DNA of 64,000 nucleotides, taken from positions 142,001 through 206,000 of the forward strand of contig NC_087380.1 in NCBI RefSeq assembly GCF_963675165.1. The letters run 5' to 3'. The position numbers and the translations under genes are program-made. Positions 1 to 64,000 of this stretch are shown piece after piece (within the stretch, counting starts at the first letter, position 1; each line of letters begins with the position of its first letter). A model generated the notes under the pieces. That model was not told the origin of the DNA. It did no database searches and saw only the letters and a list, made by a program, of their open reading frames with translations. Origin of the DNA: Halichondria panicea (taxonomy: Eukaryota; Porifera; Demospongiae; Suberitida; Halichondriidae).

Positions 1-253
1 ACATGTACTGCTGAGCTGGTAGCCTCCGTAGATGTGGGTGTGACTGTGGGTGTGGTTTGGACAGGTCCTGGCCAGTTCACCAGCTCTGATACAATGGCTA
101 GTCTGACAGCAGAGGCTAGCTCTCACGCTAGTCAACTGATGGTGGGCAGTGCTGCTCAGAGTGGAGACTACACGTGTACAGTTACTCTGGACTCTGCATC
201 TAACCTTCGAACAGAGAGCAATCCAGTCACTCAAGTGCGACCTATCAGTGTTG
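1..253 (+). CDS. Gene 1 exon: C-terminal part of an Ig-like domain
   Basis: Reading frame 1 from the window edge. It shows the Ig core Trp (VVWTGPG) and the F-strand pattern SGDYTCTV. It ends in phase 1 before gtgagt at 254. The position matches the third Ig after the CCPs in genes 2 and 3, but the sequence is clearly different from theirs. Confidence 0.8.
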
Positions 254-3200
254 GTGAGTTGGTGGACACTGTACATGCAGTGCATTGTTGACCCCTCCCC
301 TCCTTGTGTAGTGGGTGCCCCCTCCTCTCCTGTGGTGACCTCAGTACCACTAACAAACTCCATTGCCTTCTCCTGGACCCAAGATGATCAGAGTGATGTT
401 GTAGTGACTTATGGTATCGTGTTTGAGTATAATGGATCATGTTCTGTGACGACTCCACCAATGTCAGTTTCTGGATTCTTCATAACAACGATAAATCCCA
501 CCGACCTGTTCAGTTTCAACAACTATCGACTAACTGTCACAGCTGTTAACCCAGTTGGATCCAATACAACAGTTGTCATAGTTACCACTCTTCCCAAGGG
601 TGAGACACTGCTATTAACCTTTGCCCCTCTTACCCCCCCCCCCACACACATTCTCTTACCCCCACAGTTCCTTGTAAGACACAATAGTCTTTGCCCCTTT
701 TACCCCGTATACTCCTACCCCACAGCTCCTAGTGGACCTGTACTGAACCTTGTGGCTAATTCCTTCAACTCTACCTCAGTCACCATTACTTGGGACAGAG
801 TGTCTTGTGTACAGAGAAACAGTGACATCACTGGCTATCAGATTAGCTATGATGGAGACTCTGTCAATGTCCCTGGAACTGACATGAGGGAGTTCACTGC
901 ATCTGGTCTCATTCCAAGAACCCAGTACACATTCCTAGTCACCCCTCTCAGTAATAGTGGCATGGGAACTCAAGTGGCCAGTGTTGTCAGGGAGACAAGT
1001 CCAGCAGAAGGTGAGCCATGATATGGTTGATGTGTTGTTACTACCTCCATCATTATATAGAGCTGTCTCTGTTCCTGGGTGGCCAGTTTCTGAGCAACCA
1101 TGCTGTAGTGACCCCCTCTGACATTGGGGAGACCAACAATGCCCTCCTCTGTCTGACACCATTCTCTGATTGCTGTGACAGCTCCAATGGACTGGCAGGA
1201 AATTGGTTCTTCCCCAGTGGGCCTGCAGTACCAGGGAATGGATTCGGTCTGTCTTTCTACAGTGACCGTGGTCCCAGCTTAGTGAGGCTAAACCGCGTAG
1301 CAGACAATATTGACTCTGGAGTGTATCGCTGTGAGCTACTGTCAGCAGTGTGTGTGTCTGTGAGCCTCCATGTTGGTCTCTACCCTCTTGATGAAGGTGA
1401 GTGTGCACTAATAACAAGCTCTGTGTTCCATTCCTTCCTCACAGGCACTCCCACCATTCCTGGGGGGATACAGTTCAATAGATCTGCCCTCACTCTGACG
1501 TGTGTGTCTAATGGTGGTCCAGCTAGTGAGGTGATGTGGACCAGGAATGGAGCTATAGATACTGTCTCTACTGGATACACTCTCAAACAAACTGTCACCA
1601 ACACAGCCACTGCTACCTATGAGAATGTCCTGACTGCTACTACCATTGCTGATCTTGTGGGGACCTTCACCTGTACAGTCAGTAACAGCAGAGGAACCTC
1701 CAACACTGTCAGCTTCTCCTTCAATGGTGTGTGTGTGCGTGTGTGCGTGCGTGATTATTTATACTTGTACACTGCAGGTATTGACATTGATGGTGATGAG
1801 GGTCTGGTGGTGGGCAGTGATGCTGCTCTGAGGTGTGTGAGTGTGTTTCCTGCTACCATGATCCAATGGATCAACAATGCTGGAGTTGAGGTTGCCATGA
1901 CTACAACAGGATTGACCCTTGACCTCCCCTTCACCCCAGTCACTGACACTCTCCACAACTCAGAGTTCACTTGTCGAGTAAGTAGATCCCCAAGCAATGG
2001 AGGAACTGGAGAACTCAGTACCACACTCACTGTGACTGGTGAGGCCTAGTACACTGTCTCCTGTTCATTATTCTAGTGTGTGTGTGTACAGTGCCTGTGA
2101 GTGTCCTCAGTGTGTCCATCACCTCCCCCTCTGCTGTGGTGGCTGGTAGTGACTACACCTTCAGATGTGAGGTCACTAAGGTCATACTAGGACTCGCTAA
2201 CACACCCACTGCTGTGTGGGTGGCCTCTGATGGACAACAGATCACCACAGGGGGTAATGTCATCATCACTAACCCCTCTACTGGAGTGACAGAGCTTAGC
2301 TTCACTGGCATCAGAACAGACCAAGCTGATCCGTATATATGTAGAGGAACACTCACTTCACCTGCTCTGATGGTTGCTAGGGAGACAACAGACTCAGTCT
2401 CTGTTAGTGTACAGCGTAAGTGTGTCATGTTGTGTGTTGTGTTGTGCTTTATTTAGTTCATGTGTTGTCTCTACAGTTCCTCCACCTACTGTGATTCTGA
2501 CCACACCCACATCACCACTAACTGCCGGTACATCCCAGGAGCTCACTTGTTCTGTTACCGTGGATACAGCCGTTAACACGGTTGTTGTTGTGAGTGTTAT
2601 TCTGGAGAGGATCAGAGGATCAGAGGTCGTTTCCATAACAACTGTGACCCTGAATGAGAAGACCTCCAGCACTCCAGTGACCCTGACAGTGAACACTATG
2701 GATACAGGCTACACATGTAGAGCCATGTACATGACCACCTCCGGAGTCACGAGTCCCTCAGCAGAGGACACTCAAGCCATCACTATCACGAGTATGTTGT
2801 TGTACTAGCTCTCACTGTAGTGTACAATACCCCCCACAGTCCCCCCACCCCCTGTGGTGACCATCAGTGTGTCTGGTGACTCTGTGGCAGGCTCCTCCCT
2901 CTCTCTCCTCTGTACTGCCACGCCCCCTATCCCATTAGTGACTCCGCCCACTGTGTCCTGGGTACAACAAGACCTCGCTGATATCGTTACTCCAGTCACC
3001 TCTGACCCCTCAGCTAGCGTTAATCTGACCTTTAACCCCCTGAGAACCAGTCGTGGCGGTGTGTATGTGTGTGTAGCAGACTACAACATTCCTGACGCTG
3101 ACCTCCCTGACCTCTCTAACAATGCATCCACCATTGTCAGTGTGCAAAGTAGGTCTCTGTCTCATTCCAATGTATCTTATTATTGATTCCTATTCCACAG

Positions 3201-4518
3201 TCCCGAGACCTGATGCCAGGATCACCTTTGACCCCATGATGGATAACTACACTGTTGGCCTGTCCCTGACCCTGGGTTGTGTGGTCACTCTATCATCAGC
3301 TATTGATACTCTGGTGAACCTTGACCCCATCTGGCGGAGAGAGGAGGTCGTACTGACCACTGGAGACCAACTCACTGTGGGGGACTTCCCTATGACTAGT
3401 GATGACCAGGTGTACACTAGCTTGTTGGAGTTCCAGCCATTAACAAGAGACTTTATTGGCAATGACACCTTGTATGAGTGTGAGGCCAGTGTAGTGCCTC
3501 AGAGTGATACCTTCATCACTGGAACCATCACCAACACATCCACCACACTCACTGTGGGAGGTGAGGGCTGAGGCTGTGGTCTGTACATTGTACAATTACC
3601 TGTGTATGTGTTATTGTGTGGGAGGTGAGGGCTGTAGGGTTAGGGTCTATACAGCTCTGTGTATGTGTATTCTGTACAGTGATAATGTATTAAGTGAAAT
3701 TTTGCGTAGTGGTTCACTCTTAATAGTTACTCTTACATATAATTCTAAACCCTTATTGTACAGTGGCTGACTTTTCTGCCTCGATCAGCTCTGACTCCAC
3801 TGTGCTAGCTGGCTCTGAGCACACTCTAGTGTGTCAAGGAGTGAGAGGAGATGACCAGGCTGGTGGTACCACACTGGAAGTAGAGTGGTTCAATCCTGAT
3901 GGTGCCCTCATAACTGGAGGGACTAGTGATGTCATGATAACAGGAGTCACTGACATCACTACTAATGCTACCCTCATGAGCTCTCTGATCTTCCCCAGTC
4001 TCCAGACATCTCAAGCTGGTCCCTACACGTGTAGAGTCAACCACACTATACCTGACACCACCATCACTGATCAGAGCATCCTGAGCTCATCAGTGGTCAC
4101 TGTGCAGAGTAAGCCCCTCTCATTAGCCCTGTGTGTGTGTGTGACCCCCCCTCCAGTCAATACCCCTCAAGTGATGATCAGTGCTAGTCGGTCTGCCACA
4201 CTGTACGAGGGAACTACTGGTCAGGTCCTACGCTGTGTGGTTACCCCTGACAACACTGGAGTGAACACAACCACTAGTGTGACACGAGATATAACTGGAG
4301 GTGTTGACAGAGACGCGACTAGTGACACTGTCAGTGATGATGTGATTATTGTGGAGGAGGCCATTCAAGTGCTGAGTCTCAGTGACACTGGGACCTACAC
4401 ATGCTCTGCTACTCTGAACTCTGAACCCAACAATATGTACATTATGTCAGCCACCAATACAGACACTCTGAGCATAACTGTGGAGGGTACGTTAGTCGTG
4501 TGTGTGTGTGCGTGTGTG

Positions 4519-4554
<36 letters not shown>

Positions 4555-7500
4555 CGTGCGTGCGTGTAGTGCGTGCGTGTGTGTGTATGGTTCTATCTGC
4601 TTGACTGTGCTGTAATGTCCCTCCCTGCAGTCCTCCCAGACCCTGTTGTGGAGATATCACCCAGTAGTCTCCTACCAGTGCTGGCTGGGTCCTCCCTCGA
4701 CCTCACCTGCTCAGTCTCAGTGGAGGACCTTCTCTCTGTGGAGCCACTCATACAGTGGACACTGTCTAACCAGTCACTATCTGGGGTACTCAATGGCCGC
4801 ACCAACACACTGACCTTTGACCCCCTCCTCACAACCAACGCCACTCAGTACACATGTACTGCCACTATCAACATACCTGCAGTGGACATCACTAGTACTG
4901 GCAGCAACTCTATAGCCCTCACAGTGGACAGTAAGCAGTGTCATAGCCTCACTGTCCTTTATCCTACCCCCCACAGTCCCCCCTCCCACTGTGAGTGTGT
5001 CCTCACCCACCCCCGTCTACCATGGCACTAACCACACCCTCTCCTGTAACGCTGGCTATGACACTAGTGTAGTGACGACTGCTGTGACTCTGGACTACTC
5101 CTGGACTGGACCCAACCTCATAGCCTCCAGTGATAGTGCTGCTCTCACACTCTCACCAGTGGACCTACCAGCACAGAGCAGCGGAGACTACACTTGCACT
5201 GTCAGCGTTATCCCAGCAGGCTCAACCTTCATCAACCCTGCCACAGACTTTGATACTTACACCCTCACTGTACTAGGTGAGTGAGTGGGCGTTAGTGAAG
5301 ACTTCATACGATATGATTCAGTTTCGTACAATACAGTAGGTAGCAGTTGTTAGTGATTTTGTTTATTGCATGTACTAATTTTAGCAAATTTTTGCGAATT
5401 TGTAATTAACGCTAAATTAAGTATAGTCCGTGCTAATACATTTTGAATCTCATTAAAAACATTTCTTTTTTAATGAGAATGTACTTTTGAGAGTATGGCC
5501 CTTTTTTCACCAGAGAAAAATCTACTTGTATGTCTATAATAGTGATGCTTTACTTCCTCCCCCCCCCCTCTCCCTCAGCTGCTCCCCCTCCTGAGGTGTT
5601 GACTGGTGTGCCTGTGAGGGAGGAGCGTTGTGGACAAGTGTCCTCCATCACCTGTACTGCATCTGTCATTGATAACTTTGTAGCCACACCCACCTTCATG
5701 TGGAGGGGGCCAGGTGGAGACATTGTGGACTCTGACAACATTCTCAACTTGCCCTCTGTGATGACTGGGGGAGAGTACACTTGTATGGCTTGTGTGAATG
5801 TACCACAAGTCAATATCATCAATCTCTGTACCAACTCAACCATCACCATACAGGACACCAGTGAGTTACTTGTTAGCCATTGACAGGACTATTGTTAGGG
5901 AGGGTGGTCCCTCCTATAGAGCTAGGACTATTGTTAGGGAGGGTGGTCCCTCCTATAGAGCTAGGACTATTGTTAGGGAGGGTGGTCCCTCCTATAGAGC
6001 TAGGACTATTGTTAGGGAGGGTGGTCCCTCCTATAGAGCTAGGCCTATTGTTAGGGAGGGTGGTCCCTCCTATAGAGCTAGGACTATTGTTAGGGAGGGT
6101 GGTCCCTCCTATAGAGCTAGTGTTCCAGCTGTTGCATTGATACCTCCCTCCTCTCATATACAGCCCCCCAGCCAGTGAGTGGTGTGGTGTGTTCCTCCCT
6201 CTCTCCCTCCACTCTGAGTGTGAGCTGGTCCCCTCCAACTGACCCTGTCCTCAGTTATCAGGTGGAGGTCAAAGAATACAGTATAGTGGCTGTAGGGAAC
6301 ATAGTCAGTCTCTCCACTCCATTTGACCGCCAGAACGTTATCACCAATACCACTGTGGAGGGTCTAGGTGAGTACTAGAGGGATTGCTGTGTTACATGTG
6401 TATTATATTTTATAAGCTGTATTTGAATCGGCTCTGTAACTAGAGTTCTGGTGATTCAATTTCAACAATTTTACGATTTTTCTGAAAGTTTAGAAGGAGC
6501 TCCCTCAGATGGTATGCTCAAATCTCAAATTTGAAACAGGCCATAATTCCCTATTTTCAGGTCGTAGTATTTATCGAAAAAAGGCTTCATAATTATCATC
6601 TGAAGGCTTATATACTTACAAAATTAACATTATTGGACCAACGTAAAGTTAAGTTATGGTACATATTATATATTGTGTGTGTGTACTGTGTTTACATGTT
6701 TCGAGCTACGTACAGTATTGTTATTCTACCATGCTGACTGTACTTCCCCTCTCTTCCCTATAGCTGCCTCTACCCGGTACCTGGTCAGTGTTCAGGCAGT
6801 CAGTGGTGTCGTCTGTAGTGATTTCACTGAGATAGACTGCTACACTGAGCAAACACAGCCCCCAGTGGTTACCGGGGTAACTGTGGACAGAATTAACGGG
6901 ACTGCCATGAATGTCAGCTGGACTCCACTCAACAAAGCTCAGTCCAATGGCTTCATTCAGAGTTACATAGTGACATACTCTGTTGTCACGACAACACCCA
7001 ATCGTAAGAGACAAGGCTCTCAACAAGTGACAGTATCCAGTGACAAGAGTAGCACTATCATTGGAGGACTGGACCCGGGGTCAGAGTACAGTGTTGGTGT
7101 GAACGCTAGTGGAGCAGGGGGAACTTCACAATGTGAATTGTCCTGTTATTATTATTATAATTAATTATCTTCCTTCGTTCCTATAGCCTCTCCTCCGATA
7201 GTGTCCCCCACTATAACCTCAGTGTTGTTCCAGCTCAGACTCACCAACATCAACAACTGTCCTGACTGGGTCGTGAGTGCAATAATTATAACATTGTGTC
7301 GCTTAGAACCAGTCTCCATAATTACAGGAACAACCAGACAGGCTAACTGCTGTCACTGAAGCACTGGTGTCTGAGATCCAGGGTCTTTGTCAGTGTTCCT
7401 TTGCTCTTAGTGATATCCAAGAGCCATCCTTCCAATGCTTCCCAGAGTCAAACCAAGCTGTAACCTTCCGTGCCATCACTACCTCCAGTTTCATTGGTGA

Positions 7501-8420
7501 CATATCACGCTGGATTGCTGACGATGGTTTACTGAGAGTACAGAGGATTTTTATACGAGTGGACAAGACTTGTCAGGTGGAGATATCGAACTTTGAGGAC
7601 ACCGAGTGTAACACTATACCTGTGGGTAGTGAGTCATCAGCTGCAGTGATTGGTGGAGTGGTGGGGGTGGTCATTGTCCTTATCGTTGCTGTTACCATTA
7701 CAGTCATAGTGATTGCTGTGCTGGTGTTCAAGAGCAGGAGAGAGAAACTGACTGTCCACAGAACAACAAAGTGAGTGTATCCTTATTTATTCATTCAGTC
7801 TCTTTTGGAATAGTTCAATGGTATTGTAGACTATAGCTGCAACAAATGTACAATATTGTACGAAGCTTAATTCATGTTGTTTGGTACAATATCATACGTT
7901 CACTGTCTTGCCCCCCTCCCCTCCCTGCAGACGTGCTCTACCCCCCGTGTCCCTACAGGGTGTGGTCAGTACTGGTGAGATAAAACCATACGAGATGATA
8001 GAAATGGGTAATCATGAATATGAGGAAGTATCCAAGTTCCAACAACCGAGTGGTGGGGAGTATGAGATGGTGGGAGGCTCATCAGCTGGCTATGAGAACA
8101 GGGCTGCTATAATGGCTACCAAACAAACATCACCGCCCCCTCCACCCTCTCCACAACCTTCACAACCCTCACAACAGGAGACAGTGGATGCCGGGGGTGA
8201 CTTTGAGGTCACTGAGTGCATTGCCTACAGTACGACCACCCATGGCCCCCCTCCCCCCAGCACTACCACCCATGGCCCCCCTCCCCCCAGCACTACCACC
8301 CATGGCCCCCCTCCTCCTCCCAGCACTACCACCCATGGCCCCCCTCCTCCTCCCAGCACTACCACCCACGGCCCCCCTCCCCCCAGCACTACCAGTGGAG
8401 ACCCACTGTATGCTAACTGA
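1..8420 (+). CDS. Gene 1: Ig/FN3 single-pass receptor with ITAM-like tail (5' partial)
   Basis: Predicted type I cell-surface receptor; the 5' part lies outside the window. Exons by GT-AG and phase: 1-253, 312-599, 726-1010, 1061-1396, 1445-1726, 1778-2038, 2092-2415, 2477-2791, 2840-3148, 3201-3560, 3764-4108, 4157-4486, 4631-4930, 4977-5276, 5579-5860, 6164-6367, 6764-7132, 7187-7272, 7328-7770, 7931-8420. The joined frame is open for 2053 codons and ends in TGA at 8418-8420. Domain order: part of an Ig, two FN3s, twelve Ig-like domains, two FN3s, a Cys-containing membrane-proximal domain, a transmembrane helix and a Tyr/Pro-rich tail. Introns are phase 1 up to the membrane-proximal region, then phase 0 and phase 2. 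By alignment to gene 2, the missing part should be signal peptide, V-like Ig, CCPs and two Igs. Unlike genes 2 and 3, an intron (600-725) separates the first two FN3s. Ligand unknown; adhesion or allorecognition is inference. Confidence 0.85.
312..1010 (+). CDS. Gene 1 exons: two fibronectin type III domains
   Basis: Two phase 1-1 exons (312-599 and 726-1010), each one FN3 domain, with proline-rich starts (GAPSSPVV; APSGPVLNL), a core Trp (SWTQ; TWDRV) and a C-terminal Tyr motif. In genes 2 and 3 the same pair is one 600-bp exon without the intervening intron. The intron at 600-725 is C/T-rich and holds a second acceptor-like cag near 667. Confidence 0.82.
1061..5860 (+). CDS. Gene 1 exons: run of twelve Ig-like domains
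   Basis: Twelve phase 1-1 exons, one Ig-like domain each: 1061, 1445, 1778, 2092, 2477, 2840, 3201, 3764, 4157, 4631, 4977 and 5579 (ends given in the gene entry). The first is the CC type: Cys, then CC (SDCCDS), a Trp (NWFFPSG), and VYRC. The others show a B-strand Cys, a core Trp where present (AVWVASDG, PIWRREE) and F-strand Y-x-C patterns such as YTCRV and YTCTA. Many begin with VPPP- or VLPDPVV-like linkers. Exons 3201-4486 are close to gene 2 and strongly different from gene 3. Confidence 0.83.
3561..3763 (+). other. Gene 1 intron with a duplicated donor-like segment
   Basis: The donor context (gtgggaggtgagggctg) recurs about 70 bp downstream inside the intron, near 3620. Using the second donor would cross an in-frame TGA right after the first one, so it should not extend the coding exon. 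Confidence 0.5.
4498..4566 (+). repeat. (TG)n microsatellite in a gene 1 intron
   Basis: TG-rich tract with CG interruptions between the exons ending at 4486 and starting at 4631. The equivalent gene 2 intron has an expanded TGTGCG tract at 18541-18630. Confidence 0.85.
5277..5578 (+). other. Gene 1 intron, AT-rich, no gene seen
   Basis: AT-rich intron with a C-rich polypyrimidine stretch before the acceptor at 5578. Homologous introns are 19331-20104 (with an insertion) and 33642-33939. Confidence 0.6.
5886..6119 (+). repeat. 39-bp intronic minisatellite, 6 copies (gene 1)
   Basis: Six head-to-tail 39-bp units beginning ggactattgttagggaggg and ending in atagagcta; one unit has gg-c-ctattg instead of gg-a-ctattg. 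It sits between the Ig exon ending at 5860 and the FN3 exon at 6164. Each unit contains a GGGA/TCCC imperfect palindrome. Copy number is 6, 2, 2 and 1 in genes 1-4. As 39 is divisible by 3, it creates spurious open frames on both strands. Confidence 0.93.
6164..7132 (+). CDS. Gene 1 exons: membrane-proximal FN3 pair
   Basis: Exon 6164-6367 encodes the first half of an FN3 (LSVSWSPPTDPVLSYQVEVK). Exon 6764-7132 encodes its second half (RYLVSVQAVSG) plus a complete second FN3 (MNVSWTPL through GLDPGSEYSVGV). The split inside the first FN3 is conserved in genes 2-4. The donor at 7133 is gtgaat here and gtgagt in the paralogues. Confidence 0.82.
6368..6763 (+). other. Gene 1 intron inside an FN3 domain, no gene seen
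   Basis: AT-rich 396-bp intron. Homologous introns are 20739-21150, 34572-34988 and 49592-50488; the last has acquired nested elements. Confidence 0.6.
7187..7770 (+). CDS. Gene 1 exons: membrane-proximal Cys domain and transmembrane helix
   Basis: Exon 7187-7272 ends in phase 0, and exon 7328-7770 ends in phase 2. The domain carries Cys motifs (NNCPDWV, CQCSFAL, QCFPES, DKTCQV, TECNT) and the segment AVTFRAI followed by a helix-like stretch ending in RVDKTCQV. It vaguely resembles a SEA-type stalk domain, but I cannot assign it. The transmembrane helix (about 7644-7728; VIGGVVGVVIVLIVAVTITV onward) is followed by the stop-transfer cluster KSRREK. This copy belongs to variant A, shared with gene 4. 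Confidence 0.8.
7931..8420 (+). CDS. Gene 1 exon: cytoplasmic tail with ITAM-like tyrosines and HGPPPP repeats
   Basis: The exon completes a Lys codon split with the previous exon (phase 2). The tail has PYEMI, six residues, then YEEV (YxxI-x6-YxxV), followed by EYEMV, GYENR (Grb2-type YxN), IAYST and the C-terminal PLYAN. Between them is a polyproline stretch and about five copies of a STTTHGPPPP(P) repeat, a candidate SH3/WW/EVH1 ligand. Src-family/Syk-like signalling is inferred from motif pattern only. Confidence 0.82.
8229..8393 (+). repeat. Coding VNTR: STTTHGPPPP repeat in the gene 1 tail
   Basis: About five tandem 30-33-bp units encoding STTTHGPPPP(P). The equivalent stretches are 13 codons in gene 2 (22607-22645) and 33 codons in gene 3 (36474-36572), and short in gene 4. 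Length differences are whole codons, so the frame is kept. Confidence 0.85.
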
Positions 8421-8641
8421 CACTAATGGACTTTGTCACTAACTACCTCATTCATACACTCCCAACATGATTGTAGAATTTTTCAGTTTTTTGCGGATAC
8501 AAATTTTCTCTTAGTTTATAGATAGCATTTGCATAGCAATTGTTCACCTGTTATTTTGTACTCATCAAGTTATGATCACTGATCACTTATAGCAAATATG
8601 TCATTTTGTACATGTAGTCATTAAGTTATGATCACATAGAA

Positions 8642-8647
8642 AATAAA
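8642..8647 (+). promoter_or_regulatory. Poly(A) signal AATAAA, gene 1
   Basis: Canonical AATAAA about 220 bp after the stop, followed by a stretch (cagcccctcgagttcacgcc) that is conserved after the equivalent hexamers of genes 2 and 3. Confidence 0.6.
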
Positions 8648-8779
8648 CCAGCCCCTCGAGTTCACGCCGCAGATATGCACGCTGTGTCTCATTAATTAGC
8701 CGCACCCAGCTTCACAAAGTGTGATGTTTCATACCCATGTCATGCATACTGATACTCGATATCCACAACCCATGCATGC

Positions 8780-8787
8780 TATATATA
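8780..8787 (+). promoter_or_regulatory. Candidate TATA box, gene 2
   Basis: TATATATA about 146 bp upstream of the signal-peptide ATG, in an ATGCAT-rich block. It is conserved at 22970 (gene 3) and 37778 (gene 4). No transcription start is visible, so this is a positional guess. Confidence 0.35.
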
Positions 8788-8925
8788 CTCATGCATGCAT
8801 GCACTATGCAGATATGCAGAACTGGCATGGACTGAAACTATTAAGCTCAGTGGAAGAGTACTGAGTCAACCACTGTGTGGACTGATCCTGTGTGGACTGA
8901 TCCTGAGGTGTATATGTATGCAGCC

Positions 8926-8998
8926 ATGGCCATGAGTCTTGGTGGTGCAGTACTGTTGATGCTGATAGCTACTGGAGCAATGGTCTCTGGACAGCAAA
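8926..8998 (+). CDS. Gene 2 exon 1: signal peptide
   Basis: Starts MAMSLGGAVLLMLIATGAMV, a short hydrophobic leader with likely cleavage near VSG/QQ. It ends in phase 1 at gtatga. The inner ATG at 8932 (ATGAGTCTTGG) is the start conserved in genes 3 and 5; gene 4 has ATGAGTATTGG. Confidence 0.8.
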
Positions 8999-11900
8999 GT
9001 ATGACCGTATATATCAGTATTGTTCAGTTTGTATGCCATCGCAAAACCAGGACGGTATAATTATTACAGGAAACCCAGATCATATACATAATTATACCAC
9101 TACGGACATTGTGATATGAATGCGTCGTTTTACGTGTGTAAAACCTCTAACCACATTAAACAGTGTGGATAATTGCATCATACATGTAAATAAGGGAGAG
9201 ACAGGGATTTGAAACAGAAGTGGTGCACCTACATGACGTTCTACACAGAGGCCTCGAAACTATCCTATTTTTCCGGGTAATTCGCTCGAATAAGAAAGTT
9301 GTGTTTCCTTGAGATATCGTTTTTTTCAGCAATTTATAACACTCATATTTGTAATACACACCCAGTGAAAGATATGTGCTATTTTAGGGTATTTTATTAC
9401 TAAAGTGTGTTTATTAGTGTAAGCGTGCTTGTTTATCTGAGGGTACTTCCGTTTCCTGTGATTGCATGCATTGCGCAAACTATATACACAAAAAATGTGT
9501 ATAATCCAAGTCTGTGGCGTTTATGATTATTCAATAAATATTAATTTTGTGTGGCGCTTTAGTCATTTGAATATAGACCAGATCTGTTAAAATTTTGCCT
9601 CAGTACGTTGGCAATGATAATAATTGTTATTGGTTTAATTATATGCAGTTTGGTTCACCCTGGGATCAACCACCATCACTACTAACAATACTGAGATCCC
9701 CATCACTACCATTGGAGAGGATGCTGATAGTAGTCTCCCTTCTCTCTTCTGTCGTACTGACGGTGTCTGCTGTAGAAGTGGCATAGAGAACGGTGGTAAT
9801 GGACCACTGGGACAGTGGACGTTTCCTGATGGGAGGGTGATACTGGGCAATGGTGCCTCAACGATGGCTGGAGATGAGTTCTACATTAACAGGAATGGCC
9901 CTCAGCTCATCAGACTAGGCCGTAGAGAGAATGTCAACCCCCTCACTCCAACCGGGTCCTACTGTTGTACTGTACCAACCAGTGGAGGAGAGATGACCCT
10001 CTGTGCTAACCTGGGTGAGTGGATTGTTTTGGTGGGTAAAGGAAACATACACTGTTGATTGATGTATGCCTATACTATAATTTTCAGTTTCAGACCAATT
10101 AATTATAAGTGGTTAGCTATTATAGCTATAAGCACCAAATTACCCTACCCAACAATTTACATGTACCGTGATTAAACACCCTCCTTGAATAAATGCCCAT
10201 CTCGTTTAAACGTCCAGGGTAAAAGCTCTGTCTTTGTCAATAAACGCCCATCTTAAATAATCGCCCATATACGGGGCGTGGCACTGTGGGTAGAGCTGAA
10301 ATAGCACATGGAACCCATGGCAGCATAGAATAATAATACTTTTTATGATGCATCGATGGCAGAGAGAGAGAGATACCGACACAGAGGGCACTCTTATGAC
10401 TTAAATTTAAGCTGAGAAATAGATTTAAGCTGAGACAGCAGCCCAAGAAGAGCACAATAACTGCTGCTGTGCAAGAGTTTTGGAGTAGACATAACAATAA
10501 ACGCCCTCCTGGATTAAACGCCCCCTCTAAAGACTTCGATCTGAAATAAACGCCCGGGCGTTTAATCAAGTAAATACAGTATATACATGCATGCATGTGC
10601 ATTGTAATTTCACAGCCCAGAAAATAGTATTATACATGTAGGCACACAACACTTTATTGAGATGTTTTGTGTTCTCCAGTTCTGTGCCCCTCCCTCACAC
10701 CACTGATGGATGGAGTGATCTCCTACTCTGACCCAACACTGGGTAGGGACACTGTGGCCACTCACACCTGTGAGGCTGGGTCTGCCCTCACTACTGACCT
10801 CAGTACCAGGACCTGTGGAGTGACTAGTAATGTGGGTGTCTGGTCCGGGTCACCTCTGGTGTGTGCAGGTATGGGACCTCCTCACACATACAGTATCAAC
10901 CATTCTCATTATCTCACAGGGAGTGCCTGTCCAGACCTCACTGATCTACAGAATGGAGTGATCAGCTACAACACTGTATCAGCTAATAGCTACAGACGAG
11001 TTACTACTGTGGCCACCTACTCTTGTGACACTGGCTTTGAACTAACTGGTACCTCAATGAGGACGTGTAATGCTGGTGTTTGGGATGGCAGTGAACCAAC
11101 TTGTACAAGTGAGGATTGTTAAATTGTATACTGTGTCAATCTCTTGTGTGTTTTTTTCTCCAGCCACCCTCGCCACCTGCTCTGACTTGACTGCTCCAAC
11201 CAATGGAATGATAGCCTATGATATGGAGAGCATGAACGCTAGACCATTGAACACTGTGGCCACCTACACCTGTATCACTGGATACATGGTGACTGGTGAT
11301 ATGACTAGGACTTGTGAGGGTGGTGGAGTGTGGAGTGGGACTGATCCAACTTGTGAATGTGACTCCATTCAGTGGATAGTGAATGTAACATTATACTATT
11401 ATTTTGTTGCAGTACCGGCTTGTCCAGACCTCACCCTCCCAGCCAATGGAGGGATCACTTACAACCCAACCACCACCCCCAGAGCTGATGGCTCCACGGC
11501 TACCTACACCTGTACCACTGGCTACCAGATGACTGGACTGATGGTGAGGATGTGTAGTGTCAGTGGATGGAGCACTGGAGATGACCCTGTCTGTACTGGT
11601 GAGGGGATGAGTGTATATGTGCTGACAGTGTGTTGATTGTAAGACCCCCCACAGCCATCTGTCCTGCCCTCATCCTCTCCAATGGAATGATCAGCTTCGA
11701 TCCAGCTACCTCCATCATACTAGAGGGAACAGTGGCTACACACAGCTGTGACACTGGGTACCAACTGTCCTCATCCCCATCTACTAGGACCTGTCAGTCT
11801 GACACAACATGGAGTGGAGATGACATCACTTGTCAACGTAATTCTCTAGTTACATGTGCAAGATCTATATGGTGTTTATTAACATCCTTCCAGTTGTTGA

Positions 11901-14900
11901 CTGTGGTTCCCTGGACGACCCCACCAATGGAGCAGTGGACACATTCTCTGGAACCACCTTCATGATGACTGCTACCTACACCTGTAACACTGGGTACAAT
12001 ATTGTTGGTGATATGACTAGAACATGTCAGGACGCTATGTTGTGGAGTGGAGCTGCACCAACTTGTGATAGTGAGATAATTATAAAATGATCCCCATATC
12101 TGACATCCTCCACAGCCCCGTGTCCTCGTGAGCTCCTCTCCAATGGAATGGTGGCCTACTCCACTTCTACTGACCCTCCACCAATTGGAGCAATGGCCAC
12201 TTACTTTTGTGACACTGGCTATGAACTGAGTGGTGCTAGTACGAGGAATTGTGTGGCTGTCAGTGGATGGAGTACATCTCTACCTGTTTGCAATCGTTAG
12301 TTGAACTAACACATGTACTTAACATTACTGTGTGTTCAGAATACCGATTACAATAATATGTGTTCACGTGAGATGCAAAATTTGCGTTTACAAAGGCAGA
12401 GCAGTTAACGAGATAATCAAAATTGGGATAAACTCCCACGCAGCGGTATTTCACATGCAAAGTTATTGGTGGGTGTGGTTTCCTGGCATTGAACCGCAAA
12501 AATGTCTTCTGAGGGCTCTCGAGCCAAATAGCGAACATTTGCTGCTATGCTGTATAATAAATAGCTTAGCATCATTATATATGGATGCAACGTTAGTGCC
12601 CATTTTCACCTATATTCTCGGCATGGATGATAATTAACCACTCCTTCTGTATCCTCTTCTCAGTTCTATGCCTTGATCTCACCATCAACAACGGAGGCAT
12701 AGTCTACAATATTGGATCACCTGACAACAGACCAGTGAATACTACTGCTACTCACGCTTGTGACGCTAGCCTCAGCCTGGTTGGAGAGGCTGTGAGGACG
12801 TGTGGAAGTACTGGAGAGTGGAGTGGGTCACCTCCAATCTGTGTTGGTATGTTCATGCATTACTAAATAGATTGCTTTCTATTAATGTCACTTATTCCAA
12901 CCTGTAGTGGCTTGCATGGACCTGGTTGAACCAGTCACTGGAAGTGTTGTGTATGATATGGGGTCCAAAGATAGCAGACCAGTGGGTACCATGGCAACGT
13001 ACACTTGTTCCACTGGCTACATGGTGGTTGGTAATATGACCTGTCAAATTGATAGAACCTGGAGTGACAGTGCCACTTGTGAATGTGAGTGTGTTAATCG
13101 TTGGTTGAATTGTGTACGTGTGAGTGACATTCTCCACAGTGGTTTGTCCGGACCTTGCTAAGCCAGACAATGGCAATATAGTGTACAGTGACACCATTCC
13201 CAGAGGTGTTGACTCAATGGCTACCTACTCCTGCACTACTGCTGGCTATCAGCTGGTGGGGATAACAGAGAGGATGTGTACTGCCAGTGGATGGAGCACT
13301 GGGACTGATCCAACCTGCATAGGTATGTACATGTACACACTGATGCTTCATTCCATGTACTCCTAACTCCCACAGCACTGATGGTGGACTCTCTGGCAGT
13401 TCTTGGAACACCATCTCCAGGACTGAGCTATTCTCTCACTTGTACTGTCACTGTGATGGGATCATCTGCCACGCCCACCTTCCAATGGTCCCAGGATGGG
13501 AGTGTGATCACTGTGGGGGGTACTAGGAACATTGTGGGGGGTGAAGAGACCACCTCCCCCTACACCAACACTCTCACCTTCAGTCCAATACAACAATCAC
13601 ACCAGGGGGCCTACATATGTCAGGTTACCGTGGATACAGTCACTGCTAGCAGCCCCTCCACTGATGTCACTGTGGGAGGTAAGGATGATATCTACTCTAG
13701 TAATGTATTATACTGTCCACCCACTAGTACCCACTCTAATGGCCACCCTAACACTGGCCCCCTCTCCAATGGCTGGTCAGAGCTACTCCCTCGCATGTAC
13801 CCTGACTAGAGGGGATTCTCTGAATCCAACCATCACCTACCAGTTCACTCAAGACAATCCCGGACAGACTAGGATTAGAGCAACACAAGCCAATCCCATA
13901 CTGACCTTTGAGACCCTGGTATTGTCTGACAGTGGACAGTACAGCTGCCAGGCAACCGTCACCTCCCCCCATCTCAACACTCCCCAGGAAGTGGATAGTG
14001 GATCACAAAGCCTCACCATTCAGAGTGAGTGTGTTAGATTGTCAGTATAGTGTTCTATTGTGTTCTCATTCCCCAATCCAGTTCTCACTCCGAGTGTCTC
14101 TATTCTGGATCCTGGTAATCTGTTTGCCACCACCTCCCCCACTCTTGTGTGTAGTGTGAGTGTGGACTCATCAGTGGTGGATGTGCCAGTGACTGCCAGT
14201 GTGGAGTGGGATGGCCCCAGAGGAATAGGGTTCTTCTCAGTCAGTGGACCTCTATCAGGAGGATCTACCACTCTCTCTGTTCCCCTCACCAATACTGTGA
14301 CAGGAGACAGTGGTGACTACATATGCAGAGCTAGTGTGAGTACAACAACGGCCTACCCTCAAGTAAGCCCCAGTAGTGAGGGATCTGACAGCAGGAGCAT
14401 CACTGTCTGTGAGTTACTATCCATTGCTTGTGAGATAGTGTTAACGTTAGTGATATCATTGTCCCCCAGATGGTGTCCCCTCTGCCCCCAGTGTGACTGT
14501 GACTGGTAGTACCACCACCACCCTCACCTTCTCATGGACACAACCACCAAATGAACTGGTTACTAGATACACCCTCGACCTCGACTATCGTGGAGACTGC
14601 CCTGAGCATATCTCTATCATTTCTCAAGAAAGGCTCAATGGAGATGTACCAACATTTACTTTTGGTAGTATATTTCGACTACAAGAGTTCAGTGACTACC
14701 AGTTGACCATCACTGGGACCAATGGAGCTGGTACCAGTTCACCTGTGTTGGAGACAGCTACTACTTTACCAGCTGCTCCTAATGCCCCTGTACAGAACTT
14801 GAGACTCAACACCTCTAGATCTAGTCCGATCTCCATCACCATCCAATGGGATAGAGTGCCTTGTATTAGCAAGAACAGTGACATCACTGGCTACAGTGTT

Positions 14901-17900
14901 GTCTATACTCCTCCTAATACTGTCAATACTGTCTCTGGAACTGACAGAAGAGAGTTCACATTCTCTGTCTTCCCAAGAACTGATTATACGATAAGAGTTA
15001 TCCCCAACAGTGGCAGTGGATCTGGACCCAGCAGTCAAACCATCACTCATACAACTGACCCTGTGACTGGTATGTGCTTGTGTTCATGTATTGTTATTGT
15101 AATATTGTTATTGCAGATGTGAGTTTCCTTGTTAATGGAGAGCTCTTACCTGACAACTCTGTCATCAGACCAGACCAGTTTGGAGAGGACCTGACAGCTC
15201 TTCATTGCCTCACCCCTTATGAAGATTGCTGTAGACTGTCCGACACTGTGGGTCCAATGGGGGCAGGGCGATGGTTGAGTCCTACTGGGGACAATGTTGT
15301 CTCCTCAGAGTCAACTTCCATGCTCTACATGTCACGCAACCCCAGTCGTGTGTCACTCAATAGAGACAGTTCTTTAACACCAGCTGCTGGGATCTACCGC
15401 TGTCTGATTCCAGTGTCAGAGAGCTCTGATCAGACCATCCACATCGGACTCTACCCTGAGGGACAAGGTGAGTAGTAGTCTAACATGTGCCTGTAGTACG
15501 TGTGTGTACTGTGCAGGTGCTCCCACTATACCTGATGAGCTGGTGTTTAGTAGAGGCTCTCTCACTCTGACGTGTGTGTCTAATGGTGGTCCAGCTAGTG
15601 AGGTGGTGTGGACCAGGGATGGAGTTACTGTCTCTACTGGATACACTCTCACACAAACTGTCACCAACACAGCCACTGCTACCTATGAGAATGTCCTGAC
15701 TGCTACTACCATCGCTGATCTGGTGGGTAACTTCACCTGTACGGTCAACAACAGCAGAGGAACCTCCAACACTGGGACTATACGGATAGGTGGTGAGTTG
15801 TAGCTGTTTGTGTATGTATCATTCAGCCCTCCCCCCTGTGCAGGTGTTCGTATCATAGACCCCCCACAGCTGACGGTGGGTCAGTCTGCCACCCTCACTT
15901 GTGAGAGTGATGTGCCTGGCACTATAGAATGGCTGGACTCTGACATGAGTGTACTAGCCACTGGAACAGGATCAGAGCTAGACTACACTATAGACACTGT
16001 CAGTGATGGCATGCATGGATCCACTCTTATCTGTAGAGCCCCTGGGGGGTCAGAGGTCATCAATTTTATTGTAATAGGTGAGTTGGTATGCATTTGAGTA
16101 TGTATGTCTGTACGTTAATTGATGTTATGCACTGTACATGTAATTTGTTTCTACGTAAACACAAGCGTGTAATAATGTTGCCAATTAATCAATTTATTTA
16201 TACAGTGCCTCCTGACATTCTTGACTTCACCATCACTCCTGTTGGTTCCCCCACTGCTGGCTCTGAGTACTCGTTGCTTTGTGAGGTCTCTCTGAGTATC
16301 AGTGGACTAGTCAACACACCCACTGCAGTGTGGACAGCTACTGATAATGACTTCACTGTCATCTCCTCTGGTGATGCCTCCACTCTGACCTTCTCTCCTC
16401 TGAGGACCAGTCATGGTAGAGCTGGCTACACTTGTGTTGGTCAGTTAGTGTCTCCTGCACTTGATCAGGTGATGGAGGATCAGACACAACGTGCTGTCAT
16501 GGTGACAAGTAAGTCAATGAATATCTCAGTCTATTAATAACCTTCTCCCTCCAGTCCCCACCCCTGGAGTCTCGTTGACCACACCCACTTCCTTGACTGC
16601 CGGCACACCCTCTTCTCTCACCTGTACCATCACTGTAGATACAGCTGTGGACTTGAACGTTGTAGTGGATATTGTGTGGGAGATCTCCACTGACAGTGAT
16701 CCCATCACCACTGCCACTGGTAATGTACCAACCTTCACCAACACTCTCACCATCCCTATACTGAGCACTCGCTACACTTGGGTCACTTGTAGGGCTACTG
16801 TGAGAAGATCATTTGCTGATCCCTTTGTGTTGTCCAGCTCTCAAGAATCAGCTTCTGTAGTCTTCACAGTAGAGGGTAAGTGTACACACATGACTGTATA
16901 CATGTAACGACTCCCCCCAACAGTCCCCCCACCCCCTGTGGTGATGATCAGTGTGTCTGGTGACTCTGTGGCAGGCTCCTACCTCTCTCTCCTCTGTACT
17001 GCCACGCCCCCTATCCCACTAGTGACTCCGCCTACTATCTCATGGATACAACAAGACCTAGCTGATACCGTTATTCCAGACACCTCTGACCCCTCAGCTA
17101 GCGTTAGACTGACCTTTAACCCCCTGAGGACCAGTCGTGGTGGTGTGTACGTGTGTGTAGCAGGTTACAATATTCCTGCAGCGAACATAGCATCCAGTGT
17201 ACAGAGCAGTGACTCCACCACCATCAATGTGCAAAGTAGGTCTCTGTCTCATTCCAATGGCTCTTATTGATTCCTATTCCACAGTCCCAAGGCCTGATGC
17301 CAGGTTCACCTTTGACCCCATGATGGATTGCTACACTGTTGGCCTGTTTCTGACCCTGGGTTGTGAGGTCACTCTATCATCAGCTGTTGATACTGTGGTG
17401 AATCTTGACCCCATCTGGCGGAGGGAGGGGGTCGTACTGACCACTGGAGACCAACTCACTGTGGGGGACTTCCCTATGACTAGCGATGACCAGGTGTACA
17501 CTAGTTTGTTGGAGTTCCAACCATTGACAAGAGATTTTATTGGCAATGACACCTTGTATGAGTGTGAGGCCAGTGTAGTGCCTCAGAGTGATACCTTCAT
17601 CACTGGAACCACCACCAACACATCCACCACACTCACTGTGGGAGGTGAGGGAGGGCTGTAACCGTGGTCTATACAGTACAGTGTATTTGTGTGTACATTT
17701 AGTAGACAGCAGTGTATAGTATGTGTACTGTGTGTGTGCTTACATTGTTAATCTGACCTGTTGTAGTTTTAGCATTATGATTTAAATCCACCCCCCCTTG
17801 TTACTATACAGCGGCTAATTTTGCTGCCTCGATCAGCTCTAACTCCACAGTGCTAGCTGGCTCTGAGCACACTCTAATGTGTCAAGGAGTGAGAGGAGAT

Positions 17901-20900
17901 GACCAGGCTGATGGTACCACACTGGAGGTGGAGTGGTTCAATCCTGATGGTGTACTCATAACTGGAGAGACTAGTGATGTCATGATAACAGGAGTCACTG
18001 ACATCACTACTGACCCTACCCTCATCAGCTTTCTGATCTTCCCCAGTCTCCAGACATCTCAAGCTGGTCCCTACACGTGTAGAGTCAACCATACTATACC
18101 TGACACCACCATCACTGATCAGAGCATCCTGAGCTCATCAGTGGTCACTGTGCAGAGTAAGCCCCTCTCATTATCCCTGTGTGTGTGACCCCCCCTCCAG
18201 TCAATACCCCTCAAGTGATGATCAGTGCTAGTCGGTCTGCCACACTGTATGAGGGAACTACTGGTCAGGTCCTACGCTGTATGGTTACCCCTGACAACGC
18301 TGGAGTGGACACAACCACTAGTGTGACACGAGATATAACTGGAGGTGTTGACAGAGACACGACTAGTGACACTGTCAGTGATGGTGTGATTATTGTGGAG
18401 GAGGCCATTCAAGTGCTGAGTCTCGGTGACACTGGGACCTACACATGCTCTGCTACTGTGAACTCTGAACCCAACAATATGTACATTATGTCAGCCACCA
18501 ATACAGACACTCTGAGCATAACTGTGGAGGGTACGTTAGTCGTGTGTGTGTGTGTGTGTGTGTGTGCATGTGCGTGTGGTGCGTGTGCGTGTGCGTGTGC
18601 GTGTGCGTGTGCGTGTGCGTGTGTGTTCGCGTGTGTGTTCATGGCTCTATCTACTTGACTGTGCTGTAATGTTCCTCCCTGCAGTCCTCCCAGTCCCTGT
18701 TGTGGAGATATCACCCAGTAGTCCCCTACCAGTGCTGGCTGGGTCCTCCCTCAACCTCACCTGCTCAGTCTCAGTGGAGGACCTTCTCTCTGTGGAGCCA
18801 CTCATACAGTGGACACTGTCTGACCAGTCACTATCTGGGATACTCAATGGCCGCACCAACACACTGACCTTTGACCCCCTCTTCACAACCAACGCCACTC
18901 AGTACACATGTACTGCCACTATCAACATACCTGCAGTGGACATCACTAGTACTGGCAGCAACTCTACTAACCTCACAGTGGACAGTAAGCAGTGTCATAG
19001 CCTCACAGTCCTTTATCCTACCCCCCACAGTCTCCCCTCCCACTGTGAGTGTGTCCTCACCCACCCCAGTCTACCATGGCACTAGCCACACCCTCTCCTG
19101 TAACGCTGGCTATGACACTAGTGTAGTGACGACTGCTGTGACTCTGGACTACTCCTGGACTGGACCCAACCTCATAGCCTCCAGTGATAGTGCTGCTCTC
19201 ACACTCTCACCAGTGGACCTACCAGCACAGAGCAGCGGAGACTACACTTGCACTGTCAGCGTTATCCCAGCAGTCTCAACATTCATCAACCCTGCCACAG
19301 ACTCTGATACTTACAACCTCACTGTACTAGGTGAGTGAATGATGTGGTTTTAGTGGGCTTTCAGTTTCCAATAGCAGCTAGTACAGTAGGTAGCAGTTGT
19401 TAGTGATTTTAATCAGTATAATAATTATTCTTAAGGTACTAATTTGTAATTAACGCTAAATTAAGTATAGTCCATGCAAAAAGTATGAATCTCATTACTT
19501 ATACCAACCACACTTACGTCACCACTAATTGATCTCATTGGTCAACAGCTGTAGGATATATAGAATATTAGCATACAGCCCCAGGCATGCACAGTTTTTC
19601 AAGTTGTTTTTTAGTTTTTTCATTTGTTCAAGAAGTTAGAAAAGAGCCATGCTTGACAGTACTAAGACTCAAAGCGACGGCAGAAACACGGAAGGTGCTC
19701 TCCAACAAGATGGCTAAGCTTCCATGGGTCCATGGGCGCGGTTTAGATACATTTTATCCAAGAAGAACTTGCAACTCCAGTAAGGGACGTCGAATGGTCA
19801 ACGCTTGGACCAAAGAAGCTCTTGAGCATCTGGAGTCAACATGTTGCTCAACTAGCTCTTTGACGGCTGCAAAATCGTGGAGAATTGTTGCTAGGGGGAG
19901 GTCCTTTTATAGTGCTGCGCTCACGTGGTATAAGTCAGATATGCCACACCTACTCGGAGGATATGCACCCCATATATCCTCCTCTTAGGTGTGGTATATC
20001 CTATACAAATTGTAAATGTAAATTGAGAGTATGGCCTTTTTTTCACCATAGAAAAATCTATGTCTATAATAGTGATGCTTTACTTCCTCCCCCCTCTCCC
20101 TCAGCTGCTCCCCCTCCTGATGTGTTGACTGGTGTGCCTGTGAGGGTGGGCCGTTGTGGACAAGTGTCCTCCATCACCTGTACTGCATCTGTCATTGATA
20201 ACTTTGTAGCCACACCCACCTTCATGTGGAGGGGGCCGGGTGGAGACATTGTGGACTCTGACAACATTCTCAACTCTCCCTCTGTGATGACTGGAGGAGA
20301 GTACACTTGTATGGCTTGTGTGAATGTACCACAAGTCAATATCACCAATCTCTGTACCAACTCAACCATCACCATACAGGACACCAGTGAGTTACTTGTT
20401 AGCCATTGACAGGACTATTGTTAGGGAGGGTGGTCCCTCCTATAGAGCTAGGACTATTGTTAGGGAGGGTGGTCCCTCCTATAGAGCTAGTGTTCCAGCT
20501 GTTGCATTGATACCCCTCCTCTCATATACAGCCCCCCAGCCAGTGAGTGATGTGGTGTGTTCCTCCCTCTCTCCCTCCACTCTGAGTGTGAGCTGGTCCC
20601 CTCCAACTGACCCTGTCCTCAGTTATCAGGTGGAGGTCAAACAGTACAGTCTAGAGGGTAGTACAGTGGACACAGTCAGTCTCTCTACTCCATTTGACAG
20701 TGAGAACGTTATCACCACGATCACTGTGGATGGTCTAGGTGAGTACTAGAGAGATTGTTGTGTATTATATTTATAAGCTGTATTTTAAATCGGCTCTGTA
20801 ACTAGAGTTCTGATGTCCAATTTCAACGATTTTATGATTTTTCTGAAACTTTAGAAGGAGCTCTTTCAGATGGTATGCTCAAATCCCAAATTTGAAACAG

Positions 20901-22672
20901 GCCATAATTTCCTATTTTCAGATCATGATATAATTATTGTCGAAAAAAGGCTGAAAATAGACTTCTTATTTTGACATAATTATCATCTGAAGGCCTATAC
21001 CTATAAAATTTCAAAATTAACGTTATTGGACCAACGTAAAACATAATACTGTATACTGTGTGTGTGCTGTGTTTACTTGTTTTGTGAGCTACAGTATTGT
21101 CATTCTACCATGCTGACTGTACTCCCCCTCTTCCCCATACTTGTGTATAGTTCCCTCTACACGGTACCTGGTCAGTGTTGAGGCAGTGAGTGGTGTCGGC
21201 TGTAGTGAGGTCACTGAGATAGACTGCTACACTGAGCAAACACAGCCCCCAGTAGTTACCGGGGTAACTGTGGACAGACTCAACGGGACTGCCATGAATG
21301 TCAGCTGGACTCCACTCAACAAAGCTCAGTCCAATGGCTTCATTCAGAGTTACATAGTGACATACTCTGTTGTCACAGCAACACCCAATCGTAAGAGACA
21401 AGGCTCTCAACAAGTGACAGTATCCAGTGACAAGAGTGGTACTATCATTGGAGGACTGGACCCGGGGTCAGAGTACAGTGTCGGTGTAGGCGCTAGTGGA
21501 GCAGGGGGAACTTCACAATGTGAGTACACACGCATGCATGGAACTCTGTGGGTGTTTAATATTACTGATTGACAGATGCAGCTCATTCGTATAATAATAA
21601 TCTTCCTTCATCCCCACAGCCTCTCCTCTGATGGTGTCTCCCACCATCTCCCCCATACGCTCTGTGTTGTTCCAGCTCAGACTCACCAACATCAGAAACT
21701 GTCTTGACTGGGTGGTGAGTACATGCGTGCATACAATGTACAATGCTGTATTGTACATGTACTAGCTATTATTACTCTCTCCCAGGACCAAGACGGGAGG
21801 ATAGATGCTGTGAGGAGTATGTTTGCTGCCGAGGTGGAGAGTCACTGTGGGTGTGGTTTCTCAAGCATGGTCATAACTTCCCCCCGCTTCCGCTGCTTCC
21901 CTGAGTCCAGCACAGCTGTCACATTCCGAGCCACTCTAACCGATTCCAGACTCCTCACTCCCATACAGGACTGGATACAAACCAATGGATTCATTTCCAT
22001 ACAGAGCGTACTAATTGAAGTGGACAAGACTTGTCAGGTGGAGATATCGAGCCTTGCAGACACCGAGTGTAACACTATACCTGTGGGTAGTGAGTCATCA
22101 GCTGCAGTGATTGGTGGAGTGGTGGGAGGAGTGGTCATTGTCCTTATCGTTGCTGTTACCATTACAGTCATAGTGATTGCCGTGCTGGTGTTCAAGAGTA
22201 GGAGAGAGAAACTGATCGTCCATAGAACAACAAAGTGAGTGTATTATTCCTTCTCTGTTAATAATAATTGTAAGCTTCTGAATTCATACGTTCACTGTCT
22301 TGCCCCCCCCCCTGTAGACGTGCTCTACCCCCCGTGTCCCTACAGGGTGTGGTCAGTACGGGTGAGATAAAACCTTACGAGATGATAGAAATGGGTGATC
22401 ATGAATATGAGGAAGTATCCAAGTTCCAGAAACCGAGTGGAGGGGAGTATGAGATGGTGGGAGGCCCATCAGCTGGCTACCAGAACAGGGCTGCTATAAT
22501 GGCCACCAAACAAACATCACCACCCCCTCCACCCCCTCCACAACCCTCACAACAGGAGACAGTGGATGCCGGGGGTGACTTTGAGGTCACTGAGTGCATT
22601 GCCTACAGCACGACCACCCATGGCCCCCCTCCCCCCAACACGACCAGTGGAGACCCACTATATGCTAACTGA
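8926..22672 (+). CDS. Gene 2: giant V-like/CCP/Ig/FN3 receptor with ITAM-like tail (complete)
   Basis: Predicted 2998-residue single-pass receptor. Exons: 8926-8998, 9649-10014, 10680-10868, 10920-11108, 11164-11358, 11413-11598, 11655-11837, 11894-12070, 12116-12295, 12664-12846, 12908-13084, 13140-13322, 13376-13678, 13728-14024, 14082-14408, 14470-15069, 15117-15467, 15517-15792, 15844-16077, 16206-16508, 16555-16875, 16924-17235, 17285-17644, 17812-18156, 18201-18530, 18685-18984, 19031-19330, 20105-20386, 20532-20738, 21151-21519, 21620-21714, 21786-22234, 22318-22672. Their sum (8997 nt) is divisible by three with one open frame. Order: signal peptide; CC-type Ig; 10 CCPs; 3 Igs; 2 FN3s; 12 Igs; 2 FN3s; Cys-containing membrane-proximal domain; transmembrane helix; tail. 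Every intron from exon 1 to the second FN3 pair is phase 1, so most exons could be skipped in frame. In-frame upstream ATGs (for example 8914) exist; 8926 gives a compact signal peptide. Ligand unknown. Confidence 0.88.
8999..9648 (+). other. Gene 2 intron 1, no gene seen
   Basis: 650-bp AT-rich intron. It is the empty-site reference for the elements inserted in intron 1 of gene 3 (23198-23619) and gene 4 (38210-38807). It carries cacctacatgacgttctac at about 9228-9246. Confidence 0.7.
9649..10014 (+). CDS. Gene 2 exon 2: distal CC-type (V-like) Ig domain
   Basis: 122-codon phase 1-1 exon. Visible Ig features are a B-strand Cys (SLFCRT), a core Trp (LGQWTFPDG), RR before the E strand, and the F strand TGSYCCTV. 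Extra CC pairs (VCCRS, YCCT) and a late Cys (MTLCANLG) suggest additional disulfides. It is the outermost domain. It differs markedly from the gene 3 copy although flanking introns and the next exons are nearly the same. Confidence 0.8.
10015..10679 (+). other. Gene 2 intron 2 containing a TA-flanked element
   Basis: 665-bp intron; 10166-10579 is a non-coding insertion absent from gene 4. The remainder is AT-rich without a gene. Confidence 0.7.
10166..10579. mobile_element. Non-autonomous element with TAAACGCCC-rich ends and TA target (gene 2)
   Basis: 414 bp flanked by TA on both sides. The ends carry inverted gattaaac/gtttaatc and many taaacgccc-like motifs. The gene 4 intron has the uninterrupted site (tttacatgtatacatgcatg, about 39700). 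Gene 3 has the same insertion at 24671-25064. No coding capacity. Confidence 0.75.
10680..13322 (+). CDS. Gene 2 exons 3-12: ten CCP/Sushi domains
   Basis: Ten phase 1-1 exons of 177-195 bp, one CCP each. Each shows four cysteines with motifs such as C-P-x-L-x-x-x-N-G, ATYTC-x-T-GY, RTC and W-S-G-x-x-P-x-C. Some introns are very short (for example 51 bp at 10869-10919). CCP modules in other animals mediate protein-protein and complement-type binding. The block is almost identical to 25169-27812 in gene 3. Confidence 0.88.
12296..12663 (+). other. Gene 2 intron, 368 bp, nearly identical to gene 3
   Basis: No gene seen. Donor is gttagt. The intron and the flanking CCP exon match 26606-27153 with a single substitution seen by eye (12638). 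Confidence 0.7.
13376..14408 (+). CDS. Gene 2 exons 13-15: three Ig-like domains
   Basis: Exons 13376-13678, 13728-14024 and 14082-14408 link the CCPs to the FN3 pair. Ig signatures are TPTFQWSQDG and AYICQV in the first, YSLACTL and GQYSCQATV in the second, SVEWDGP and GDYICRA in the third. The acceptor at 13727 follows cactag. All are phase 1-1. Confidence 0.82.
14470..15069 (+). CDS. Gene 2 exon 16: two FN3 domains in one exon
   Basis: A 600-bp exon with two FN3 domains (LTFSWTQPPNELVTRYTLDL; ITIQWDRVPC) joined by TTLPAAPNAPVQNL. It breaks the one-domain-one-exon rule; in gene 1 an intron occupies this junction. Confidence 0.85.
15117..20386 (+). CDS. Gene 2 exons 17-28: twelve Ig-like domains
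   Basis: Twelve phase 1-1 exons. Exon 17 (15117-15467) is a CC-type Ig (YEDCCRL, GRWLSPTG, GIYRC) like the distal domain. Exons 18-28 are I-set/V-like; exon 19 is short (78 codons). Exons 17-19 match gene 3 almost perfectly. Exons 23-25 (17285-18530) are close to gene 1 and strongly unlike gene 3. Exons 26-28 again resemble gene 3. This mosaic points to exchange between paralogues. Confidence 0.83.
18541..18630 (+). repeat. (TG)n/(TGTGCG)n microsatellite in a gene 2 intron
   Basis: Pure TG followed by TGTGCG hexamers, in the intron before the exon at 18685. Homologous to 4498-4566. Confidence 0.88.
19331..20104 (+). other. Gene 2 intron with a roughly 500-bp insertion
   Basis: Relative to genes 1 and 3, about 19500-20010 is extra sequence. 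It starts near tataccaaccacac and ends near ggtgtggtata, a weak terminal inverted repeat. A hairpin (ccacacct...aggtgtgg enclosing ggaggata...tatcctcc) lies at about 19940-19995. An open frame inside has no recognisable domain and I do not call it a gene. Confidence 0.45.
20412..20489 (+). repeat. 39-bp intronic minisatellite, 2 copies (gene 2)
   Basis: Same unit and same intron position as 5886-6119, two copies. Confidence 0.92.
20532..21519 (+). CDS. Gene 2 exons 29-30: membrane-proximal FN3 pair
   Basis: Exon 20532-20738 holds the first half of an FN3; exon 21151-21519 holds its second half and a complete second FN3. The intervening 412-bp intron (20739-21150) is AT-rich with no gene. The second FN3 carries an exposed basic patch, NRKRQGS. 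Confidence 0.82.
21620..22234 (+). CDS. Gene 2 exons 31-32: membrane-proximal Cys domain and transmembrane helix
   Basis: Exons 21620-21714 (ends phase 0) and 21786-22234 (ends phase 2). Variant B of the domain, with RNCLDWV, CGCGFSS, RCFPES, DKTCQV and TECNT. The helix at about 22108-22192 has two extra Gly-Gly-Val residues compared with gene 1, then KSRREK. Nearly identical to gene 3; clearly different from genes 1 and 4 upstream of the helix. Confidence 0.8.
22318..22672 (+). CDS. Gene 2 exon 33: cytoplasmic tail
   Basis: Carries YEMI-x6-YEEV, EYEMV, GYQNR (Glu to Gln compared with YENR in the others), IAYST and PLYAN. Only one HGPPPP unit. Stop TGA at 22670-22672. Confidence 0.82.
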
Positions 22673-22837
22673 CACTAATGGACTTTGTCACTAACTCATT
22701 CATACACTCTCAACATGATTGTAGAATTTTTCAGTTTTTTGCAGATACAAATTTTCTTTTAGTTTATAGATAGCATTTGCATAGCCTGTCATTTTGTACA
22801 TGTAGTCATTAAGTTATGATCACATAGCAAAAACTAA

Positions 22838-22843
22838 AATAAA
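22838..22843 (+). promoter_or_regulatory. Poly(A) signal AATAAA, gene 2
   Basis: Canonical hexamer about 165 bp after the stop, in the same conserved context as in gene 1. Confidence 0.6.
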
Positions 22844-22969
22844 CCAGCCCCTCGAGTTCACGCCGCAGATATGCATGCTGGTCTCATTAATTAGCCGCAC
22901 CCAGCTTCACAAAGTGTGATGTTTCATACCCATACTGATACTCGATATCCACAACCCATGCATGCATGC

Positions 22970-22977
22970 TATATATA
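22970..22977 (+). promoter_or_regulatory. Candidate TATA box, gene 3
   Basis: TATATATA 139 bp upstream of ATG 23109, same context as at 8780. Confidence 0.35.
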
Positions 22978-23108
22978 CTCATGCATGCATACACTATGCA
23001 GAACTGGCATGGACTGAAACTATTAAGGAAGAGTACTGAGTCAATTTCACTGTGTGGACTGATCCTGTGTGGACTGATCCTGAGGTGTATATGTACTATA
23101 AAGCAGCC

Positions 23109-23175
23109 ATGAGTCTTGGTGGTACAGTACTGTTGATGCTGATAGCTACTGGAGCAATGGTCTCTGGACAGCCAA
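23109..23175 (+). CDS. Gene 3 exon 1: signal peptide
   Basis: MSLGGTVLLMLIATGAMVSG followed by QP, phase 1 donor gtatga. The start at ATGAGTCTTGG is conserved with genes 2 and 5; the upstream in-frame start at 23091 would add MYYKAA. Confidence 0.78.
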
Positions 23176-26100
23176 GTATGACCGTATATATTAGTATATG
23201 TGACAGGCTCTGGGAAAACCAGACTATTGGAGCAGAATTTAGTATTGAGCTACAGCTAAATTTATGCCTACAGTATAAAATCTCAAATAAAATGTTATTG
23301 ATGTATAAGTATCTACAGTCCTTCTACTACCTCTCTGTAAAATCTGATGCTCTAAATCCAACTCTTTCCATCGAAACGCTTCGTCCAAAATTTCGCTATT
23401 ACCTTATTTTTCCTAATTAAGCAATCTTTGAGAGTCGTTTTTCTCGATACTACATTTTACGGCTTCGAGTTTTCAACGCGCATGACTCGGGTATGAAACT
23501 AGGTATGTGAACACTAAGCATATCATTGTGTAGGCAATGCTCTGCTCTATTATTTGGTACATTAATCACACATATTTTAGTCTGCTCCAATAGTCTGGTT
23601 TTCCCAGAGCCTGTCACATATATTATACATGCAGTATTGTTCAGTTTGTATGCCATCGCAAAACCAGGACGGTATAATTATTACAGGCAACTCAGATCAC
23701 TATATATATACCACTACGGACATTGTGATATGAATGCGTCGTTTTACGTGTGTAAAACCTCTAACCACATTAAACAGTGTGGATAATTGCATCATACATG
23801 TAAATAAGGGAGAGACAGGGATTTGAAACAGAAGTGGTGCACCTGCATGACGTTCTACACAGAGGCCTCGAAACTATCCTATTTTTCTGGGTAACTCAAC
23901 ACTCATATTTAAATACACACCCAGTGAAAGATATGTGCTATTTTAGGGTATTTTATTACTAAAGTGTGTTTATTAGTGTAAGCGTGCTTGTTTATTCGAG
24001 GGTACTTCCGTTTCCTATGATTGCATGCATTGCGCAAACTATATACACAAAAAATGTGTATAATCCAAGTCTGTGGTGCTTATGATTATTCAATAAATAT
24101 TAATTTTGTGTGGGGCTTTAATGGTAAAATTTATGCCTCAGTACGTTGGTATTGTTATTGGTCTAATTATATGCAGTTTGGTTCACCCTGGGATCAACCA
24201 ACATTACTACTAACAATACTGAGATCCTCATCACTGACATTGGAGAGGGTGCTGATGGTGGTCTCCCTTCTCTCACCTGTCACACTGTCTACACTGGCTG
24301 CTGTAGAAGTTTTGCTGAGAACAATGGTCAGGGAGGACTGGGACAGTGGACGTATCCTGATGGGAGTGTGATACCGAACAATGGTGGTGGACAGCAGTTC
24401 TACATTAACAGGAGTGGTCCTCAGCTCATTAATCTAAACCGTAGACAAGCTATCAACCCCCTCACTCCAACCGGGTCCTACTGTTGTACTGTACCAACTA
24501 GTGCAGAAGTAGAGATGACCTTCTGTGCTAACCTGGGTGAGTGGATTGTTTGGGTGGGTAAAGGAAACATACACTGTTGATTGATGTATGCCTATACTAT
24601 AATTTTCAGTTTCAGACCTTTACAAGTGGTTAGCTATAGCCAAATTACCCTACCCAACAATTTACATGTACCGTGATTAAACACCCTCCTTGAATAAACG
24701 CCCATCTCGTTTAAACGCCCAGGGTAAAAGCTCTGTCTTTGTCAATAAACGCCCATCTTAAATAATCGCCCATATACGGGGCGTGGCACTGTGGGTAGAG
24801 CTGAAATAGCACATGGAACCCATGGCAGCATAGAATAATAATACTTTTTATGATGCATCGATGGCAGAGAGAGAGATACCGACACAGAAGGCACTCTTAT
24901 GACTTAAATTTAAGCTGAGACAGCAGCCCAAGAAGAGCACAGTAACTGCTGCTGTGCAAGAGTTTTGGAGTAGACATAACAATAAACGCCCTCCTGGATT
25001 AAACGCCCCCTCTAAAGACTTCGATCTGAAATAAACGCCCGGGCGTTTAATCAAGTAAATACAGTATATACATGCATGCATGTGCATTGTAATTTCACAG
25101 CCCAGAAAATAGTATTATACATGTAGGCACACAACACTTTATTGAGATGTTCAAGTTATGTTCTCCAGTTCTGTGCCCCTCCCTCCCACCACTGATGGAT
25201 GGAGTGATCTCCTACTCTGACCCAACACTGGGTAGGGACACTGTGGCCACTCACACCTGCGAGGCTGGGTCTGCCCTCACTACTGACCTCAGTACCAGGA
25301 CCTGTGGAGTGACTAGTAATGTGGGTGTCTGGTCTGGGTCACCTCTGGTGTGTGCAGGTATGGGACCTCCTCACACATACAGTATCAACCATTCTCATTA
25401 TCTCACAGGGAGTGCCTGTCCAGACCTCACTGATCTACAGAATGGAGTGATCAGCTACAACACTGTATCAGCTAATAGCTACAGACGAGTTACTACTGTG
25501 GCCACCTACTCTTGTGACACTGGCTTTGAACTAACTGGTACCTCAATGAGGACGTGTAGTGCTGGTGTTTGGGATGGCAGTGAACCAACTTGTACAAGTG
25601 AGGATTGTTAAATTGTATACTGTGTCAATCTCTTGTGTGTTTTTTTCTCCAGCCACTCTCGCCACCTGCTCTGACTTGACTGCTCCAACCAATGGAATGA
25701 TAGCCTATGATATGGAGAGCATGAACGCTAGACCATTGAACACTGTGGCCACCTACACCTGTATCACTGGATACATGGTGACTGGTGATATGACTAGGAC
25801 TTGTGAGGGTGGTGGAGTGTGGAGTGGGACTGATCCAACTTGTGAATGTGACTCCATTCAGTGGATAGTGAATGTAACATTATACTATTATTTTGTTGCA
25901 GTACCGGCTTGTCCAGACCTCACCCTCCCAGCCAATGGAGGGATCACTTACAACCCAACCACCACCCCCAGAGCTGATGGCTCCACGGCTACCTACACCT
26001 GTACCACTGGCTACCAGGTGACTGGACTGATGGTGAGGATGTGTAGTGTCAGTGGATGGAGCACTGGAGATGACCCTGTCTGTACTGGTGAGGGGGATGA

Positions 26101-29100
26101 GTGTATATGTGCTGACAGTGTGTTGATTGTAAGACCCCCCACAGCCATCTGTCCTGACCTCATCCTCTCCAATGGAATGATCAGCTTCGATCCAGCTACC
26201 TCCATCATACTAGAGGGAACAGTGGCTACACACAGCTGTGACACTGGGTACCAACTGTCCTCATCCACTACTACTAGGACCTGTCAGTCTAACAGAACAT
26301 GGAGTGGAGATGACATCACTTGTCAACGTAATTCTCTAGTTACATGTGCAAGATCTATATGGTGTTTATTAACATCTTTCCAGCTGTTGACTGTGGTGTC
26401 CTCACTGACCCCACCAATGGAGCAGTGGACACATCCTCTGGAACCACCTTCATGATGACTGCTACTTACACCTGTAACACTGGCTACAACATTGTTGGTG
26501 ATATGACTAGAACATGTCAGGACGCTATGTTGTGGAGTGGAGCTGCACCAACTTGTGATAGTGAGATAATTATAAAATGATCCCCATATCTGACATCCTC
26601 CACAGCCCCGTGTCCTCGTGAGCTCCTCTCCAATGGAATGGTGGCCTACTCCACTTCTACTGACCCTCCACCAATTGGAGCAATGGCCACTTACTTTTGT
26701 GACACTGGCTATGAACTGAGTGGTGCTAGTACGAGGAATTGTGTGGCTGTCAGTGGATGGAGTACATCTCTACCTGTTTGCAATCGTTAGTTGAACTAAC
26801 ACATGTACTTAACATTACTGTGTGTTCAGAATACCGATTACAATAATATGTGTTCACGTGAGATGCAAAATTTGCGTTTACAAAGGCAGAGCAGTTAACG
26901 AGATAATCAAAATTGGGATAAACTCCCACGCAGCGGTATTTCACATGCAAAGTTATTGGTGGGTGTGGTTTCCTGGCATTGAACCGCAAAAATGTCTTCT
27001 GAGGGCTCTCGAGCCAAATAGCGAACATTTGCTGCTATGCTGTATAATAAATAGCTTAGCATCATTATATATGGATGCAACGTTAGTGCCCATTTTCACC
27101 TATATTCTCGGCATGGATGATAATTAATCACTCCTTCTGTATCCTCTTCTCAGTTCTATGCCTTGATCTCACCATCAACAACGGAGGCATAGTCTACAAT
27201 ATTGGATCACCTGACAACAGACCAGTGAATACTACTGCTACTCACGCTTGTGACGCTAGCCTCAGCCTGGTTGGAGAGGCAGTGAGGACGTGTGGGAGTG
27301 ATGGGGATTGGAGTGGGTCACCTCCAATCTGTGTTGGTATGTTCATGCATTACTAAATAGATTGCTTTCTATTGATGTCGCCTATTCCAACCTGTAGTGG
27401 TTTGCATGGACCTGGTTGAACCAGTCACTGGAAGTGTTGTGTATGATATGGGGTCCAAAGATAGCAGACCAGTGGGTACCATGGCAACGTACACTTGTTC
27501 CACTGGCTACATGGTGGTTGGTAATATGACCTGTCAAATTGATAGAACCTGGAGTGACAGTGCCACTTGTGAATGTGAGTGTGGTAATCGTTGGTTGAAT
27601 TGTGTACGTGTGAGTGACATTCTCCACAGTGGTTTGTCCGGACCTCTCTGAACCAGACAATGGCAATATAGTGTACAGTGACACCATTCCCAGAGGTATT
27701 GACTCAATGGCTACCTACAGCTGCACTACTGCTGGCTATCAGCTGGTGGGGATAACAGAGAGGATGTGTACTGCCAGTGGATGGAGCACTGAGCCTGATC
27801 CAACCTGCATAGGTATGTACATGTACACACTGATGCTTCATTCCATGTACTCCTAACTCCCACAGTACTGATGGTGGACTCTCTGGCAGTTCTTGGAACA
27901 CCATCTCCAGGACTGAGCTATTCTATCACTTGTACTGCCACTGTGATGGGATCATCTGCCACGCCCACCTTCCAATGGTCCCAGGATGGGAGTGTGATCA
28001 CTGTGGGGGGTACTAGGAACATTGTGGGGGGTGAAGAGACCACCTCCCCCTACACCAACACTCTCACCTTCAGTCCAATACAACAATCACACCAGGGGGC
28101 CTACATATGTCAGGTTACCGTGGATACAGTCACTGCTAGCAGCCCCTCCACTGATGTCACTGTGGGAGGTAAGGATGATATCTACTCTAGTAATGTATTA
28201 TACTGTCCACCCACTAGTACCCACTCTAATGGCCACCCTAACACTGGCCCCCTCTCCAATGGCTGGTCAGAGCTACTCCCTCGCATGTACCCTGACTGGA
28301 GGGGATTCTCTGAATCCAACCATCACCTACCAGTTCACTCAAGACAATCCCGGACAGACTAGGATTAGAGCAACACAAGCCAATCCCATACTGACCTTTG
28401 AGACCCTGGTATTGTCTGACAGTGGACAGTACAGCTGCCAGGCAACCGTCACCTCCCCCCATCTCAACACTCCCCAGGAAGTGGATAGTGGATCACAAAG
28501 CCTCACCATTCAGAGTGAGTGTGTTAGATTGTCAGTATAGTGTTCTATTGTGTTCTCATTCCCCCATCCAGTTCTCACTCCGAGTGTCTCTATTCTGGAT
28601 CCTGGTAATCTGTTTGCCACCACCTCCCCCACTCTTGTGTGTAGTGTGAGTGTGGACTCATCAGTGGTGGATGTGCCAGTGACTGCCAGTGTGGAGTGGG
28701 ATGGCCCCAGAGGAATAGGGTTCTTCTCAGTCAGTGGACCTCTATCAGGAGGATCTACCACTCTCTCTGTTCCCCTCACCAATACTGTGACAGGAGACAG
28801 TGGTGACTACATATGCAGAGCTAGTGTGAGTACAACAACGGCCTACCCTCAAGTAAGCCCCAGTAGTGAGGGATCTGACAGCAGGAGCATCACTGTCTGT
28901 GAGTTACTATCCATTGCTTGTGAGATAGTGTCAACGTTAGTGATATCATTGTCCCCCAGATGGTGTCCCCTCTGCCCCCAGTGTGACTGTGACTGGTAGT
29001 ACCACCACCACCCTCACCTTCTCATGGACACAACCACCAAATGAACTGGTTACTAGATACACCCTCGACCTCGACTATCGTGGAGACTGCCCTGAGCATA

Positions 29101-32100
29101 TCTCTATCATTTCTCAAGAAAGGCTCAATGGAGATGTACCAACATTTACTTTTGGTAGTATATTTCGACTACAAGAGTTCAGTGACTACCAGTTGACCAT
29201 CACTGGGACCAATGGAGCTGGTACCAGTTCACCTGTGTTGGAGACAGCTACTACTTTACCAGCTGCTCCTAATGCCCCTGTACAGAACTTGAGACTCAAC
29301 ACCTCTAGATCTAGTCCGATCTCCATCACCATCCAATGGGATAGAGTGCCTTGTATTAGCAAGAACAGTGACATCACTGGCTACAGTGTTGTCTATACTC
29401 CTCCTAATACTGTCAATACTGTCTCTGGAACTGACAGAAGAGAGTTCACATTCTCTGTCTTCCCAAGAACTGATTATACGATAAGAGTTATCCCCAACAG
29501 TGGCAGTGGATCTGGACCCAGCAGTCAAACCATCACTCATACAACTGACCCTGCGACTGGTATGTGCTTGTGTTCATGTATTGTTATTGTAATATTGTTA
29601 TTGCAGATGTGAGTTTCCTTGTTAATGGAGAGCTCTTACCTGACAACTCTGTCATCAGACCAGACCAGTTTGGAGAGGACCTGACAGCTCTTCATTGCCT
29701 CACCCCTTATGAAGATTGCTGTAGACTGTCCGACACTGTGGGTCCAATGGGGGCAGGGCGATGGTTGAGTCCTACTGGGGACAATGTTGTCTCCTCAGAG
29801 TCAACTTCCATGCTCTACATGTCACGCAACCCCAGTCGTGTGTCACTCAATAGAGACAGTTCTTTAACACCAGCTGCTGGGATCTACCGCTGTCTGATTC
29901 CAGTGTCAGAGAGCTCTGATCAGACCATCCACATCGGACTCTACCCTGAGGGACAAGGTGAGTAGTAGTCTAACATGTGCCTGTAGTACGTGTGTGTACT
30001 GTGCAGGTGCTCCCACTATACCTGATGAGCTGGTGTTTAGTAGAGGCTCTCTCACTCTGACCTGTGTGTCTAATGGTGGTCCAGCTAGTGAAGTAGTGTG
30101 GACCAGGGATGGAGTTACTGTCTCTACTGGATACACTCTCACACAAACTGTCACCAACACAGCCACTGCTACCTATGAGAATGTCCTGACTGCTACTACC
30201 ATCGCTGATCTGGTGGGTAACTTCACCTGTACGGTCAACAACAGCAGAGGAACCTCCAACACTGGGACTATACGGATAGGTGGTGAGTTGTAGCTGTTTG
30301 TGTATGTATCATTCAGCCCTCCCCCCTGTGCAGGTGTTCGTATCATAGACCCCCCACAGCTGACGGTGGGTCAGTCTGCCACCCTCACTTGTGAGAGTGA
30401 CCTGACTGGTACTATAGAATGGCTGGACTCTGACATGAGTGTACTAGCCACTGGAACTGGATCAGAGCTAGACTACACTATACCTCTGGTCAGTGATGGC
30501 ATGCATGGATCCACTCTTATCTGTAGAGCTCCTGGGGGGTCAGAGGTCATCAATTTTATTGTAATAGGTGAGTTGGTATGCATTTGAGTACATATGTCTG
30601 TACGTTAATTGATGTTATGCACTGTACATGTAATTTGTTTCTACGTAAACACAAGCGTGTAATAATGTTGCCAATTAATCAATTTATTTATACAGTGCCT
30701 CCTGACATTCTTGACTTCACCATCACTCCTGTTGGTTCCCCCACTGCTGGCTCTGAGTACTCGTTGCGTTGTGAGGTATCTCTGAGTATCAGTGGATTAG
30801 TCAACCCACCCACTGCAGTGTGGACAGTTAGTGGGAATGATCTCCTAGTCAGCTCCTCTGGTGATGCCTCCACTCTGACCTTCTCTCCTCTGAGGACCTT
30901 GCAAGCTGCTACCTACACTTGTACTGGTCAGCTAGTGTCTCCAGCCCTTCAACAACCACTCACTGATGTGCAGACACACTCAATCACTGTGGACAGTGAG
31001 TGCATTCTCTTACACTAATATTCCATTAATGTGTCCGCCCACACAGTCCCCACTCCTGAAGTGACTCTGACCACACCTCCATCACCCCTCACTGCTGGTA
31101 CATCACTCACACTCACCTGTACCATCACTGTGGATAATGCTGTGGACTTGAATGTGGTAGTGGACATTGTGTGGGAGATCTCCACTGACAGTGATCCCAT
31201 CACCATTCCCTCCACTGCCACTGGTAGTGTACCAACCTTCACCAACACTCTCACCATCCCTATACTGAGCACTCGCTACACTGGGGTCACTTGTAGGGCT
31301 ACTGTGAATGTTGTTGGAGAGTTTGCTGTCACAGACAGTCCTGAGGGAAGTGCCACTGTCCCCATCACTGTACAAGGTAAGGTTGTTACCACTCAACAAG
31401 TGTTACATTACCCCCCACAGCCCCCCTACCCCCTGTGGTGATGATCAGTGTGTCTGGTGACTCTGTGGCAGGCTCCTCCCTATCTCTCCTCTGTACTGCC
31501 ACGCCCCCTACCCCACTAGTGACTCCACCCACTATATCATGGGTGGGTGTGGTCTCGCCTGATGATGATGTCACTGTCACCAACACCTCGACTGTGTTAG
31601 AGTATAACACTATGGTGACCTTTGACCCTCTGAGGACCAGTCATGGCCGTGTGTACGTGTGTGTAGCAGGTTACAATATTCCTGCAGCAGACATATCATC
31701 CAGTGTGCAGAGCAGTGACTCCACCATCGTCAATGTGCAGAGTAAGTGTGTGTGTGTGTACTGTCCTCACACTCTTTGTCTGTGTCCGCAGTCTCTCCTG
31801 TTGCCATCACTCTGAGAGGTGATCCATTTGACAGTGATTTCAGTACTGGCTTGGAACTGGATCTTGTGTGCAGACTGGAATTGGATCCTGCTGTAGACAG
31901 TCCTCTCACTGTGACTAGTACCTGGGTCAAAGACAACCAACCACTCGTTCCTGATGGGGCAAGACTCACTTTCACTGATGCTATAATGAGTGGAACCACT
32001 CCACCATTGTATATGACAAGCGTGTTGTTCAGAACTATAAATGCAAGGCTCTCTGACTCTGGTAACTACACCTGCAGTTTCTCTATAGTTCCCAACCAGC

Positions 32101-35100
32101 CCACATACATCACTGGAACCACTGCCACTGTCAGTAGGCATAGTGGAAGGTAAGCACATGATATGCATTACAATAATGATGATCATTTCTCTCCAGATTT
32201 TCCTGTACAAAGAGTTATTCTTGTTGCTGATATGACTGTTGCTGCCAGCAGCTCTTACTCTCTCCAGTGTATGGCTACCAGAGATGAAGATCTTGCATCA
32301 GATTCTTTGTTAGAAGTTGAGTGGTTTGATAACAATGGATCCCCCATCACTGGAGAGACGAGTGGTGCTTCTGTGATGGGAGTGTCTAGTACGAATGACC
32401 TTTCTCTGACCTCTACTCTCATGTTCACCTCCATCATGACTAGTCAAGCTGGACTGTACACATGCAGTGTGAACCTCACTATTCCTGGAGCTGATGTGGT
32501 GGACCACAACGTGAGGAGAGTGTCTGCTGTGAGGGTCATGAGTAAGTTCGTGCATGTGTGTGTGTAGTCATTGGTAACCTGTGCCTCTCTCCTAGTCTCC
32601 CCTCCACTCACTGTGTTAGTGAATGCTAGTCGGTCTACCACACTCTATGAGGGAACTACTGGTCTGGCCATTAACTGTGAGGTTACTAGTGATGAAACTG
32701 GAGTGGACACATCGATATCAATCAACAGAGCTCTAACTGGACCTGGTGCTGACGGGAGTAGGGCTAGTACAACCTTTCCTGAACCCAACAGCATTGCTGT
32801 AGCCATTACCCCACTGGCTCTGATAGATGCTGGCCTATACACATGTACTGCATCTGTTGGAGCAGCTGATAACTCAGAGTACATTATCACTAGCAACCCT
32901 ACCACTGGAACATTCACCCTTACTGTGGATGGTGAGTGATCTACATTTAACTGTATGATTTGTTCCATCATTATCATTGTCTCTCCCTGCAGTCCTCCCA
33001 GTCCCTGTTGTGGAGATATCACCCAGTAGTCCCCTACCAGTGCTGGCTGGGTCCTCCCTCAACCTCACCTGCTCAGTCTCAGTGGAGGACCTTCTCTCTG
33101 TGGAGCCACTCATACAGTGGACACTGTCTGACCAGTCACTATCTGGGGTACTCAATGGCCGTACCAACACACTGACCTTTGACCCCCTCTTCACAACCAA
33201 CGCCACTCAGTACACATGTACTGCCACTATCAACATACCTGCAGTGGACATCACTAGCACTGGCAGCAACTCTATAGCCCTCACAGTGGACAGTAAGCAG
33301 TGTCATAGCCTCATAGTCCTTTATCCTACCCCCCACAGTCCCCCCACCCACTGTGAGTGTGTCCTCACCCACCCCTGTCTATCATGGCACTAGCCACACC
33401 CTCTCCTGTAACGCTAGCTATGACACTAGTGTAGTGACGACTGCTGTGACTCTGGACTACTCCTGGACTGGACCCAACCTCATAGCCTCCAGTGATAGTG
33501 CTGCTCTCACACTCTCACCAGTGGACCTACCAGCACAGAGCAGCGGAGACTACACTTGCACTGTCACTGTACGCCCTACAAACATCTCAACATTCATCAA
33601 CAATGGCTCAGACTCTGATACTTACACCCTCGATGTACTAGGTGAGTGAGTGGGCGTTAGTGAAGGCTTTCATGATTCAGTTTCCAATAATAGTACAGTT
33701 AGTACAATACAGTAGATTTTAATCAGTATGTTTATTCTAATGTTATACCTTAATGTTACTATTATAAACGGGTACTAATTTTAGCAAATTTGTAATAATA
33801 ATAAAACGCAATTAAAAAAGTATGAATCTCATTACACTTTTTTCTAATACTTTGAAAGTATGGCCTTTTTTCACCAGACAAAAATCTGAAATTACTATGT
33901 CTATATTAGTGGTACTTTACTTCCTCCCCCGTCTCTCAGATGCCCCCCCTCCTGAGGTGTTGACTGGTGTGCCTGTGAGGGAGGAGCGTTGTGGACAAGT
34001 GTCCTCCATCACCTGTACTGCATCTGTCATTGATAACTTTGTAGCCACACCCACCTTCATGTGGAGGGGGCCGGGTGGAGACATTGTGGACTCTGACAAC
34101 ATTCTCAACTTGACCTCTGTGATGACTGAGGGAGAGTACACTTGTATGGCTTGTGTGAATGTACCACAAGTCAATATCATCAATCTCTGTACCAACTCAA
34201 CCATCACCATACAGAACACCAGTGAGTTACTTGTTAGCCATTGACAGGACTATTGTTAGGGAGGGTGGTCCCTCCTATAGAGCTAGGACTATTGTTAGGG
34301 AGGGTGGTCCCTCCTATAGAGCTAGTGTTCCAGCTGTTGCATTGATACTTCCTCCTCTCATATACAGCCCCCCAGCCAGTGAATGATGTGGTGTGTTCCT
34401 CCCTCTCTCCCTCCACTCTGAGTGTGAGCTGGTCCCCTCCAACTGACCCTGTCCTCAGTTATCAGGTGGAGGTCAAACAGTACAGTATAGTGGCTGTAGG
34501 GAACACAGTCAGTCTCTCCACTCCATTTGACAGTCAGAACGTTATCACCACGATCACTGTGGAGGGTCTAGGTGAGTACTAGAGGGATTGCTGTTGTGTA
34601 TTATAATTTATAAGCTGTATTTGAATCAGCTCTGTAACTAGAGTTCTGGTGATTCAATTTCAACAATAATATTTATGATTTTTCTGAAAGCTTAGAAACA
34701 GATGGTGTGCTCATGATCAAGGCCAAATTTGAAACAGGCCATAATTTCTTATTTTCAGGTCATGGTATTTTGTCGAAAAAAGGCTGAAAATAGACTTCTG
34801 ATTTTAACATAATTATTATCTAAAGGCCTATAATCTCAAAATTAATGTTATTGGACCAATGTTATGGTACGCAAACATATATATACTGTGTGTGTGCTGT
34901 GTTCACTTATTTTGAGCTATCTATATATACATGTATCATCATTCTACCATGCTGACTGTACCCCTCCTCTCCCCATACTTGTGTATAGCTTCCTCTACCC
35001 GGTACCTGGTCAGTGTTGAGGCAGTGAGTGGTGTCGGCTGTAGTGATGTCACTGAGATAGACTGCTACACTGAGCAAACACAGCCCCCAGTGGTTACCGG

Positions 35101-36599
35101 GGTAACTGTGGACAGAATTAATGGGACTGCCATGAATGTCAGCTGGACTCCACTCAACAAAGCTCAGTCCAATGGCTTCATTCAGAGTTACATAGTGACA
35201 TACTCTGTTGTCACGGCAACACCCAATCGTAAGAGACAAGGCTCTCAACAAGTGACAGTATCCAGTGACAAGAGTGGCACTATCATTGGAGGACTGGACC
35301 CGGGGTCAGAGTACAGTGTCGGTGTAGGCGCTAGTGGAGCAGGGGGAACTTCACAATGTGAGTACACACGCATGCATGGAACTCTGTGGGTGTTTAATAT
35401 TACTGATTGACAGATGCAGCTCATTCGTATAATAATAATCTTCCTTCATCCCCACAGCCTCTCCTCTGATGGTGTCTCCCACCATCTCCCCCATACGCTC
35501 TGTGTTGTTCCAACTCAGACTCACCAACATCAGAAACTGTCTTGACTGGGTGGTGAGTACATGCATGCATGCAATGTACAATGCTGTATTGTACATGTAC
35601 TAGCTATTATTACTCTCTCCCAGGACCAAGACGGGAGGATAGATGCTGTGAGGAGTATGTTTGCTGCCGAGGTGGAGAGTCACTGTGGGTGTGGTTTCTC
35701 AAGCATGGTCATAACTTCCCCCCGCTTCCGCTGCTTCCCTGAGTCCAGCACAGCTGTCACATTCCGAGCCACTCTAACCGATTCCAGACTCCTCACTCCC
35801 ATACAGGACTGGATACAAACCAATGGATTCATTCCCATACAGAGCGTACTAATTGAAGTGGACAAGACTTGTCAGGTGGAGATATCGAGCCTTGCAGACA
35901 CCGAGTGTAACACTATACCTGTGGGTAGTGAGTCATCAGCTGCAGTGATTGGTGGAGTGGTGGGGGTGGTCATTGTCCTTATCATTGCTGTTACAGTCAT
36001 AGTGATTGCTGTGCTGGTGCTCAAGAGCAGGAGAGAGAAGCTGACCGTCCACAGAACAACAAAGTGAGTGTATCAATGTTATTATTCCTTCTGTGTTAAT
36101 AATAATTGTTCATGGGTTGTCTGCTAAAGTATAAGCTTCTGAATTCATACGTTTACTGTCTTGCCCCCCCTCCCCTCCCTGCAGACGTGCTCTACCCCCC
36201 GTGTCCCTACAGGGTGTGGTCAGTACTGGTGAGATAAAACCATACGAGATGATAGAAATGGGTGATCATGAATATGAGGAAGTATCCAAGTTCCAACAAC
36301 CGAGTGGAGGGGAGTATGAGATGGTGGGAGGCCTATCAGCTGGCTATGAGAACAGGGCTGCTATAATGGCCACTAAACAAACATCACCACCCCCTCCACC
36401 CCCTCCACAACCCTCACAACAGGAGACAGTGGATGCAGGGGGTGACTTTGAGGTCACTGAGTGCATTGCCTACAGCACAACCACCCATGGCCCCCCTCCC
36501 CCCAACACTACCACCCACGGCCTCCCTCCCCCCAGTACTACCACCCATGGCCCCCCTCCCCCCAACACGACCAGTGGAGACCCACTGTATGCTAACTGA
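23109..36599 (+). CDS. Gene 3: giant V-like/CCP/Ig/FN3 receptor with ITAM-like tail (complete)
   Basis: Predicted 3012-residue paralogue of gene 2 with the same 33-exon structure. Exons: 23109-23175, 24177-24536, 25169-25357, 25409-25597, 25653-25847, 25902-26087, 26145-26327, 26384-26560, 26606-26785, 27154-27336, 27398-27574, 27630-27812, 27866-28168, 28218-28514, 28572-28898, 28960-29559, 29607-29957, 30007-30282, 30334-30567, 30696-30995, 31047-31376, 31421-31741, 31792-32133, 32197-32541, 32596-32931, 32993-33292, 33339-33641, 33940-34221, 34368-34571, 34989-35357, 35458-35552, 35624-36063, 36185-36599. The sum (9039 nt) is divisible by three. A constant offset of about 14490 to gene 2 from the CCPs to about 16.2 kb marks a recent tandem duplication. 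The donor of exon 23 is uncertain: gtaggc at 32134 keeps phase 1, while the stronger gtaagc at 32150 would break the frame. An in-frame upstream ATG lies at 23091. Confidence 0.88.
23176..24176 (+). other. Gene 3 intron 1 with an inserted MITE
   Basis: About 1 kb; aligns with gene 2 intron 1 except for the insertion at 23198-23619. No gene seen. Confidence 0.7.
23198..23619. mobile_element. 422-bp non-autonomous DNA element with perfect 39-bp TIRs
   Basis: The terminal 39 bp at 23198-23236 (starting atgtgacaggctctgggaaa) are the exact reverse complement of 23581-23619. Gene 2 has no insertion at the corresponding point. Flanks attagtat and atattata suggest an imperfect, about 8-bp target duplication. 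The internal sequence is AT-rich with no transposase. Confidence 0.85.
24177..24536 (+). CDS. Gene 3 exon 2: distal CC-type (V-like) Ig domain
   Basis: 120 codons, phase 1-1. The framework matches the other copies (TNNTEI, LGQWTYPDG, NPLTPTGSYCCTVPTS), with different loops: TCHTVYTGCCRS in place of FCRTDGVCCRS, a shorter PNNGGGQQF segment, and SAEVEMTFCANLG at the end. Confidence 0.8.
24537..25168 (+). other. Gene 3 intron 2 containing the TA-flanked element
   Basis: Same layout as 10015-10679; insertion at 24671-25064, otherwise AT-rich with no gene. Confidence 0.7.
24671..25064. mobile_element. Non-autonomous element with TAAACGCCC-rich ends (gene 3 copy)
   Basis: Orthologous to 10166-10579 and at the identical site with TA flanks, with small internal deletions. 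It predates the gene 2/gene 3 duplication. Confidence 0.75.
25169..27812 (+). CDS. Gene 3 exons 3-12: ten CCP/Sushi domains
   Basis: Ten phase 1-1 CCP exons, near-identical to gene 2. The differences cluster in the fifth and sixth CCPs (TTTRTCQSNRTW for PSTRTCQSDTTW; GVLTDPTNGAVDTS for GSLDDPTNGAVDTF) and the eighth (GSDGDWSG for GSTGEWSG). The 57-bp intron at 26088-26144 is open and in frame here, while its gene 2 counterpart has a 1-bp deletion. Confidence 0.88.
26786..27153 (+). other. Gene 3 intron, 368 bp
   Basis: No gene seen; nearly identical to 12296-12663. Confidence 0.7.
27866..28898 (+). CDS. Gene 3 exons 13-15: three Ig-like domains
   Basis: Exons 27866-28168, 28218-28514 and 28572-28898, differing from gene 2 by only a few residues (for example CTLTGGD for CTLTRGD). 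Confidence 0.82.
28960..29559 (+). CDS. Gene 3 exon 16: two FN3 domains in one exon
   Basis: 600-bp exon essentially identical to 14470-15069 and likewise lacking the inter-FN3 intron of gene 1. Confidence 0.85.
29607..34221 (+). CDS. Gene 3 exons 17-28: twelve Ig-like domains
   Basis: Exon 17 is CC-type and matches gene 2. Exon 19 (30334-30567) has clustered replacements against gene 2 (ESDLTGT for ESDVPGT; YTIPLVSDG for YTIDTVSDG). Exons 20-22 diverge moderately. Exons 23-25 (31792-32931) are a strongly different Ig cassette that keeps exon number and phase. Exons 26-28 return to near identity. Confidence 0.82.
33642..33939 (+). other. Gene 3 intron, AT-rich, no gene seen
   Basis: 298 bp; homologous to 5277-5578 and lacking the insertion found at about 19500-20010 in gene 2. 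Confidence 0.6.
34247..34324 (+). repeat. 39-bp intronic minisatellite, 2 copies (gene 3)
   Basis: Same unit and intron position as in genes 1, 2 and 4. Confidence 0.92.
34368..35357 (+). CDS. Gene 3 exons 29-30: membrane-proximal FN3 pair
   Basis: Exons 34368-34571 and 34989-35357, same split-FN3 layout as genes 1, 2 and 4. The 417-bp intron between them is AT-rich with no gene. Confidence 0.82.
35458..36063 (+). CDS. Gene 3 exons 31-32: membrane-proximal Cys domain (variant B) and transmembrane helix
   Basis: Exons 35458-35552 and 35624-36063. The ectodomain part differs from gene 2 by one visible residue (FIPIQS for FISIQS). The helix is three codons shorter than gene 2 (IIAVTVIVIAVLVLKSRREK). 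Confidence 0.8.
36185..36599 (+). CDS. Gene 3 exon 33: cytoplasmic tail
   Basis: YEMI-x6-YEEV, EYEMV, GYENR, IAYST and PLYAN, with three to four HGPPPP/HGLPPP units (36474-36572). Stop at 36597-36599. Confidence 0.82.
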
Positions 36600-36708
36600 C
36601 ACTAATGGACTTTGTCACTAACTCATTCATACTCCCAACATGATTGTAGAATTTTTCAGTTTTTTTGCGGATATAGTTTATAGATAGCATTTTCATAGCC
36701 TGTCATTA

Positions 36709-37601
36709 TGCCTCGAGGCGTAGCCGCACGAGGGATACGGTAAAGCTGACTGTGTGTGTGTGTGTGTCTGTTCCAGCTGTAACTGCTCAACGGTTGCAAT
36801 GCGACGAAAACTAACAGCTTCTAGCCACGTTCTCTTGGATTTTGATTCGTGGATTAGCAAACTAAAGCTTCTTTCTCGAGTTATGGCTAGTTTGACTCAC
36901 ATTGAAGGCTGTTGCAGTCTCTTCAGAATCTTTCATAGCATCATCTGTCCGCACAAACTTTCTATTCAACATATGAGTTAGCCTTGCACTAAAGCGCTAG
37001 CTTTTTGTTAGCTACAAGACTCAGAAAATACCTGTTAAAACAGCTAGCTAGCTAGCTAGCAGTAGCCATTTGTGAAATTGATCTCTTTGGACACACCCTT
37101 TAATTATTCCTATGGATGTAATGCGCATGCGCGCTCATTCCCCAGATCCAGATCCTCCTGGCAGAATCATATTTTTCTGGAGGGCCTGGTAAGCCACAAA
37201 ACACTACTATAGATAACAATATGTATGTACACAAGTCTTTTCTTCTTAAATATTATAATTATACACTGCATGAACTACAAATACAACAATAGATGCATGT
37301 AATAAGTCTTTTCTTCTCAGTGACTTTATATAGATAAGCTAACTTTATGAAATAATTATGCACTTCCGCTTATAATTAATTGAAAACAAAATCTTCTTCT
37401 TTGTTGCTTCCTAGATCCTTGAGGTCCTGGTATAAGCAGCCACAAAACACAACAATGATACCATAATTATACAATTGCAAGTCAGTTTTAGACAGATTAT
37501 TTTATACACTTTTTCCTCTTCTATACTTTCTCTTCTATACTTTTGAGCGAAAAAGCAAATCATGGCGAGAGGCATTAGCACAGCGCCAGCTTGAACACTA
37601 G
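36709..37601 (+). mobile_element. About 0.9-kb repeat element with (TG)n, forward copy, in gene 3 3' flank
   Basis: It interrupts the gtcatt...tttgtacatgtag string that is contiguous in gene 2, so it is an insertion. It starts near tgcctcgaggcgtagccgca, carries a (TG)n tract at about 36750 and ends near ttgaacactag. A related copy lies in reverse at 40268-41045. No transposase seen. Confidence 0.72.
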
Positions 37602-37646
37602 TTTGTACATGTAGTCATTAAGTTATGGTCACATAGCAAATACTAA

Positions 37647-37652
37647 AATAAA
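37647..37652 (+). promoter_or_regulatory. Displaced poly(A) signal AATAAA of gene 3
   Basis: The hexamer orthologous to 8642 and 22838 lies about 1050 bp after the stop because of the insertion. Gene 3 may therefore have a longer 3' UTR or use another site. Confidence 0.45.
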
Positions 37653-37777
37653 CCATCCCCTCGAGTTCACGCCTCAGATATGCATGCTGTGTCTCATTAA
37701 TTCGCCGCACCCAGCTTCACAAAGTGTGATGTTTCATACCCATGTCATGCATACTGATACCCACACCCATGCATGCA

Positions 37778-37786
37778 TATATATAT
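37778..37786 (+). promoter_or_regulatory. Candidate TATA box, gene 4
   Basis: TATATATAT 124 bp upstream of ATG 37902, equivalent to 8780 and 22970. Confidence 0.33.
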
Positions 37787-37901
37787 CTACTCCTGCATAC
37801 ACTATTATAACTGGCATGGACTGAAACTATTAAACTCAGTGGAAGAGTACTGAGTCAATCACTGTGTGGACTGATCCTGAGGTGTATATATGTATGCAGC
37901 C

Positions 37902-37974
37902 ATGGCCATGAGTATTGGTGGTGCAGTACTGATGATGCTGATAGCTACTGGAGCAATGGTCTCTGGACAGCAAA
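37902..37974 (+). CDS. Gene 4 exon 1: signal peptide
   Basis: MAMSIGGAVLMMLIATGAMV followed by SGQQ; phase 1 donor gtatga. A second in-frame ATG lies at 37908. Confidence 0.78.
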
Positions 37975-40900
37975 GTATGACCGTATATATCAGTATTGTT
38001 CAGTTTGTATGCCATCGCAAAACCAGGACGGTATAATTATTACAGGCAACTCAGATCATATACATATACCACTACGGACATTGTGATATGAATGCGTCGT
38101 TTTACGTGTGTAAAACCTCTAACCACATTAAACAGTGTGGTTAATTGCATCATACATGTAAATAAGGGAGAGACAGGGATTTGAAACAGAAGTGGTGCAC
38201 CTACATGACTAGCCTCGATTCAAGGCCGATTAAAATACGGCCTGGTACCTATTGCAGGGGTGATAGTGCGCATGCGCTTCAAATTACCCAGAATATGGGT
38301 AATCGTACCACGAACGTAAAACCTTAGTAAATTATCCGGAAATTAGTCCGTTTACTAAGAATATGTTCCATAATACTTTATCTCAAAGACTGAGTTCTGT
38401 GAAGCTGTGGCTTATGCCGTCTATTGCGTTGGTCTAGAAGGCTTGAACACTAGTTTTAAGACAGAAGAGGCTCTCATCTACGTCTAGGGTGGTCCTATAG
38501 CCAGGTTGTCTTTGCGAGTGGCAGTTTGAGGCACCATACTTCCCATAGCCTGTACAGATCCAAGGTTAGACATCCTGACCATACAACCGTCATAGAGGTA
38601 GATGAGAACCTCTTCTGGCTTCAGACTAGTGTGAAGCATTCTGGAACAACGCAATAGACAGCTAAGCTGATGTTACAAAGATAGAAAATAGATTAAGGAA
38701 GATAAAGGGGATTCCCCAGATTCTGGTGAATAAACTAACGCATGCGCGCACTATCACCCCTGCAATAGGTACCAGGCCGTATTTTAATCGGCCTGGAATC
38801 GAGGCTACTACATGACGTTCTACACAGAGGCCTCGAAAACTATCCTATTTTTCTGGGTAACTCGCTCGAAATAAAAAAGTTGTGTTTCCTTGAGATATCG
38901 CAATTTATAATACTCATATTTGTAATACACACCCAGTGAAAGATATGTGCTATTTTAGGGTTTTTTATTACTAAAGTGTGTTTATTAGTGTAAGCGTGCT
39001 TGTTTATTCAAGGGTACTTCTGTTTCCTGTGATTGCATGCATTGCGCAAACTACACAAAAATGTGTATAATCCAAGTCTGTGGCGTTTATGATTATTCAA
39101 TAAATATTTGTGTGGCGCTTTAGTCATTTGAATAGACCAGATCTGTTAAAATTTTGCCTCAGTACGTTGGCAATGATAATAATTGTTATTGGTCTAATTA
39201 TGCAGTTTGGTTCACCCTGGGATCAACCACCATCACTACTAACAATACTGAGATCCTCATCACTGACATTGGAGAGGGTGCTGGTCTCCCTTCTCTCTTC
39301 TGTCGTACTATCTTCACTAACTGCTGTAGAAATGTTGCTGAGAACGGTGGTATGGGAGCACTAGGACAGTGGACCTTTCCTGATGGAAGTGTGGTACTGA
39401 GGAATGGTGCCTCAGGGGATGCTGGAGATCAGTTCTACATAAACAGGAATGCACCTCAGCTCATCAGACTAAACCGTAGACAGAATGTCAACCCCCTCAC
39501 TCCAACCGGGTCCTACTGTTGTACTGTACCAACTACTGGAGGAGTAGAGATGACCCTCTGTGCTAACCTGGGTGAGTGGATTGTTTTGGTGGGTAAAGGA
39601 AACATACACTGTTGATTGATGTATGCCTATACTATTTCAGACCTTTACAATTAATTATAAGTGGTTAGCTATAAGCACCAAATTACCCTACCCAACAATT
39701 TACATGTATACATGCATGCATGTGTATTGTAATTTCACAGCCCAGAAAATAGTATTATACATGTTGGCACACAGCACTTTATTGAGATGTTTTGTGTTCT
39801 CCAGTTCTGTGCCCCTCCCTCACACTGACGGATGGAGTGATCTCCTACTCTGACCCAACACTGGGTAGGGACACTGTGGCCACTCACACCTGTGAGGCTG
39901 GGTCTGCCCTCACCACTGACCTCACTACCAGGACCTGTGGAGTGACTGGTGACTGGTCCGGGTCACCTCTGGTGTGTGCAGGTATGGGACCTCCTCACAC
40001 ATACAGTACCAACCATTCTCATTATCTCACAGGGACTGCCTGTCCAGACCTCACTGATCTACACAATGGAGTGATCAGCTACAACACTGTATCAGTTAAT
40101 GGCTACAGACGAGTTACTGCTGTGGCCACTCACACCTGTGACACTGGCTTCACACTAACTAATGGTACCTCAGTGAGGACATGTACTGCTGGTGCTTGGG
40201 ATGGCAGTGAACCAACTTGTACAAGTGAGAGTGTTGAATATCTGTGGCAATCGCTGTTTTTATATAACGAGTGTTGCAAGCGTGCGCTTGCTAATGCCTC
40301 TCGCCATGTTTTTACTTTTGCTCAAAAGTGTTATAGAAGAGTTAATGTGCTTTGATTGTTTCACAAGAAAGGGGTGTCCACAGTTAATAGTGTATACTGA
40401 TCACCTTAAATATCTTGTAGCCAAACAGTGCGAGTAAACTTTGTCAAAGGCATAATCAGTAGTCTGTGAGATAAGTATTAAAGACAGAATTCAATCACAG
40501 AAAGTAGCATTAACAAGCAGTCTAAAAAGAGTTATCAGAAAAGGTTGGTTTGTGCTTACCAGGACCTCAACAAAGAAGAAAAGTGATTCTGCCAGGATCT
40601 AAGGTTCAAAATGGATTGTCTTACACGTGGTATTGAGCGCGCATGCGCATTACATCCAGGAATAAGGGGTGTGTCTGCAAGTTCAATAATGGTTACTAAA
40701 TAGCTAGCTTCTTTAGCAGCTCTTTCTGACTCTTGTAGCTAACAAAAAGCTAGCGCTTTAGTGCAAACCCATAAGTTGAATAGAAAGTTTGTGCGAATAG
40801 ATGATGCTATGAAAGATTCTGAAGAGACTGCAACTTCAATGTGAGTCAAACTAGCCATAACTCGAGAAAGAAGCTTAGTTTGCTAATCCACGAATCAAAA

Positions 40901-43900
40901 TCCAAGAGAATGTGGCTAGAAGCCTATAGAAGCTGTTAGTTTTCGTCGCATTGCAACCGTTGAGCAGTTACAGCTGGAACAGACACACACACACACACAC
41001 AGTCAGCTTTACCGTATCCCTCGTGCGGCTACGCCTCGAGGCATAATTATTCGTTATTAAGGCCTTATGATGATTATTGTACCATGCAGTATAGTGGTGT
41101 AGCTACCTCTTTTACAGCTTGCCACCTGTGATGACACTATTCCATGCAATCTGTTGAATGACATGCATTTGTGTCCATCTACCGCATAGCGAAAGTATAT
41201 ACCCTTAAAATATACCCGCTATACGCTATACAATCCTCCTGATGCCCCAGCTGTAAACTGTGGAGCCCCTCCCACTATTTCTGACGGCAGTAGGACACTG
41301 GCTGGTACAACATTTGGAGAGATGGCCACCTACACCTGCACCACTAGTGGGTTCAGTATCTCTGGATCAGCCACCATAACTTGTCAGGCTAATGGGAGCT
41401 GGGAACCTGAGCCAGCCTGTACTATGGATCGTGAGTTATTGTCTGAGTGTGTTAGGCTGGTCCAGTTACTCTGTTCTGTGCAGCCATTGATTGTGGGACA
41501 CCTCCCCCTGTCTCTAATGGCTCTCCTGGAGCACCCTCACCTGACACAATGCTCAATGGAGTGGTGACCTACACCTGTGTCACTGGGTACGAGGTCTCCA
41601 CTGGAGCCACCACAGCACAGGCTACCTGTGTGGCTAGTGGAGTGTGGGAGACTGTGCCAACTTGTTCACGTAAGTATTGTGATGCATATGTTCAGAATAC
41701 CAGTGTTCACCCACTTAGCTTGGGATTGTGGTGACCCTCCCACTGTTCTCAATTGTTTCTGATAGATGCATTCAACTGTTGCTATAATTATAGCGGGTAA
41801 TTTTCGTGGGATAAAAAATGTTTGTTGAACTTAAAGCAGCAGTGATTTTTGTGAGTAAAATGTTGATTATGTGCACTGCATTACATGTGTTCTAGTAAAC
41901 CACGCCTGCCTACGTTTTCATGGGTAAAATATTTGTTGAGGTCCAGGGCTTCATAGAGGGGGGGAGGGGTCAGTTTGCCCAGGAAATAACAAATTGTTTA
42001 CCTCACAAAAATTACCCAACATCACGGTGTATTAGAGCTCGGTATTGATCTTGCATTTCCCATGCAGCTGTGAACTGTGGAGCCCCTCCCACTATTTCTG
42101 ACGGCAGTAGGTCACTAGCTGGTACAACATTTGGAGAGATGGCCACCTACACCTGCACCACTAGTGGGTTCAGTATCTCTGGATCAGCCACCATAACTTG
42201 TCAGGCTAATGGGAGCTGGGAACCTGAGCCAGCCTGTACTATGGATCGTGAGTTATTGTCTGAGTGTATTAGGCTGGTCCAGTTACTCTGTTCTGTGCAG
42301 CCATTGATTGTGGGACACCTCCCTCTGTCTCTAATGGCTCTCCTGGAGCACCCTCACCTGACACAATGCTCAATGGAATGGTGACCTACACCTGTGACAC
42401 TGGGTACGAGGTCTCCACTGGAGTCACCACAGCAATGGCTACCTGTATGGCTAGTGGAGTGTGGGAGACTGTACCAACTTGTTCACGTAAGTTATTGTGA
42501 TGCATATGTTCAGAATACCAGTGTTCACCCACTTAGCTTGGGATTGTGGTAACCCTCCTCTGTTCTCAATTGTTTCTGATAGATGCATTCAACTGTTGCT
42601 ATATAGCGGGTAATTTTCGTGGGATAAAATGTTTGTTGAACTTAAAGCAGCGGTGATTTTTGTGAGTAAAATTTTGTTTGCATCATTATGTGCACTGCAT
42701 TACATGTGTTCTAGTAAACCACGCCTGCCTACGTTTTCGTGGTTAAATGTTTTTTGAGGTCGTCCAGGGCTTCATAGAGGGGAAGAGGGGTCAGTTTGCC
42801 CAGGAAATAAGGAATTGTTTACCCCACAAAAATTACCCCACATCACGGTGTATTAGAGCTCGGTATTGATCTTGCATTTCCCATGCAGTTGTTGACTGTG
42901 GAGCCCCTCCCACTATTTCTGACGGCAGTAGGACAATAGCTGGTACAACATTTGGAGAGATGGCCACCTACACCTGCACCACTAGTGGGTTCAGTATCTC
43001 TGGATCAGCCACCATAACTTGTCAGGCTAATGGGAGCTGGGAACCTGAGCCAGCCTGTACTATGGATTGTGAGTTATTGTCTGAGTGTGTTAGGCTGGTC
43101 CAGTTACTCTGTTCTGTGCAGCCATTGATTGTGGGACACCTCCCTCTGTCTCTAATGGCTCTCCTGGAGCACCCTCACCTGACACAATGCTCAATGGAAT
43201 GGTGACCTACACCTGTGACACTGGGTACGAGGTCTCCACTGGAGTCACCACAGCAATGGCTACCTGTATGGCTAGTGGGACCTGGGGACCTCTACCAACT
43301 TGTTCACGTATGTATCAAATACCTCAAACACTTAACTGTACATTATGTTACATGATTAATACAGGTGTCTCATGTGGTGTCCCTCCTCCTGGTACCAATG
43401 CATCTCCTGGAACACCCACCAGCACAGTGTACCAAGGGACAATGACCTACACCTGTGACACTGGATACCAGGTCTCCAATGGAATCACCACAGCAACGGC
43501 TACCTGTGTGGCTAATAGGATGTGGGAGCCTGTACCAACTTGTTCACGTATGTTGTGTACAGTGTTGTGTGCATTGCTACTCATGGCTTTGTTATACAGC
43601 TGTGGATTGTGGGGCACCTCCACCTGTCACCAATGCATCTCCTGGAGCACCAACCAGCACAATTCTCGGAGGGACACTCCTCTACACCTGTGTCAGTGGG
43701 TACGAGGTCTCCACTGGAGTCACCACAGCAATGGCTACCTGTATGGCTAGTGGGACCTGGGGATCTCTACCAAATTGCTCACGTATGTTATTGTGATGCA
43801 GAATAAGATCACCCAGGCCATTAAGCAGTGCTGTTGATTGTGCATGCACGTGTGTCCCCTCATCTGTCCCCATGCAATGCATTATAATTATACAGAGCTC

Positions 43901-46900
43901 TGCATGTATCATAGCAATCCTGATTACCCAGCTGTGAACTGTGGAGCCCCTTCCACTATTTCTGATGGCAGTAGGTCACTAGCTGGTACAACATTTGGAG
44001 AGATGGCCACCTACACCTGCACCACTAGTGGGTTCAGTATCTCTGGATCAGCCACCATAACTTGTCAGGCTAATGGGAGCTGGGAACCTGAGCCAGCCTG
44101 TACTATGGATCGTGAGTTATTGTCTGAGTGTGCATGTTAGGCTGGTCCAGTTACTCTGTTCTGTGCAGCCATTGATTGTGGGACACCTCCCTCTGTCTCT
44201 AATGGCTCTCCTGGAGCACCCTCACCTGACACAATGCTTAATGGAGTGGTGACCTACACCTGTGACACTGGGTACGAGGTCTCCACTGGAGTCACCACAG
44301 CAATGGTTACCTGTATGGCTAGTGGGACCTGGGGACCTCTACCAACTTGTTCACGTATGTATCAAATACCTCAAACACTTAACTGTACATTACATTGCAT
44401 GATTAATATATACAGGTGTCTCATGTGGTGTCCCTCCTCCTGGTACCAATGCATCTCCTGGAACACCCACCAGCACAGTGTACCAAGGGACAGTGACCTA
44501 CACCTGTGACACTGGATACCAGGTCTCCAATGGAATCACCACAGCAACGGCTACCTGTATGGCTAATAGGATGTGGGAGCCTGTACCAACTTGTTCACGT
44601 ATGTTGTGTACAGTGTTGTGTGTGCTACTCATGGCTTTGTTATACAGCTGTGGATTGTGGGGCACCTCCACCTGTCACCAATGCATCTCCTGGAGCACCA
44701 ACCAGCACAATTCTCGGAGGGACACTCCTCTACACCTGTGTCAGTGGGTACGAGGTCTCCACTGGAGTCACCACAGCAATGGCTACCTGTATGGCTAGTG
44801 GGACCTGGGGATCTCTACCAAATTGCTCACGTATGTTATTGTGATGCAGAATAAGATCACCCAGGCCATTAAGCAGTGCTGTTGATTGTGCATGCACGTG
44901 TGTCCCCTCATCTGTCCCCATGCAATGCATTATAATTATACAGAGCTCTGCATGTATCATAGCAATCCTGATTACCCAGCTGTGAACTGTGGAGCCCCTT
45001 CCACTATTTCTGATGGCAGTAGGTCACTAGCTGGTACAACATTTGGAGAGATGGCCACCTACACCTGCACCACTAGTGGGTTCAGTATCTCTGGATCAGC
45101 CACCATAACTTGTCAGGCTAATGGGAGCTGGGAACCTGAGCCAGCCTGTACTATGGATCGTGAGTTATTGTCTGAGTGTGTTAGGCTGGTCCAGTTACTC
45201 TGTTCTGTGCAGCCATTGATTGTGGGATACCTCCCTCTGTCTCTAATGGCTCTCCTGGAGCACCCTCACCTGACACAATGCTCAATGGAGTGGTGACCTA
45301 CACCTGTGTCAGTGGGTATGAGGTCTCCACTGGAGTCACCACAGCAATGGTTACCTGTATGGCTAGTGGGACCTGGGGACCTCTACCAACTTGTTCACGT
45401 ATGTATCAAATACCTCAAACACTTAACTGTACATTACGTTGCATGATTAATATATACAGGTGTCTCATGTGGTGTCCCTCCTCCTGGTACCAATGCATCT
45501 CCTGGAACACCCACCAGCACAGTGTACCAAGGGACATTGACCTACACCTGTGACACTGGATACCAGGTCTCCAATGGAATCACCACAACAACGGCTACCT
45601 GTATGGCTAATAGGATGTGGGAGCCTGTACCAACTTGTTCACGTATGTTGTGTACAGTGTTGTGTGCATTGCTACTCATGGCTTTGTTATACAGCTGTGG
45701 ATTGTGGGGCACCTCCACCTGTCACCAATGCATCTCCTGGAGCACCAACCAGCACAATTCTCGGAGGGACACTCCTCTACACCTGTGTCAGTGGGTATGA
45801 GGTCTCCACTGGAGTCACCACAGCAATGGCTACCTGTATGGCTAGTGGGACCTGGGGATCTCTACCAAATTGCTCACGTATGTTATTGTGATCCAGAATA
45901 AGATCACAATATTGTTCACCCACTCAGCTGTGGATTGTGGTGAAGCTCCCTCTGTCTCTAATGCCTCTCCTGGAGCACCCTCACCTGACACAACTCTTGG
46001 AGGGATGGTGACCTACACCTGTACCTCTGGTGTTTTGGTGGGAGGGGCCACTGTGACCTGTGAGGCCAGTGGAGACTGGAGCACTACACCAACCTGCTTA
46101 GGTGAGCATGCTACTAGTGTACAATAATTGTACAGTTATAAATGTTTGTTACAATTAAAATTATAGCACTGTACATGTAGATGTAATGTTAGTTCCCTTT
46201 CCCCCTAGCTAGCTTTTACATATAATTCTAAATGCCCCCCCCCCCCCCCTTGTTTCTAATACTAGTTGTGTAGACAGAATATTCCAATGATAGTAGAGTA
46301 AACAATGGAACTTCGAACAACACGGATTTTCAAACGATTTAGCACCACGGTAAGCAAAAACAAACAGCGATATGCAGAATCTGACCCTACACAAGCCGAC
46401 TTACATGCCTTAGGAACAAGCTGGGTTGAATAGCAACGTCGCAGCTCTTGCAATGATGACGTAATAATCCAGAAAACAAAAGTGTGCGATAGTTGGAATT
46501 TCGGAAAAAGTAATGTATCCCCGAACTGAGGTACTTGCCGCTTTAATTAGCTAATATCGAGCTTCCCATCAGCTTTAGTATGTCCTATTTAGTATGTAGT
46601 GAAAATAAGCAACACTAAAATGACTGCATTGCTACTCAAAACAAACAATAAACTTTCGAACAGTAAGTGCTGAATCAGCACTTTTAACACCCACGTGGAT
46701 GGTTGTGGGTGTTAAAAGTACTATAGGACTAAATAGGACATACTAAAGCTGATGGGAAGCTCGATATTAGCTAATTAAAGCGGCAAGTACCTCGGTTCGG
46801 GGATACATTACTTTTTCCGAAATTCCAACTATCGCACACTTTTGTTTTCTGGATTATTACGTCATCATTGCAAGAGCTGCGACGTTGCTATTCAACCCAG

Positions 46901-47869
46901 CTTGTTCCTAAGGCATGTAAGTCGGCTTGTGTAGGGTCAGATTCTGCGTATCGCTGTTTGTTTTTGCTTACCGTGGTGCTAAATCGTTCGAAAATCCGTG
47001 TTGTTCGAAGTTCCATTGTTTACTCTACATGTGTGTTTACATTGTAAATCAGTTGGCATTATAATTTTAACCCTGCCTCCCCCATGCAATGTTATTGTAT
47101 GCACAATCACGGGATAACTCCAAGAGTGGGATAATTATAAAAAGGATACCAAAAGTTCAATTTCTAAACGTAATGGCTGCAGGTTTGCAACTAGCTCTTT
47201 TCTTACCTTTTCACTACATAACTACAAACTATAATTATAGCTAGTTCTAAACAGAATAGCTATAAATTATAGAAAAATTTGCTACATAAGAGTCTGAAAA
47301 GTCTGCAATAACTCGAGAACAAAGGATTATTTTGCAAATCCGAAATCTAAAAAAACATAACTAGAAGCCCCCTCTTACTTACACTTTATTATATGCAGAC
47401 AGACACACAAACACACTACCAGATGCGGTGCTGCTGCCTCGGTGGAGATGCCAAAGCTACATCATAATAAGCTTAATTTTATATACATGATGAACATGCA
47501 AAAACTCAAAGAGTGGGTAGTGATCGACCATGATTGTTGTTAAAAACTATCTATGCCAAACAAGTCTAAAATTAATGGGTGCTGCATTAGCAGAACCTTG
47601 AAGCTCTCTTCTCACTCTTGCAGCTACCAATAGCTATAGCGTTCTAGTGCAGAGCTAACTATACTAAGTAGAGTAGCAACACTCGGTAAACAAGTTTGGC
47701 TACGCACTCTTCTGAAAAGGCATTCCAAGTAAGCAAAACTAGGCATAACTCGAGAACGAAGCATTATTTTGCAAACCCACGAATTATTATCCAAGAAAGT
47801 ATGACTAGAAGCCTATAGAAACTCTTACTTGCACTTAATTGATCCTTGAGCAGCTGTAGCAGTAGCAGT

Positions 47870-47921
<52 letters not shown>

Positions 47922-48684
47922 TTTTTTTTTACTTAATGCCTATCGCTAATTCTAAGAACCAACATTTGAGGTTAATGCTTGTTGTGTGCTTGCCACCTAG
48001 AAGAACCACATAGACCCATCCCCATTATCAGATACTATCACCACAAAACCTGGCTCAGACAATACAGGCCTGTACTTATAAATTAAGCCTCCCTTGCAAG
48101 GTCATATTTAGTTCACACAAAGCACACAGCCATGCAAGCTAAGTTGAAGTATTACAGCAGCCAATATCAAGTCTAAGATAAGTTCTATACTTTATGTCAG
48201 CATTACCTCAAATATGAATATAGCTTATAGTACAATATCAGCATGGCCCCAAGTGAATAGCTTACAAAAATTATTCAGTATACTAGTTGTTTTGAATGCA
48301 ACAGATGAATGGGGAGGGTTGGTGCACCGTTAAAGACTCTTTAACCCATCATTCTCGGCTCTCAAGGCCGGGCATCTGTTTGCTTTTTTTGTTCCTGTTT
48401 GATTTCTTTCCGTTCTATATGTGTGTTTCACACATACACTTATTTACCTTTAGTGACACATATTATGACAGACATATACATGTGTGAATACCCATTTGCA
48501 ACCTAGAAGGAGGTAAACAAACCATGCTAAGTAATTATAGACATGAAGGCTGGATTCCAACCATGTATATATATTTTTATTAGAAGCTTTCCGTTTGATT
48601 GGGAGGGTGTGCGACTGACAATCCCTGCCCACCCCAATACCTTTTGTATACACTTCAATCAAACACACACACACACACACACAT

Positions 48685-48751
<67 letters not shown>

Positions 48752-48762
48752 CACACACACAA

Positions 48763-48847
<85 letters not shown>

Positions 48848-51800
48848 CACACACAAACACACACACTACCGTATACCTCGCTTGCTACAACCTTTCCTTG
48901 TAGCAGTTTGTTAGTGATTATAATAATAATTATTATTGCCTTAGAATTATGATAAATTAATTAAAGCTTATTCCCAATTTTATTCCCCCCCCCCTCAGAT
49001 GCCCCCCCTCCTGAGGTGTTGACTGGTGTGCCTGTGAGGGAGGAGCGTTGTGGACAAGTGTCTTCCATCACCTGTACTGCATCTGTCATTGATAACTTTG
49101 TAGCCACACCCACCTTCGTGTGGAGGGGGCCGGGTGAAGACATTGTGGACTCTGACAACATTCTCAACTTGACCTCTATGATGACTGGAGGAGAGTACAC
49201 TTGTATGGCTTGTGTGAATGTGCCACAAGTCAATATCATCAATCTCTGTACCAACTCAACCATCACCATACAGGACACCAGTGAGTTACTTGTTAGCCAT
49301 TGACAGGACTATTGTTAGGGAGGGTGGTCCCTCCTATAGGGCTAGTGTTCCAGCTGTTGCATTGATACCTCCTCCTCTCATATACAGCCCCCCAGCCAGT
49401 GAGTGATGTGATGTGTTCCTCCCTCTCTCCCTCCACTCTGAGTGTGAGCTGGTCCCCTCCAACTAACCCTGTCCTCAGTTATCAGGTGGAGGTCAAAGAA
49501 TACAGTAAAGTGGCTGTAGGGAACATAGTCAGTCTCTCCACTCCATTTGACAGTGAGAACGTTATCACCACGACCACTGTGGAGGGTCTAGGTGAGTACT
49601 AGAGGGATTGCTGTGTTACATGTGTATTATATTTATAAGCTGTATTTGAATCGGCTCTGTAACTAGAGTTCTGGTGATTCAATTTCAACAATTTTACGAT
49701 TTTTCTGAAACTTTAGAAGGAGCTCTTTCAGATGGTATGCTCAAATCCCAAATTTGAAACAGGCCATAATTTCCTATTTTCAGGTCATGGTATTTTATCG
49801 AAAAAGGTTTCATAATTATCTTCTGAAGGCCTATACCGTAATACAGTGGAACCTCTGTTAACAACCACCTCCGAATAAAGGCCAGTTGCTATATAACGGC
49901 CAGGCATCCAGGTCCCAAATGAACAGTTTGTGTACAAAACAACCTCTCAACAAAGGCCACCTCTGTATAAAGGCCAAAACATTGCTCCCCAAAGGTGTCC
50001 GTTATAGAGGGGTTCCACTGTACCTCGATTTAAGGCGACCCTCCAAATATGCGACACCCAGGAGCTTCAGCAATTTTCCGACCTCTAAAAATAGCGACAG
50101 CTGCGTTGACAATTATTTTTTAATGTCGCGTTCTAAATAGTATAGCCACTCCCTAGCCTCGATTGTAGCCCACTGGAAAATCAGGTGGCCTGAAATCGAG
50201 GCAAGTAGACTCTGTAAATTAAGTTATCTCCAATTAGATGCGACCCTCTAAATATGCGACACCAGGAAATCAATATAATTTTCAACCTCCAAAAGAAGCG
50301 ACCTCTGGCTTCGTAATTATTAAAAAGTGTCGTTTAAATCGAGATCTTACGGTACTTATAAAATTAACGTTATTGGACCAACGTAAAGTTAAGTTATGGT
50401 ACGCTAAACATATTGTGTGTGTACTATGTTTACATGTTTCGAGCTACAGTATTGTCATTCTACTATGCTCCCCCATACTTGTGTATAGTTCCCTCTACCC
50501 GGTACCTGGTCAGTGTTGAGGCAGTGAGTGGTGTCGGCTGTAGTGCTGTCACTGAGATAGACTGCTACACTGAGCAAACACAACCCCCAGTGATTACCGG
50601 GGTAACTGCAGACAGGCTTAATGGGACTTCCATGAATGTCAGCTGGACTTCACTCAACAAAGCTCAGTCCAATGGCTTCATTCAGAGTTACATAGTGACA
50701 TACTCTGTTGCCACGGCAACACCCAATCGTAAGAGACAAGGCCCTCAACAAGTGACGGTATCCAGTGACAAGAGCAGCACTATCATTGGAGGACTGGACC
50801 CGGGGTCAGAGTACAGTGTTGGTGTGAGCGCTAGTGGAGCAGGGGGAACTTCAGATTGTGAGTACACACGCATGTGTGTGTTTAATATTACTGATTGACA
50901 GCTCATTCGTATAATAATAATCTTCCTTGGTCCCCACAGCCTCTCCTCTGATGGTGTCCCCCACCATCTCCCCCATAACCTCTGTGTTGTTCCAGCTCAG
51001 GCTTACCAACATCCCCAGCTGTCCTGACTGGGTGGTGAGTACAATGCTGCTTAATTATGTGATGCTAGATTATTATTCTCCCCAGGACCAGAATGGGAGG
51101 ATAGAAGCTGTCACTGAAGCACTGGTGTCTGAGATCCAGGGTGTTTGTCAGTGTTCCTTTGCTCTTAGTGATATCCAAGAGCCATCCTTCCAATGCTTCC
51201 CAGAGTCAAACCAAGCTGTAACGTTCCGTGCCATCACTACCTCCACCTTCATTGGTGACATATCACGCTGGATTGCTGACGATGGTTTACTGAGAGTACA
51301 GAGGGTTTTTATACGAGTGGATAAAACATGTCAGGTGGAGATATCGAGCTTTGAGGACACCGAGTGTAACACTATACCTGTGGGTAGTGAGTCATCAGCT
51401 GCAGTGATTGGTGGAGTGGTGGGAGGAGTGGTCATTGTCCTTATCATTGCTGTTACCATTACAGTCATAGTGATTGCTGTGCTGGTGTTTAAGAGCAGGA
51501 GAGAGAAACTGACTGTCCACAGAACAACAAAGTGAGTGTATTAATGTTATTATTCCTTCTGTGTTAATAATAATTGTTCATTGTCTGCTAAAGTATAAGC
51601 TTCTGAATTCATACGTTCACTGTCTTGCCCTCCTCCCCTCCCTGCAGACGTGCTCTACCCCCCGTGTCCCTAAAGGGTGTGGTCAGTACTGGTGAGATAA
51701 AACCATACGAGATAATAGAAATGGGTGATCATGAATATGAGGAAGTATCCAAGTTCCAGAAACCAAGTGGTGGAGAGTATGAGATGGTGGGAGGCCCATC

Positions 51801-52011
51801 AGCTGGCTATGAGAACAGGGCTGCTATAATGGCCACCAAACAAATATCACCGCCCCCTCCGCCCCCTCCACAACCCTCACAACCCTCACAACAGGAGACA
51901 GTGGATGCTGGGGGTGACTTTGAGGTCACTGAGTGCATTGCCTACAGCACGACCACCCATGGCCCCCCTCCCCCCAGCACTACCAGTGGAGACCCACTGT
52001 ATGCTAACTGA
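37902..52011 (+). CDS. Gene 4: CCP-rich short-ectodomain receptor with ITAM-like tail (complete)
   Basis: Predicted 1889-residue single-pass receptor. Exons: 37902-37974, 39206-39571, 39805-39981, 40033-40224, 41251-41430, 41484-41669, 42068-42247, 42301-42486, 42889-43068, 43122-43307, 43365-43547, 43600-43782, 43932-44111, 44169-44354, 44416-44598, 44648-44830, 44980-45159, 45213-45398, 45460-45642, 45695-45877, 45928-46101, 48999-49280, 49388-49591, 50489-50857, 50940-51034, 51086-51531, 51648-52011 (5670 nt, open frame). Order: signal peptide, CC-type Ig, 19 CCPs, one Ig, two FN3s, membrane-proximal domain (variant A), transmembrane helix, tail. Compared with genes 2 and 3, the central Ig/FN3 block is missing and a large intron (46102-48998) full of repeats lies in its place. 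Splicing across the element-filled introns at 40225-41250 and 46102-48998 is inferred from phase. An alternative is two broken genes. Confidence 0.78.
37975..39205 (+). other. Gene 4 intron 1 with long-TIR element
   Basis: About 1.2 kb, aligning with gene 2 intron 1 apart from the 598-bp insertion at 38210-38807. No gene seen. Confidence 0.7.
38201..38816. mobile_element. 598-bp non-autonomous long-TIR element with 9-bp target duplication (MULE-like)
   Basis: Element 38210-38807 begins tagcctcgatt and ends aatcgaggcta, with about 80-bp terminal inverted repeats. It is flanked by the direct repeat ctacatgac at 38201-38209 and 38808-38816. Gene 2 has the single-copy empty site (about 9230) and gene 3 a near match. 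A second pair of inner arms (about 38415-38500 and 38580-38665, roughly 80 percent alike in reverse complement) makes nearly the whole element foldback-capable. Long TIRs and a 9-bp duplication are typical of Mutator-like elements; no transposase is present, so the family is inference. Confidence 0.88.
39206..39571 (+). CDS. Gene 4 exon 2: distal CC-type (V-like) Ig domain
   Basis: 122 codons, phase 1-1: ILITDIGEGAGLPSLFC, TNCCRN, LGQWTFPDG, FYINRNAPQLIRLNRR, PTGSYCCTVP and VEMTLCANLG. Same framework as genes 2, 3 and 5 with its own loops. Confidence 0.8.
39805..40224 (+). CDS. Gene 4 exons 3-4: CCP 1 and CCP 2
   Basis: Orthologous to the first two CCPs of genes 2 and 3 (VLCPSLTLTDGVISYSDPTL; TACPDLTDLHNGVISYNTVS), separated by a 51-bp intron that is open and in frame. 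The gene 2-like order stops here; the next CCPs are of another type. Confidence 0.83.
40225..41250 (+). other. Gene 4 intron filled by an inverted repeat element
   Basis: About 1 kb; mostly the reverse copy of the element at 36709-37601, then AT-rich DNA. No gene supported. Confidence 0.65.
40268..41045 (-). mobile_element. About 0.8-kb (CA)n repeat element, inverted copy
   Basis: Reverse-complement relative of 36709-37601: shared blocks include the gaggcattag/ctaatgcctc end, the ctagaagcctatagaa region, the (CA)n tract near 40982-41000 and the tacgcctcgaggcata end. The two copies face each other around the promoter, signal, V-like and first two CCP exons of gene 4. Confidence 0.72.
41251..46101 (+). 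CDS. Gene 4 exons 5-21: seventeen CCPs in higher-order tandem repeats
   Basis: Seventeen phase 1-1 CCP exons of four recurring types. A begins NCGAPPTISDGSRSLAGT, B begins IDCGTPPSVSNG, C begins VSCGVPPPGTNAS, D begins VDCGAPPPVTNAS. Order: A-B (41251, 41484), A-B (42068, 42301), then A-B-C-D three times (from 42889, 43932 and 44980), and a final single CCP (45928). The A-B-C-D unit recurs at about 1043-1048 bp with introns nearly identical, so the repeats are recent. Confidence 0.87.
41719..41765 (+). pseudogene. Truncated CCP exon remnant in a gene 4 intron
   Basis: After an acceptor-like cttag, the frame reads AWDCGDPPTVLNCF then stops: the first few residues of a CCP with the rest missing. 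A second version lies at 42537-42583. Confidence 0.5.
42537..42583 (+). pseudogene. Second truncated CCP exon remnant
   Basis: Reads AWDCGNPPLFSIVSD with no further CCP body. It sits in the duplicated intron (42487-42888) that mirrors 41670-42067, so the decay predates the A-B unit duplication. The two introns hold no other gene. Confidence 0.48.
42889..45877 (+). repeat. Higher-order repeat: four-CCP unit of about 1.05 kb, three copies
   Basis: Units start at 42889, 43932 and 44980. The stretch from about 43800 to 44850 matches the next unit with an offset of 1048 bp, including introns. Coding differences are small (for example CDTG versus CVSG). Confidence 0.9.
46293..47028. mobile_element. 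736-bp foldback element with 301-bp inverted arms
   Basis: Arms 46293-46593 and 46728-47028 are reverse complements of equal length with only a few mismatches. The 134-bp centre carries a second perfect hairpin: cttttaacacccac at 46681-46694 pairs with gtgggtgttaaaag at 46705-46718. No transposase. Ends read gtagagtaaac and gtttactctac; no clear target duplication. Confidence 0.93.
47290..47930 (-). repeat. Degraded copies of the (CA)n element family
   Basis: Two partial copies (about 47290-47440 and 47640-47930) share the aactcgaga...aagcattattttgcaaa, ctagaagcctatagaa and (CA)n order with 40268-41045. Both are diverged and truncated. Confidence 0.55.
47871..47919 (+). repeat. (CA)n microsatellite
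   Basis: Uninterrupted CA dinucleotide run of about 49 bp. Confidence 0.95.
48662..48866 (+). repeat. Long (CA)n microsatellite, about 205 bp
   Basis: CA runs with atgtaca and aaaca interruptions. Long open frames here on both strands are translations of the repeat, not genes. Confidence 0.96.
48999..49280 (+). CDS. Gene 4 exon 22: single retained Ig-like domain
   Basis: Orthologous to the last Ig exon of genes 1-3 (EERCGQVSSITCTASVIDNF, FVWRGPG, GEYTCMACV), phase 1-1. It is the first exon after the repeat-filled intron. Confidence 0.82.
49306..49344 (+). repeat. 39-bp minisatellite unit, single copy (gene 4)
   Basis: One copy at the position where gene 1 has six and genes 2 and 3 have two. 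Confidence 0.9.
49388..50857 (+). CDS. Gene 4 exons 23-24: membrane-proximal FN3 pair
   Basis: Exons 49388-49591 and 50489-50857 with the same split FN3 plus full FN3. The intron between them is expanded to 897 bp by nested elements. Confidence 0.8.
49834..50355. mobile_element. Outer element with taccgtaa/ttacggta ends, interrupted by a nested insertion
   Basis: Relative to genes 1-3, this intron has extra DNA between gaaggcctata and cttataaaattaa. Its ends carry accgtaa / ttacggt and, inside, ctcgatttaaggcgac versus gtcgtttaaatcgag. Repeated gcgac and atatgcgacacc motifs occur. A small inner palindrome (cctcgattg...aaatcgagg) lies at about 50156-50202. No coding capacity. Confidence 0.55.
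49844..50020. mobile_element. 177-bp Tigger/pogo-like MITE with TA target
   Basis: Ends cagtggaacctct and agaggggttccactg are inverted, flanked by TA on both sides (49842-49843, 50021-50022). The CAGTGGAACC terminus with TA duplication is characteristic of pogo/Tigger-type Tc1-mariner relatives. It is nested in the outer element. Confidence 0.75.
50940..51531 (+). CDS. Gene 4 exons 25-26: membrane-proximal Cys domain (variant A) and transmembrane helix
   Basis: Exons 50940-51034 and 51086-51531. The ectodomain part matches gene 1 closely (CQCSFALSDIQEPSFQCFPE, ISRWIADDGLLRVQRVF) and differs from genes 2 and 3. Helix at about 51405-51490, then KSRREK. Confidence 0.8.
51648..52011 (+). CDS. 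Gene 4 exon 27: cytoplasmic tail
   Basis: PYEIIEMGDHEYEEV keeps the YxxI-x6-YxxV spacing; EYEMV, GYENR, IAYST and PLYAN follow. One HGPPPP unit. Stop at 52009-52011. Confidence 0.82.
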
Positions 52012-52960
52012 CACTAATGGACTTTATCACCAACTCATTCATACACTCCCAACATGATTGTAGAATTTTTCAGTTTTTTGTGGATACAAATTTTCTTTTA
52101 GTTTATAGATAGCATTTGCATAGCAATTGTTTCACCTCTCATTTTGTAAGTGATCAAATGATCACTGATGACTTATAGCAAATATGTCATGATCAATGCA
52201 GTATAATTATTGTTATGAGTAGATCTATATGAACCCTTGAGTTAAAGCCGCAGAATCGAATAAGTGCATGGTATAATAATTATCAATTATCATGTGTTTC
52301 CCGTATGAATCACCAAAATGTATTCTATTCATGCCTTGCTTTTTTCAGTCCGTTTTATTTGAACAAGCTTATACTTATAAGATAATAATATATAAGTATA
52401 TTAATGATTACATGTCAGACTCTATTAATTTTTTTACGTCTATCTTTAATTACGGATGGTCTAACTGAATGCTGTTCCAGGCTTCAGTTGCCCGATATGG
52501 TTCTACCTGTGATTACGTCTTGTCTCTACAGGTAGAATTCGAACTCATGCATGGGGCTGAGGATCGCTTGAAACTTCGTCTTTTAATCTTATCATGATCA
52601 TCCATATACAGTGTAAGTGTGCCCTTGAGACAGTAAAGTAAGCTTCTTGGATCTCTTCTCTTTCCTCTGTTTTAATGAAATTCTGCAAAAGCTCCACTGC
52701 CTAGGCATGATCATTGCATTCATCTGGTATAGTCTATATATAATTATGACTGTGTATGCATGCAGATGGCATAGAATCACCTGAAGCCCTCCCACAGTGC
52801 ACTAAACTTGCATGTATTCTTTAATCTATATTATGACAGTACATATTTTTGACCAATTGATAAGAGTAAACTGAAGGAGCTAGCCTGTTACATACAGCTC
52901 AGCAATGAAGTGTTAATTCCCATGTTTGTGATGCAGAACTGGAAAGACTATAAAGCAGCC
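52012..52960 (+). other. Gene 4-gene 5 intergenic spacer (949 bp)
   Basis: 3' UTR similar to the paralogues for about 150 bp, then AT-rich unique DNA. I saw no canonical AATAAA soon after the stop. A hairpin (ttctacctgt...acaggtagaa, about 52500-52538) is present. The spacer lacks the ATGCAT/TATATATA promoter block of genes 2-4, so gene 5 may be regulated differently. Confidence 0.55.
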
Positions 52961-53027
52961 ATGAGTCTTGGTGGTGTAGTACTGATGATGCTGATAGCTA
53001 CTGGAGCAATGGCCTCTGGACAGCAAA
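52961..53027 (+). CDS. Gene 5 exon 1: signal peptide
   Basis: MSLGGVVLMMLIATGAMASG then QQ, phase 1 donor gtatga. In-frame upstream ATGs at 52922 and 52931 exist; the conserved ATGAGTCTTGG start is chosen. Confidence 0.75.
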
Positions 53028-56000
53028 GTATGAGCACTGGACTGGCTATATCTATTATAGTATTGTTCTATTCTTATACTATGCATCACAAACCCGTAAA
53101 CGCCTGAATAGTAAACACCACTAAAATAATCTATGGTGTCGCCTCTATATTCATATTCGGGTTTGTGGCGTTTTAATTTAGACGTTTGCAGTATGTTTTT
53201 GATGGTATAAACTTTCGCTGATTTAAGCAGTACCGCTAACATTTATACCCACGAATATTAATATCACTGCATACATGCGCCAAAAAGCTGCATGCTGGTA
53301 ATAAAAGGGTCTCTCCACGAAAGTTTATACCCTCGAAATATAATAATGTAGTCAGATCTGTAATTAAAATTTGCTTCAGTTGATATTGATATTGATATTG
53401 GTATTGGTATATGCAGTTTGGTTTACCCTGAGATCAACAAACTATGTCATCACTACTAACAATACTGAGATCCTCATTACTGACATTGGAGAGGATGCTG
53501 TGGGTGGTCTCCCTTCTCTCACTTGTAACACTGACCTCACTGCCTGCTGTAGAAGTAATGCTGACAACAATGGTAATGGAGGACTAGGACAGTGGACGTA
53601 TCCTGATGGGAGTGTGTTACTGCAAAATGGTGGCTCAATGAATGCTGGACAGCAGTTCTACTTTGTGAGGAATGCACCTCAGGTCATTGTGCTAAACCGT
53701 AGAGAGGCTAACAACTCCCTCACTCCAACCGGGTCCTACTGTTGTACTGTACCAACTTCACTGGGAGAGATGACCTTCTGTGCTAACCTGGGTGAGTGCA
53801 GGGATTGCGGTTTGGGTGGGTAAAGGACAACGTGTATGTACACCGTTGTATCTGTGCCTACTGTATCAACTCATGCATGGGGTTGAGCACCATCTACTAC
53901 AACATTTAGTCCACGCAGCACTTTATATAATGTGTGCTTCCTCTCCAGTTGTGTGCCTCTCCCTCCCTTCCCTCAACAATGGGTGGATATCCTACACTGA
54001 CTCAACACTGGGCCTGAACACTGTGGCCACCCACTCTTGTGAGCCTGGCTATAAACTGACTGGTAGTACCTCAATGAGGACATGTACTGTCAGTGGATGG
54101 GATGGAACTGCACTTACTTGTACAGGTGAGAGTGTTGAGTTGGCTCTATCTGCAGCAATATGACATCAGTGTGTGTTTTTTCTCCAGCTATCTGTAATGA
54201 CTTGACTACTCCAACCAATGGCAATGGAATGATAGCCTATAATATGGGGACCATGGATGCTAGACCATTGAACACTGTGGCTACCTACACACTGAGCTGT
54301 GACACTGGATACATGCTGACTGGTGATATAACCAGGACTTGTGTATATGGAACCTGGAGTGGTAGTGATTCAACTTGTGAATGTGAGTCCACTCATGATC
54401 AGTGTGGATATATATAATGAAGGCAACATTAATTATATATTTCACTAATGTGTTCTATTGTAGTGATCTGTCCAAACCTCCCTGTACCAACCAATGGAGC
54501 AGTGGTGTACAGTGACACCACCATCCCTAGAGCTGTTGGCTCCACGGCTACCTACACCTGTAACACTGGATACCAGATGACTGAACTGATGGTGAGGACG
54601 TGTAGTGTCAGTGGATGGAGCACTGGAGGCGACCCTGTCTGTACTGGTGAGGGGGATGAGTGCATTTGTGCTGACAGTGTGTTGATTGTAAGACCCCCCA
54701 CAGCTATATGTGATGAGCTCATCCTCTCCAATGGAGTAATTAGTTACAGTCCAGCTACCTCCCCCATACTAGAGAGAACCACGGCTACACACAGCTGTAC
54801 TACCACTGGGTACCAACTGTCCTCATCCACTACCACTAGGACCTGTCAGTCTGACAGAACGTGGAGTGGAATACCCATCATTTGTGAAGGTATTTCTCTA
54901 GCTACGCATGTACAGGTATTATTACCCCCACAGCTGTTGACTGTGGACCTCTGAGTATTACCAATGGAGCAGTGGACACATCCTCTGGAACCACCTTCAT
55001 GATGACTGCTACCTACACCTGTAACACTGGCTACATTCTGACTGGTGGATCTATGACCAGAACATGTCCGGCCAATATGATGTGGAGTGGCAGTGAACCA
55101 ACTTGTGATGGTGAGATAATTACAAGATGATCCCCATATCTGACCCCCCCCCCCCTCCACAGTCCTGTGTCCTCGTGAGCCTCTCTCCAATGGAATGGTG
55201 ACCTACTCACCTTCTGATGACCCTCCACAACCCAGAGCAGTGGCCACTTATTCTTGTGACACTGGCTATGAACTGAGTGGTGCTAGTACGAGGAATTGTG
55301 TGGCTGTCAGTGGATGGAGTACATCTCTACCTGTTTGCAATCGTTAGTTGAACCATAGATAGAGTAAAAGAGGGATTGGATGGTACTTCACGGAAATGAT
55401 TCATTTCAATGAAGTCTACGTAATAGCTCTGGGACCATCCTTATATCTCTTCATAACTCCCGGGAAACTTATTGTGTCCACATCTCAGAGCTATACCCAT
55501 TACTAAATCACATGCCCCCTGATTAGGTACCAATTGGAAATGAAGAAAATATAATCTCGATTGTCGTGAATTAGCTAGTGCCATGCTAAATGGCCGGTGT
55601 TTAGCCCTTGTGTTAACTTGATTAAAACCGCAGAGATACACAGATGGCACTTCTTCGAGGATACTTCCGTTTCCATTTCCAATCCCTCTTCTATACTATA
55701 TCTGGTTGAACTGACACATGTTTTAATTGTTTATGAATTCATATAATAGTTGTTGATTGCAATGACCTCGCTAACCCGGACAATGGAGCAGTGGACACAT
55801 CCTCTGGAACCACCTTCATGATGACTGCTACCTACACCTGTAACACTGGATACAACATTGCTGGATCAGACACTCGGACTTGTGGGGCCACTGCATTGTG
55901 GACTCCAGATTCCCCCACCTGTGCACGTGAGTAACATGACTGACTGTGTACACTGTATCCACTGTGTTCATATTCCACAGCTGTTGACTGTGGTTCCCTC

Positions 56001-59000
56001 ACTGTTCCTATTAACGGGCAAGTTAGTACATCCTCTGGAACCACCTTCATGAACACAGCCACCTACACCTGTAACACTGGCTACACTCTCAATGGAGTAT
56101 TAACTAGAACCTGTCAAGCTAATGGAAACTGGGACCTAACCGTACCTACCTGTGATCGTGAGTGTTTCGTGTACATACAGCTGTGTATGTAAATCTAACT
56201 TTTCTTACACAGCTGTTGACTGTGGCCCCCTCTCTGCCCCCTTCAATGGAGCAGTGAACACATCCTCTGGAACTACCTTCATGATGACTGCTACCTACAC
56301 CTGTAACACATACAATGGATCCACAACCAGGACTTGTGGGGCTACTGGAATCTGGAGTGGCAGTGAACCAACATGTGCCAGTAAGTAAAATTATCCGTGT
56401 TCATTATTAGTGCAAGTCGTCTTGTAAATGGTTATAATGTATAGCTACCGTATACTGTATATGATTGTACGAAATAATTAAATCCAAGTTGTGCTTAATT
56501 TAGACGTTTGCAGTATTATGTACATGGACTAATGATTTGTTGAAATCTTATTTCAGTTGATAATGATATGATTTTTATTGGTCCAGTCTACCTGACTCTG
56601 GGATCAACCTTATATAATACCAATAACACTGAGATACTCATCACTGACATTGGAGAGGATGCTGCTGGTGGTCTCCCATATCTCACCTGTCACACTGACC
56701 TCACCACCTGCTGTAGAAATACTGACAACGGTGGTAATGGAGGACTAGGACAGTGGACGTTTCCTGATGGGAGTGTGATACTGCATAATGGTGGCTCAAT
56801 GAGTGCTGGAGATCAGTTCTACATTCTAAGGGGGGCACCTCAGGTCGTCAGACTGGCTCGTAGACAGGGCAACAACCCCCTCACTCCAATCGGGTCCTAC
56901 TGTTGTACTGTACCAACTACTGGAGGAGACATGACCCTCTGTGCTAACCTGGGTGAGTGTAGAGATTGTTTGGGTGGGTAAAGGACAACGTGCACTGTTG
57001 TATTGGTGCCTACTATAGTTACCCAGTTTGACCTACAGTTTACAGTTCCCAAGTGCTTGCAATAATTTACATGTATAGAGTCAATCAATTCACGCCAATA
57101 TTAATATCAGAATTAAGTACTATTAGGCAGTCGCATATTGATTGGTTTGATCGAATATAGATACAATCAAGAGTAGATAAGAGTATCTACTCTTGATATG
57201 TAGATCTATATAGTTTCAGTGAAAGCCCTTATGCAGCTCTAATTCCGGCAAGGAAGGTTTCTATAGGATTTCCTTCCATGCAGCAATTAAGTTGTTATCT
57301 ATAGCCCTTCCTTGCAGCCATTATCTGTGAGGGGACCACTTCTGTTTTGCAACTTTACTGTAGATGCAATTTCCATTGATTGATACGGGTGTGAATATAT
57401 ATATTGACTGCTGACTCTACATCTGTATACAGCCCAGAATAAATTGTGCACACCTAGTCTGTTGCATGATTTGTGTTCTCCAGTTCTGTGCTCCACCCTC
57501 CCACTGATGAATGGAGTGATCTCCTACTCTGACCCAACACTGGGTGAGAACACTGTGGCCACTCACACCTGTGAGGCTGGGTCTGCCCTCACCACTGACG
57601 TCAGTACCAGGACCTGTGGAGTGACTAGTAATAGTCTGGGTGGTGTGGGTGACTGGTCCGGGTCACCTCTGGTGTGTGCAGGTATGGGACCTCCTCACAC
57701 ATACAGTACCAACCATTCTCATTATCTCACAGGGGGTGCCTGTCCAGACCCCACTGATCTACAAAATGGAGTGATCAGCTACAGCACTGTATCAGCTAAT
57801 GGCTACAGACGAGTTACTACTGTGGCTACCTACTTTAGAATTTGTACTGGTGTTGGCTTGGAAACTGGCGGTACCTCAGTGAGGACGTGTAGTGGTGGTG
57901 TTTGGATTGGCAGTGAACAACCTTGTATAGGTGAGAGTGTTGAATTGGCTTTATTATTATTGTGGCAATCTGACATTAATCTCTTGTGTTTGTGTTATTT
58001 ATTCTAGCTTCCAATACCACCTGCTCTCACCACTTGACTGCTCCAACCAATGGAATGATTGGCTATAATACGGAAACCATGGACCCTAGACCAGTGAACA
58101 CCGTGGCTACCTACACTTGTATCACTGGATACACTGTGACTGGCAGCAACACCAGGACTTGTGGGAGTGATGGAATGTGGAGTGGGTCTAAACTCACTTG
58201 TACAAGTACGTTATCATCACTTGTTCATTACATACACTATTGCTGTGGCCTTTGTCTCTCCTCCAGTTGTCACCTGTCCAACCCTCACTAACCGTAATGG
58301 AGCAGTCAACGTACCTAGTAACAACTTTGGAAGCACTGCAACCTACACCTGTAACACTGGCTACACTATCAATGGAGACACCACTAGGATGTGTCAAGCT
58401 GATGGAACCTGGAGTGGCAGTGAACCAACTTGTCAGCGTGAGTCCATTCAGTGTGGATATAATGAAAGCAACATTATTACTATTATTTTGTTGCAGTGAT
58501 CTGTCCAAACCTCCCTGTACCAACCAATGGAGCAGTGATATACAGTGACACCACCATCCCCAGAGCTGTGGACTCCATGGCTACCTACACCTGTACCACT
58601 GGCTACCAGGTGACTGGATTGATGATGAGGGTGTGTACTGTCAGTGGATGGAGCACTGGAGATGACCCTGTCTGTACTGGTGAGGGGGATGTGTGTATTT
58701 GTGCTGACAGTGTGTTAATTGTAAGACCCCCCACAGCCATCTGTCCTGGCCTCACCCTCACCAATGGAGTGATTGGTTACACTCCAGCTACTTCCCCTAT
58801 ACTAGAGGGAACCACGGCTACACACAGCTGTACTACCACTGGGTACCAACTGTCCTCATCCACTAGTACCACTAAGACCTGTCAGTCTGACAGAATGTGG
58901 AGTGGAGAACTCCTCACTTGTAACCGTATGTGATTAAAATTGATGTTCCCAATAATATTATGATGATTTCCCTCCCATTCAGCTGTCCCCTGTGGCAACC

Positions 59001-62000
59001 CTCCTACTGTTATCAATAGTGGCAGGACTTTCACTGGTACCACATTCGGAGCAATGGCTACCTACTCCTGCAACACTGGGTATCAAAGGTCAGGATCAGC
59101 CACGATAACTTGTCAGGCTAATGGGAGCTGGAGTGCAGCACCAGTGTGTACAGGTAATTTAAGTCTTACATACATGCAGTCATATACCTATTAGGTACAG
59201 ATAGACTGATAATTAGTTCAACTTGTACAGGTTTGGTATTTCTCAATAGGCTGTATGTAAAATGTAAATGCTCCTAACAGTGGTTGATTGTGGCTCATTG
59301 AGTGCTCCTACCAATGGAGGAGTCATGACAACAGGAACCACCTACCAAAGTACTGCTACCTACAGCTGTGACAATGGCTACACACGTAGTGGAGATCAGA
59401 CCAGGGTTTGTCAGGCTAGTGGAGACTGGAATGGGTCAGAACCTGCTTGTAATCGTGAGTACACTGTCTATAACCAGAAAGCTTGGCCATGTTTTGTTGT
59501 TTAGTTGTTGACTGTGGAGCTCTAACTGTTACCAATGGAACAGTGGACACATCCTCTGGAACCACCTTCATGATGACTGCTACCTACACCTGTAACAATG
59601 GCTACACTCTGACTGGAGACACCACCAGAATGTGTGGGGCTGGTGGGAGCTGGACACTCATGGAGCCTACTTGTGTTGGTATGTACAGTAGATGGTTATC
59701 TTGTCCTCATGAATGCAGAATCTGTCCCTCAGTTGTTGACTGTGGCCCCCTCACTGACCCCTCCAATGGTATGGCCGTTAATACACCCACTACCACATTT
59801 GAGAGCACTGCTACCTACTCTTGTAACACTGGCTACACTCTGACTGGAAATATGACCAGAACTTGTCAGGCTAAGGGAGACTGGAGTGGGTCTGCTCCAA
59901 CATGTGATAGTACGTTATCATCTCTTGTTCTCTGTTTTGATTGCCTCTTCTTCCCTGCAGTTGTCACCTGTCCAGCTCTCTCTGACCCCAACAATGGAAT
60001 GGTTGATGTGCCTAACAACACCTTCATGAGCAATGCCACCTATGCCTGTGTCCATGGCCACAATCTGACTGGAGGCAGCACCACCAGGACTTGTGGGAGT
60101 GATGGAGTGTGGAGTGGCAGTGATCCAACGTGTACTCGTAAGTTAAATTATGTAATGATGATCTGAATCCATTCTCATATACACAATGTAGCTGTGGATT
60201 GTGGCTCTCTCTCTGACCCCTCCAATGGAGCAGTGGACACATCCTCTGGAACCACCTTCATGAGGACTGCTACCTACACCTGTAACACTGGGTACACTCT
60301 GACTGGCAGCAACACCAGGACTTGTCAAGCTGATACAGACTGGAGTGGCAGTGAACCAGCTTGTGATAGTACGTAATGAACGTTATCATATCTTGTTCAT
60401 TGTGTACATTGTTGCATTGCGGCCTCTTCTTCCCTGCAGTTGTCACCTGTCCAGCTCTCTCTGACCCCACCAATGGAATGGTTGATGTGCCTAGCAACAA
60501 CTTTGGGAGCATTGCCACCTACACTTGTAACCGTGGCCACAATCTGACTGGAGATGCCACTAGGACTTGTGAGGCTACTGGAATGTGGAGTGGCAGTGTA
60601 GCTTGTAATCGTAAGTTTAAACAACCTCGCAATCTCTTGTTTTTAAGAACCGTTCTTTCCTTTAGTTATTAACTGTGGCGACCTCACTGGCCCGGACAAT
60701 GGCTTGGTCACTATACGTATTGGAAACTTTGGTAGCAATGCTTCCTACACGTGTGAAACTGGCTACATGCTGAATGGAGATATGACCAGAATGTGTCAGG
60801 ATAATGGAGACTGGAGTGGGTCTGCTCCAACTTGTGATAGTACGTTAAATTATATTGCTCTATACTTTATGATCTCATTCTTATACACTGTAGCTGTTGA
60901 CTGTAGTGACCTCACTGACCCCACTGATGGAGCAGTGAACACATCCTCTGGAACCACTTTTAATATGAATGCCACTTACAGCTGTAACACTGGCTACAAT
61001 CTAAATGGAACAAACGCTAGGACTTGTCAGGCGGATAGAATGTGGAGTGGCAATGAACCAGCTTGTGATAGTACGTTATCATCTCTTGTTCATTGCGTGT
61101 ACACTGTTTTAATTGCCTCTTCTTCCCTGCAGTTGTCACCTGTCCAGCTCTCTCTGACCCTAATAATGGAATGGTTGATGTGCCCAACAACAACTTTGGG
61201 ACCGTTGCTAACTACACGTGTAACACTGGCTACATGCTGACTGGAGATGTAATTAGAGTTTGTGAGGTTAATGGAGACTGGAGCGGGACTGCTCCAACTT
61301 GTGATAGTATGTTATCATCTCTTGTTCATTGTGTACACTGATCATGGTCCTATTCCTTCCTGCAGTTGTCACCTGTCCAACTCTCACTGACCCCACCAAT
61401 GGAACGGTTGATGTACCTAGCAACAACTTTGAAAGTACTGCCACCTACGCCTGTGACACTGGATACAATCTAACTGGAGGCAGCAGCACCAGGACTTGTG
61501 GGAGTGATGGAGTGTGGAGTGGCAGTGATCCAACATGTACTCGTAAGTTAAATTATGTAATGATAATCTGAATCCATGCTCATTCACAATGTAGCTGTGG
61601 ATTGTGGCTCTCTCTCTGACCCCTCCAATGGAGCAGTGGACACATCCTCTGGAACCACCTTCATGAGGACTGCTACCTACACCTGTAACACTGGGTACAC
61701 TCTGACTGGAAGCAACACTAGGACTTGTCAAGCTGATACAGACTGGAGTGGCAGTGAACCTGCTTGTGATAGTACGTAATGAACGTTATCATCTCTTGTT
61801 CATTGTGTACACTGTTGCATTGCGGCCTCTTCTTCCCTGCAGTTGTCACCTGTCCAGCCCTCTCTGACCCCACCAATGGAATGGTTGATGTGCCTAGCAA
61901 CAACTTTGGGAGCATTGCCACCTACACTTGTAACCGTGGCCACAATCTGACTGGAGATGCCACTAGGACTTGTGAGGCTACTGGAATGTGGAGTGGCAGT

Positions 62001-64000
62001 GTAGCTTGTAATCGTAAGTTTAAACAACCTCACAATCTCTTGTTTTTAAGAACCGTTTTTTCCTTTAGTTATTAACTGTGGCGACCTCACTGGCCCGGAC
62101 AATGGCTTGGTTACTATACGTATTGGAAACTTTGGTAGCAATGCTTCCTACACGTGTGAAACTGGCTACATGCTGAATGGAGATATGACCAGAATGTGTC
62201 AGGATAGTGGAGACTGGAGTGGGTCTGCTCCAACTTGTGATAGTACGTTAAATTATATTGCTCTATACTTTATGATCTCATTCTTATACACTGTAGCTGT
62301 TGACTGTGGTGACCTCACTGACCCCACTGATGGAGTAGTGAACACATCCTCTGGAACCACTTTTAATATGAATGCTACTTACAGCTGTAACACTGGCTAC
62401 AATCTGAATGGAACAAACACTAGGACTTGTCAGGCGGATAGAATGTGGAGTGGCAATGAACCAGCTTGTGATAGTACGTTATCATCTCTTGTTCATTGTG
62501 TACAGTGTTTTAATTGCCTCTTCTTCCCTGCAGTTGTCACCTGCTCAGCCCTCTCTGACCCCACCAATGGAATGGTCAGTGTGCCTAACAACAACTTTGG
62601 TACCGTTGCTAACTACACCTGTAACACTGGCTACATGCTGACTGGAGATGTAATTAGAGTTTGTGAGGTTAATGGAGACTGGAGTGGGACTGCTCCAACT
62701 TGTGATAGTACGTTATCATCTCTTGTTCATTGTGTACACTGATGGTCCTCTTCCTTCCTGCAGTTGTCACCTGTCCAACTCTCACTGACCCCACCAATGG
62801 AATAGTTGATGTACCTAGCAACAACCTTGAAAGTACTGCCACCTACGCCTGTGACACTGGATACAATCTGACTGGAGGCAGCAGCATCAGGACTTGTGGG
62901 AGTGATGGAGTGTGGAGTGGCAGTGATCCGACATGTACTTGTAAGTTAAATTAGATAATGATCTTATGAGTCCATTCTCATTCACAATGTAGCTGTTGAC
63001 TGTGGTTCCCTGTACGCCCCCTCCAATGGAGCAGTGGACACATCCTCTGGAACCACCTTCATGATGACTGCTACCTACACCTGTAACACTGGATACACTC
63101 TGACTGGCAGTAACACCAGGACTTGTGGGGCAAATGGAGGCTGGACTCCTAATCCACCCATTTGTGATCGTATGTTGCAAAAGTCTATATTACATCTAAC
63201 ATTTAATTACCACCTTTACCCTCTAAGCTGTTGACTGTGGCCCCCTCACCGACCCCTCCAATGGTATGGTTGATGTAACTACTACCACCTTTGGGAGCAC
63301 TGCTACCTACACCTGTAACACTGGCTACATGCTGACTGGAGACACTACTAGGACTTGTGGGGCTGGTGGACAGTGGAGCTCTAGTGCACCTACTTGTAAT
63401 CGTAAGCTTGTATGGTCTTATGTCCTACTACTGTACCATTACTCAATCCTTATTCTAAATATTCGTACACCTCTTGTGCATAATAGTTTTAATTTTTGGA
63501 TTAATACATGCATGCTCTCAATGCGAAAAATACAAAAATTTCCACACATTAATACGCTATACAATCCTCCTGATTCCCCAGCTGTTGACTGTGGAGCCCC
63601 TCCCACCATTTCTGATGGTAGTAGGACACTAGCTGGTACAACATTTGGAGAGACGACCACCTACACCTGCACCACTAGTGGGTTCAGTATCTCTGGATCA
63701 GCCACCATAACTTGTCAGGCTAATGGGAGCTGGGAACCTGAGCCAGCCTGTACTATGGATCGTGAGTTATTGTCTGAGTGTGTTAGGCTGGTCCAGTTAC
63801 TCTGTTCTGTGCAGCCATTGATTGTGGGACACCTCCCTCTGTCTCTAATGGCTCTCCTGGAGCACCCTCACCTGACACAATGCTCAATGGAGTGGTGACC
63901 TACACTTGTGTCAGTGGGTATGAGGTCTCCACTGGAGTCACCACAGCAATGGCTACCTGTATGGCTAATAGGATGTGGGAGCCTGTACCAACTTGTCAAC
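52961..64000 (+). CDS. Gene 5: receptor with two V-like Igs and at least 36 CCPs (3' partial)
   Basis: At least 2418 residues. Exons: 52961-53027, 53417-53791, 53949-54125, 54188-54382, 54464-54646, 54704-54889, 54934-55110, 55163-55342, 55750-55926, 55981-56157, 56213-56380, 56587-56952, 57484-57681, 57733-57930, 58008-58205, 58267-58437, 58497-58679, 58737-58925, 58983-59153, 59281-59454, 59505-59678, 59733-59909, 59961-60137, 60192-60368, 60440-60610, 60666-60839, 60894-61070, 61133-61306, 61366-61542, 61595-61771, 61843-62013, 62069-62242, 62297-62473, 62534-62707, 62764-62940, 62993-63169, 63228-63401, 63582-63761, 63815-64000. All internal exons are phase 1-1. The second V-like exon has no signal exon before it, so I read one gene with an internal duplication; two fused neighbouring genes is the alternative. 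By homology the missing 3' end should hold FN3s, transmembrane helix and tail. Confidence 0.8.
53028..53416 (+). other. Gene 5 intron 1, no gene seen
   Basis: 389 bp, AT-rich, unlike intron 1 of genes 2-4 except near the acceptor. It contains tttagacgtttgcagtat, which recurs before the second V-like exon (about 56500). Confidence 0.6.
53417..53791 (+). CDS. Gene 5 exon 2: first CC-type (V-like) Ig domain
   Basis: 125 codons, the longest copy: TNNTEI, SLTCNTDLTACCRS, LGQWTYPDG, FYFVRNAPQVIVLNRR, TGSYCCTVPTS and EMTFCANLG. Confidence 0.8.
53949..56380 (+). CDS. Gene 5 exons 3-11: CCPs 1-9
   Basis: Nine phase 1-1 CCP exons. CCPs 1-6 correspond in order to CCPs of genes 2/3 with one missing; CCP 9 is unusually short (56 codons; YTCNTYNGSTTRTCG lacks the usual GYxxxG loop). 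The 57-bp intron 54647-54703 is open and in frame. Confidence 0.85.
55347..55712. mobile_element. About 350-bp MITE with 8-bp target duplication in gene 5 intron
   Basis: Element 55355-55704 with imperfect TIRs (agagtaaaagagggattgga against tccaatccctcttctatact) flanked by gttgaacc and gttgaact. Genes 2 and 3 carry a single gttgaact at this intron position. An 8-bp duplication is compatible with hAT-type elements. The rest of the 407-bp intron has no gene. Confidence 0.75.
56587..56952 (+). CDS. Gene 5 exon 12: second, internal V-like Ig domain
   Basis: 122 codons, phase 1-1, with acceptor tccag at 56586: YLTLGSTLYNTNNTEI, LTCHTDLTTCCRN, LGQWTFPDG, FYILRGAPQVVRLARR, GSYCCTVPTT and DMTLCANLG. 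Located between CCP 9 and CCP 10. Confidence 0.78.
56953..57483 (+). other. Gene 5 intron, 531 bp, with hairpins
   Basis: AT-rich, no gene. A perfect 14-bp stem with 4-nt loop lies at 57166-57197 (atcaagagtagata / tatctactcttgat). A pair gcaaggaagg / ccttccttgc lies at about 57250 and 57306. Confidence 0.6.
57484..64000 (+). CDS. Gene 5 exons 13-39: CCPs 10-36 (continues past the window)
   Basis: Twenty-seven phase 1-1 CCP exons of 171-198 bp. CCPs 10-15 resemble the first CCPs of genes 2/3 (VLCSTLPLMNGVISYSDPTL). CCPs 16-34 share the DCGxLxxPxNGxVxTxxxT pattern. CCPs 35-36 are types A and B of the gene 4 array. CCP 24 has DCSDL where its paralogue CCP 30 has DCGDL. The last exon reaches the window end with its final Cys just inside. 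Confidence 0.85.
60192..63169 (+). repeat. Higher-order repeat: six-CCP unit of about 1.4 kb, two copies plus a partial
   Basis: CCPs 21-26 (starts 60192, 60440, 60666, 60894, 61133, 61366) recur as CCPs 27-32 (starts 61595, 61843, 62069, 62297, 62534, 62764) at 1398-1403 bp. CCP 33 (62993) begins a third unit and CCP 20 resembles CCP 26. Introns are conserved between copies. Confidence 0.9.

Follow-up and report, generated by a model that had tools for sequence, protein, structure and literature searches.

The five giant genes in a 64,000-nucleotide stretch of the Halichondria panicea genome (hereafter the window; C4:142001-206000, C4 being contig NC_087380.1) belong to a receptor array of very large size that lies mostly on one chromosome. 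We read them, with a probability of about 0.65, as members of one large gene family that encodes receptors for contact or recognition, in which a shared N-terminal module would bind ligand and a tyrosine-rich tail, a phosphatase, or a seven-transmembrane (7TM) part would give the output. The anatomy, copy number, common module, tail motifs, phosphatase signatures, and selection pattern are the established part of this picture.

Results

Gene layout

The assembly comprises 131.5 Mb in 39 contigs, and C4, with 7,813,905 bases, makes up 5.9% of it. Genes A to E run head to tail on the + strand at a spacing of 14-15 kb. Their models come from a purpose-written exon-intron gene finder trained on the region and have 31 to 50 predicted exons per gene, some tiny ones of which are probably spurious. 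The median intron in the region is 61 bp, and most introns are in phase 1 (54 of 63 in a model spanning part of A and B and 34 of 39 in that of C). Gene A is modelled at C4:138699-150420 (31 exons, 2630 aa); its start lies 3301 bp before window base 1, and its 3′ part occupies 1..8420. Gene B is complete at 8914..22672 (our model, 8926-22672, has 38 exons and 2990 aa), C lies at 23091..36599 (model 23109-36599, 40 exons, 3003 aa), D at 37902..52011 (39 exons, 1977 aa), and the 5′ part of E, which begins with a signal peptide, at 52961..64000; the E model of 2699 aa ends ahead of its membrane part. Our gene-finder approach is supported by the exact match of NCBI protein P0001 (3002 aa, named "mucin-2-like isoform X4") to gene B, with 2992 of its 3002 residues placed in 33 exact segments at 8914-22669. 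P0008 (NCBI isoform X2, 2003 aa) matches the first part of gene C and ends at 32227, before the membrane part. A 39-bp minisatellite was coding in our own models, but because P0001 and another NCBI protein, P0002, splice round it, we treat it as intronic. The cluster is larger than the sequence-only reading had drawn it: A begins 3.3 kb ahead of the window, E extends about 4 kb beyond its end, and the array as a whole goes much further, with three neighbouring genes of the A-D type (G1, G2, and G8) and one of the E type (G9) outside the window.

Domain architecture

Genes A to D are predicted from their sequence to encode receptors that cross the membrane once, carry CCP, Ig, and FN3 repeats, and end in a tyrosine/proline-rich tail. 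Ectodomains of thousands of residues and a single transmembrane helix had been proposed for them, and our models agree on both points: the proteins measure 1977-3003 aa, each with one hydrophobic helix as read from the sequence by eye. A Cys-rich module at the N-terminus ("N module") is common to all five genes. It lies at 9648..10013 in B, 24176..24535 in C, 39205..39570 in D, and, in two copies, at 53416..53790 and 56586..56951 in E; gene A has a second N-type module in mid ectodomain at 1061..1396 (tblastn, own model, custom HMMs). An exon encoding a SEA-like part, so labelled from its position and not from a family match, and the transmembrane helix was located by tblastn and our models at 7328..7771 in A, 35624..36064 in C, and 51086..51532 in D, and by P0001 mapping at 21786..22235 in B. 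The cytoplasmic tail follows at 7931..8420 in A, where it ends in DPLYAN-stop (tblastn, own model), at 22318..22672 in B (own model, P0001 mapping), and at 36185..36599 in C and 51648..52011 in D (own models).

Counted with HMMs built from the A-E proteins themselves, CCP domains number 4, 10, 10, 19, and 36 and Ig domains 11, 12, 13, 1, and 0 in A, B, C, D, and E, which bears out the large differences in domain number seen earlier. From the N-terminus, the order is N, 4 CCP, 2 Ig, FN3, N, 9 Ig, FN3, SEA-like in A; N, 10 CCP, 3 Ig, 2 FN3, N, 9 Ig, FN3, SEA-like in B, which C resembles with its 13 Ig; N, 19 CCP, a single Ig, FN3, SEA-like in D; and N, 9 CCP, N, 27 CCP in E. A Pfam scan found Sushi, Ig, and fn3 domains in P0001 (gene B) and P0002. 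The description of these proteins as receptors with Ig modules holds for the Ig domains deeper in P0001 and P0002, but the N-terminal domain has no Ig match.

What the N module is related to was searched in three ways. Pfam, queried with two N-module and two SEA-like copies, gave nothing up to E = 1 other than one sub-threshold match at 0.17; PDB sequences gave the N module no convincing match (best E 0.12); and hhalign comparison with the neighbouring Ig, FN3, CCP, and SEA-like profiles showed no similarity, with Ig below 1%. An Ig identity of the N module is therefore unsupported by any of these searches. One N-module slice that included a CCP edge matched CCP, as expected.

The Pfam results for P0001 and P0002 also led us to reject other identities. 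Mucin-2 is defined by VWD, C8, and CK domains, and their absence from both proteins speaks against the gel-forming mucin of the NCBI name. Neither protein has a kinase domain, and none of the PF07714 matches listed (129 of 1749 candidates scored) lies in the window. Sponge aggregation factors are built on Calx-beta domains; these are absent from P0001 and P0002, and we reject that identity for the two proteins.

Tyrosine tails

The tyrosine-rich tails noticed in A-D proved to be conserved. We aligned 26 of 36 tail matches (20 distant, 6 local). HEYEEV and proline runs are present in all 26, GEY(E/D)xx in 25, and the first YxxPhi in 24, and three YxxPhi motifs stand at fixed spacing in 23 of the 26 (I, M, V, or L allowed). 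This conservation holds between blocks about 1.7 Mb apart. We take the YEEV of the tail to resemble the preference of Src-family SH2 domains.

Gene E

Just past the window, at C4:206128-210146, lie exons whose homologues in P0006 make up its HRM, GAIN, and 7TM parts; Pfam finds HRM, GAIN, and 7tm_2 in that protein, and a 7tm_2 match lies at C4:208691. Because of these exons and this match, gene E is by homology an adhesion GPCR, having the N module and CCP in common with A-D but not their tail; its GPS motif was identified by eye, and its membrane part is read from the homologous exons. The sequence-only reading had counted five head-to-tail paralogues: five genes on the + strand are there, but E is not a fifth copy of the A-D kind. 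P0006 matches the G9 area over 2838 of its 3347 residues and may include exons from outside the stretch compared; identity between E and G9 is 94.7% across 11.4 kb. What E shares with other adhesion GPCRs is the exons with homology to HRM, GAIN, and 7TM parts; its ectodomain sets it apart, being made of two N modules and about 36 CCP, the same kind as in its single-pass neighbours.

The array on C4

At genome scale, the 150 N-module matches listed (150 of 298 candidates scored) fall on C4 (132), C1 (10), C14 (7), and C5 (1); they include pieces of one exon, and since one gene can hold two or more copies, the genes are fewer than the matches. C4 also holds 71 of the 87 matches to the SEA-like/transmembrane exon (SEA-TM) and all 36 tail matches, the latter in three blocks at 0.12-0.23, 0.85, and 1.88-2.19 Mb. 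With 150 of 361 candidates scored, 63 matches to the active-site part of tyrosine phosphatases (PTP) were listed, of which 54 lie on C4 and 9 on other contigs. Tandem copies are not independent, and this concentration is reported without a P value. As a contrast set, the tyrosine kinase matches listed (129 of 1749 PF07714 candidates scored) are spread over many contigs. No Calx-beta match on C4 was among those listed in the genome search. In protein searches limited by length and shared words, the N module was found in no other named species: one search gave nine matches out of nine in H. panicea, and in a second, matches from other or unnamed species covered no more than 34% of the query, in keeping with a match to its CCP part.

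Phosphatase relatives

The N module is also present on P0007, P0009, P0026, and P0028, all with a PF00102 phosphatase domain, and on the adhesion GPCR P0006; P0029 and P0030 carry PF00102 with a more distant module (34-35% identity). Since tyrosine-tail proteins (P0001/P0002), PF00102 proteins, and a 7tm_2 protein (P0006) all have it, one module feeds three outputs. N exons that adjoin PTP matches, at C4:459144 and C4:478651, correspond to P0009 and P0026, and we infer that the remaining C4 PTP matches are likewise receptor-type genes with the N module. The phosphatase type extends beyond C4, because P0028 sits on an 18.1 Mb contig. In P0007, two PTP domains stand behind a membrane helix, as in receptor tyrosine phosphatases, and the first has WPD and HCSAGxGR. 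Among the 42 of 54 C4 matches that were read, HCSAGxGR is intact in 42 and WPDHG in 41. What sets these proteins apart from known receptor tyrosine phosphatases is the number of active-site matches on one contig (at least 54), the stalk of N module and CCP, and, in P0007, an Ig domain (Pfam) that separates the membrane helix from the phosphatase. Within the window, P0001 (gene B) and also P0002 have no PTP domain in Pfam, the tails of A, C, and D reach a stop, from which we judge them to lack one as well, and no PTP match was among those listed (150 of 361 candidates scored).

Exon mosaics

Exon by exon, synonymous divergence between neighbouring genes shifts. B and C are near-identical at exons 13-19 (dS 0 to 0.04) and reach dS 0.21-1.65 at exons 21-28; between B and A, dS is 0.78 at exon 14, 1.25 at exon 16, and 1.58 at exon 21, with 0.24 at exon 19, and drops to 0.01-0.07 at exons 27-31. 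Because dS shifts in this way along neighbour pairs, the pattern points to exchange or conversion between neighbouring copies.

Selection

Our FUBAR-like test (own code; sites called at posterior >0.9) compared divergence between paralogues of one assembly, not alleles. The N-module set had 51 copies, 11 local and 40 distant; the distant ones were picked from the best-scoring stop-free matches, which biases their apparent intactness, and near-duplicates and lower-scoring copies were left out. In this set, omega was 0.80, and 26 of 139 columns were diversifying and 43 purifying; of the 116 well-filled columns, 24 were diversifying. Simulated data in which no site exceeded neutrality yielded 2, 0, 1, 0, 0, 1, 0, and 5 sites in 8 runs on one tree, and 0, 0, 2, 0, 0, 2, 4, and 2 on two trees mimicking a single recombination breakpoint. 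The two halves of the module, each on its own tree, retained 10 and 11 diversifying sites, and six subsamples of 24 copies gave 8-22. The sites cluster mildly (p = 0.017). With a median dS of 0.26, the set is not saturated, and because dN exceeds dS in just 14% of 1274 pairs, diversification is at sites and not module-wide.

The membrane and output parts behave differently. SEA-TM (23 copies) had omega 0.40, with no diversifying and 73 purifying sites out of 158; the tail (26 copies) omega 0.45, with 3 and 47 out of 120; and PTP (36 copies, after six with stops in the cut piece were dropped) omega 0.25, with 0 of 125 columns diversifying and 87 purifying. These sets come mostly from different genes, SEA-TM and tail from tail-bearing genes and the N module mostly from others, with six genes in all three. 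The last FN3 served as a control with too few copies (8 of 24 places found; omega 0.55, 2 sites). The outermost module appears to be changing under selection. Across 99 neighbour exon pairs, the median dN/dS was 0.51; exons 28, 29, and 33 showed dN > dS in several pairs at very low dS, and diversification may extend beyond the N module.

Discussion

Based on these findings, we propose a mechanism for the A-E family. The diversifying, membrane-distal N module would bind a ligand on another cell or particle, held out on a long stalk of CCP, Ig, and FN3 repeats whose copy number varies. Clustering of A-D type receptors would let a Src-type kinase phosphorylate the three YxxPhi motifs of the tail, which could then recruit SH2 proteins, while the proline runs could recruit SH3 or similar proteins; this takes the motifs in their usual role as kinase targets and SH2 docking sites. 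Sister genes with the N module would bear a tyrosine phosphatase or a 7TM part instead, and the response may be a balance of docking, erasing, and G-protein outputs. Ligand binding, phosphorylation, the opposition of tail and phosphatase, and a self/non-self purpose are what we infer from the anatomy. The contrast between a diversifying N module and constrained SEA-TM, tail, and PTP parts supports a recognition system. For the role in allorecognition or immunity first suggested for this locus, the recognition or immune type is upheld by the C4 concentration, N-module selection, mosaics, tail motifs, and phosphatase relatives.

It is possible, as a minority reading, that the array is a large set of pattern receptors with which a filter feeder sorts food, symbionts, and pathogens. 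High copy number together with diversification would suit such a set. In H. panicea, 62% of the annotated pattern receptors were found in only some samples, clustering by individual, and sushi- and Ig-domain genes were among the responders to LPS, although the sections on pattern receptors in the same paper do not name the A-E family (PMC8242945). 

The pattern-receptor reading also has against it that giant stalks and a phosphatase output belong more often to receptors for contact between cells. Microbial recognition fits about as well as allorecognition does.

Allorecognition itself, in which the array would be a sponge histocompatibility complex whose polymorphic N modules are compared on contact, with tail and phosphatase receptors deciding between fusion and rejection, we hold to be an attractive but somewhat unlikely hypothesis. 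It would account for the C4 array, the focus of selection on the N module, and the exon mosaics. The differences measured here, however, lie between paralogues and not alleles, and no Calx-beta match on C4 was among those listed; in an Amphimedon graft transcriptome, adhesion and aggregation-factor genes were reported as not significantly enriched (PMC5450542). The fullest form of the idea, a polymorphic self/non-self complex with one hypervariable module, three opposing outputs, and exon exchange in DNA and possibly RNA that constitutes the sponge allorecognition receptors, is unlikely as it stands. Sponges do tell self from non-self grafts (PMC5450542). To our knowledge, the allorecognition receptors of sponges have not been settled.

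Comparison with known systems bears on the same question. Within the open-access literature, the closest architecture we met is that of the Botryllus FcoR/fester co-receptors, which are described as type I proteins with an N-terminal variable domain, sushi and Ig domains, and Y-x-x-I/L/V tails, and form a multigene family whose gene content varies (PMC12065747). This likeness, which favours allorecognition, is one of architecture: P0001 and P0002 have the Sushi and Ig domains in Pfam and A-D type tails have the motifs, and no Botryllus protein was among the matches in searches limited by length and shared words. FcoR proteins differ in having 520-610 aa (PMC12065747) against about 2000-3000 aa in A-D with their FN3 and SEA-like parts, and in having an Ig variable domain where the H. 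panicea N module has no Ig match in Pfam or hhalign; the phosphatase and 7TM sisters are a further difference. The same paper reports ITAM and ITIM domains on candidate allorecognition genes (PMC12065747). The array resembles Hydractinia Alr in its clustered, diversified receptors. Alr receptors are small Ig-type proteins with a proven role in allorecognition, and we know of no CCP arrays in their genes. Sponge aggregation factors, also candidates for cell recognition, are Calx-beta-based, unlike the C4 array, for which no such match was among those listed.

That these are tissue adhesion or structural proteins with drifting copy number, the selection signal coming from recombination between copies, is quite unlikely: modular ectodomains and strong exon mosaicism would fit, but the two-tree, one-breakpoint simulation never exceeded 4 sites over its 8 runs, compared with 26 observed, Pfam finds no mucin domains in P0001 or P0002, and the tail is conserved across blocks about 1.7 Mb apart, with PTP signatures intact in the relatives read. 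Equally doubtful is that neighbours swap membrane and tail exons in RNA to give combinatorial receptors, a scheme that in-phase exons, most introns being in phase 1, would permit: in P0002, 25 segments from G1 (C4:107314-120654) are followed, after a skip of 16 kb, by the last four of G2 (C4:136659-138092), which links a G1 ectodomain to a G2 end, but the model is a prediction, exons this alike can cause short reads to be mis-mapped, and P0001 and P0008 each stay inside one gene. The P0002 join may reflect genuine splicing between genes or an error of annotation.

We return to the reading of A-E as a family of contact or recognition receptors. Titles and abstract openings on sponge allorecognition, receptor phosphatases, and H. 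panicea, mostly from open-access journals, do not describe the C4 array, and the passages searched on H. panicea phagocytosis proteomics and regeneration do not mention the A-E genes. Receptors with tyrosine tails, phosphatases, and GPCRs that share a recognition module within a single array would be an unusual design for an immune-type complex, and the C4 array is a real, strongly structured recognition-type receptor complex of an unusual kind. With a named chromosome, a variable module, and signalling partners in hand for a species that serves as a model of sponge symbiosis (PMC8242945), linkage and graft tests become direct, and the array is a good candidate for the basis of self/other discrimination in sponges.

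Repeats within and around the receptor genes

A 39-bp minisatellite recurs in the window at 5885-6120, 20411-20490 and 34246-34325 (6.1, 2.1 and 2.1 copies, respectively), lying after the last Ig exon and before the next FN3 exon. Its sequence is almost the same from gene to gene, and in gene B, one of the giant single-pass receptors, it is intronic as judged by the NCBI protein model P0001. In the stalk of G1, a neighbour of the same type outside the window, one exon (NC_087380.1, 109196-109597) holds about 12 near-identical Thr/Glu-rich repeats.

Gene D contains a 301-bp inverted repeat between its CCP and Ig exons (window 46293-47028); its arms are 99% identical, and it is perhaps a recent mobile element. 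Another inverted pair, of about 500 bp and 82% identity, flanks the 5' end of this gene (window 36705-37203 and 40546-41047).

As for the gene models, NCBI isoform X2 of gene C (window 23091-32227) stops short of the membrane part; the encoded protein may be soluble, or the annotation may break off there. The NCBI model P0002, which lies upstream of the window (NC_087380.1, 107314-138092), combines the ectodomain of one copy with exons that encode the membrane part and tail of the copy that follows it.

Tyrosine phosphatase and N-module matches

Among the matches listed, 54 tyrosine phosphatase active-site matches fall on NC_087380.1, mostly at 0.096-2.6 Mb, with some farther out, near 4.4 and 7.5 Mb. 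In the copies read on this contig, the phosphatase motif HCSAGxGR is kept in 42 of 42 and WPDHG in 41 of 42. A second, small array of the Cys-rich N-terminal module, comprising seven matches, one of them partial, lies on contig C14 (2940749-2955058). At 2.69-2.73 Mb and 2.92-2.93 Mb of NC_087380.1, kinase and N-module matches occur in pairs with identical or near-identical scores, possibly reflecting recent duplications or uncollapsed haplotypes.
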